Virus record (IMG/VR): IMGVR_UViG_3300043424_000608
Coordinates: 1 to 37,247 of that record
Direction: 5' to 3' (one strand)
Source of the DNA: a virus
Length of the DNA stretch: 37,247 nt
Shown one piece after another: positions 1 to 37,247 of the stretch. Within the stretch, counting starts at the first letter, position 1. Each line of letters opens with the position of its first letter. The position numbers and the translations under genes were made by a program. The notes beneath the pieces are model-generated. The model saw only the letters and a program-made list of their open reading frames with translations. It did no database searches and was not told the origin of the DNA.

Positions 1-187
1 GCAGGTCGGGGGCGCAGGGCGCAGGTCGGGGGCGCAGGGCGCAGGTCGGGGGCGCAGGGCGCAGGTCGGGGGCGCAGGGCGCAGGTCGGGGGCGCAGGGC
101 GCAGGTCGGGGGCGCAGGGCGCAGGTCGGGGGCGCAGGGCGCAGGTCGGGGGCGCAGGGCGCAGGTCGGGGGCGCAGGGCGCAGGTC
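1..187. repeat. G-rich 20-bp tandem repeat array, 9.35 copies
   Basis: The unit gcaggtcgggggcgcagggc is repeated nine times without a visible mismatch (1-180), followed by seven bases of a tenth copy (181-187). The array begins at base 1, so its true length is unknown. One strand is strongly G-rich: each unit holds a run of five G and a run of three G, separated by 4 and 8 nt, which suits G-quadruplex formation. The unit length is not a multiple of three and no reading frame uses it. It could be a replication or partition iteron, a genome terminus, or an assembly artefact at a contig end; the sequence alone does not decide. Confidence 0.95.
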
Positions 188-237
188 AATAGTGTTCGCT
201 TGAACATTGCAAGGGTGGGGCTTGGCGTAAGTTAGGG

Positions 238-257
238 GCGGGGGCTTTCGCCCCCGC
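238..257 (-). terminator. GAAA-tetraloop hairpin after the 58-residue gene
   Basis: A perfect 8-bp stem (gcgggggc / gcccccgc) closes a 4-nt loop. Read on the minus strand the loop is GAAA, a stable GNRA tetraloop; on the plus strand it would be UUUC. It starts 11 nt after the stop of the minus-strand gene ending at 269. There is no strong U-tract, so it may work as an RNA 3'-end stabiliser or a weak terminator. The same 20 nt recur at 462-481. Confidence 0.6.
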
Positions 258-268
258 TTTGCCTTGGA

Positions 269-445
269 TCATGCTTTGCGCCATGCGCGGAGAGTTTCGA
301 CGGCATGAGAGCGCGGAACATAAAAAATTTTTCCTTCGTCTGTCATGAATCCCGCTTTTCTTCCGCTTGTGAATAGGTGGAAACCTTGGGCAAAGTAAGA
401 GCGGAAATTTTTACAAGCGGATGATTTAAGAGTTTGAATTTTCAT
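269..445 (-). CDS. Small hypothetical protein (58 aa)
   Basis: A 58-codon frame on the minus strand runs from ATG (443-445) to TGA (269-271). The product is basic, begins MKIQTLKSS and ends ETLRAWRKA; I do not recognise its family. Support for a real gene is contextual: it points the same way as the 110-residue gene upstream, lies neatly between two identical GAAA-loop hairpins, and ends 11 nt before the second. No Shine-Dalgarno sequence is visible in front of the ATG; the upstream bases are an A-rich run. Base composition is richer in G+C than the phage genes to the right. It may be co-transcribed with the upstream gene by read-through of the hairpin at 462-481. The function is unknown, and the possibility that it is not translated remains. 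Confidence 0.5.
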   Translation of the reverse strand: MKIQTLKSSACKNFRSYFAQGFHLFTSGRKAGFMTDEGKIFYVPRSHAVETLRAWRKA

Positions 446-461
446 GATTTTTTAAGGTTGC

Positions 462-481
462 GCGGGGGCTTTCGCCCCCGC
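462..481 (-). terminator. GAAA-tetraloop hairpin after the 110-residue gene
   Basis: This is the same 20-nt hairpin as at 238-257: an 8-bp stem gcgggggc / gcccccgc with GAAA in the loop on the minus strand. It lies 9 nt beyond the stop of the minus-strand gene 491-823. The bases that follow on the minus strand (gcgcaacc, then ttaaaaaa) do not form a classical U-tract. A repeated, gene-end position in the same orientation argues for a 3'-end processing or termination role. Confidence 0.65.
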
Positions 482-490
482 TTGTGTGGG

Positions 491-823
491 TTAGCCTTTG
501 ACGATTCCCGCCCAAGTGGTGCGGGTGCTTGTGAGTCCGTCCGTTCGTTGCGTTGCATTCGCTTTGCAAAGGGCTTGGAATTTTTCAACCGCTTTGCGTT
601 CGCTTGCGGTCATGCTGGCAAGGGCGGATTCCTTGTCTGCATTCGAAACGCTGGCACTCGCCTTGGTTTCGATTTCCTCACCGACTATTTCAACGGCAAG
701 GGTGAATGAATAGGCGTGTCCGTCTGCTTGCGCTCCCATAGCAAGAGCGATTTCAGCTAATGTGCTTGTTCCCTTTACTGGCAGGGAAACGGCCTTCGTG
801 GTGGTGGCGGTGGTGGTTGCCAT
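491..823 (-). CDS. Hypothetical protein (110 aa) with its own promoter
   Basis: The minus-strand frame starts with ATG at 821-823 and encodes 110 residues. The N-terminus is Thr/Ala-rich (MATTTATTTKAVSLPVKG) and is followed by alternating hydrophobic segments and an acidic/Ser-rich middle; no membrane segment, signal peptide or Cys motif is seen and I do not recognise the family. The strand was chosen over overlapping plus-strand frames because a sigma70-type promoter lies directly upstream (830-857), placed so that transcription would start at or next to the A of the ATG, and a hairpin follows the stop (462-481). No Shine-Dalgarno sequence precedes the ATG, which fits a leaderless message. 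Base and codon use is richer in G+C than in the phage genes from 1116 on, so this part may have a different origin. Confidence 0.62.
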   Translation of the reverse strand: MATTTATTTKAVSLPVKGTSTLAEIALAMGAQADGHAYSFTLAVEIVGEEIETKASASVSNADKESALASMTASERKAVEKFQALCKANATQRTDGLTSTRTTWAGIVKG

Positions 824-829
824 GCAAGG

Positions 830-857
830 AAGATACGAAATGACCGCTCGAAGTCAA
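830..857 (-). promoter_or_regulatory. Sigma70-type promoter for the 110-residue gene
   Basis: On the minus strand a -35 element TTGACT (852-857) and a -10 element TATCTT (830-835) are separated by 16 nt. Six bases separate the -10 from the ATG, which puts the expected start point at about the A of the start codon. An A/T block (867-888) directly upstream could act as an UP element. The elements are seen directly; activity is inferred. Confidence 0.6.
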
Positions 858-866
858 CACCCAAAC

Positions 867-888
867 GAAAAAAAAATGTTTTTTTTTC
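867..888. repeat. A9/T9 inverted repeat
   Basis: GAAAAAAAAA, then TG, then TTTTTTTTTC form a perfect 10-bp inverted repeat with a 2-nt centre. It lies about 10 nt upstream of the -35 element of the minus-strand promoter. Such tracts bend DNA and can serve as UP elements. Read as RNA it would be a hairpin with an awkwardly small loop, so a DNA-level role seems more likely. Confidence 0.6.
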
Positions 889-894
889 TGAAAG

Positions 895-1038
895 AATTTC
901 GAGAAATTTGTTGACAAGGTGCAACCCTCCCCCATTTCTCGAAAAATGTGGACGAAATTTCGACAGCGCAGCGGGGGGGCTGCTCTTCCTCAATCTCCCC
1001 ACGTCCAATCCACATACCCCTCCCCCATTTGTCGAAAA
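895..1038. promoter_or_regulatory. Non-coding control region with palindromes and a direct repeat
   Basis: The gap 824-1115 holds no convincing gene. Beyond the minus-strand promoter it contains: AATTTC-GA-GAAATT at 895-908; a 21-nt direct repeat at 925-945 and 1018-1038 (ccctcccccattt then [c/g]tcgaaaa, one mismatch), with the copies 93 nt apart; and gacgaaatttcgac at 951-964, whose core cgaaatttcg is a perfect palindrome. All carry TCGA/GAAA half-sites, so they may be operators for one DNA-binding protein. A TTGACA at 911-916 on the plus strand has no matching -10 element. The operator role is inferred. Confidence 0.4.
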
Positions 1039-1100
1039 CATCAGCGATTTATCAAACTACATCAATACCAAACATAAAAAAAAAACCAACCCTCAAAAAG

Positions 1101-1108
1101 TGTAAGTA
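1101..1108 (+). promoter_or_regulatory. TGTAAATA-family promoter motif (TGTAAGTA)
   Basis: AGTGTAAGTA ends 7 nt before the ATG at 1116. It matches the element found before other first-in-block genes of this window. The following TACTTTTG also fits the TAnnTTTG -7 element described for Bacteroidota, an alternative reading. There is no Shine-Dalgarno sequence between the motif and the ATG. Confidence 0.4.
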
Positions 1109-1115
1109 CTTTTGT

Positions 1116-1949
1116 ATGCCAGCGATTTCGTATCAAAATATTCCTTTTCGTTTAAATGTTGGGGGTACTACTACTCAAATACTAGCTCAAAACATGTCAA
1201 TCCAATATCAGACAAACTTAAGAGCTAATAGAACATTAACATCATCTCAATCAACTCAATTTGAAACATATGGAATTGATAGTGCAATGAATGCCAATAT
1301 ATCGCTTGCATTTTATGCGGATACTTCAGGTTCTGGTGCAAGATATTGTCTAGAACAATTAACAGGAGATGTTTCAGCGATTATATCAATTGGTGGTATT
1401 TCGTTTAATAGTTGTTATTTAAACAGCGCGTCAGTTAATATACAACCCTTTGCCCCAGTTATTATCAATGCCGAACTTACTTCTTATAATCCAACCACAG
1501 GAGAAACATGGGGTAAAAATAGTGCTGGGAATAATAGAACCATAACCCAAATCTCTAATGCTTCTGATTATACTAACAAAATAGTATATGGTCATACTGT
1601 TTCTATTACAAATGGAACTGGTCTTTCAGAATCATCAAGAGATTCAATTACTTATGCAGTTACTTGTGGCAGAACTCCTAGATATACTCTTGGGGACATT
1701 AATTCAGATAAAGTGTTTTTAGATACTTTAGAAAAAGAAATATCAATCAAATCAACAAACATAACAAATTTTATAAACTATACTGGTTATAATGATGCTA
1801 TATCTATTGGTTTAAAAGATGAATCAGGAAATAATGCACTGTCTTCTAATATAAATTTCTCTGCCGCGAGATTAATGGCGCAAAGTCTAACAGCTCAAGA
1901 GGGAGATACTTTAATTGCAGAAATAAAAGCAAAAGAGGTTATTTTATAA
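1116..1949 (+). CDS. Tail-tube-like structural protein, paralogue A (277 aa)
   Basis: This beta-rich, Ser/Thr/Asn-rich protein resembles the tail-tube-like proteins encoded at 14916-16040, 28336-29121 and 30056-31300. Its N-terminal half has the same layout: a QNMSIQYQ segment at about 24-31 (compare VQNLSFGLQN in the 30056 gene), an LAFYADT strand, then a CYLNSASVNIQPFAPVIINAEL stretch at about 100-121 that is a weaker version of the YLxxY...VGxIPxV signature. I infer a virion tail or tube-related role. The frame is open upstream to an ATG at 948, but I chose the ATG at 1116: the extension would run through C-rich, operator-like DNA and would read oddly (Lys/Pro/Ile-rich), while phage-like codon use begins at 1116 and a promoter motif lies just before it. 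It ends 34 nt before phoH. Its placement far from the other tail genes is unusual. Confidence 0.6.
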   Translation: MPAISYQNIPFRLNVGGTTTQILAQNMSIQYQTNLRANRTLTSSQSTQFETYGIDSAMNANISLAFYADTSGSGARYCLEQLTGDVSAIISIGGISFNSCYLNSASVNIQPFAPVIINAELTSYNPTTGETWGKNSAGNNRTITQISNASDYTNKIVYGHTVSITNGTGLSESSRDSITYAVTCGRTPRYTLGDINSDKVFLDTLEKEISIKSTNITNFINYTGYNDAISIGLKDESGNNALSSNINFSAARLMAQSLTAQEGDTLIAEIKAKEVIL

Positions 1950-1956
1950 TTAAAAT
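1941..1956. other. AT-rich hairpin at the end of the 1116 gene
   Basis: ATTTTA-TAAT-TAAAAT is a perfect 6-bp inverted repeat that overlaps the stop codon and lies about 12 nt before the promoter-like motif at 1969. Similar AT hairpins precede the motif at 7949-7965 and 16064-16080. It is weak as a terminator and may simply mark a transcription-unit boundary. Confidence 0.3.
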
Positions 1957-1968
1957 ACCCCCATTTAG

Positions 1969-1976
1969 TGTAAATA
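1969..1976 (+). promoter_or_regulatory. TGTAAATA promoter motif before phoH
   Basis: TTTAGTGTAAATA ends 7 nt before the phoH ATG (1984). It is one transition away from the T4 late promoter TATAAATA. No Shine-Dalgarno sequence lies between them. TATATTTG at 1974-1981 also fits the Bacteroidota TAnnTTTG element. Confidence 0.5.
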
Positions 1977-1983
1977 TATTTGA

Positions 1984-2712
1984 ATGCCAAAGAAAAAAAC
2001 CGACTTGTCGGGTTCTCTTGAGATTCGTACTCAATTAGAACATAGTATTAAGCTTAAACAGCGCAAATTCAAGTTCACTCCAAAGCAGCAAATGTTTTTG
2101 GATATGGTCTTAGACCCCCAAAACCCAATCATATTTGTATCGGGACCAGCGGGAAGTTCTAAAACATATATGTCATTATATGCGGCCATTCAAATGATGA
2201 TGAAAGATAGAGAGCGCGAACTACTTTATGTTCGTAGTATTATCGAAAGTGCCGATCAAGGATTGGGTAGTTTACCTGGAGATGTAGCAGAAAAGTTTGA
2301 TCCATTCCTTATTCCTCTTTATGATAAGCTTGATGAAATCATTGTACCACAAGATGTAGTATGGTTAAAAAGTCAAGGTAAGATTGGCGCTATACCAATT
2401 AACTTTCTTCGCGGTGCAAACTGGACAGATAAGATTGTTGTTGCAGATGAAGCGCAAAACTTTACCTTTAAAGAACTTACAACTTTAATTACTCGCGTTG
2501 GAGAAGGAACAAAACTTATTATTTGCGGTGACTTCATGCAAAGTGATATTAATGGTCGTTCTGGTTTCTCACCAATGTTTAGACTCTTTGATGATGAAGA
2601 AAGTAAATCAAAAGGTGTGTGTACTTTTTGTTTTAATGAATCAGACATTGTACGCAGTGAAATTTTGAAATTTTTAATTTCAAGATTACAAAAAGCAGAA
2701 AAAAATGTGTAA
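1984..2712 (+). CDS. phoH: PhoH-like P-loop ATPase
   Basis: A 242-residue PhoH-family protein. The Walker A motif GPAGSSKT lies at residues 54-61, the Walker B motif VVADEAQN at about 152-159, and a sensor-like IICGDFMQSD follows near 178-187; the length is close to the usual size for phage PhoH. PhoH proteins are predicted RNA/DNA helicase-like ATPases, common in marine and other phages; their role in infection is debated (phosphate stress, RNA metabolism or nucleotide supply). The ATG at 1984 is preceded by a TGTAAATA motif and no Shine-Dalgarno sequence. The next gene begins about 100 nt later, after a non-coding stretch with a long-range inverted repeat. The family call is secure; the biological role here is not known. 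Confidence 0.93.
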   Translation: MPKKKTDLSGSLEIRTQLEHSIKLKQRKFKFTPKQQMFLDMVLDPQNPIIFVSGPAGSSKTYMSLYAAIQMMMKDRERELLYVRSIIESADQGLGSLPGDVAEKFDPFLIPLYDKLDEIIVPQDVVWLKSQGKIGAIPINFLRGANWTDKIVVADEAQNFTFKELTTLITRVGEGTKLIICGDFMQSDINGRSGFSPMFRLFDDEESKSKGVCTFCFNESDIVRSEILKFLISRLQKAEKNV

Positions 2713-2788
2713 ATAAAATCAGACAAGACCTGCCAAAGCGCACAGCTAAATGTAATTGCAAAAAAATAAGGGCGGTTGTATCTTGTCT
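2708..2788 (+). promoter_or_regulatory. TGTAAATA motif and long-loop inverted repeat between phoH and the next gene
   Basis: An exact TGTAAATA (2708-2715) overlaps the phoH stop. It is followed by AGACAAGA (2721-2728) and its reverse complement TCTTGTCT (2781-2788), 52 nt apart, and then by a CTTTTTG run. The roughly 100-nt gap 2713-2814 has no frame of note and is less AT-rich than its surroundings. It could be a 5' leader for the 2815 gene, a terminator or a small RNA; none is proven. Confidence 0.3.
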
Positions 2789-2814
2789 ACTTTTTGTCCC
2801 CACAAGCCTAAGCC

Positions 2815-3081
2815 ATGACTCAAAAAACCAAAACTACAATTACAGAAGCTGCAACCGCATTAAAATGGGTCTTACCAATACTTTTCGGAATTGTTATTTT
2901 GTGGCTTAATAGTAGATATGCAACAGTTGAGGCTTTTGATGTTTTAGAAAATAAAGTTTTAACAATAGAGTCATTAAATAAAGAAAATGGGGCTGATTTA
3001 AATAAAAAAATAGAAATAATTAACACAAAGCTTGAATATATACTAACGGACGTTAAAGAAATTAAACAAAAAGTCAAATGA
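2815..3081 (+). CDS. Small protein with one membrane helix and a coiled coil (88 aa)
   Basis: The 88-residue product has a short N-terminal segment, one clear hydrophobic helix at about 18-32 (WVLPILFGIVILWLN), then a heptad-like C-terminal region (about 40-88) rich in Glu/Lys/Leu/Ile that should form a coiled coil. This layout fits a membrane-anchored protein such as an i-spanin or another small lysis or envelope protein, but there is no diagnostic motif, no holin partner and no endolysin next to it, so I leave the function open. It starts at ATG 2815 after a 102-nt gap, and its stop overlaps the ATG of the next gene (ATGA), so the two are probably translationally coupled. Confidence 0.7.
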   Translation: MTQKTKTTITEAATALKWVLPILFGIVILWLNSRYATVEAFDVLENKVLTIESLNKENGADLNKKIEIINTKLEYILTDVKEIKQKVK

Positions 3082-3437
3082 GTCAAATATTCTGTTCAAG
3101 CTGCGGGACCAAACATCAATATACATACTCTCAACCAAAATTCTGTTCCAACTGTGGTCAGTCTTTTGGAGCTTCTTTCTTGCCACCAAAAAAGCAAGTA
3201 ACTAGCGCCAAGTATGATATTGATGAAGAGGATGAAGAAGACGATGGTGAAAACACTAACGTTCAACATGTTCCTAATATTCGAAATCTACAAGTAGACA
3301 TCGAAAAAGAAGAGGGAAATAATCAATTTACTCTTGGTTCTTTATTTGGTCAAGGTAATGCGGGTGTTTCGAGGAGGAGTCGCCGTTCCAAAACGGTAGA
3401 TGATTTTATTAGCGAAAAATCTACCAGTGGGGAATAA
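3078..3437 (+). CDS. Zinc-ribbon protein with acidic linker (119 aa)
   Basis: Two CxxC knuckles, CSSCG at residues 6-10 and CSNCG at 23-27, form a small N-terminal zinc ribbon. A very acidic low-complexity stretch (DIDEEDEEDDGEN, about 47-59) and a polar tail with a basic patch (VSRRSRRSK) follow. Such proteins are often nucleic-acid or RNA-polymerase binding. Its position directly before a sigma-like gene, overlapping it by 38 nt, hints at a transcriptional partner, but that is inference. The start codon overlaps the stop of the upstream gene (ATGA). Confidence 0.72.
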   Translation: MSQIFCSSCGTKHQYTYSQPKFCSNCGQSFGASFLPPKKQVTSAKYDIDEEDEEDDGENTNVQHVPNIRNLQVDIEKEEGNNQFTLGSLFGQGNAGVSRRSRRSKTVDDFISEKSTSGE

Positions 3438-4116
3438 AAAATATAAATATGAAGATTATTCCGATGTCATTGATGCTACTATAAGAAAGTTTAGGTCTAA
3501 GTGGCAATTAAATGCAATCAATTGGTTTGATTTCTCTGACGTAGAGCAGATTATTAAGATTCACATCCACAAAAAGTGGGATATGTGGGATCAATCACTT
3601 CCTCTTGAGCCTTGGATAGCAAGAATAGCTTCTAATCAAATTAAAAACATAATTAGAAACAATTATACTAATTATGTTAAACCTTGTATGCAGTGCAAGT
3701 TTAACATGGGTGACAACCTCTGTTCTTGGACTCGTAGTGGCAATCAAAATGCAACTTGCGATATGTATGCAAAATGGTCAAAGCAAAAGAAAGCGGGGTA
3801 TGGAATTAAACTACCTGTTGCTTTAGAAAATCATTTAAAAGAAATAGATTCCCAGCCAGACACATCAATTCATTTTGATTCGGCAATAGAAAGATTAAAC
3901 GAATTATTAAAACTTAAATTAAGTAAAGAACATTATACTGTCTACATAATGTTATTTTTCGAAGAAAAGCCTGAAGAAGAGGTTGCTAAGTTCATGGGTT
4001 ATAAAACAAATGAAAAAAACAGAAAAGCTGGATATAAGCAAATAAAAAATCTTAAAAAAATGCTTAGGGAAAAAGCTGAAGAAATAATTAGAGAGAATGA
4101 TATTATAATAGAATAA
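3400..4116 (+). CDS. Sigma-70-family-like factor with Cys4 insert (238 aa)
   Basis: Residues about 44-92 look like sigma70 region 2: FSDVEQIIKIHIHKKWDMWD, then PLEPWIARIASNQIKNIIR, the usual core-binding and -10-recognition helices. Immediately after it lies a candidate zinc site with Cys96, Cys99, Cys108 and Cys120 (CMQC...C...C). Residues about 170-225 form a helical region 4-like helix-turn-helix (LSKEHYTVYIML to QIKNLKKML). It probably directs host RNA polymerase to phage promoters, as gp55 does in T4; the TGTAAATA motifs of this window are candidate targets. The chosen ATG at 3400 overlaps the previous gene by 38 nt; a GTG at 3427 is an alternative start. No clear Shine-Dalgarno sequence is seen. 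The family call is by pattern only. Confidence 0.7.
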   Translation: MILLAKNLPVGNKKYKYEDYSDVIDATIRKFRSKWQLNAINWFDFSDVEQIIKIHIHKKWDMWDQSLPLEPWIARIASNQIKNIIRNNYTNYVKPCMQCKFNMGDNLCSWTRSGNQNATCDMYAKWSKQKKAGYGIKLPVALENHLKEIDSQPDTSIHFDSAIERLNELLKLKLSKEHYTVYIMLFFEEKPEEEVAKFMGYKTNEKNRKAGYKQIKNLKKMLREKAEEIIRENDIIIE

Positions 4117-4118
4117 CA

Positions 4119-5168
4119 ATGTTAACTGAATTACAAAAACAGCAAGTTGTCGAGATCTACAAATCTACTTCTGATTTGAATGAGATCACTCGTCGCGTTT
4201 TCGATAACCCAGACATTGACGGCAGAAGTAAAGAAGGACGCTTAATTAGACAGTTCATGATTGAGAGTAAGCTCAAATTCAAAACTGCTAGACGAGAAAA
4301 GAAAGAAGGTATTGAGTTCACCGAAGAACAAAAAGATTTTATTATTAAACAAGGTAATGATGGGTTATCTTCTTTAAAGATTGCCGAAATTGTTTTCCCA
4401 AAGAAAGAAGTTAAACCACTTTCTCTTGAGCAAAGAGCTGTTCTCGATATCCTCAGAGAAGCTAATCCAGACTATACACCATCTCAAGATACTGATGCCT
4501 CACTCAGCAGTTACGTTGCCCCCAAGTCTACTGGGCGCATCGTCAAGAAGATCAACGATGCCACTGGGTTATTTTTAGAAGAAGATAAGTTAAATAGGCA
4601 ACATAAGAATTGCGTAGATAGGTTGGGAATAAACCTTAATAATTCTAGATTTATTAAAATTGTTAATAACTATACATCTAAAGATGATCGTGAGTTATTT
4701 GAGCAAGAATTTATTCGTTTAACTTGGGATAAACCAGATTTAACTGCTGATGAAATTAATTTATACATGAATGTCTGCAAAGAAGTTATTAATTTAGAAG
4801 TTGTAAGTAAACACCTTAATAAACTCAATGATTTGTTTGATATCGCAAACGATCAAGAAGAAATGAGTATAAGATTGGCAGAAATTATTAAAGCTAAAAG
4901 TTCTGAATATCATCAGTGCGAAGGTCGAATCGAAAATCTTACAAAAAAATTACAAGGAGATCGTTCTGAACGAATGAAGAATAAGCATAAGGAAAATGCA
5001 TCTATTCTTTCTTTGGTTCAATTCTTCCAAGATGAAGAAGAACGAAAAAATATGGTAAGAATGGCTGAGATGCAAAAAGAAGTCATTCAACAAGAAGCTC
5101 ACAGACTTGAAGGCATGTCCGAATGGAAAGCAAGGGTTTTAGGTATTTCTCAAGAAGATGTCATTTAA
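4119..5168 (+). CDS. Candidate terminase small subunit / HTH protein (349 aa)
   Basis: The N-terminal third contains two helix-turn-helix-like segments (about 5-30, LQKQQVVEIYKSTSDLNEI; and about 68-92, FTEEQKDFIIKQGNDGLSS). The rest is highly helical, with a charged, probably coiled-coil C-terminus (about 225-340). The gene lies two genes before the large terminase and overlaps the ERCC4-nuclease gene by 11 nt. DNA-binding HTH plus an oligomerising helical region plus this position fit a small terminase subunit, but it is longer than most and has no signature I can verify. A DNA-binding regulator or another packaging accessory is possible. It follows the sigma-like gene by 2 nt. Confidence 0.45.
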   Translation: MLTELQKQQVVEIYKSTSDLNEITRRVFDNPDIDGRSKEGRLIRQFMIESKLKFKTARREKKEGIEFTEEQKDFIIKQGNDGLSSLKIAEIVFPKKEVKPLSLEQRAVLDILREANPDYTPSQDTDASLSSYVAPKSTGRIVKKINDATGLFLEEDKLNRQHKNCVDRLGINLNNSRFIKIVNNYTSKDDRELFEQEFIRLTWDKPDLTADEINLYMNVCKEVINLEVVSKHLNKLNDLFDIANDQEEMSIRLAEIIKAKSSEYHQCEGRIENLTKKLQGDRSERMKNKHKENASILSLVQFFQDEEERKNMVRMAEMQKEVIQQEAHRLEGMSEWKARVLGISQEDVI

Positions 5169-6096
5169 GTGTAAAGAGTGCGGACAGGAGTTCCCTGCCC
5201 TAAAAAGCCTTCATACGCATATCAAAAAGCACGATATGCTATTGGGTGAGTATTATGTTAAAAACTATCAGCGTAGAAATAAATTAACTGGCGATTTAAT
5301 GCAGTTTAAAAACTACGATGAATACTTTGAAAAAGATTTTAGCAATCGTGATCAATTATTAAAATGGTGTGACTCCGCTCCATTCTCAGAAGTTTCTGAT
5401 TATATAATTAAAATTTTAAAAGACCGCATAGAAAAAAAAGAATTAAAATATGCGCCAAACTCAATAGAATTATACACCAACCAACTCCCATCAATAGATG
5501 TTTATAAAAAATTCTATGGAAGTTATACTGATGCTTGTAAAAAATGTTTAATCGAACCAATGTTTGGTGGTAAATTCCCAAAAGAATTTCATAACGATTA
5601 CTCAAAAATTAAAATCTTTATAGATACAAGAGAGCAAAAACCACTTCCTTTTAAAAATTTTGAGAAATTAAAACTAGATGTTGGTGATTATGCTGTTGGT
5701 GGCGAGCATTATAGCTATACTTATGTCGATAGAAAATCTTATGATGATTTTTGCAATACAATGGGTAATGGTTATGAAAGATTTCGTAGAGAATTAGAAA
5801 GATGTAGAAGTCTTGGGTCTTATTTATTTGTTGTTATAGAAACAGATTTATACAAGATGGAAAAAAAGAATATCTTTACTCCACAAAAAGTAAATTTAAA
5901 ATATGTTTTCCACAATATGAGAACGATACAACATGACTTTAGAGATTGTTGTCAATTCGTATTTAGTGGAAATAGAAGTAATAGCACTCTCCTTATTCCA
6001 AAACTTTTGGTTTTAGGTAAAAAAGTCTGGAATACAGATATACAATATTTCTTAGATTCTGGCGTAATGAATTATTTTGAAAGGAAAAAATCATGA
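5158..6096 (+). CDS. Zinc-finger / ERCC4-type nuclease fusion (312 aa)
   Basis: The N-terminus is a textbook C2H2 finger (Cys5, Cys8, His21, His25). Residues about 150-270 match the ERCC4/XPF nuclease fold: FIDTREQKPLPF with Asp156 and Glu159, LDVGDYAVGG with Asp177, and VDRKSYDDF with Asp191 and Lys193, which corresponds to the family's GDx(n)ERKxxxD core with Asp in place of the usual Glu. The predicted activity is structure- or sequence-specific DNA cleavage in the cytoplasm. It overlaps the upstream gene by 11 nt and the large terminase by 4 nt (ATGA), so it is tightly coupled to packaging genes; a role in resolving branched DNA before packaging is a reasonable inference. Recombination or host-DNA attack are alternatives. 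The domain calls are strong; the substrate is unknown. Confidence 0.82.
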   Translation: MSFKCKECGQEFPALKSLHTHIKKHDMLLGEYYVKNYQRRNKLTGDLMQFKNYDEYFEKDFSNRDQLLKWCDSAPFSEVSDYIIKILKDRIEKKELKYAPNSIELYTNQLPSIDVYKKFYGSYTDACKKCLIEPMFGGKFPKEFHNDYSKIKIFIDTREQKPLPFKNFEKLKLDVGDYAVGGEHYSYTYVDRKSYDDFCNTMGNGYERFRRELERCRSLGSYLFVVIETDLYKMEKKNIFTPQKVNLKYVFHNMRTIQHDFRDCCQFVFSGNRSNSTLLIPKLLVLGKKVWNTDIQYFLDSGVMNYFERKKS

Positions 6097-7952
6097 GTTG
6101 GGAAGCTGGTAATCAAAAATTAAATAAAAAATTTAAAAACATTAATCAAGAGATACTTGATACAAAAGGTTTTATTGACGAGAAGAAAGCTAAAATTTTA
6201 TTATATAAATTTTTAAAAGAAAACCCATCTTTCTCTTCTGAATTAATCACAGGTGTTTCATTATTCCCGTTCCAGCATATGGCAATTAAAGCTATGATGG
6301 AAACTGATTACTTTTTGGGTATCTGGTCCCGTGGTATGAGTAAATCTTTCTCTACTGCAATCTTTGCTATTCTAGATGCGATTTTAAATCAAGGCGTACA
6401 TATTGGAATCATTAGTAAATCATTCAGGCAGTCTAAAATGATTTTCCGTAAGATTGAAGAGATTTCTCGTAGTCCTAAAGCTGGATTCCTTTCTCAATGC
6501 ATTAATAGAATATCAAAAACAAATGATGAATGGGTAATTGAAATTGGTAGAAGCAAGATAACAGCCCTGCCACTTGGCGATGGTGAAAAACTCCGTGGTT
6601 TCCGTTTCCAGAGAATGATTATTGACGAGCTTCTTCTGATGCCAGAAAAGATTTTAAATGAAGTTATTCTTCCATTCCTTTCTGTTGTAGAAAACCCAAC
6701 TGAAAGACAAAAGCTTTATGATTTAGAAACCACTTTGATTCAACAGGGTAAGATGTCTGAAGAAGAGCGTTATAGATGGCCAAATAACAAAATTATTGGA
6801 TTATCTTCAGCGAGTTATAAATTCGAATATCTTTATAAACTATATCAACAATATGAATCATTAATTTTCAATAATGCTGAAAAAGATAATGCTCATAGAG
6901 TTATTATGCATTTTAGTTATGACTGTGCGCCAGATCAGCTTTATGATCAAAACTTAATTAATCAAGCTAAAGCTACAATGAGTCAGTCTCAGTTTGATCG
7001 TGAGTTTGGTGCTGTATTTACTGATGATAGCTCTGGTTACTTTAAGGTAAGCAAAATGGCGCTTTGTACCATACCTGATGGAGAAGGTCAAAGCGTAGAG
7101 GTTGTGGGCGATCCTACAGCTCAATATATACTAGCATTTGACCCGTCTTGGTCAGAAAGTGAAGGGTCTGACGACTTCTCCATGCAATTATTAAAAATTA
7201 ATCCAGAAAAAAGAAATGGAACAGTAGTTCATAGCTATGCCCTTTCTGGAACTAATTTGAAAAAGCATATTGAGTATATGCATTATTTATTAACTCATTT
7301 TAATGTTGTTTCGATTGTAGGTGACTATAACGGAGGCGTTCAGTTTATTAACTCTTGTAATGAGAGTGAAATATTTAAAAAGGCTGGAATTAAATTAGAT
7401 ATGTTTGATGCCGATTTCGATAATCCGCAAGAATATGATAAAGCTTTGAGAGATGCAAGAAATCAATATAATATATCTACTAGAAAAATCGTTCACTTAA
7501 GAAAACCAAGTTCTGCTTGGATTAGATACGCCAATGAATCGTTACAGGCAGCATTTGATCACAAGAGAATATGGTTTGCTGGAGCGGCAATGGACGAAGC
7601 TTATAATAAACAAAGGTTAGCTAATATACCAATTCAAACATTAAAATTCTCAAGGCATGATGATGAAAAAGAATCTGGCGCTAGACAAATTGATTTTATT
7701 GAACAATTAAAAGACAATATTGAACTTATTAAAGTACAATGCGCACTTATTCAAGTAAATACTTCAGCTCAAGGTACGCAAAGTTTTGACTTACCAATGA
7801 ACTTAAAAAAGCAAAGGGGGGCTGATAAAGCAAGAAAAGACTCTTATTCTACGTTAGTTTTAGGCAACTGGATGATGCAGACTTATTTTGATATGATTAA
7901 CCTTCAAGAGCAAAATATTCAAGCTACATTCGTCCCAATGTTTATTAATTAA
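6093..7952 (+). CDS. terL: Terminase large subunit
   Basis: A 619-residue packaging ATPase-nuclease. The ATPase has a Walker A-like SRGMSKS at residues 79-85 (compare T4 gp17 SRQLGKT), a Walker B MIIDE at 175-179 with the catalytic Glu, and a coupling motif IGLSSASYK near 235. The RNase H-like nuclease has Asp350 (FDPSWS), Asp411 (VGDYNGG) and Asp534 (RQIDF) as candidate metal ligands. It pumps DNA into proheads through the portal and cuts concatemers. The start overlaps the ERCC4-nuclease stop (ATGA), with AAGGA about 9 nt upstream as a ribosome site. An AT palindrome sits on its stop codon (7949-7965), and the portal gene follows after 46 nt with its own promoter-like motif. Length and motif order are normal for T4-like terminases. 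Confidence 0.93.
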   Translation: MSWEAGNQKLNKKFKNINQEILDTKGFIDEKKAKILLYKFLKENPSFSSELITGVSLFPFQHMAIKAMMETDYFLGIWSRGMSKSFSTAIFAILDAILNQGVHIGIISKSFRQSKMIFRKIEEISRSPKAGFLSQCINRISKTNDEWVIEIGRSKITALPLGDGEKLRGFRFQRMIIDELLLMPEKILNEVILPFLSVVENPTERQKLYDLETTLIQQGKMSEEERYRWPNNKIIGLSSASYKFEYLYKLYQQYESLIFNNAEKDNAHRVIMHFSYDCAPDQLYDQNLINQAKATMSQSQFDREFGAVFTDDSSGYFKVSKMALCTIPDGEGQSVEVVGDPTAQYILAFDPSWSESEGSDDFSMQLLKINPEKRNGTVVHSYALSGTNLKKHIEYMHYLLTHFNVVSIVGDYNGGVQFINSCNESEIFKKAGIKLDMFDADFDNPQEYDKALRDARNQYNISTRKIVHLRKPSSAWIRYANESLQAAFDHKRIWFAGAAMDEAYNKQRLANIPIQTLKFSRHDDEKESGARQIDFIEQLKDNIELIKVQCALIQVNTSAQGTQSFDLPMNLKKQRGADKARKDSYSTLVLGNWMMQTYFDMINLQEQNIQATFVPMFIN

Positions 7953-7965
7953 CTTTTAAAGTTAA
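7949..7965. other. AT palindrome between terL and portal
   Basis: TTAACTTT-T-AAAGTTAA is a perfect inverted repeat covering the terL stop and is followed by CTTTTTG. As RNA it gives at most a 7-bp, AT-only stem with a 3-nt loop: a weak terminator or an operator. It lies 16 nt before the promoter-like motif at 7982. Confidence 0.35.
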
Positions 7966-7981
7966 CTTTTTGACATTTCGG

Positions 7982-7990
7982 TGTAAAATA
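7982..7990 (+). promoter_or_regulatory. TGTAAAATA promoter motif before portal
   Basis: CGGTGTAAAATA ends 8 nt before the portal ATG (7999). It belongs to the TGTAAATA family. A weak GTGAAAG lies between the motif and the start. It marks the first gene after the terL-portal gap. Confidence 0.5.
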
Positions 7991-7998
7991 GTGAAAGT

Positions 7999-10011
7999 AT
8001 GAGCGGCTCAAAAAGACAGTATAATAAAAAATCAGATTATTGGACTAAATTTAAAAAGGTAGAGACTTCCATAAGTAATGTCATACCACAAACACAAAAT
8101 TATGAGCCGCAGTTATGTGGTGAGCCATTTTATGTATCAGATGCTACAGCAAATACTAAAGAATTGATTTTTAGTAAAGCTTCCTATTCTCGTAGAAGCG
8201 GAGAAAGTCCTACTGGTTCTAGAAAAAATGTATCTGCGATGACTCCAACCACAGATAGGTTTGGGAGTATTAGAAATGGTTTGCTTCCATATAATTACGC
8301 TATGGATGGCGTTAATGTTCGTGAAGCTATTGAACTTTGTCAAAAGGCTTATGCTAATGTTGCTGTTTTTAGAAACGCTATAGATATCATGTCTGAGTTT
8401 GCTAATACGGAAATTTATCTTGAAGGTGGTACTCAAAAAAGTAGAGAATTTTTTACAGAATGGTTTAAAAAGATTAAATTATGGAACTTAAGCGACCAAT
8501 ATTTTAGAGAATATTATAGAAGCGGCAATATCTTTTTATATAGAGTTGATGGCAAGTTTAAAACAGATGATTTTGCCAAATTAGTTAATCAAATTGGTAT
8601 CTTGGGCAATAATAAAATACCACTTAAGTATATTTTACTTAATCCTTTTGATATTGTCGCAAAGAGAAGCTCTACTTTTGCCGTTGGCGCATACGAAAAG
8701 ATTTTATCAGAATATGAATTAGCTAGATTGCAAAATCCAGTTACAGAAGAAGATAAGGAAATTTTAGATGCAATGCCACCTTCTGTTAAAAAAGATATTA
8801 AAAAGGGGGCATATTATACAGATGGATTAAAGATTGAACTTGATCCAAAAAGATTAACTTATTCATTTTATAAAAAACAAGATTACGAACCATTTGCGGT
8901 TCCATTCGGATATCCAGTTCTTGAGGATATCAACGCCAAAATGGAACTTAAGAAAATGGATCAAGCAATTACCCGTACCGTAGAAAATGTTATTTTGTTA
9001 ATTACTATGGGCGCTGAACCAGATAAAGGCGGCATTAATGCTCAAAACTTATCTGCAATGCAAAGTTTATTTAAAAACGAAAGCGTTGGAAGAGTATTGG
9101 TTTCAGACTATACAACAAAAGCAGAATTTGTTATACCAGATTTAGGAAAAGTTTTAGGTTCTGAAAAATATAAAGTCTTAAATGAAGATATTAAACAAGG
9201 TCTTCAAAACATTGTTATTGGTGAAGAAAAATATAGCGCTACAGAAGTTAAAGCTCAAATATTTATTGATAGATTGAAAGAATCTAGAAATGCATTCTTA
9301 AATGATTTCTTACAAGTCGAAATTAATAGAATAGCTAAAGAATTAGGATTTAGATCGTTTCCAACAGCAAAGTTTAGAGATATTGATATGAGAGATCAAA
9401 CTCAACTTATGCGCATTACAACAAGGCTTATGGAGCTTGGTGTTCTTACTCCACAACAAGGTATGGATATGTTCCATACTGGTCAATTCCCAAAAGCAAA
9501 AGATATTTCGCCAGCGCAAAATACATTTAATGAAGAGAGAAAAGATGGTTACTATAATCCACTAGTTGGCGGTGTTCCATTAATTTCTCCAGGTGGAGAT
9601 GGTGAACAACAAGTTCAAACAACTACTACTAATAAAATGGCTGGAAGACCAGAAGGTACAACTGGAATTCCTTTAGTAAAAGGAAATTATTCAGTAAAAG
9701 ATATTCAATCAGTAGTAAATAAAATTGAAAAAACACGCGCTACTATTTCAACTAGTTTAAAGAAAAAACTTAATATCAAGAAGTTTAATGAACAACAACA
9801 AGATATGTTGAATAAGTTATGTGAAGCTGTTGTAGTTTCAGGTGATATAGAAACTTGGGAATCAATAGCAAATTCTTGTGTAAATAATTTTGATAATATC
9901 GCTTCATTAAATACTATGCCAGATATTTTATCTATATTGGCAGAACATCAATTAGAAGATGATTACTCAGCAGCAATTTTATACCATTCTCAAAAAATAA
10001 ATGAAAATTAA
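7999..10011 (+). CDS. Portal protein (670 aa)
   Basis: Position directly after the large terminase, length and fold pattern mark it as the portal: an N-terminal segment with NVREAIELCQKAYANVAVFRNAIDIM (about 107-132) leading into wing strands, a long helical and beta centre containing KYILLNPFDIV (about 210-220), stem helices around 310-335, and a C-terminal crown with Gly/Gln-rich linkers (QQVQTTTTNK near 540) and a helical tail. The portal forms the dodecameric ring at one capsid vertex, is the docking site for the terminase and conducts DNA. No catalytic motif is expected. The N-terminus is basic and polar. The stop overlaps the next gene by 11 nt. I am confident of the role from context and general pattern rather than a single diagnostic motif. 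Confidence 0.82.
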   Translation: MSGSKRQYNKKSDYWTKFKKVETSISNVIPQTQNYEPQLCGEPFYVSDATANTKELIFSKASYSRRSGESPTGSRKNVSAMTPTTDRFGSIRNGLLPYNYAMDGVNVREAIELCQKAYANVAVFRNAIDIMSEFANTEIYLEGGTQKSREFFTEWFKKIKLWNLSDQYFREYYRSGNIFLYRVDGKFKTDDFAKLVNQIGILGNNKIPLKYILLNPFDIVAKRSSTFAVGAYEKILSEYELARLQNPVTEEDKEILDAMPPSVKKDIKKGAYYTDGLKIELDPKRLTYSFYKKQDYEPFAVPFGYPVLEDINAKMELKKMDQAITRTVENVILLITMGAEPDKGGINAQNLSAMQSLFKNESVGRVLVSDYTTKAEFVIPDLGKVLGSEKYKVLNEDIKQGLQNIVIGEEKYSATEVKAQIFIDRLKESRNAFLNDFLQVEINRIAKELGFRSFPTAKFRDIDMRDQTQLMRITTRLMELGVLTPQQGMDMFHTGQFPKAKDISPAQNTFNEERKDGYYNPLVGGVPLISPGGDGEQQVQTTTTNKMAGRPEGTTGIPLVKGNYSVKDIQSVVNKIEKTRATISTSLKKKLNIKKFNEQQQDMLNKLCEAVVVSGDIETWESIANSCVNNFDNIASLNTMPDILSILAEHQLEDDYSAAILYHSQKINEN

Positions 10012-10417
10012 TCCAGAAGACATCAAAGTGCCACTTGAAAAAATAGTGGAAGTTAAAAACGGAGAAACTCAAGTATCTCTTGCTAAAATGGCAGACAAAA
10101 AAGCTGTAGTATATAAATCATTTATGAGTGCATGTGCATCAGATGATAAAGCTCTTGTTGATACAACTGATATGGATGACGAATCAACTATGAAAGCTTG
10201 TATGGTTCAATTTGATAAAATGCAAGGTATGCTTATGGAAGAAAGTGATTCTGGAGAATTAACTCCTGCTCAGAAAAAACTTCCACCAGCACTTCAAAAA
10301 GCTCTTCTTGAAAAAATGGATAAGCCTTCAGATCCTGCTTCTCATGAAAATGAAGAAACAGAAGAGGAAGAAAAAATGGAAGAAGGCGAAGATGATGAAG
10401 AAGAAAAAGAAGATTAA
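10001..10417 (+). CDS. Small acidic head-region protein (138 aa)
   Basis: The 138-residue product has a mixed N-terminal half (EKIVEVKNGETQVSLAKMAD; several Met and Cys) and an extremely acidic C-terminus from about 112 onward made largely of Glu and Asp. It overlaps the portal gene by 11 nt and precedes the protease gene by 9 nt, so it is made with the head assembly proteins. Acidic tails of this type occur in scaffold- or core-like proteins and DNA mimics, but I do not recognise the family and assign no function. Confidence 0.7.
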   Translation: MKINPEDIKVPLEKIVEVKNGETQVSLAKMADKKAVVYKSFMSACASDDKALVDTTDMDDESTMKACMVQFDKMQGMLMEESDSGELTPAQKKLPPALQKALLEKMDKPSDPASHENEETEEEEKMEEGEDDEEEKED

Positions 10418-10426
10418 TTTTTAAAT

Positions 10427-12001
10427 ATGAAGTATAAATACACCACAAAATTTGAAGCCCCAATATATTCTTGCGCGATTGGTGATGAAACATTTATTTC
10501 TAAAGCGTCTTTAGAGAATTTAAAACCATTAATTCCACAAGATATAGATTTCTCAGAAAATATTGATTTACTTGCTGTTGCTTTTAACGCTGCTGTAGTA
10601 AATAAATTTAATAAAAATGATGATGGTATGGATGCAGAAACTGCCGCAAGGGTAGTTAAAAACTTTATTCATAAACCAACAAACATTGAACATGAAAAAA
10701 GCAAAATTGTAGGACATATTGTATCCGCTGGGTTTAGCGAATATGGTAATGACAATAAAATGCTTTCAGTTGAAGAAATTAAAGATCGCTTAGATCCATT
10801 TAATATTTCTCTTGGAGCAGTTGTTTATAAATATGCAAACAAAGATTTTGCTAAGTTAATAGAAAGATCTGTAGATCCAGAAGATTCTTTATATCAACAT
10901 ATATCTACAAGTTGGGAAGTTGGTTTTAGTGATTATGTAATTGCCGTTGGTGGTAATGATTTAAAAGATGCTGAGATTATTAAGAACCCAAAACATTTTG
11001 AAGAAATGAGAGCTAAACTTAGAGCTTATGGCGGTTCTGGTAAATTAGATGATGGATCAAAAGTTTATAGATTATTAAGAGGCGATATTTATCCTCTTGG
11101 TATTGGGTTTACAACTACTCCTGCCGCAGATGTTAAAGGTCTTTATTCTTCTCAAGATGATTCTACTAATGTAGAGATAAAAGATAAAAGAGATAAAAAA
11201 ACATACTTTCAAATTAAAAAACCTGAATTAACTGAAAAAGTTGAGTCAAAAATTTCACAAAATAAAAATATTAATGTAAAAAACAAAAAAGAAATCATTA
11301 TGGATATTGAACAAGTACTTTCCGAATTGAAGGATCTTCTCATTGAAAAGAAATTTTCTGAAGAAGCAGTTGCTAATATGACCAGCACTTTTGCTGACGC
11401 TATTAAGCAAAAAGATACAGAATACCGCGAATCTCTTACTAAAGCCGATGAAGAAAAAGAAGCTTTAGCAAAAGAGAGAGAAGAACTCAAGGCTTCTATG
11501 GAAGAAGTTCGCAAGCAACTTGCTGATGCAAGTGAAAAGCTTGCTGAATTTGAAGCTTCCAAAAAGGCTGATGAAGCACTTGCTCGTTTCAACGCTCGTA
11601 TGGAATCTGTTGATCAATCATACGACCTTGATGATGAAGATCGTCAACTTTTAGCTCAAGAGTTAAAAGAAATCGGTGAAACAGAAGAAGCGTTTGCTTC
11701 ATTCCAAAACAAGCTTTCCATCATGTGGAAGCATAAGAACAAAGAAGCTAAGGCAGCTATCGAAAAATCAATCCAAGATAAGATCGATGAAGAAGTTGCT
11801 AAGAAGCTTGCTAAAATGCAAGAGTCAAAGGCTTCAGTCGAACCAGAATCAGAAGAAGAAGTAATTAAAGAGGCTATTGAAAACTCAGAAGTTGCAGAAG
11901 CTGGAATTTCTAGTTCAAATGAAGAGTCTTCTCGCCAACCTGCTTCACTCCGTGACAAGTTCGCATCGGCTTTCAATCGTGATAATATTATCATTTCCTA
12001 A
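10427..12001 (+). CDS. Capsid maturation protease fused to scaffold-like coiled coil (524 aa)
   Basis: Residues 1 to about 220 fit a phage prohead serine protease: NIEHEKSKIVGHIVSAGF (86-103) with candidate catalytic His89, and HISTSWEVGFSDY (158-170) with candidate Ser160 or Ser162. A Lys/Asn-rich linker (about 235-290) leads to a Glu/Ala/Lys-rich coiled coil (about 310-470) and a polar tail typical of scaffolds. The protease should trim scaffold and possibly capsid proteins inside the prohead; the coiled coil should organise capsid assembly. An in-frame ATG at 11300 (residue 292) could produce the scaffold alone, as for the lambda C/Nu3 pair. Codon use shifts near this point to more CGN-Arg and C-ending codons, as in the capsid gene. 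The gene lies between the acidic protein and the decoration-like gene. Confidence 0.72.
   Translation: MKYKYTTKFEAPIYSCAIGDETFISKASLENLKPLIPQDIDFSENIDLLAVAFNAAVVNKFNKNDDGMDAETAARVVKNFIHKPTNIEHEKSKIVGHIVSAGFSEYGNDNKMLSVEEIKDRLDPFNISLGAVVYKYANKDFAKLIERSVDPEDSLYQHISTSWEVGFSDYVIAVGGNDLKDAEIIKNPKHFEEMRAKLRAYGGSGKLDDGSKVYRLLRGDIYPLGIGFTTTPAADVKGLYSSQDDSTNVEIKDKRDKKTYFQIKKPELTEKVESKISQNKNINVKNKKEIIMDIEQVLSELKDLLIEKKFSEEAVANMTSTFADAIKQKDTEYRESLTKADEEKEALAKEREELKASMEEVRKQLADASEKLAEFEASKKADEALARFNARMESVDQSYDLDDEDRQLLAQELKEIGETEEAFASFQNKLSIMWKHKNKEAKAAIEKSIQDKIDEEVAKKLAKMQESKASVEPESEEEVIKEAIENSEVAEAGISSSNEESSRQPASLRDKFASAFNRDNIIIS
11275..11282 (+). promoter_or_regulatory. Possible internal promoter motif TGTAAAAA
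   Basis: Within the AT-rich linker of the protease-scaffold frame, AATGTAAAAA lies 17 nt before the internal ATG at 11300. That is the same distance as for the tape measure gene. It is one mismatch from TGTAAATA, so chance occurrence in AT-rich DNA is a real possibility. Confidence 0.2.
11300..12001 (+). CDS. Possible separate scaffold product from an internal start (234 aa)
   Basis: An in-frame ATG at 11300 would give a 234-residue protein beginning MDIEQVLSELKDLL, almost wholly helical, with a central coiled coil and a Glu/Ser-rich tail, which is the normal form of a phage scaffold. Evidence for separate expression: the upstream linker looks like intergenic DNA that happens to stay open (long A runs), a TGTAAAAA element lies 17 nt upstream, and codon use changes near this point. 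Evidence against: no Shine-Dalgarno sequence. It is nested in the 524-residue frame and may be made only as part of it. Confidence 0.35.
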   Translation: MDIEQVLSELKDLLIEKKFSEEAVANMTSTFADAIKQKDTEYRESLTKADEEKEALAKEREELKASMEEVRKQLADASEKLAEFEASKKADEALARFNARMESVDQSYDLDDEDRQLLAQELKEIGETEEAFASFQNKLSIMWKHKNKEAKAAIEKSIQDKIDEEVAKKLAKMQESKASVEPESEEEVIKEAIENSEVAEAGISSSNEESSRQPASLRDKFASAFNRDNIIIS

Positions 12002-12035
12002 TAAATAAAAAAAAACAATCTAACAAACAAAATAT

Positions 12036-12671
12036 ATGGCACTTAGAACATTACCATTCAGACAATATGATGAAAACGATGTTATTAACATGTTCGCTCT
12101 TGGCGATACCTATGTTAATGAAAACGTAACTGGTTCAAGTTTTGGAGATGCTGGAGTTTTCGTAACAGTTGACTCAGCAAATCTTAATCTTGATACAATT
12201 ACCTATGATAGCACATACGATTCCTATCTTGGTAAAACCAATTATCCATTCGTTGGAGTCAATCAATATCCAAAGGTCAGTCTTACAGTTAAGCCAGCTG
12301 CTGCTGGTAGCGCTTGCTTTGGCATGACACTTCGTCAAACCGCAAAATTCGACGAAAACGGTGAAAAACTCCTTTATTACCCACAAAAAGCTGAAGAGCT
12401 TATGTGTGTACTTCCAGGACAAGCCGTTCCAGTTGCTACTCGCGGAGTATTTACTTTAACAAGCACAGCTTATGATGGCGCACTTTCAATTGGAAGTGGT
12501 GTAAAACTTTCTGCAACAAGTGGAAAGCTCACAGGTTGCTCAGTTGCAGATGCATCAAGAGTTGGTTTAGTTATTGCTACTGGCTCACGTGTTGCAGCTA
12601 CAGCAGCTGATCAATTTGCAGGTGCTGCTGGATCAACAGGAACCTATGCAATCATTGGTCTTGGATTATAA
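12036..12671 (+). CDS. Head decoration or structural protein (211 aa)
   Basis: A 211-residue, Gly/Ala/Thr/Ser-rich beta protein lies between the scaffold and the capsid gene. It has a conserved-looking N-terminus (LRTLPFRQYDENDVINMFAL), a middle with VKPAAAGSACFGMTLRQTAKFDENGEKLLYYPQKAEELMCVLPGQAVPV, and a C-terminal half reminiscent of small capsid-decoration or head-fibre folds (LTSTAYDGALSIGSGVKLSA). The position before the major capsid protein is the usual place for a decoration protein. No enzyme motif is seen. It is preceded by an A-rich leader without a Shine-Dalgarno sequence. Codon choice resembles that of the capsid gene, consistent with high expression. The specific function is inferred from place and composition. 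Confidence 0.6.
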   Translation: MALRTLPFRQYDENDVINMFALGDTYVNENVTGSSFGDAGVFVTVDSANLNLDTITYDSTYDSYLGKTNYPFVGVNQYPKVSLTVKPAAAGSACFGMTLRQTAKFDENGEKLLYYPQKAEELMCVLPGQAVPVATRGVFTLTSTAYDGALSIGSGVKLSATSGKLTGCSVADASRVGLVIATGSRVAATAADQFAGAAGSTGTYAIIGLGL

Positions 12672-12700
12672 TTTAACCCCTTAATAAAAGAAGAAAAACT

Positions 12701-13822
12701 ATGAAAATTACTTTAAAAAGAACTCCAGAACAAGTCGAGTTAATTAAGGCTATGGCTTCAAAGAACCGTGCGGTTGCAGTTGAAGCTCAGGTTGCACTTG
12801 CTGAATTCATCGGACCAGTATTGGCTGAGGTTATCAACAACGCTCCTACCCTTAGTAACTTATTCACAAGCCTTCAGTTTAATGCTGATGACAATCCAAG
12901 CATTCCGCTTGATCTCTATTATGATATCACAGCTGAAGACTATATCACCGTTTACAGCCAAAGCGTAGCTGGTGGTCTTCCACAGAACCAAGTTCTCCCA
13001 ACTGTTTCTGAAATGAAGATCGCTACATATACTCTTGACTCAGCACTTAGCTTTGACAAGCGTTATGCTGCTAAGAGCCGCATGGATGTAGTTAGCAAGA
13101 CCTTTACTCGCATGGCTCAAGAAATCCTTCTTAAGCAAGAGAAGACCTCTGCTAACCTTATCCTTAGCGCACTCGCTGCTGCTCAAACAAATGGTAAGCA
13201 ACACGTACAACGCTCCAATACAAGTGGTCGTTTCCTTCTTGCTGACCTCAACGAACTCTTCACTCTTTCCAAGAGAATCAATACCTCATGGCTCAAGGGA
13301 ACTCCAGAAGCACGTGGTGGACGTGGTATCACTGACCTCATTGTTTCTCCAGAAGTTGTTCAAGAGCTTCGTGCAATGGCTTACAATCCAATCAACACTG
13401 TTGGAAGCAACACCGATATCCCAGCTACCGACGAAATGAGAACAGCTGTCTATAACAACGCAGGTATTCCTGAGTTTTATGGAGTTGCTATCATGGAAAT
13501 CAATGAGCTTGGCCGTGGTCAGCGTTTCAACACAATCTTTGATAACGTTTCTTCACAAACCTATTCAACTGCTGCTGGTGGTAATCCTGGTGCATTCAAT
13601 GGTGCTAATGAAGAAATTATCATTGGTCTTGACCGTGGACGTGAGTCTCTCATCCGTGCAGTTGCCGTTGATTCTGAGAATGGTTCTGAATTCAGCCTTA
13701 CTGCTGATGACCAGTACAGCATCCGTCAGAATAAGATCGGTTACTTCGGTTCACTTGAAGAAGGACGTATGGTTCTCGACAATCGCGCTCTCGTTGGCAA
13801 GATTGTTTCTGGCCTCGCTTAA
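12701..13822 (+). CDS. Major capsid protein, HK97-type (373 aa)
   Basis: Size, position after protease/scaffold and decoration genes, and the fold pattern support the major capsid protein: an N-terminal helix (TPEQVELIKAMASKNRAVAVEAQVALAEF), an extended-loop region around 60-115 (TAEDYITVYSQSVAGGLPQNQVLPTVSEM), the long spine helix around 125-165 (SRMDVVSKTFTRMAQEILLKQEKTSANLIL), and a domain with GITDLIVSPEVVQELRAM near 205-222. Codon use is distinct from most of the window: Arg is mainly CGT/CGC instead of AGA and many codons end in C, as expected of the most abundant protein. AGAAGAAAAACT before the ATG is a weak ribosome site. A strong terminator (13840-13872) follows. Confidence 0.87.
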   Translation: MKITLKRTPEQVELIKAMASKNRAVAVEAQVALAEFIGPVLAEVINNAPTLSNLFTSLQFNADDNPSIPLDLYYDITAEDYITVYSQSVAGGLPQNQVLPTVSEMKIATYTLDSALSFDKRYAAKSRMDVVSKTFTRMAQEILLKQEKTSANLILSALAAAQTNGKQHVQRSNTSGRFLLADLNELFTLSKRINTSWLKGTPEARGGRGITDLIVSPEVVQELRAMAYNPINTVGSNTDIPATDEMRTAVYNNAGIPEFYGVAIMEINELGRGQRFNTIFDNVSSQTYSTAAGGNPGAFNGANEEIIIGLDRGRESLIRAVAVDSENGSEFSLTADDQYSIRQNKIGYFGSLEEGRMVLDNRALVGKIVSGLA

Positions 13823-13839
13823 TTCAAGCTATAAATTTA

Positions 13840-13872
13840 AGAGTCACCCTGAAAGGGGTGACTCTTTTTTTT
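13840..13872 (+). terminator. Strong intrinsic terminator after the capsid gene
   Basis: A perfect 10-bp stem AGAGTCACCC / GGGTGACTCT (13840-13849 and 13856-13865) with a 6-nt loop tgaaag is followed directly by eight T. It lies 18 nt after the capsid stop and ends the head operon transcript. Confidence 0.93.
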
Positions 13873-13893
13873 GTTTAAATTTCCAGTATTAAC

Positions 13894-13905
13894 AGTATAA
13901 TATAA
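13894..13905 (+). promoter_or_regulatory. Promoter-like AGTATAATATAA after the terminator
   Basis: AGTATAATATAA ends one base before the ATG at 13907. It aligns with AGTGTAATATAA at 14359-14370, differing only at G to A, and contains a perfect TATAAT. It restarts transcription after the capsid terminator if active. Confidence 0.4.
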
Positions 13906-13906
13906 T

Positions 13907-14359
13907 ATGGCTAGAAAAAAGAAAATTGAAATTATCAATGGTTTAGAGCAAGTAAATGATATAGCTGTTGGTTCAACACAAAAGAAAACTTTAGTTCAAG
14001 AAATAGATGAAATGAGAGCCTCTGGTAAAGTAGGTACTCCAGAATTTGTTAGCAAAATGAGAGAACTTGAGATTCTATTAGGAGTATCAGAGATTAGTCC
14101 ATTTGGTACAAATGAACTTGAAGTATTTGAAGCGAATTTAAGAGAAATGTCTCTATCTGAAATGCAAAAGGTTGCCCAAAAGGTTGGGCTTAATCCGTTT
14201 CACGACCAAGTAACATTAAAAAATATTTTAATTAAAGAGTTTAAAGCATCCACAAGAAATAGTCGCAGAAACATTATGCCTACCATGATGGAGAGCTTTA
14301 AAATTGATCCAAATAATCCAAAACACAAGGAATTACTTAAAATACTTAATGATATTTAA
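13907..14359 (+). CDS. Hypothetical head-region protein (150 aa)
   Basis: The 150-residue, mostly helical protein starts with a basic patch (ARKKKIEI) and contains EISPFGTNELEVFEANLREMSLSEMQKVAQKVGLNPFHDQVTLKNILIKEFKAS (about 63-117), which looks like a SAP- or HeH-type helix-extended-loop-helix element. The tail carries an Arg-rich NSRRNIMPTMM stretch. I do not recognise the family. It sits between the capsid terminator and the head-tail adaptor with a promoter-like element abutting its ATG, so it may be expressed with the connector genes. A head-completion or DNA-binding role is possible but unproven. Confidence 0.68.
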   Translation: MARKKKIEIINGLEQVNDIAVGSTQKKTLVQEIDEMRASGKVGTPEFVSKMRELEILLGVSEISPFGTNELEVFEANLREMSLSEMQKVAQKVGLNPFHDQVTLKNILIKEFKASTRNSRRNIMPTMMESFKIDPNNPKHKELLKILNDI

Positions 14360-14360
14360 G

Positions 14361-14369
14361 TGTAATATA
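14361..14369 (+). promoter_or_regulatory. TGTAATATA promoter motif before the adaptor gene
   Basis: TTTAAGTGTAATATA ends 4 nt before the ATG at 14374. The motif begins just beyond the stop codon of the previous gene. No Shine-Dalgarno sequence fits in the remaining space. Confidence 0.45.
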
Positions 14370-14373
14370 AAGT

Positions 14374-14835
14374 ATGAGTGTAATTGCGGACTTATCTTTA
14401 AAAATATTTCAGACAGAATTTGATAGTGATACTGGCATTATGCCACGTTCTCATATCTCAGGATGGTTAGATGCTAACCTTGGACAATTAAATACATTAT
14501 TAAATACTTCTTATAGTGGTTCAGATGCAGAGCTTGATTTAGAATCTCAAGCTATTTATAAAGAGCTATATTTAGCTAGTTATTATAGAAAGCAATCTAG
14601 AAACGCATTAAGAGGCTTGATTGATGCTAATGGTGGTGGGGGTGACATATTAAGTCTTAATGATGGCAATAGTTCAGTTACTTTCACTAATAAAAATGAA
14701 GTTGCAAAAGTTTATAAAAGCATGGCTGATAATGCTGAAACACGCTTAAATCAACTTGTTGCAAAATATAATATATATCAATCACAACCACTTCAATTAG
14801 GCGGTATTGAAACTAATTTAGATATTTATTATTAA
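14374..14835 (+). CDS. Head-tail adaptor / connector candidate (153 aa)
   Basis: The product is a compact helical protein: LSLKIFQTEFDSDTGIMPRSHISGWLDANLGQLNTLL at the N-terminus, a long helix through residues 50-80 (LDLESQAIYKELYLASYYRKQSRNAL) and another at about 110-135. This resembles the small all-helical adaptor proteins (gp6/gp15 type) that sit below the portal. Position supports it: capsid gene upstream, and stopper, neck and tail genes in the next block. It converges with the minus-strand tail-tube gene across a bidirectional terminator. The call is from pattern and synteny, not a single motif. Confidence 0.6.
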   Translation: MSVIADLSLKIFQTEFDSDTGIMPRSHISGWLDANLGQLNTLLNTSYSGSDAELDLESQAIYKELYLASYYRKQSRNALRGLIDANGGGGDILSLNDGNSSVTFTNKNEVAKVYKSMADNAETRLNQLVAKYNIYQSQPLQLGGIETNLDIYY

Positions 14836-14859
14836 TTTTTTATTTAAATTTATATATAA

Positions 14860-14890
14860 AAAAAGAGGCTGATTTCTCAGCCTCTTTTTA
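14860..14890. terminator. Bidirectional terminator between convergent genes
   Basis: AGAGGCTGA (14864-14872) pairs with TCAGCCTCT (14877-14885) around a 4-nt loop. It is flanked by A tracts on the left and T tracts on the right, so each strand has a hairpin followed by a U-run. It ends both the adaptor transcript (+) and the tail-tube transcript (-). Confidence 0.92.
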
Positions 14891-14915
14891 TTTATTAGGT
14901 TTATATTAATTGATA

Positions 14916-16040
14916 TTAAAGATAAACTGTTATTCCACTATAACTACCGCTCATTTGAATACCATTTGTAGTATCATTAGCACCACCAATTTGAGTACTA
15001 AATGTGATGTCTGCTGTTTTGTTAGCTCCAATAGAACTTGAATAACTAATAGAGTCAATTTGAGCATTTTTCATTGTATATCTTACAGCAGGTATACTGT
15101 TGCCACCAGGTTTGTTAACTGTAATTGTAATGTCATTTTTTGGATTAGCTTCCACTAAATCAACAAGACTACCATTTTCAGAGTCAGCTTGAACACCATT
15201 AACAGTAAGAGTTGCTGTAATTGGGAAGTCAACAGTGCGAACGAATGCATATTTTGAACCAAGTCTTTCAATTGGAGAGCGTCCAAGAGGAAGTGAAAGA
15301 CTTGCACTTTGTAAATGAAGACCTGAAATATCTGCACCAATACCACTATTACCTATATTACCGAAACTAATCGTAACATCTCCTGGTCGTAAGGCATTAA
15401 CAATAGTAGTTCCTGTTTGACTATTTGGCTTACTAAAAGAGATTACTGGTGTTAATTTTGTACCTTTTTCTTGATCAATACCAGCGCTTGAGCAACCAGT
15501 TGCTTGACCAGCAGAACCAGTGCCAGGAACAGTGAATGCGTTCATGTTAGAACCTTCCACTGAAACTGAAACAGTTGGAATATTTCCTACTGATAAATCA
15601 ACAGTATAGTCAGTAAGATAAGCGTTACCAATACCAATTACTGATTTACCACTTAAATTTGTTGTAGATGCATTTAAGTCATTTCCTTCGTCTGTGGTTA
15701 CAATGTAAAAGTTTTGACCACTTCCATCTATTAATTGTCCAGATGGAAATTGGCTTTGAGTTTGAGTAGATCCAGTTGGAACATAGAATCCAAGAGCCGA
15801 TTCATTAGCTCCATCTGTTAAATAATATGAAAAGTCAAGTGAAACTGTTGGAGATTCAAGAACAATTGAGTCAATACGGGCCAATTCACCGAATTGGTTA
15901 ATATCTTGACGAGCAATGTTAAAATTATAGTTTGCACTTTGTACTCTGTCTAATTGATAGTGTTCACCAGTTGTTGTTGAAGCAGCTGATTTACTAACAT
16001 AAAGACCTTCTGATTGATAAATTACTCTGTTTCTAGGCAT
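14916..16040 (-). CDS. Major tail tube protein candidate, paralogue B (374 aa)
   Basis: This beta-rich protein is the likely tail tube subunit: it is last in a minus-strand block with stopper, neck and tail-completion candidates. It shows clear similarity to the distal tail protein at 30056-31300. VQSANYNFNIARQDINQFG (33-51) matches VQNLSFGLQNDRQKLKQVG, SPTVSLDFSYYLTDGANESA (63-82) matches SPDINLNINYYLTPYLHNEL, and YLTDY (141-145) followed by VGNIPTV (151-157) and Met166 repeats the same spacing. A second shared block is GSKYAFVRTVDFPITAT near 272. Tube subunits stack as hexamers around the DNA channel. The gene is on the opposite strand to the flanking morphogenesis genes. Two Cys-free ends and no enzyme motif are seen. 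Confidence 0.7.
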   Translation of the reverse strand: MPRNRVIYQSEGLYVSKSAASTTTGEHYQLDRVQSANYNFNIARQDINQFGELARIDSIVLESPTVSLDFSYYLTDGANESALGFYVPTGSTQTQSQFPSGQLIDGSGQNFYIVTTDEGNDLNASTTNLSGKSVIGIGNAYLTDYTVDLSVGNIPTVSVSVEGSNMNAFTVPGTGSAGQATGCSSAGIDQEKGTKLTPVISFSKPNSQTGTTIVNALRPGDVTISFGNIGNSGIGADISGLHLQSASLSLPLGRSPIERLGSKYAFVRTVDFPITATLTVNGVQADSENGSLVDLVEANPKNDITITVNKPGGNSIPAVRYTMKNAQIDSISYSSSIGANKTADITFSTQIGGANDTTNGIQMSGSYSGITVYL

Positions 16041-16063
16041 AATATTTAGTTTATTAGTTTTAC

Positions 16064-16080
16064 ATTTTAAAAATTAAAAT
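16064..16080. other. AT hairpin and TGTAAAAC before the tail-tube gene
   Basis: On the minus strand ATTTTAA-TTT-TTAAAAT (16064-16080) runs directly into TGTAAAAC, a variant of the promoter motif, about 19 nt before the ATG at 16040. CTAAATATT also sits directly before the ATG. It may give the abundant tube protein its own transcript; weak evidence. Confidence 0.3.
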
Positions 16081-16092
16081 GAGAAATTATTT

Positions 16093-16941
16093 TTAGGATC
16101 TAGGATATCTTTGCTGATGCATCTCAAAATCAATGAATCCAATATATAAATCATTAGCTAAAGTTTTGCGAGCTTTGTCTGTTAATTTAGAAGTAATAAC
16201 TTCTTCGACAAAGAATAATGGGTTATTTTGATTTTCATTTTTTAATGTTTCATATGAATATGAGCCATTTTTAAGATCACCATATTCTGTTAACGGGTGT
16301 CCAGTAAATGGTATATTCGTAATTACTTCATTTTGAGAATCTGCAAAAATTGATAGTACTCCATCTAATTGGTAGGCATTCTCAGCCATAACAACAGCCT
16401 TCATGGATATTTTTGTAGTATCTTCGCCGCCGAAAGCAAATGGTTGATTGTTAATTGATTGGCTAGATAAGAATATAGCTGGAACAACCTGATCGTATGG
16501 TTGAACATAATTTTGAGCAGAACTAAAGACTCTTGGATTTGAGTTGTATTTTTTATCAACTAAAAGATCCTCTTCGCCTTCATTAGTAAAGTATATATTA
16601 AAATCTTTTACTGCAAAACTTCCTGTTATATTAGCTGTATTAGCAGCCCCACTAACTAAAGCCCTACCATTTTCAAAATCAAGCATTAAATTATTGCTGC
16701 GAGAAGTAAATGTATTATTAATCCATACTCCACTTGGTACATCAGCTCCAGCAATGGAGTTATCAGTTACCCATTGTTTGTATGGGCTTCCAAATGCTTT
16801 ATATCTACTATCAAGACGGTCATCTGTATAATAGTAGAATTTACCAGTTTTATTTGAATAAGCTTGCCCCTTCTTTAGTAAGTAATTATCAAACCAAAGA
16901 AAAAATGAAGTAGTTGCTCTATGTTGGAATTGTTCGATCAT
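16093..16941 (-). CDS. Tail completion / terminator candidate (282 aa)
   Basis: A 282-residue protein with an N-terminal amphipathic segment (EQFQHRATTSFFLWFDNYLLKKGQAYSN), a long beta-rich middle rich in Asn, Ser and Phe, and a C-terminal stretch near 250-282 (LTDKARKTLANDLYIGFIDFEMHQQRYPRS). It overlaps the neck-gene stop by 23 nt and precedes the tail-tube gene. In the usual order stopper, neck, tail-completion, tube it fills the tail-completion place, which would cap the tail tube at the head-proximal end. I see no decisive motif; other structural roles are possible. Confidence 0.5.
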   Translation of the reverse strand: MIEQFQHRATTSFFLWFDNYLLKKGQAYSNKTGKFYYYTDDRLDSRYKAFGSPYKQWVTDNSIAGADVPSGVWINNTFTSRSNNLMLDFENGRALVSGAANTANITGSFAVKDFNIYFTNEGEEDLLVDKKYNSNPRVFSSAQNYVQPYDQVVPAIFLSSQSINNQPFAFGGEDTTKISMKAVVMAENAYQLDGVLSIFADSQNEVITNIPFTGHPLTEYGDLKNGSYSYETLKNENQNNPLFFVEEVITSKLTDKARKTLANDLYIGFIDFEMHQQRYPRS

Positions 16942-17518
16942 ATAAGTTAGTTATTTGTTTTTTATATTTTGTTAATAATGCTGATATATATTTAGTATTT
17001 TTAAATTTGCCTACATTTATTTTACCATCTACCTGAACAGCTTCTCCAGATCTACTTTTGGGACTATCTATAAATAAATAATATCCCAAACCAGATATAC
17101 CAGATTCTATTCCTTTTGCCCAACTACGACCAGTTGCCCACGGCATTGGGGTTACAGCAAATATATCTTTTGGTTCTGGGAAATTAATAGTAAATAAACT
17201 GCCAGAATCTATATTTTTGGTAAAATATATTTCCATTGATTCAAATATGTTTAATATGTCTTTAATTGGATCTGTTCCATCAAAAAATCCAATAAATGAA
17301 AATAAATTTCCTTGACCACCAAGAGTACCACTTGTATTAGATGCACTAGGTCCGCCTTCAATTTCTTTTGTGACAGGATGGTTTAAAAATTCTTGAATTA
17401 ATTGATTTTTAATCATTAAAAATTCTTTCCTCACTACCATTTCAAATTCTTTTCTAAGTAATTTCGGTGATTGTGAGTTAATTATTTTTTGAACATCTGC
17501 TGGAAGTCGTTTTGCCAT
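16919..17518 (-). CDS. Neck protein candidate, HK97-gp10-like (199 aa)
   Basis: An N-terminal helical part (LPADVQKIINSQSPKLLRKEFEMVVRKEFLMIKNQLIQEFL) is followed by a loop with Gly/Ser and a C-terminal part containing MPWATGRSWAKGIESGISGL (about 123-142), a stretch that resembles neck proteins of tailed phages. The tail is basic (KYKKQITNLYDR). The gene shares its ATG boundary with the upstream stop (one-base overlap at 17518) and overlaps the next gene, so the block is one operon. The role would be joining head and tail. Family similarity is by eye. Confidence 0.55.
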   Translation of the reverse strand: MAKRLPADVQKIINSQSPKLLRKEFEMVVRKEFLMIKNQLIQEFLNHPVTKEIEGGPSASNTSGTLGGQGNLFSFIGFFDGTDPIKDILNIFESMEIYFTKNIDSGSLFTINFPEPKDIFAVTPMPWATGRSWAKGIESGISGLGYYLFIDSPKSRSGEAVQVDGKINVGKFKNTKYISALLTKYKKQITNLYDRTIPT

Positions 17519-17976
17519 TATTCATCAATTGGTGTTAGAAAGAATTCGTAGTATTGATTTGAAAATAATCCCATTGGATTACCATCGCTTCTAATTGAAA
17601 AGGTTATTCCATCAAATTCTACTTTTCTAGCTTCTTTAATATAATTATAACCATCTGGATCTACAATGATTTTAACAGAGCCTTGAGGCATTATAATTTT
17701 ATTTTGAGAGCCTTTATTAGAGGAACTATCAGCAAAATGTTCTTCTTCTAATTTTAAATAATAAATTCTCGCCATAAATGTAGAAGATACTGTTTCATAT
17801 TCTACGCTTGTAGTAGCTCCAGCATTTCCATAAATTGAATTATATTGTGGAGAGCTGGATATAGCTATCTTTTTGGCATTTTTATATACTGTGATTTCTC
17901 TAGAGAATGTATCATGTAAATCAGCAAGGGCTGAGATTACTTTATTTTGTCTAGATAAATTAATTAAGCTTGGCAT
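17518..17976 (-). CDS. Head closure / stopper candidate (152 aa)
   Basis: First gene of the minus-strand tail block. The 152-residue product begins with a helix (LINLSRQNKVISALADLHDTFSREITVYKNA) and continues as a beta-rich domain (SSTFMARIYYLKLEEEHF; IIMPQGSVKIIVDPDGYNYI; KVEFDGITFSIRSDGNPMGL), the normal size and strand content of head-closure proteins of the SPP1 gp16 type. It has its own promoter-like motif GTGTAAATTT just upstream, and its stop overlaps the next ATG. Function is inferred from order and size. Confidence 0.5.
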   Translation of the reverse strand: MPSLINLSRQNKVISALADLHDTFSREITVYKNAKKIAISSSPQYNSIYGNAGATTSVEYETVSSTFMARIYYLKLEEEHFADSSSNKGSQNKIIMPQGSVKIIVDPDGYNYIKEARKVEFDGITFSIRSDGNPMGLFSNQYYEFFLTPIDE

Positions 17977-17981
17977 ATTGA

Positions 17982-17989
17982 AATTTACA
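17982..17989 (-). promoter_or_regulatory. TGTAAATT promoter motif for the inverted tail block
   Basis: On the minus strand AAAAAAGTGTAAATT ends 5 nt before the ATG at 17976. It is the only family member on the minus strand with a clear GTGTAAA core and close start codon, and it sits exactly in front of the inverted four-gene block. Confidence 0.5.
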
Positions 17990-18021
17990 CTTTTTTATTT
18001 ATTATTTATTAAGGTATAAGG

Positions 18022-18309
18022 ATGAATGCTAAAAATTCTTTAGAAAAAAAGTCAAAACAGTCAATTACGGCTATTTTTAAACAAATGTTAATGATGATCG
18101 AGGATATGAAACAGGATCACGACTATCATTATAAAAAATTATATGATAATATTCCAGAAGAATATCATCCAGTAATTTCAGCTGCAAATCATTTTGACGA
18201 ATCAAAATTGGCTTATATTCGCAAAAGAATATTAGATCAGGGAAATGAATGTTTAAGAACTTTTTCTGATGAAATTAATAATTATACTGTAAGTTTTGTT
18301 TTTAAATAA
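18022..18309 (+). CDS. Small helical hypothetical protein (95 aa)
   Basis: The 95-residue protein is charged and helical, with a basic start (NAKNSLEKKSKQSITAIFKQMLMMIEDM) and a central HYHKK-like/His-rich part (DHDYHYKKLYDNIPEEYHPVI). I do not recognise the family. It is divergent from the stopper gene (45-nt gap) and lies 17 nt before the first tail-chaperone candidate, so it may head the tail operon. AAGG directly abuts the ATG, too close for a good ribosome site; an AAGG about 7 nt further upstream is a better one. Confidence 0.7.
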   Translation: MNAKNSLEKKSKQSITAIFKQMLMMIEDMKQDHDYHYKKLYDNIPEEYHPVISAANHFDESKLAYIRKRILDQGNECLRTFSDEINNYTVSFVFK

Positions 18310-18326
18310 TATAATAGAAAAATAAT

Positions 18327-19082
18327 ATGGAATTCAAGGAATTATATAGTTTCACAGTCGATAAGGAAGTAGAGAAAACAATTGAATCTACTAAAAAGGA
18401 TAAGAAAACGGGGGAAGAAATCACTACCAAGAAAAAGGTAAAGGAAAAAGTACCCGTTTCAATTCGTTTAAAAAGACCTTCACGCAGAGAATTGGAAGAA
18501 GCTGAATTAGAGTTCAGTGTTGAAATGAGTCGCTGCGTTAAGAAGGGTATTTTAACAAAAGCCATGCTTGCTAAAAAGTATAGTGATACTGGTGGTTTAA
18601 TGAGTGAAGATGCTGCTGGTTCATTAGTTGATGCTTATAAAAAGATCTTTGATTTGCAAAATGAATATTCTCGCCTTGAAATTGTTCAAGATAAATCTGA
18701 TAAACAAAAGGCTAGAGTTGAAGAGATTACAAAAGAACTCGCCACAACTCGCCGCGAAATTGTAGAATTTGAATCAAACTATCAATCTCTTTTTGATCAC
18801 ACTGCTGATGTTAAAGCTCAAAATCGTTTGATTTTATGGTATGTTATCATGCTTACTTATATTCAAGAAGAAGAAGATGAAAACCCAAAACCATATTTTG
18901 GACAAGGTGATTTCGATGAAAAGATTGAAGAGTATTATAAAAGAGAAGAATCGGATGATAGTCTTTATTTCTTAATTACTAAGAAAGCTGCAACTATTTT
19001 AGCTTTCTGGTTCTTCAATCAAGCTTCTGACAAACAATCATTTGATGGTTTAATGGAGAAACTTGAAAAGAATGAAGTGTGA
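18327..19082 (+). CDS. Tail assembly chaperone candidate 1 (251 aa)
   Basis: The 251-residue product has a Lys-rich start (FTVDKEVEKTIESTKKDKKTGEEITTKKKVKEKVPVSIRLKRPSRRELEEAELEF) followed by a mainly helical, acidic body with coiled-coil character (about 105-160) and an aromatic C-terminal part (LITKKAATILAFWFFNQASDKQ). It is followed by a coupled gene and then the tape measure gene, the standard place for tail chaperones. Its stop overlaps the next gene's start as GTGA. The next frame is -1 relative to this one, which would permit a lambda G/GT-like fusion, but no convincing slippery heptamer is seen near the junction. Confidence 0.55.
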   Translation: MEFKELYSFTVDKEVEKTIESTKKDKKTGEEITTKKKVKEKVPVSIRLKRPSRRELEEAELEFSVEMSRCVKKGILTKAMLAKKYSDTGGLMSEDAAGSLVDAYKKIFDLQNEYSRLEIVQDKSDKQKARVEEITKELATTRREIVEFESNYQSLFDHTADVKAQNRLILWYVIMLTYIQEEEDENPKPYFGQGDFDEKIEEYYKREESDDSLYFLITKKAATILAFWFFNQASDKQSFDGLMEKLEKNEV

Positions 19083-20065
19083 GTGAAGAAGAATATATAG
19101 CCATTGTTGGTGAAATATTTGATGGGTATACTGAGTTTTACTTTAAAGGTGAACCAGTATACCTAAAACATTTTTCTATTAGAGATCAAAGGTATATTCA
19201 TAAATATTATAATAAGTATAAAAATCTTGCAGTTAATAAAGGCATACCAACTGAGGAAGAAGCTTTAAAGCGATTAAAAGAAGATGATTTATGGTCTAAT
19301 GATGATGATTATAAAATATCATCTCTAGAACTTGAAGTTGATAATTTAAAAGACTCTTTATTAAATACCATCCTTCCTTCACAAAAAAAAGCTTTGCAAG
19401 AAACAATAAACGAGAGGCAAAAAGAGTTAAATATTTTAAAAATTAAAAGAAAAGAAGTAGTTGGTACAACTGCTGAAGATTTTGCTAATTCTAGAGCTAA
19501 TGAAGAGTTTATTAGATATATCATATTTAAAGATCAAGAATTAAAACAACATTTATTTACTGAAGAAGAGTTTGGAAATTTAGATGATAAAGATATCTCA
19601 GCTTTAATTAAGCAAAACTCAAGTTGTTCTAGTAGACTGAGTGAAGAGTTAATTCAAGAAAGTGTGTTAAGAGACTTTTTTAATATGTATCTTTCTCAAA
19701 CAGAAGATGTTTCCTCTTTTTATGGAAAACCAATTATATATCTTTCTGTTTATCAACTAAAGTTAGCTTTATATGCTAGAGTGTTTTATAATATATTCCA
19801 ATATAATGATGATATTCCAAACGGAATTAAAAAAGACCCATCTGCTTTATTAAGATTTGCAGAAAGTAAACGTAGTGGTGGTAATAATAAAGTCTTATCA
19901 AAAATAAAAGATAAAGACTCTGGAGCAACAACTCTTTTTGGTGCAACAAAAGAAGATTTACAAGAGGTAATACCAGATGCACCAACGATTTCATTATCAG
20001 ATCATATTAAAAATAGTGGCGGTACTTTAAGTATGGATGATATGATTAAATTAATGGGAGAATAG
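19079..20065 (+). CDS. Tail assembly chaperone candidate 2 (328 aa)
   Basis: It starts with GTG (19079-19081) overlapping the upstream TGA, so expression probably depends on re-initiation. The 328-residue protein is acidic and helical, with FYFKGEPVYLKHFSIRDQRYIHKYYNKYKNLAV near the N-terminus, a coiled-coil stretch at about 78-125 (ISSLELEVDNLKDSLL... ERQKELNILKIKRKE), and a polar C-terminal tail. Position directly upstream of the tape measure gene supports a chaperone or tail-assembly role. I see no enzymatic motif. A proper ATG is absent near the start, and the encoded MSEEEYIAIVGEIFDG is a plausible N-terminus. Confidence 0.55.
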   Translation: MSEEEYIAIVGEIFDGYTEFYFKGEPVYLKHFSIRDQRYIHKYYNKYKNLAVNKGIPTEEEALKRLKEDDLWSNDDDYKISSLELEVDNLKDSLLNTILPSQKKALQETINERQKELNILKIKRKEVVGTTAEDFANSRANEEFIRYIIFKDQELKQHLFTEEEFGNLDDKDISALIKQNSSCSSRLSEELIQESVLRDFFNMYLSQTEDVSSFYGKPIIYLSVYQLKLALYARVFYNIFQYNDDIPNGIKKDPSALLRFAESKRSGGNNKVLSKIKDKDSGATTLFGATKEDLQEVIPDAPTISLSDHIKNSGGTLSMDDMIKLMGE

Positions 20066-20076
20066 TATTTTTTATG

Positions 20077-20085
20077 TGTAAATAT
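20077..20085 (+). promoter_or_regulatory. TGTAAATAT promoter motif before the tape measure gene
   Basis: TTTATGTGTAAATATTCC lies 17 nt before the ATG at 20103, with an AAGGAATAAGG ribosome site in between. This is the one strong family member with a normal leader and Shine-Dalgarno sequence. Confidence 0.5.
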
Positions 20086-20102
20086 TCCTAAAGGAATAAG
20101 GA

Positions 20103-23100
20103 ATGCCACTACAATTACCAGTAATTCAAACAGGATTAGAAGCGAGTATTCAACAAGCAATGAGAAATGCTGGGCGTAATGCTCAGATTAATCTTGGAAC
20201 TAATAGCCGTCAGATTAATGCGCTTGCACAACCGCTTGGAAGAATTACTGGTCAGGCTGACGAATTCACAAAATCAATGGAAGCTGCAAATGCTCGTGTA
20301 TTTGCTTTCGGTGCTTCAGTTGGTATTATTAATGGAGTAACTAAAGCATTTGGAGCATTAGTTAGAAATACAATTGAGGTTGAAAAATCTCTTGTAGAAA
20401 TTAATACAGTTTTAAATGCTAGTAGTGATTCATTGCAACAATTTGGTAATAAGCTTTTTGATGTTGCTAAAACTACTGGTCAAACTTTTGATACTGTTGC
20501 TAAAGGTGCATTAGAACTTGCTAGACAGGGTTTAAGTACAGAAGAAACTTTAAAAAGAATTAATGATGCACTTATTCTTTCAAGACTTTCTGGTTTAGAT
20601 GCACAACAATCTGTTGAAGGTTTAACTGCAGCGTTTAACTCGTTTAAAGAGACGGGAATTACAACATCTCAAATTCTCAATAAATTAGTTGTTGTTTCTC
20701 AAAAATATTCTGTTTCAGAAAGAGATTTAATTGAAGGTCTTAAAAGATCTGCGTCTGTTGCGGATCAAGCTGGTGTTTCTTTTGATGAATTAGTTGGTAT
20801 TATTACAACTGTTCAAGAAAGAACTGCTCGTGGTGGTGCTGTTATTGGTAACGCATTTAAAACAATTTTTGCTCGTATACAAGATACTGGAGCATTAGAA
20901 GATTTACGTAGTTATGGTATAGTAGTTGACGATGTAAAAGGAAAAATTTTACCAGCTACAAAAATTTTACAAAATTTAGGCACAGAGTTTAATAATTTAA
21001 GTCAACTAGAACAAGCTGATCTTGCTAAAAAACTTGGTGGTGTTTATCAGTTATCAAACTTATTAGCCGCAGTTAAAGATTTATCAAGTGAACAGTCTAA
21101 GTATGTTGATATTGTTAAACTTTCAGCTGGGGCAACTGATGAAGCTTATAAGAAAAATGCTGCATTAAACGAAACCCTTGCTACTTTAATTAATAAAGTT
21201 ACTCTTAGCGCACAACAACTTGGTGCAACTTTAGGAGAAATTGGTATTACTGATGGTTTAAAGAAAGTATTAGATTTTGTTAATAGTATTTTTGAAGGTT
21301 TCCAAAAAATACTTGGAGAAGAAAGTGCATTGGGAACTTTTTTTAAAGGATTAGTAAAAGGAATTGGAAATGTTTTAGCTGGTCCTGGTTTAGCAATATT
21401 TGCAGCTATCATTGGAAAACTTTCTATACAATTAGCTGGGTTTGGTATTGATGCTTTAAAATCCTTTTTCAAAATTAATCAATCTGCAAAAGAAATTCAA
21501 AATATTGAAAAATCAATTGCTACCGCTTTAGGTAGTAACTTAGGTTTACAAAGACAACTTTTTGCTTTAGAAGGAAATCGCGCTGCTCAACTTAAGTTAA
21601 TGACTGATGCTATTGTTCAGCAAGAAGCTGTAATGCGTAGAATGTCTGCTACAGCTGGGTCATTAGCTGGATCACTATATCAACAAGGAGTAAGATCAGT
21701 TGGCGGTCAAGGATTAAGAGTTCCTAAAGCAGCTGGTGGTTATATGCCAGCGGTTGCTGGAGAAGCTTCAGATATTCGTCGTGGTGTTGGTGGGGCAAAA
21801 GCTGGTGACAAACCAGTAGTAATTCCAAATTTCGCATTTGGTGGCGGCAAGAAAGGAACTATGGTTGCTCATACTGGTGAGTATATTGTTCCTAATTTTG
21901 CAAGAGGTGGGTCAGCCATCTTTAATAGAGATATGATCGCATCAATGGGTCTTCCATCTGGTGCTAAAAAGATTGGTGCTGCTGGAGGATTTATACCTAA
22001 TTTTGCTGAATGGTATGATAGTTCAACTAAAAAAGTAGTAACTTCAACAGATTATCCAAAAACTCCAGGGAATTGGACAAAAATTGCCAGTAATTCCCAA
22101 ACCTATAGAAAATATGCAGATACTTTAGAAAATTATAAACTCCCTAATGTTGACTTTTATCTGTTCCCAGATGGAACAGGTGGTCGCGGAGCTACAGTTA
22201 GAGGCGCTCTTGGTAGAAGTAAATCTAAAGCAGTTGAGAATATTGAAAAACAACAGCAAAAAGTTGAAAAATCTGGGTTTTTTAATTTAAATGCAGATCA
22301 GCTAGGTGGAATTCTTCTTGTTTCGCCTAGATTTGGTAAAGGAGTCGGTAGTTTAGATACATCAATGCAAATTGCAGAAATACCGATCTTTAATCAAGGC
22401 AAATTCCAAGTTGATAAAAATAAATATATTAATTTAAAAGGAGTTAAGACATCTAATACTCCAAGCGGAAGAGATTTACAAGGATTACAGGGAGATATAA
22501 GTCAATTATTCGCAGGTGGAATTGTAGATCTTGCTTATAGATTATATGGAAGCACTTTTGATCCAGCAAGCGCTGGAGAGTTTACTCAAAAATTAAAATC
22601 TTTAGATAGTTCAAATAAACAACAATTAATACCACAGGCTGCACAAGGAGATTTATTTGAGGCTGCTGGTAAAGTTGCCCTTAATAGTTTTAGCAATTTA
22701 GAATCTTTATTTGGTTCTGCAGAACAAAATAGACCGTTTGATTTTCAAAATCCAGCTGCATTACAAAAAATGTTTGGAGTTAGTGTTTTAAGAGGGGAGG
22801 CGAAAAGAGGGGGAGAAAAAAACTTTTCGTCATCCAAACAAGTATCTGGTATTATTAAGAAAGTTTTTAATGATCCAGAATATTCTCCAAAAGCATTAGA
22901 CGCTTTAAAAGCTCAGGGAGCTTTTAGTCCAGAGATGCAAAAACAGAAAAAAGAAGAAGAAATCTCTAATGCTGTAAGTGGTTTTATTCCTAATTTTGTA
23001 AGTCAAAAATATATATTAAATACTCTTGCTAGAATAAAAGCTGGCACAAGTGGCTTTTCAAAACAAGAACAAGAGACATTCTTAAATAAATTTGGTGCAA

Positions 23101-26100
23101 AATCTACTGGTAAAAAAATCTCTCTTAGAGAAGTTTATGATAAATTAGATGGAGAAGTTGGAATTGCTCAATTAATTGATAAAGCTTATTCTGCCGCTGG
23201 ACTTACAGCGTCTAATGAAGAAGTTTATAGAATGTTTGAAAAACAAACTAAAGCAAATCCTTATCTATTAAGATCTTTAGTTTCGAAAAAGGGCTTTGTT
23301 CCTAACTTCGCAGATCCACTTAAAGAAGCTATAGGTCGTGAAATGTCTGCTGGTATTCCAGCTTCACAAATTTATGTAGACCAAAATTCATCATTAAAGA
23401 ATTCTATGAATCCAATGGGATTAATGGTCGCTAATCGTCGTGATGAACCAGCTGGTGGTATGCAAGGTATTGCTCGCGCAAGAAAAGAAGGCGCTAATCC
23501 AATGATGTATGGTGCGGCTAGGGGATTTATTCCTAATTATGCCCCTCCAATCGGAGAAGTAACAAGACAAGATCTTGGAAGAACAAAAATTAGCGATCAA
23601 TCTATACAGTCTTTCAATGAATCTTTAAAAGAAATTTCTGTAAGTTTAAGAAAGGGTTCTGTTTCTTTTACTGATGCTATTAATAAAGTTTCTCAATTAT
23701 CATCTTCAACTGGATCAACTACTGCACAAGTAGCAAGGCTTCGTACCGCTGGAGAAGGCTTGGTTACAGCATATAATAATGAACTTCAAGCAAGAAATGC
23801 AAGAGCAAAAGAATTAAAACAAGAAAGATCAGAAAGGCAATCTGGTAATAATTCTAAGAATCCAAGAGACTTATTAGGCGTTGTTTTTGCCGTTCAAACT
23901 GGATTAAGTTTACTCACTGGTGCAACTAGTGATGCTACAAGTGGAGTTGGTAAATTTGCTAATGCTCTTGGTTCTGTTGCATCAGCTGCTTCAACAACTT
24001 TATTAGTTACTCAAGGTTTATCTGGTTTAGCTAAAGAAGGGAGTACCGCATCTAAAGTTTTAGGTAAGATAGGTATTTATGGCGCTATAGCTGCTGGTGC
24101 ATTTGAAGCATTTAAACAATTTGCTTCTTATATAGATTCAACTAATCCAGCTATAAATCTAGCTACAGATGCAATGTATAGAGTTTCTCAAGCAGCTTCT
24201 AAAGCTGCAGTTAATTTGGGAACATTAAATCCAGCTCAAAAAACAAAAGTACAACAAGAAAGAGAAAGAATAATTAGTGAAGCTACTATAATAAGCCGAT
24301 CTCCAGCAAGACAGCAAATGGTAACAAGTCCAACAGGAGTTCCTACTTACACTAGTCTTCCAGCTACAGTTAAAAGAGCTAGTTGGGAAGGTGTTTCAGA
24401 TCAATTAAAAACAGATTTTAAAAATTTAGTTGATGAGGCAAAAGCTGTTGGTATTTCTAGTTCAGTAATATTTGAATCTCTCAATAAAGCTGCATTAAGC
24501 GATGGAAAAATTTTCGCAGAAGAAATAGAGAATATTTCTAGAAATCTTCAAGATTTAATAACTAATGTCGAAAATGTTAATCCAGAAAAATTAATTAAAT
24601 TACTTGATTTAAAACCAGGGGAAGGTTTAGGTAAAGAACTTGCTGATTTAAACGAAACTAAATTATCTAATTTATTAAAAAGAAGTGGTAATGATGCAGA
24701 ATTTAAACCAATTAGAGAAGCGCTATCTAAAAATAATGTACAAGATTTTGAGAGACAGAATGATTATATTAGATTAATAACTGATTTAATAAAACAAAGG
24801 GGCAATACTGAAAAAGAAGAAATTGAAACTTCTGCAGAAGCTTCTCTTAAAGCATTTAATCAAAGAATTAAACAGTTAGGGGTAGAAGCATCTATTAGAA
24901 AAAGATTATTCTCAGAGCAATCAGCTTCTTTAGAGGCTGAATATAACAATAATTTAGAAATAAGTAAAATAAATTCAGACACTACTCTTTCAGAAACAGA
25001 AAGAGCCAAAGCTTTAAAAGATCAAGAAGTAAGACATGCAGAAATTGTTGCTAATTTAGAAAAAGAAAAAACTTTATCTAGTCAAATAGATGAAATATCA
25101 AAATCCATTGGTGAAAAAATCACTGATCCTAAAAAACAAGCAGAATCTATAAAGAAGATATCAGAATTTCTTAAAGAATTTAAAAACTCTGCGGAATTTG
25201 AGGAGATAGTTCTTAAAGTATCTTTGGGAGAAATTGATGCAGAAGAATTTAAAAAACAAATAGAAGCAAAAATTGGAAGTCTTGGTTTAGAGGGTTCACA
25301 AGTAACTGATTTACTTACAGGTATAACAAATCTTGCAAAAGAAAGTGGCATATTAACTGATAATGCTAAACAAGAAAATTATTGGAAGGAAAAGACTGCC
25401 GCTCTTGATAAATCAAGTCTTGATATTGCTAAACAAAAAGCTGACTACTTTGAAAGAATAAACTTATTCGCAGAAAATCAAGTTGCAATATTAGAAAGAC
25501 AAAGCGTAATTGCTCAAGGAAAAACAGAAGCTCTTGATATTAATAAACAGATAGAATTAACTCAATTAGAAAAATTTGGTGGAGTTACAAAACAAGAAGA
25601 GTTATTTGCTAAACAACAAGCAATAGAAGAGAAATATTTTAATTTAAGATTAAAGGCAGATGAGGCTGAAGCTAGAAGGCAATTAGACATAGAAACAACA
25701 AGATCGCTTTACACGAAAGATAATATAGAAGCTTTAATGCAGAATAAAGATTCAATAAATCAAGTAAAATCTTCCATTGATGAAGCGGTAAGTGCTATTA
25801 ATAAAATGCCAGAAAATTTATCTAACGTAGTTACCGCATTAAGTGGACAACCACTAACACCTTCTCCTTTAAGTAATGTATTATTATCTGGTGGGCTAGG
25901 TCAATCATCATCTATACAACCAATAACATCGACAATTGATCAAATTTATACAAGAAATAATCCAAATATACAAAATTTAGATCAAAATTTAATAAATGGA
26001 ATTGCCACTGTTCAAGAGAGATACGGAGCAACAAGATTACCCGTAACAAGTTTGAGGAGGGGAGATAGTGGTCAGCACCTGTATGGTAAAGCTGTTGATT

Positions 26101-28334
26101 TTGACGTTTCACAACTTTCACCTCAAGAATATGAAAAATTATTAAATGATTTATTAAAATTAGGTTTTAGAGGTTTCGGTGATTATGGTGGCGCTCAATT
26201 TGGTGGAAGTAATGCTCCATCTAAATATCCAAATATGCTTCATGCAGACCTTAGATCAACCCCTATGGCTTGGGGACCAAATGAAAGTGGAACAAGTATT
26301 TCGCAAACAAATAGTATTTTTGAAAATTTTGCTAGAAATAATTTAAAAGCAGTAAATCTTGGCGGTTCTGGTATTATAGATTCTTCCATGCAAACAAATG
26401 TGCAAGCAGCACTTAAAAGTTTATCAGATTTCAAACCTCAAATAATAGCAGCTGGTGAAAAATTATCTGGACTAGCTGGTACTACAGAATTAACTGCAAG
26501 AGCTGAAGAAGAAGCTGCAAAAATAACTAAAGACTCATCGCTTCAAACTAAAATTGCAGCAGAAATTCAAAGTCGTGCAAATGCAGAAAGTAAAATTGGA
26601 CTTGAATCTAAAGCTAAAAGAGATATATTTAATTTAAGAAGTGAATTAGAATATTTAGAACAAGCCCCAAATACATTTTCAGATGGAATGAAAAAAGCAT
26701 TCCTAGAAATGGATAAATCAAATAAAAACTTTGCTTATGAAATGGGCCAAGCAATACCTAAAATGTTTTCAGATGGAATAACTGGGGCAATTATGTCTGC
26801 AGTTGAAGGAACTACTTCATTAAAAGATGGATTAAGAAATGCTGCATATGAGTTTCTTAAAACAATAAACCAAAGAATGATTAGTAATTTAGCTGATAAA
26901 TTTATCAGTGGTATAGGTAGTTTTGCAATGAGTTTTGGTAATGGTGGTTCTGTTCCAAAATATGCCTCTGGTGGCATGATTAATGGAGGTTCTGGATCAA
27001 AAGATGATGTTCCAGCAATGTTAATGGGTGGGGAATATGTTATTAATAAAAAATCTGTACAAAAATACGGACCAGACTTTTTACGAGCAATTAATAATGG
27101 TACATTAGGTGGATATGCTACAGGTGGAAAAGTTGAAAACTTACCTATACAAAATACATCACAAGGAGATTTTTATACTCCTGGAACTTATGGTTTAGGA
27201 GGAATACAAGGTCGTGAAAATCTTTTAGATTTTGCTACACAATCTTATACATCTGGAAAATATGATGTTATTAAGACTGGAGATAATTATGCATCTATTA
27301 ATCTTGAAGGAGAAAGTGTTAGATTAACTAACTGGGGTAGAATGAATAATGCTCAATCAGTTGCTATTAGAGAAGCTAAAGAACAGGCTTTTGATTTATA
27401 TATGCAAGATGTTGAAGCTGAGAAACAAAGAAAAGAGCAGCAAAAACAACTTGATGAACAAAACAAAGCCATGAAAAAACAAATGTTAATTCAAATAGGC
27501 ATGGCTGTCGCTGGTTCTGCTGCAAATGCTGGGGCTTCTGGTTTTAAGGCTGCATTTGACGCAGCTAAAGCTGGTGGAGCTAGTACATTATCAGCATTTG
27601 GATCTGGTCTTAAAGGTGTTTTTACTGGAGCAGCAACAACTGGCGGTGTTAATGTTGGTGGTTTAAATAATTGGTTTACTGGAATTGGTAAAGGATTGAC
27701 TGGTAACTTCTCAGAAGCTGGTAATTATTTTAAACTTGCCAATATGAGCAGTATTGATAAATTGGGTCAAGCTTATAGCATGGGCGTTGGTTATGATGGC
27801 AAAATGTCTTCATTTAATAAGTTTTTAGATAAAAGTGGATATATTCCTAGAGCTTTTCCAGTTGAACCACTTGAACCTTCTGTTGGATCAAATGGTATTT
27901 TAAATTGGTTTAAACCAACACTTGGTAGAGCTACTGGTGGTATTATTCCTCAAACTTCTGGTATAGATACTGTACCAGCAATGCTTTCTGGCGGCGAGTT
28001 TGTAATGAATCGCGCAGCTTCACAAAATATTGGAACTGGTAATCTTCAAGCTTTAAATGCTGGCGCAGCTTCTTTACCTACTGAAGAAAAGACGGAAGAA
28101 TTAAATGATAAATTAATTGCTAAATTAGATGAATTAATAGAAATAATGACTGGAAATGGAAGTTCTGGCGCTATTACAATTAATGTAGACTCTAATGGTA
28201 AATCAACACAAGAAACATCTGGAGAAAGTTCTGAATCTAGAGAAAAACTTGCAAGACAAATTAAAGAAACTGTCATGAAAGTTATTGAACAAGAGAAAAG
28301 ACTTGGAGGAAAATTAAGAAGAGGATTAGTATAA
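20103..28334 (+). CDS. Tape measure protein with embedded enzyme-like domains (2,743 aa)
   Basis: The N-terminal 40-270 region is a tape-measure core (ASVGIINGVTKAFGALVRNT; EVEKSLVEINTVLNASSDSL; AARQ-type repeats through SARGGAVIGNAFKTI-like segments). Hydrophobic segments lie at about 418-455, 1257-1340 and 2461-2480. Six PNF/PNY linkers of type (F)(I/V)PN(F/Y)A start near residues 574, 596, 630, 961, 1065 and 1142. Between 635 and 960 is an unrelated region with Glu853, Asp880 and Glu899-x-Lys901, a candidate PD-(D/E)xK nuclease. Residues about 1970-2055 form an M15-type peptidase (GQHLYGKAVDFD with His1992 and Asp1999; LHADLR with His2047). Coiled coils span about 1500-1900. VPAML-GGE(Y/F)V repeats lie near 2302 and 2622. 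At the usual 0.15 nm per residue the tail could reach about 400 nm, less if the inserts do not count. Confidence 0.9.
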   Translation: MPLQLPVIQTGLEASIQQAMRNAGRNAQINLGTNSRQINALAQPLGRITGQADEFTKSMEAANARVFAFGASVGIINGVTKAFGALVRNTIEVEKSLVEINTVLNASSDSLQQFGNKLFDVAKTTGQTFDTVAKGALELARQGLSTEETLKRINDALILSRLSGLDAQQSVEGLTAAFNSFKETGITTSQILNKLVVVSQKYSVSERDLIEGLKRSASVADQAGVSFDELVGIITTVQERTARGGAVIGNAFKTIFARIQDTGALEDLRSYGIVVDDVKGKILPATKILQNLGTEFNNLSQLEQADLAKKLGGVYQLSNLLAAVKDLSSEQSKYVDIVKLSAGATDEAYKKNAALNETLATLINKVTLSAQQLGATLGEIGITDGLKKVLDFVNSIFEGFQKILGEESALGTFFKGLVKGIGNVLAGPGLAIFAAIIGKLSIQLAGFGIDALKSFFKINQSAKEIQNIEKSIATALGSNLGLQRQLFALEGNRAAQLKLMTDAIVQQEAVMRRMSATAGSLAGSLYQQGVRSVGGQGLRVPKAAGGYMPAVAGEASDIRRGVGGAKAGDKPVVIPNFAFGGGKKGTMVAHTGEYIVPNFARGGSAIFNRDMIASMGLPSGAKKIGAAGGFIPNFAEWYDSSTKKVVTSTDYPKTPGNWTKIASNSQTYRKYADTLENYKLPNVDFYLFPDGTGGRGATVRGALGRSKSKAVENIEKQQQKVEKSGFFNLNADQLGGILLVSPRFGKGVGSLDTSMQIAEIPIFNQGKFQVDKNKYINLKGVKTSNTPSGRDLQGLQGDISQLFAGGIVDLAYRLYGSTFDPASAGEFTQKLKSLDSSNKQQLIPQAAQGDLFEAAGKVALNSFSNLESLFGSAEQNRPFDFQNPAALQKMFGVSVLRGEAKRGGEKNFSSSKQVSGIIKKVFNDPEYSPKALDALKAQGAFSPEMQKQKKEEEISNAVSGFIPNFVSQKYILNTLARIKAGTSGFSKQEQETFLNKFGAKSTGKKISLREVYDKLDGEVGIAQLIDKAYSAAGLTASNEEVYRMFEKQTKANPYLLRSLVSKKGFVPNFADPLKEAIGREMSAGIPASQIYVDQNSSLKNSMNPMGLMVANRRDEPAGGMQGIARARKEGANPMMYGAARGFIPNYAPPIGEVTRQDLGRTKISDQSIQSFNESLKEISVSLRKGSVSFTDAINKVSQLSSSTGSTTAQVARLRTAGEGLVTAYNNELQARNARAKELKQERSERQSGNNSKNPRDLLGVVFAVQTGLSLLTGATSDATSGVGKFANALGSVASAASTTLLVTQGLSGLAKEGSTASKVLGKIGIYGAIAAGAFEAFKQFASYIDSTNPAINLATDAMYRVSQAASKAAVNLGTLNPAQKTKVQQERERIISEATIISRSPARQQMVTSPTGVPTYTSLPATVKRASWEGVSDQLKTDFKNLVDEAKAVGISSSVIFESLNKAALSDGKIFAEEIENISRNLQDLITNVENVNPEKLIKLLDLKPGEGLGKELADLNETKLSNLLKRSGNDAEFKPIREALSKNNVQDFERQNDYIRLITDLIKQRGNTEKEEIETSAEASLKAFNQRIKQLGVEASIRKRLFSEQSASLEAEYNNNLEISKINSDTTLSETERAKALKDQEVRHAEIVANLEKEKTLSSQIDEISKSIGEKITDPKKQAESIKKISEFLKEFKNSAEFEEIVLKVSLGEIDAEEFKKQIEAKIGSLGLEGSQVTDLLTGITNLAKESGILTDNAKQENYWKEKTAALDKSSLDIAKQKADYFERINLFAENQVAILERQSVIAQGKTEALDINKQIELTQLEKFGGVTKQEELFAKQQAIEEKYFNLRLKADEAEARRQLDIETTRSLYTKDNIEALMQNKDSINQVKSSIDEAVSAINKMPENLSNVVTALSGQPLTPSPLSNVLLSGGLGQSSSIQPITSTIDQIYTRNNPNIQNLDQNLINGIATVQERYGATRLPVTSLRRGDSGQHLYGKAVDFDVSQLSPQEYEKLLNDLLKLGFRGFGDYGGAQFGGSNAPSKYPNMLHADLRSTPMAWGPNESGTSISQTNSIFENFARNNLKAVNLGGSGIIDSSMQTNVQAALKSLSDFKPQIIAAGEKLSGLAGTTELTARAEEEAAKITKDSSLQTKIAAEIQSRANAESKIGLESKAKRDIFNLRSELEYLEQAPNTFSDGMKKAFLEMDKSNKNFAYEMGQAIPKMFSDGITGAIMSAVEGTTSLKDGLRNAAYEFLKTINQRMISNLADKFISGIGSFAMSFGNGGSVPKYASGGMINGGSGSKDDVPAMLMGGEYVINKKSVQKYGPDFLRAINNGTLGGYATGGKVENLPIQNTSQGDFYTPGTYGLGGIQGRENLLDFATQSYTSGKYDVIKTGDNYASINLEGESVRLTNWGRMNNAQSVAIREAKEQAFDLYMQDVEAEKQRKEQQKQLDEQNKAMKKQMLIQIGMAVAGSAANAGASGFKAAFDAAKAGGASTLSAFGSGLKGVFTGAATTGGVNVGGLNNWFTGIGKGLTGNFSEAGNYFKLANMSSIDKLGQAYSMGVGYDGKMSSFNKFLDKSGYIPRAFPVEPLEPSVGSNGILNWFKPTLGRATGGIIPQTSGIDTVPAMLSGGEFVMNRAASQNIGTGNLQALNAGAASLPTEEKTEELNDKLIAKLDELIEIMTGNGSSGAITINVDSNGKSTQETSGESSESREKLARQIKETVMKVIEQEKRLGGKLRRGLV

Positions 28335-28335
28335 T

Positions 28336-29121
28336 ATGTTTGGATCAAGAAGTAATTATGAAAATAGATTTTTTATCGACAATGAGCAAATTGTTGGTAT
28401 AGAGTCTATTGATATTAATTATTCAAATTCGCCATCAATAAGTAAAGTTCTTGGTGCTAAAAATGGTTTTGCGGTTATTGGAGCTACTCCACAACAAAAA
28501 ATATCTATTACTAGAAATTTAATATATAGTGATGATATTTTATCTTATACTGGTGCAACTAATATAGTTGGTGGAATTGATTATGAAAATAAATCATATA
28601 GATTTAGTAGTGGTTACTTAGATGAGTATATGGTAAGTTGTGCAGTTGGTGCAATTCCAAAAGTAACAACAAATATTACTGTTTATGATGAAATGAAAAC
28701 TGGAGCAAAATTTACTTCATCAAGTTCAAGCCCAACAATATTAATACCAAATCAAGGATCAATATCTGTTTCATGTGATAATTCTACAACTAATAGGGTT
28801 GTTGGATTTGATTATGCAGTTAAAAGTTTTAGAAAACCGATTTATACAATTGGATCGTTAGTTCCATCAGAAATAGTTTCTTTACCAATATTAGAATACG
28901 CTTCATCTATTCAAATTGATGTAGATGATGCATTTTTGCAAAGCGGATTATCATTTTTAAGAAATAGAAAAAATAAATCTGTTTCTTTTGTAATAAAAGG
29001 GAGGAATAATTCTTCAATACAATCATTAACAATTCCAAACGCATCATTAATTGGCGAATCTTTATCCAGCAGTGCTGATGGAGGAGTTAAATTAACACTT
29101 AATTATATAGGACATTCATGA
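28336..29121 (+). CDS. Distal tail protein, tube-like paralogue C (261 aa)
   Basis: First gene after the tape measure, the usual place for a distal tail (Dit-like) protein. It shares the tube-like signature with the proteins at 14916 and 30056: YLDEY at 94-98, VGAIPKV at 104-110 and Met120, with the same 10-residue step from Tyr to Val. The N-terminal half (DNEQIVGIESIDINYSNSPS; TPQQKISITRNLIYSDDIL) parallels the corresponding strands of those proteins. It probably forms the ring at the tail tip end of the tube. The ATG lies one base after the tape measure stop, with AGAGGATTAG as a ribosome site, and its stop overlaps the next gene (ATGA). Confidence 0.65.
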   Translation: MFGSRSNYENRFFIDNEQIVGIESIDINYSNSPSISKVLGAKNGFAVIGATPQQKISITRNLIYSDDILSYTGATNIVGGIDYENKSYRFSSGYLDEYMVSCAVGAIPKVTTNITVYDEMKTGAKFTSSSSSPTILIPNQGSISVSCDNSTTNRVVGFDYAVKSFRKPIYTIGSLVPSEIVSLPILEYASSIQIDVDDAFLQSGLSFLRNRKNKSVSFVIKGRNNSSIQSLTIPNASLIGESLSSSADGGVKLTLNYIGHS

Positions 29122-30059
29122 GTACTTTTTACAATAGAGATAGAAACATTAGTGTAATCAGCCCGATTTCATCTTTAACATATGATCCAGTTTATGGTTC
29201 TAGAGTTTCTTTTAGCTCTATGTCTAATATGTATTTTACTAGAGACGGTTATTTTAATTTAATACCACTTTCTCCTAATAGTTTGTCAGCAGAATATGAA
29301 TTAAGATATGATTTAAATGAACTTGATTCTCAAAAACTTATTGATTTTATTGAAAGTAAAAATGGGGAAGATTTTATTGAATTTACTGATTCATCTAGTT
29401 TTTATAAAAAGTTAAGTGGGTTTTCTGATAGTTACGCAGTTAATCACATTAATAAGGGTCATTATGAAGTCGCAATTAAAATAAATATAGATAGAGCGCC
29501 AACATTATTAAATTGGTCTGGAATGACTTTTATTAATACAACATTTCAAAATTGGACAACTAAAAAAGCTTACGAAAAATATGATATTATTTATTCAGGA
29601 ATAAGTACAAATAAATTAAATAATTATTATTATTGTACAGAAAATCATACATCATCTTCAGCTTCTGCTGATGGGCCAACAGGCTCTTCATCTAAATGGA
29701 CTCAAAATTTCTTTTTTGAACCAGATTTAGGATTGCAAAATAATGTTGATTTAAAAGTGGATAAAATTAATTTCAGAAACTCATTTCCACAAAGAATAAA
29801 AACTGAAAAAAATATAGCAAAAACAGACTTTAATTATAAATTTACTAATATAACTACTAAAAAAGCAAAAGCTATTATGCACTTTTTAGAAAATAAAGGT
29901 GGATATAGAAGATTTTTACATTATCCACCTTCTATTTATAATAGACCAAAAGTTTTTTATTCACCAAGCTGGAATCACACTTGGAAATATAATAATTCAC
30001 ACGATATTGAAGTTAATTTAATTGAAGACCCATTAGGAATAATACCAACAGGATCATGA
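29118..30059 (+). CDS. Minor tail protein with duplicated domain (313 aa)
   Basis: The 313-residue protein seems to contain two copies of one domain: residues about 58-122 (YDLNELDSQKLIDFIESKNG to NHINKGHYEVAIKI) and about 238-305 (FTNITTKKAKAIMHFLENKG to NNSHDIEVNLIE), sharing a helix, a 'FlexxxG' turn, aromatic residues and a final beta strand. The C-terminal copy with FYSPSWNHTW resembles lambda gpM-like minor tail proteins. Residues 106-113 contain the octapeptide YAVNHINK, also found at 56-63 of the next gene's product. It is coupled to both neighbours by ATGA overlaps. A role in the tail tip is likely. Confidence 0.62.
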   Translation: MSTFYNRDRNISVISPISSLTYDPVYGSRVSFSSMSNMYFTRDGYFNLIPLSPNSLSAEYELRYDLNELDSQKLIDFIESKNGEDFIEFTDSSSFYKKLSGFSDSYAVNHINKGHYEVAIKINIDRAPTLLNWSGMTFINTTFQNWTTKKAYEKYDIIYSGISTNKLNNYYYCTENHTSSSASADGPTGSSSKWTQNFFFEPDLGLQNNVDLKVDKINFRNSFPQRIKTEKNIAKTDFNYKFTNITTKKAKAIMHFLENKGGYRRFLHYPPSIYNRPKVFYSPSWNHTWKYNNSHDIEVNLIEDPLGIIPTGS

Positions 30060-31300
30060 ATAGAAAGATATTAAAAAGCGATGGGGCATTTGTTTTAATT
30101 GGAGATTCTCCTTCTTGGAAAACTTCAAGTGAAACAGGTAGACTTTTTTCATTGGTGCAAAATTTATCTTTTGGTTTACAAAATGATAGACAAAAATTAA
30201 AACAAGTCGGTTATGAAAACTATGCAGTTAATCATATTAATAAATCCCCAGATATTAATTTAAATATTAATTATTATTTAACTCCTTATTTACATAATGA
30301 ATTACAGCTTGGTTTTAATTTAGCTTATTCTTCTGACGAAGCTTTTTCTATAAAAGAATTTAGATCTAATAGAATTAATACACTTTTAGATGAATCTATA
30401 ACAGATGGTGATGATAATTTTACTTCTAATAATTTTTATGTTATAATAGATAATAATCAATTAAGGGATGCAATTACAGAAGCAGAGAAAACTTCTCCAG
30501 CTAGTGTTAATTTTAGTGGTTTTGATGTTGTTTCATTTGGTAACTGTTATTTAACAAATTATCAACTTTCATATTCAGTTGGATCAATACCTACTGTATC
30601 TACATCATATTTATGTTCAAATATGAAATTTGACAATTTAACTGGAAATGTGTTAACCATTCCAGCAATTAATCCAGTTAGTGGTAATTCAAATAATGCT
30701 GGAACATTAAATTTGTCAAGTACGATAAAATCTATTTTAACTGGAGATTTTGGATATAATAATGTTAAAGCATCTAATTTACCAGTTGCAACACATAGAA
30801 CCTCAACCTTTACCCTACAAGATTTGCAATGTGGTGGTGTGGCATTAAAATCAAACAGTAATCCAATTTTACAAAATTTAAATATTAATTTAGATTTCAC
30901 AAGAACTAATTTATATGGATTTGGCAGCAATTATCCATTTGATAGAAAATTAGAATTTCCAGTAAATGCGACTGTTGAATTACAAGCTTTGGTTTCTGGC
31001 GTTTCTTCTGGTTTTATAAGTGGTATGATGACTAATGAATCTAATTATAGATTTAATATATCTTTTTCAGAGGTTACACCAAACAAAGTAGATCCAACAA
31101 TTGGCTATATTACAATTGAAAATGCAAAATTAGAAAATTTTAATTATTCAATGTCAGTTAATGATATTATGAATTTTTCCGCATCTTTTTCTGTTGAGCT
31201 GTCTAATGATAAGAATTTTTACTTTGGTAGAGCAATGGAATCAGATCGTTGGAGAGATGTTAAAGATTTATGGTCTGTGTCTAATATTACTTGGCAATAA
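30056..31300 (+). CDS. Distal tail protein, tube-like paralogue D (414 aa)
   Basis: This 414-residue protein is the closest paralogue of the tail-tube candidate (14916-16040). VQNLSFGLQNDRQKLKQVG (34-52), SPDINLNINYYLT (64-76), YLTNY (165-169), VGSIPTV (175-181) and Met190 align with equal internal spacing, and GSNYPFDRKLEFPVNAT later matches GSKYAFVRTVDFPITAT. It therefore probably adopts a tube-like, double beta-sandwich fold and sits at the distal end of the tail. It also shares YAVNHINK with the preceding protein. The start overlaps that gene by 4 nt. The next gene, the fibre, has its own promoter-like motif, so this is the last gene of the tail operon. Confidence 0.65.
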   Translation: MNRKILKSDGAFVLIGDSPSWKTSSETGRLFSLVQNLSFGLQNDRQKLKQVGYENYAVNHINKSPDINLNINYYLTPYLHNELQLGFNLAYSSDEAFSIKEFRSNRINTLLDESITDGDDNFTSNNFYVIIDNNQLRDAITEAEKTSPASVNFSGFDVVSFGNCYLTNYQLSYSVGSIPTVSTSYLCSNMKFDNLTGNVLTIPAINPVSGNSNNAGTLNLSSTIKSILTGDFGYNNVKASNLPVATHRTSTFTLQDLQCGGVALKSNSNPILQNLNINLDFTRTNLYGFGSNYPFDRKLEFPVNATVELQALVSGVSSGFISGMMTNESNYRFNISFSEVTPNKVDPTIGYITIENAKLENFNYSMSVNDIMNFSASFSVELSNDKNFYFGRAMESDRWRDVKDLWSVSNITWQ

Positions 31301-31312
31301 AAACTTAAAAAG

Positions 31313-31322
31313 TGTAATAATA
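31313..31322 (+). promoter_or_regulatory. TGTAATAATA promoter motif before the fibre gene
   Basis: TTAAAAAGTGTAATAATA ends 4 nt before the fibre ATG (31327). No Shine-Dalgarno sequence fits in the space left. Confidence 0.45.
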
Positions 31323-31326
31323 ATAT

Positions 31327-33261
31327 ATGAATCTTGGTCCACAGAAAATATCTACTACTTACCAATTAGTGCTAAACCAAAGCGGTGGAGCAGTAACATT
31401 GGGCGATGGTACAACACCAAATTGGATAGGTTCAACTATAGCATCAACAACTGGAACTCAAACAATAAGCGGAGTTAAAACTTTTCAAAATGATACTATT
31501 TTTAATGGAAGTGTTGGAATGGGTACAACTACACCAGATGAAAAACTACATGTTCATGCTGGAGATATTAAAGTATCACGAGGAAGCTATGAAGATTCAC
31601 AATATTTAATTTTAACTACAAATAGTTCTAATGGGGGCGAACTTATATCGTATTCTGCAGCTAATAGTGCTAAGGCATTAAAAATTCAAGCTACTACTAC
31701 TACTGATCATGACCTCGCAACAGCTGGTGATCCATATATATCTTTTAAAACATATGATACTGAAAGAATGCGTATTACTTCTGGTGGATATGTTGGTATA
31801 GGAACTTCATCTCCAGCATGTTCGTTAGATATTGAAGGTGGTATTAGGGTTGATGGTGGTTCTCCTGGAGTTGGAGGTATTTCTAATAATGGCTATGCAT
31901 TTAATTCACCAGGGGATACTGATGCTGGCATGTTTTCTTCTGCAGATGGACAAATAGAATTTTATACAAATAACAGCGAAAGAATAAAAATTTCTGGCGC
32001 TAATGTTGGTATAAATAAATCAAATCCAAATTCAAAATTAGAAGTTGCTGGACAAATCATATCTTCTTCTATAGAAAATAGTGGACATATTAGAATGATT
32101 CAAGGTAACTATGCTACAATTTTTAGAAATGATGGAAGCGATTTTTATTTATTACTTACAGATTCAGGTAAACAATATGGTTCATATAATACTTTAAGAC
32201 CTTTTATAGTAGATATAACTGGTGGTAATGTTCAAATAAATACTAGACTTGGGGTTGGAGTAGCAGATCCAAGTACAAAATTTGAAGTAAATGGTACGGC
32301 AAAAGCAACTACATTACAAAGTGATCGACTTGAAAATACAGAGGGTAATGAAGCTATTCTTTTAGAACCAAGTGATGATTCTATTAGTTTCGTATGTAAT
32401 TCTAATAAAAGAATGCATATTACATCAGCTGGTAAGGTAGGTATTGGAACTACAACTCCATCTTATAGTTTAGATGTTCGTGATGGAGGAATAGCTACGA
32501 TAGGATCATTAAGTGCGCAGTGGCAAGTGAATCAATTTATGTTTGGTGATACAACTCATGAAACAAGGTATTGGATGGGGACTCGTGGTACTGGAGATAA
32601 TAATAATGCGCCGTGGAAATTTTATTATCATGTTACTGGCGCATCACCTACTTATCATGAGATTCTATCAGTATTACCAGATAGTCTAAATTCAACAAAT
32701 TATTCTTTAAAGTTAAAAAGTAGTCAGATTGTTGTGAATTCTAGTAATAATGTTGGTATAGGAACTGGATCTCCAACAGAAAAACTCCATGTAAATGGAA
32801 ACTTAAAAGTAGATGGATTAATTTCAACAAATACAATTACAGCTACTAATGGTTTTGCTATTCCAAATCAATCAGCTAAATTAGCTGCTGATTTTGATAT
32901 GAGAACTAAAGATCAAGTATATAATATATTAAGTATTTCATTAACAGCTGGTACATGGTTGGTAAATGCGCATCTTACATACAATAGAACTAATACTACT
33001 GCAAACAGCGTTCTTTGTAGAATAAGCGATGGAGTAAATCATTATGCATCTGCAGAAGCGTATAGACCAGGAACAGCTAATTTGCCTATTAGTTTACAAG
33101 TGACAACAATTATAACATTAGCATCAGCAACAACAATTATATTACAAGCGCAACAAAATGGAACAAGCGTCACTAATGCTACAACATCTGTAGCAAAAGC
33201 TAGTACGGTCTACGGAGCATCACCTGGGGCCACTCAAATAAATGCAGTAAAAATAGGTTAA
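31327..33261 (+). CDS. Tail fibre / receptor-binding protein with repeated motif (644 aa)
   Basis: The N-terminus (PQKISTTYQLVLNQSGGAVT; TGTQTISGVKTFQNDTIFNG) is typical of phage tail fibres. Six copies of a motif of form vGiGTxxPxxkLxVxG begin near residues 63, 155, 225, 307, 370 and 475, a repeat known from beta-helical or triple-stranded fibre shafts. The C-terminal about 130 residues (from QSAKLAADFDMRTKDQVYNI) form a beta-sandwich like C1q/TNF-type heads and probably trimerise and bind the receptor. It follows the distal tail genes, has a TGTAA motif directly upstream, and its stop overlaps the convergent minus-strand gene by 4 nt. I see no chaperone or peptidase motif. Confidence 0.82.
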   Translation: MNLGPQKISTTYQLVLNQSGGAVTLGDGTTPNWIGSTIASTTGTQTISGVKTFQNDTIFNGSVGMGTTTPDEKLHVHAGDIKVSRGSYEDSQYLILTTNSSNGGELISYSAANSAKALKIQATTTTDHDLATAGDPYISFKTYDTERMRITSGGYVGIGTSSPACSLDIEGGIRVDGGSPGVGGISNNGYAFNSPGDTDAGMFSSADGQIEFYTNNSERIKISGANVGINKSNPNSKLEVAGQIISSSIENSGHIRMIQGNYATIFRNDGSDFYLLLTDSGKQYGSYNTLRPFIVDITGGNVQINTRLGVGVADPSTKFEVNGTAKATTLQSDRLENTEGNEAILLEPSDDSISFVCNSNKRMHITSAGKVGIGTTTPSYSLDVRDGGIATIGSLSAQWQVNQFMFGDTTHETRYWMGTRGTGDNNNAPWKFYYHVTGASPTYHEILSVLPDSLNSTNYSLKLKSSQIVVNSSNNVGIGTGSPTEKLHVNGNLKVDGLISTNTITATNGFAIPNQSAKLAADFDMRTKDQVYNILSISLTAGTWLVNAHLTYNRTNTTANSVLCRISDGVNHYASAEAYRPGTANLPISLQVTTIITLASATTIILQAQQNGTSVTNATTSVAKASTVYGASPGATQINAVKIG

Positions 33262-33644
33262 TAATCTATCTTAACATTTTTGTTTTCAAAAGATTTCATT
33301 TGTTCTGGATGTTTTGCTCCTTTACGTTCTTTTGAATAATTTTCAAAGTATTTTTCTTTAATTGGATCTTTGCCCCCAGCTAACTCTGCACGTTTATTGC
33401 TCATTTCAGCGCTTCTATCTAATAGGTCGCCATATGTGCCTTTTTTGGTTCCTGTTTTTTCAGCAAATTGTTTTGCGCTAAATGGATCTATCTGAGAATC
33501 AATAGATGCACATGGTGAATAGAAAACCCTAATCCAGTCATCTTCATCTCCATTTTCGCCAAAATACTCATGCTTTTCACTCATAGACTGAACAATATCT
33601 CTATGTTCGTCTGTTGATTTTCTTCTGTATGTATAAATTGGCAT
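33258..33644 (-). CDS. FmdB-like small protein without the Cys pairs (128 aa)
   Basis: The N-terminus MPIYTYRR and the motif spacing resemble FmdB-family putative regulatory proteins, which usually carry two CxxC zinc knuckles; here only one Cys (SPCASID) remains, so zinc binding is unlikely. The middle (PFSAKQFAEKTGTKKGTYGDLLDRSAEMSNKRAELAGG) is a conserved-looking helical region known to me from related phage proteins, but its function is unknown. It is the last gene of the right-arm minus-strand series and overlaps the fibre stop by 4 nt. A hairpin terminator (33657-33694) separates it from hsp20, and AGTAATATATAT just before the ATG may be a promoter variant. Confidence 0.6.
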   Translation of the reverse strand: MPIYTYRRKSTDEHRDIVQSMSEKHEYFGENGDEDDWIRVFYSPCASIDSQIDPFSAKQFAEKTGTKKGTYGDLLDRSAEMSNKRAELAGGKDPIKEKYFENYSKERKGAKHPEQMKSFENKNVKIDY

Positions 33645-33656
33645 ATATATATTACT

Positions 33657-33694
33657 ATAAAAAAAACAGGTGAAAATTCAATTCCACCTGTTTT
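33657..33694 (-). terminator. Intrinsic terminator after hsp20
   Basis: On the minus strand AAAACAGGTG (33685-33694) pairs with CACCTGTTTT (33663-33672) around a 12-nt loop and continues into a run of eight T in all. It lies 23 nt after the hsp20 stop and ends the right-arm operon. Reading the other way it also has a T-rich tail, so it may be bidirectional. Confidence 0.85.
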
Positions 33695-33717
33695 CTATTT
33701 TGGATTTTGCTTTAATA

Positions 33718-34038
33718 TTATGCTATTTCTATTTCTAAGCTATCAGTTACTGATTTCTTAGGAAGAGTCAATTTAAGTAATCCATTTTTATATTCCGATT
33801 TAATATGATTAATCGAAACGCAATTATTAAGATTAATAGATAAGTTTTTAGATCTCTCTTCGTTCTTAGCCTTAATCTTAAGGATTTCATCTGTAGCTGT
33901 AATTTTGATATCAGATTTATCATATCCAGCCAATTCTACTTCGGCAGTATAAACATCCCCAACATCTTTAACGAAAGATTTTGGATATGAGTATGAACTG
34001 CCTAATGTTGAAAATAATGTATCGTATAATGTATTCAT
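33718..34038 (-). CDS. Hsp20-family small heat-shock protein (106 aa)
   Basis: A short alpha-crystallin-domain protein: VYTAEVELAGYDKSDIKITA (about 29-48), LKIKAKNEERSK (53-64) and YKNGLLKLTLPKK (82-94) match the core strands and the GxLxxxLPK-type motif of sHSPs. The flanking N- and C-terminal arms are short, so it is smaller than most bacterial sHSPs. Such proteins hold unfolded clients in the cytoplasm and occur in cyanophages and other marine phages, perhaps aiding virion protein folding. It is the next-to-last gene of the minus-strand series, 33 nt after the glycosyltransferase, and is followed by a terminator. No Shine-Dalgarno sequence is obvious. Confidence 0.85.
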   Translation of the reverse strand: MNTLYDTLFSTLGSSYSYPKSFVKDVGDVYTAEVELAGYDKSDIKITATDEILKIKAKNEERSKNLSINLNNCVSINHIKSEYKNGLLKLTLPKKSVTDSLEIEIA

Positions 34039-34071
34039 AGACTTTTGCTATATCAGAAATTATGCCAAGCA

Positions 34072-35151
34072 TTAAACCCCAAAAATACTGGACAAAATGG
34101 CACTAGCTGTATGCTCATATGTCATATTGACCGATAACTTTTGTCCCTCTGAGTTATTTTGTCCCACTTTAATAGTTGCTCTTTCTGTTGCGAGATTAAA
34201 ATCTTCTTCAGTCCAAGTGTAAAAAACACCTTGATTAAATGGATCTCCAGTCTTAAAGAAAGCTCCATCTTCAACAGGCATTTCTCCAGAAGGTTCAACA
34301 AGAATACTGTTTTCATTTGTTGCCCAATCTTTATGAGAGGTTGCATTCAATACAATAGACCATTTGCCAAGAGCGGTTGCATTGAACGCTGGAAGATTCC
34401 AACCTTCGCCGCCACTAAGACCAGTTAGGTCAATATCAATTGCATTAAGAAATTCGTTGACTTCTTTATTTGTCTTAAGATATGGAAGAAAATTAATATT
34501 GGTATATCTTTTACCTTCCAAAACATTCTCAATGATAGCTTGCATTTGCTCTGGTTTAAAAAATGGATTAGTAACACAACAAGTTAATTGATATTTATTA
34601 TCGTTACCATATTTTTTAAGCCAAGACTTAATGATTTTGCCTGTGTGCTTTCTATTCTCAAATTTGCCCATCAATCCAAAATGGATTACGCCTTCAAGAT
34701 ATTTTTTATTAGTTTTGGCAAAATCTTTATCAAATCCCATAGGGATATAAGTTGCGTTTTCACAATCATTAGATAAAAACTTGTCTCTTGAATAGGTTGA
34801 GCTAAAGAAAACTCTATCTTGTGCTTTACAAAGCTGTTTTTCGAGTTCTGTTGGTTCACTGCATTCATAAAATGTCAATAAATTTTGAGTTGGATTCTTT
34901 CTATTTTCACTACCATTAAGATGCCATAGCTTAAAACCTGGAATATCTTTTGATAGATAATCAAATCTTGTATCAATAGATTTCTGCAACCATTGACCAA
35001 AATCTTGAGAGATTTCAAAAGTAGAAATATCAAGATTCCCAATTGGGAAAATTCCAACTTCAATATTTTTCTTATAAAACTCTTTAAGAATGTTTAAAGA
35101 AACATTTCCAAAGCTAAGAGAGTTAAGAGGCGCTTCTACTAGTAGTTTCAT
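34072..35151 (-). CDS. GT-B glycosyltransferase (GT4-like, 359 aa)
   Basis: The N-terminal Rossmann-like half (KLLVEAPLNSLSFGNVSLNIL; IEVGIFPIGN) and the C-terminal donor half (VIHFGLMGKFENRKH at about 155-169; LTGLSGGEGWNLPAFNATALG at about 242-262) fit a GT-B fold, close to family 4-type enzymes. It may decorate phage structural proteins, or modify DNA or host surface sugars; the acceptor is unknown. The ATG at 35151 shares a base with the SSB stop (TGATG); a TTG one codon earlier is in frame but is a less likely start. It is embedded in a nucleotide-metabolism and replication operon, which is unusual for a surface-modifying enzyme. Confidence 0.78.
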   Translation of the reverse strand: MKLLVEAPLNSLSFGNVSLNILKEFYKKNIEVGIFPIGNLDISTFEISQDFGQWLQKSIDTRFDYLSKDIPGFKLWHLNGSENRKNPTQNLLTFYECSEPTELEKQLCKAQDRVFFSSTYSRDKFLSNDCENATYIPMGFDKDFAKTNKKYLEGVIHFGLMGKFENRKHTGKIIKSWLKKYGNDNKYQLTCCVTNPFFKPEQMQAIIENVLEGKRYTNINFLPYLKTNKEVNEFLNAIDIDLTGLSGGEGWNLPAFNATALGKWSIVLNATSHKDWATNENSILVEPSGEMPVEDGAFFKTGDPFNQGVFYTWTEEDFNLATERATIKVGQNNSEGQKLSVNMTYEHTASAILSSIFGV

Positions 35152-35573
35152 CAAAATGGGATGTCTTCTGTGTTGTCTGAAGTATCATTAGATACTTTGA
35201 CATTAGCCTTTTTATTTTCACGATAAGTTGCTTCGCTTTCTGCTGGTCCAGAACCATCTTCCTTCTTTTGAGCAGTATTAAGGAACTTAACCTTATTTGC
35301 ACGAATGAAGTGACGGCTTTGAGTTACTCCTTCTTTATTTGTCCAAGATGACATGCAAAGCTCTCCTTCAATAAGGACTTCTCTACCTTTCTTCAAAAAC
35401 TTGCCACAGGCTTCTGCGGTCTTATCCCACGCTTCACAATCAATAAAGCATTTTGTCTTTGCGTTATTTTCCGATACACAAACTCGCATCATGCAAATTG
35501 ATTTGCCGCTTTGAGTCTGCTTGATTTCTGGGTCTTTTACAAGATATCCTAGTGCTACAATTGTATTAAACAT
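35151..35573 (-). CDS. ssb: Single-stranded DNA-binding protein
   Basis: A 140-residue bacterial-type SSB. The OB-fold (about 1-100) contains MFNTIVALGYLVKDPEIKQTQSGKSIC, CEAWDKTAEACGKFLKKGREVLIEGEL and HFIRANKVKFL. A disordered, charged linker leads to the classical C-terminal tip EDIPF, which binds replication and repair partners. It coats ssDNA during phage replication. The start overlaps the sigma-like gene by 8 nt and the stop overlaps the glycosyltransferase ATG by one base. Several Cys residues in the OB-fold are unusual but no zinc motif is evident. Confidence 0.93.
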   Translation of the reverse strand: MFNTIVALGYLVKDPEIKQTQSGKSICMMRVCVSENNAKTKCFIDCEAWDKTAEACGKFLKKGREVLIEGELCMSSWTNKEGVTQSRHFIRANKVKFLNTAQKKEDGSGPAESEATYRENKKANVKVSNDTSDNTEDIPF

Positions 35574-36135
35574 TTTCTAATTCTTTCTTTGTTTGTTCTA
35601 TAAACTTATTATGAATATTGATGCATCCTTGTATGCTCATCTTAAGTTTTTTCGCAATGCTTTTCCAAGGTGTGAGTTTATTATAATCCGAACCATATCT
35701 CATGTCAATGATTTTTTTCACTCTTTTATCTTCATTCAACTCAGCCAATTTATAAATCTTTTTAAGTATCTCTGAGTTTTGTAAATCTTTTACAAAATCA
35801 TAAGAAGCTTCTTGATCGTTTTGATGATATTCTAAAGGTTCTTCTTTTCTTTTTTTATTTTTATTATATAAATTTAAACATTTCCAACGAGTTTCATTGG
35901 CGAGATAAGTCGGAAACTTAGTATTTAAATTTGGGTTATATTTTAAAGCAGCATTATAAATAGTATAATCTTTATCAGCAATAACATCTGTTTTATTAAC
36001 AAAGTCACAAGAGTCAGATATAATCTTATTAACTATATCCATGTAAATTCCAGAATGCCTATCAATCAATTCTTGAAGACTAAAATTGTCATTTTGCTCT
36101 TTTATTCTATTTATAAGGAGTAAGTCTGCTTCCAT
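35566..36135 (-). CDS. Second sigma-70-family-like factor (189 aa)
   Basis: Region 2-like helices span about 20-92: LQELIDRHSGIYMDIVNKII, then YTIYNAALKYNPNLNTKFPT and ETRWKCLNLYNK, the 'A...y.p..n.kF.tyl....rw.c.N' pattern of sigma factors. A region 4-like helix-turn-helix lies at about 125-185 (KRVKKIIDMRYG to WKSIAKKLKMSIQGCINIHNKFIEQ). A charged linker (NKKRKEEPLEYHQND) separates them. It differs from the factor at 3400 (no Cys4 insert), so two phage promoter classes are possible. It overlaps the dNMP kinase gene by 25 nt and ssb by 8 nt. A DNA-binding regulator without core binding cannot be excluded. Confidence 0.68.
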   Translation of the reverse strand: MEADLLLINRIKEQNDNFSLQELIDRHSGIYMDIVNKIISDSCDFVNKTDVIADKDYTIYNAALKYNPNLNTKFPTYLANETRWKCLNLYNKNKKRKEEPLEYHQNDQEASYDFVKDLQNSEILKKIYKLAELNEDKRVKKIIDMRYGSDYNKLTPWKSIAKKLKMSIQGCINIHNKFIEQTKKELENV

Positions 36136-36701
36136 AGTGAAAATTCTTCTTCACTAATTATATTAGAAATAATTTCAAAAGCAACAGAAATTAATATTTT
36201 TTTATCATCTGTAGTATTCCAAGTAAACGAACAGTCAGAATTTTCTCTTAAAAAGACATTATTTTCAGCTTCATCAGCATTTGCATCTGGGACTTGATTT
36301 CCATTTTCATCAATCCTATCAATAAAAAACATATAACCATTATTTGACTTAACCCAATCGAATTCGTTTTTGAATCTGATATCAGGCACAACAAGAATTG
36401 AGTTTTCTTCAATAGATTCTTGGATTTTTTTAATCCAAATATCTGGATCTAATTTTCTTCTTACGTGTGTCCCCCATGTAACCAAGAATGGTCTAATAAT
36501 ATTTTTCTCCTCTGTTTTTTCTGTGAATACATCAATACCTAAAGTATTAAAAATAAAATCTTTTGATTCTAGTTTTAGTTGATCAGCCAATGCAGATCTT
36601 TTAGCTTTAATACCCATTTCTTGAAAGATATCAAGAAATTGATTACATAAAGTATCTTTCCCACTTCTAGCGGGTCCAGCAATTCCAATTATTGTACTCA
36701 T
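36111..36701 (-). CDS. Deoxynucleoside monophosphate kinase-like (196 aa)
   Basis: A P-loop GPARSGKD at 9-16 (in IIGIAGPARSGKDTL) and the LID/NMP-binding layout (WGTHVRRKLDPDIW at about 75-88; VVPDIRFKNEFDWV at about 103-116) match phage dNMP kinases of the T4 gp1 type. It would phosphorylate dNMPs to dNDPs and raise dNTP supply for phage replication. Its start overlaps the dUTPase stop by 4 nt (ATGA), and its end overlaps the sigma-like gene by 25 nt; the three are one transcription unit. Confidence 0.83.
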   Translation of the reverse strand: MSTIIGIAGPARSGKDTLCNQFLDIFQEMGIKAKRSALADQLKLESKDFIFNTLGIDVFTEKTEEKNIIRPFLVTWGTHVRRKLDPDIWIKKIQESIEENSILVVPDIRFKNEFDWVKSNNGYMFFIDRIDENGNQVPDANADEAENNVFLRENSDCSFTWNTTDDKKILISVAFEIISNIISEEEFSLWKQTYSL

Positions 36702-37201
36702 TGACCTGTGCTACCAAAGCCTCCACTGTTTCTATTGGTTGACTCAAAAGAGTTGACTACTTCAATCATTGGACTAATTGTTTGAGAGAAAACCAACTGT
36801 CCAATCTTATCACCCTTTTTATAAATTTTGTTTTTGTTAATATTCACGCAAAGTTTATTTTTTTCATGCATTTTAAAATCAAGTGGTTGCGGTATGTATT
36901 TAAATCTAAGTTTAATAGTTCCTCTGTATTCATTGTCGATTAGACCAACTGAGTTTGCAAGTACTAGATTGTATTTTGATATAGAAGATCTTGGAAAAAC
37001 ATAAGTATGATATCCGTTTTGTGGCTCAATAATTAAATTAGTTTCATACTCCACATAATCAATTGCAAAATAATCGTCACTATTATCAATAGTGATTCCT
37101 TGAATAAATGGATCTGATGCAGCAATGATATCATAACCAGAGTCAGTTTCATTAGCTGGATACCTTATATTATCTGTACTGTTTACTTTAATTATCGTCA
37201 T
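36698..37201 (-). CDS. dut: dUTPase
   Basis: A 167-residue trimeric dUTPase with all five conserved motifs: I ANETDSGYDI (16-25), II PRSSI (70-74), III NSVGLIDNEYRGTIK (83-97), IV KGDKIGQLV (129-137) and V RNSGGFGSTG (157-166). It hydrolyses dUTP to dUMP and pyrophosphate, keeping uracil out of DNA and feeding thymidylate synthesis. It is the first right-arm minus-strand gene in the window; its upstream region (37202-37247) reaches the window edge and shows only a weak CATAAT-like element, so the promoter may lie further upstream. Its stop overlaps the dNMP kinase ATG. Confidence 0.95.
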   Translation of the reverse strand: MTIIKVNSTDNIRYPANETDSGYDIIAASDPFIQGITIDNSDDYFAIDYVEYETNLIIEPQNGYHTYVFPRSSISKYNLVLANSVGLIDNEYRGTIKLRFKYIPQPLDFKMHEKNKLCVNINKNKIYKKGDKIGQLVFSQTISPMIEVVNSFESTNRNSGGFGSTGQ

Positions 37202-37247
37202 TTGTTTCTCTGTCTATTATGTTTAATAAATTAGATGATAGTGTATG

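Follow-up and report, generated by a model that had tools for sequence, protein, structure and literature searches.

The hexamer GTGTAA, followed by A or T, is found close upstream of a set of start codons in an uncultured phage family represented by an IMG/VR record of 37,247 bases (the window, which is the whole stretch of DNA analysed; the record is classed as linear and is probably a fragment). This element is probably a phage-specific promoter consisting of a single -10 element, read by the host RNA polymerase together with a phage sigma factor, used mainly for late genes and giving rise to leaderless mRNAs. A preliminary description of the window had proposed a late-type promoter, specific to the phage and giving near-leaderless transcripts, and this proposal, with use mostly by late genes, is well supported by footprints, a near-fixed spacing of 8 nt, a dependence of the Shine-Dalgarno sequence on that spacing, the classes of genes concerned and the presence of two sigma-like genes.

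The window encodes PhoH, an ERCC4-type nuclease, the large terminase subunit (TerL), the tape measure protein, minor tail proteins, a single-stranded DNA-binding protein (SSB) and a nucleotide kinase. A single scan of IMG/VR yielded 228 relatives of TerL, 80 of which, with 72-100% identity, were retained; every match in the annotated phage collection had less than 60% identity. G001 (112 kb) and G002 (134 kb), two relatives with long sequences, have a gene order in common with the window; genes were called in them by a crude ATG-first procedure, and these long records may be incomplete. GTGTAA is also present in the most divergent full-length relative, the TerL of which is 65% identical. TerL relatives in genome contigs were found in Flavobacteriaceae, Verrucomicrobiales and unassigned metagenome bins (one weak match in Paenibacillus is not reliable), and no WhiB was found in 12 records.

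The preliminary description had called for a de novo motif search, and the two unbiased searches made in the window, G001 and G002 (6-mer counting and expectation maximization, EM) both ranked GTGTAA top before starts. In the 6-mer search, 39 of 120 GTGTAA copies lay no more than 25 nt ahead of a called start, a 27-fold enrichment (p ~3e-44); about two thirds of the copies in the analysed genomes lie outside such upstream regions. The best motif of the EM search, run without a preset motif, was.aaGTGTAAa.a (11.7 bits), in 40 of the 181 regions upstream of starts with an intergenic gap of at least 18 nt. The earlier statement that the element marks most transcription units suits the window, which is rich in late genes, but not the three genomes taken together. 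An ATG follows at 7-10 nt for a share of 0.247 of GTGTAA copies, the highest among its 90 anagrams (median 0.069), and the share is 0.12 or less for the single-base neighbours, which are near background except for GTGTAT. GTGTAA plus a following A or T, and not TGTAAATA, forms the conserved core: the octamer, first put forward as the consensus, is not enriched in the window, where 85 occurrences with at most one mismatch compare with 91.5 expected. A logo of 41 sites showed no -35 element (no position preceding the core exceeded 0.36 bits), and a single-block EM search of the starts without GTGTAA gave no clear second motif.

The two strands of the window contain 17 copies of GTGTAA, of which seven precede a start on the same strand by no more than 25 nt (binomial P = 3.6e-10, computed for 33 starts, each with an upstream zone of 25 nt). 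Elements had been reported before the ATGs at 1116, 1984, 7999, 14374, 17976 (minus strand), 20103 and 31327, and GTGTAA is present at each of these positions. The sites are given below, the gap being the number of nucleotides from the end of GTGTAA to the ATG; the orthologous starts counted belong to related sequences and hence do not represent independent events.

1100..1105, plus strand: GTGTAA before the ATG at 1116; gap 10; kept at 17 of 20 distinct orthologous starts, with a gap of 8-10
1968..1973, plus strand: GTGTAA before the ATG at 1984 (PhoH); gap 10; kept at 16 of 18 orthologous starts
7981..7986, plus strand: GTGTAA before the ATG at 7999; gap 12; kept at 34 of 38 orthologous starts
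14360..14365, plus strand: GTGTAA before the ATG at 14374; gap 8; kept at 46 of 46 orthologous starts, with a gap of 8 in 42
17985..17990, minus strand: GTGTAA before the ATG at 17976; gap 8; kept at 33 of 35 orthologous starts, with a gap of 8 in 31
20076..20081, plus strand: GTGTAA before the tape measure ATG at 20103; gap 21; within 30 nt at 48 of 50 orthologous starts
31312..31317, plus strand: GTGTAA before the ATG at 31327; gap 9; kept at 8 of 9 orthologous starts

The element had been described as close to the start codon, which is correct, but the distances given (4-8 nt, and 17 nt at 20103) become 8-12 and 21 nt when measured from the end of GTGTAA. The hexamer is kept at orthologous starts even where protein identity drops to 25-70%. 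The gene at 7999 is the large gene after TerL, in the portal position, and the four of its 38 orthologues without GTGTAA have GTGTATAA instead. The absence of the element at overlapping starts, noticed in the window, extends to the relatives, in which GTGTAA occurs in 2 of 505 regions upstream of genes not led by the motif, both at 18327; the genes without GTGTAA upstream include those at 3078, 3400, 4119, 5158, 6093, 10001, 10427, 12036, 12701, 16941 (minus), 17518 (minus) and 19079. The Bacteroidota element TAnnTTTG, suggested as an alternative for 1116 and 1984, is not supported: it is present there in the window but lost in most relatives, while GTGTAA stays, and the other promoters of the phage family are of the TTGACA-17-TAnnnT type.

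The gap to the ATG has a sharp peak at 8 nt, and its values cluster by gene: 8 for 14374 and 17976 (minus), 9-10 for 1116 and PhoH, and 9-15 for 7999. Upstream regions with a short gap contain a Shine-Dalgarno 4-mer in 5 of 157 cases, versus about 17 expected from shuffled sequences. At the tape measure gene, where the gap is about 21 nt, the ribosome site is present throughout.

20090..20102, plus strand: AAAGGAATAAGGA, a Shine-Dalgarno stretch within the longer leader predicted for 20103; all 50 relatives have a Shine-Dalgarno 4-mer

The short-gap sites combine a putative -10 element within about 10 nt of the ATG with the near absence of a Shine-Dalgarno sequence, the arrangement expected of promoters of leaderless transcripts. 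If transcription starts about 7-9 nt downstream of the promoter element, the short-gap group would be leaderless and the tape measure mRNA would have a ribosome site within a leader of some 13-15 nt.

Among the genes led by GTGTAA are those for virion structural proteins, minor tail proteins and a CHAP endolysin, as well as one whose product weakly matches tail fibre assembly families; the late timing of the element is suggested by these functions. GTGTAA also leads NrdB, PhoH, an HNH protein and a ClpB-like ATPase, and not every user of the element is, therefore, a classic late gene. Many virion and lysis proteins of this phage family are predicted to be made from leaderless mRNAs.

A second promoter class, of host type, was found in a two-block sigma70 scan. 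TTGACA-N16-18-TAnnnT with a score of 10/12 or better precedes 17% of 134 other units (not motif-led, with a gap of at least 30 nt), versus 1.1% in shuffled sequences and 2% at internal starts, and none of the 40 motif-led starts has such a promoter. Many host-type -10 elements likewise end 7-12 nt before the ATG. The genes led by these promoters include those for a DnaB-like helicase, UvdE and HATPase-domain proteins. The features of the window relevant to this class, together with the terminators, are as follows.

13839..13866, plus strand: intrinsic terminator after the capsid-position gene 12701-13822
13874..13901, plus strand: sigma70-type TTTAAA-N16-TATAAT before 13907
14860..14889: two-way intrinsic terminator between the converging genes 14374 (plus) and 16040 (minus)
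17978..18005, plus strand: sigma70-type TTGAAA-N16-TATTAT for gene 18022, both elements being visible in most relatives shown

The site before 13907 had been considered an A-for-G variant of the motif. GTATAA is at background before ATGs (0.074 versus 0.247 for GTGTAA), and the site reads better as the sigma70-type TTTAAA-16-TATAAT, which lies just downstream of a terminator and, by inspection, is kept in several relatives. Between the divergent genes 17976 (minus) and 18022 (plus), the spacer of the plus-strand TTGAAA-N16-TATTAT encloses the GTGTAA of the minus strand, and this is so in most relatives shown.

The phage family encodes two candidate sigma factors.

3400..4116, plus strand: sigma 1, a 238-aa sigma-factor-like protein with a region 2, a Cys-containing linker and a region 4 (PF04542, phrog_1740, structure)
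35566..36135, minus strand: sigma 2, a 189-aa second sigma-factor-like protein adjoining ssb (Foldseek, PF04542 in orthologues)

PF04542 (Sigma70_r2) was detected in 28 of 28 orthologues of sigma 1 (best 1.6e-6), the copy in the window remaining below the cut-off at 0.0015. In the predicted structure of this protein (pLDDT 75), region 2 corresponds to residues 14-93 and region 4 to residues 157-237, and each superposes on known sigma domains at 2.1-2.4 A; residues 14-93 superpose on region 2 of RpoE at 2.1 A over 76 aa. Foldseek E-values for the whole model are modest (1.4e-3) and its TM-scores low, a different placement of the two domains being the probable reason. For sigma 2, PF04542 was found in 9 of 33 orthologues and is absent from the window copy; the protein contains KYNPNLNTKFPTYLANETRWKCLN, a stretch similar to sigma regions 2.2-2.4, and the model (pLDDT 83) matches sigma factors exclusively among the Foldseek matches listed, the best being sigma32 of 8hkc (E 2.3e-5). 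Both proteins thus display the sequence and fold of a sigma70-family region 2, and no alignment was found between them.

Sigma 1 is downstream of the GTGTAA site at PhoH, in an operon that also contains TerL. No GTGTAA-ATG arrangement was found in any of 47 regions upstream of sigma 2, and the sigma 2 operon of G001 and G002 begins with TTGACA-17-TATATT or TAAATT; in the 2.6 kb preceding sigma 2, only close relatives show a clear host-type promoter, any match being found in 10 of 47 regions, with 11% in shuffled sequences. From these promoter data and the position of sigma 1, sigma 2 seems the stronger candidate for reading GTGTAA first and sigma 1 for reading it later.

In the mechanism that we propose, the host core RNA polymerase, associated with one of the two phage sigma factors, would bind GTGTAA[A/T] without a -35 element and start transcription about 7-9 nt downstream. 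Where the element ends 8-10 nt before the ATG, transcription would start at or next to the start codon, resulting in a leaderless mRNA, and at the tape measure gene, with the element about 21 nt upstream, it would generate a leader carrying the Shine-Dalgarno sequence. GTGTAA would serve head and tail genes, the endolysin and some others, and host-type TTGACA-N16/17-TAnnnT many replication and other genes. It is conceivable, although on balance somewhat doubtful, that the two sigma factors form a cascade. Sigma 2 would be made early from a host-type promoter, co-expressed with its neighbours ssb and the nucleotide kinase, and would activate the GTGTAA promoters, including that of PhoH-sigma 1-TerL; sigma 1 would then sustain or extend late transcription. 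Both promoter classes would be leaderless in such a scheme, and the overlap at 17976 (minus)/18022 (plus) would act as a mutually exclusive switch.

Both sigma-like proteins have a region-4-like domain, yet no -35 element is seen, an observation that counts against reading by a phage sigma factor. Region 4 usually reads the -35 element. GTGTAA might be a variant -10 element read by the host sigma factor, perhaps with the help of a small activator from the phage; the two sigma-like proteins would then have another job. The distance to the ATG, similar to that of many host-type -10 elements (gaps often 7-12), would agree with this, as would GTGTATAATA, which precedes the portal-position gene in four relatives and resembles an extended -10. 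We nevertheless consider such a reading unlikely, given that TGTAAW has G as its second base, in contrast to the A of a host-type -10, that no -35 partner was found and that two sigma-like genes are present.

The close and nearly fixed spacing to the ATG and the lack of a Shine-Dalgarno sequence at most GTGTAA starts could also be expected of a translation-start signal in the mRNA, substituting for the Shine-Dalgarno sequence. Such a signal should also be needed at operon-internal overlapping starts, which are among the 505 starts almost devoid of GTGTAA, and at the tape measure gene the motif is about 21 nt away and accompanied by a Shine-Dalgarno sequence in all 50 relatives. The relationship between spacing and Shine-Dalgarno sequence is, thus, hard to explain by a translation signal, which seems highly improbable. 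Equally little probability is attached to the view that GTGTAA is an operator, bound by a repressor or activator of the phage and overlapping ordinary promoters: the location of the 17976 (minus) GTGTAA inside an opposite-strand host-type promoter is what such an operator would predict, but the 40 motif-led starts lack host-type promoters of 10/12 or better, and an operator would not need a near-fixed spacing to the ATG. Reading of GTGTAA as a promoter by a phage sigma factor remains the preferred explanation.

In the literature searched, the coverage of which left out most subscription papers, no earlier account of GTGTAA as a phage promoter came up. The element provides a rule, based on sequence only, by which putative late transcription units can be located across this large family of uncultured aquatic phages, and ties a putative new promoter element to two candidate sigma factors.

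The late promoters of phage T4 resemble the proposed system in logic only, with a single element at the -10 position, a phage sigma factor (gp55) and late genes, the sigma role being a proposal in our case. If the T4 register applied here, a gap of 8 would put the start of transcription on the A of the ATG. T4 gp55 is not known to have a region 4, unlike sigma 1 and sigma 2, and hhalign detected no homology to it (probabilities of 4.7%, misaligned, and 0.1% for the two proteins). A T4 late promoter proper is not supported, as exact TATAAATA occurs nine times in the window and never before a called start. No gp45-type clamp (PF02916) was found above the cut-off in nine possibly partial records; one weak match, in G004, is below the cut-off and by position probably lies in a glycosyltransferase gene. 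A multisubunit RNA polymerase (PF00623) is absent from nine possibly partial records, and a T7-type polymerase (PF00940) was not found in a search in which the T7 control was silent as well. In mycobacteria and other bacteria, a -10 element about 7 nt before the ATG gives leaderless mRNAs; the host-type promoters of the phage family look similar too, but the family seems to have a second -10 element, of the same geometry and specific to the phages.

Promoters read by gp47 of phage 7-11, an ECF-like phage sigma factor for late genes, have the bipartite sequence GTAAtg-16-aCTA (PMC8948821). The GTAA string recurs here, along with a candidate ECF-like phage sigma factor and late genes, but GTGTAA is a single element. 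The nearest known system, in logic, seems to be that of phiEco32 gp36, the middle/late promoters of which consist of tAATGTAtA alone, with no -35 element and a start 6-8 bp downstream (PMC8948821). gp36 has been reported to lack homology to region 4, and phage GAP52 has been grouped with the phiEco32-like phages (PMC8948821). No homology to gp36 was detected by hhalign (probability 0.2% for sigma 1 and sigma 2 alike), and no T4 gp55 or phiEco32 gp36 chain was among the matches listed by Foldseek and VIA-align, which excludes nothing. The systems differ in the element itself (GTGTAAW rather than tAATGTAtA), in the short gaps to the ATG without a Shine-Dalgarno sequence and in the presence of two sigma-like proteins here. 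They resemble each other in the single conserved element without a -35 and in the use, proposed for GTGTAA, of a phage sigma factor with the host core polymerase, and, among viral proteins, sigma 1 is matched best in fold by the ECF sigma factor of phage GAP52.

The left end of the window (1-187) is occupied by a G+C-rich tandem repeat, with 9.4 exact copies of the 20-bp unit GCAGGTCGGGGGCGCAGGGC. The GC content of positions 181-1115 is about 45-60%, versus 33% for the phage. This GC-rich stretch is probably real phage DNA rather than a chimera, because most of it (from about 440 on) is matched at 74% identity by a relative, L004.

The large portal-position gene that follows TerL, at 7999 (plus strand), is preceded by GTGTAA, the proposed phage-specific promoter element, and just upstream of that element, at 7951-7969, lies the palindrome AAAGTTAACTTT, which is accompanied by another arm, AACTTTTAAA. 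The palindrome is kept, with variation, in nearly all relatives, and AAAGTTAACTTT is present as a single copy in the window and in each of two long relatives, G001 and G002. Upstream of gene 16040 (14916-16040, minus strand) is a conserved block of its own, AAACTGTAAACAA...AAAGAATC, which is related to the GTGTAA motif but has C in place of G and lies at a greater distance.

Sites resembling host-type promoters were found before gene 34038 (33718-34038, minus strand), within about 15 nt of the ATG: TTGACA-17-TATAGA-like in close relatives, with TTGAA-TATAAT forms instead in other relatives. Downstream of ssb is a glycosyltransferase gene (34072-35154; phrog_2170 match, 6e-14), which was matched in all 80 of the 80 loci around sigma 2, a sigma-factor-like gene beside ssb. 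Within the sigma 2 gene itself, about 107 nt ahead of ssb, TTGACA-17-TATAAT (35680-35708, minus strand) agrees with the sigma70 consensus at 12 of 12 positions.
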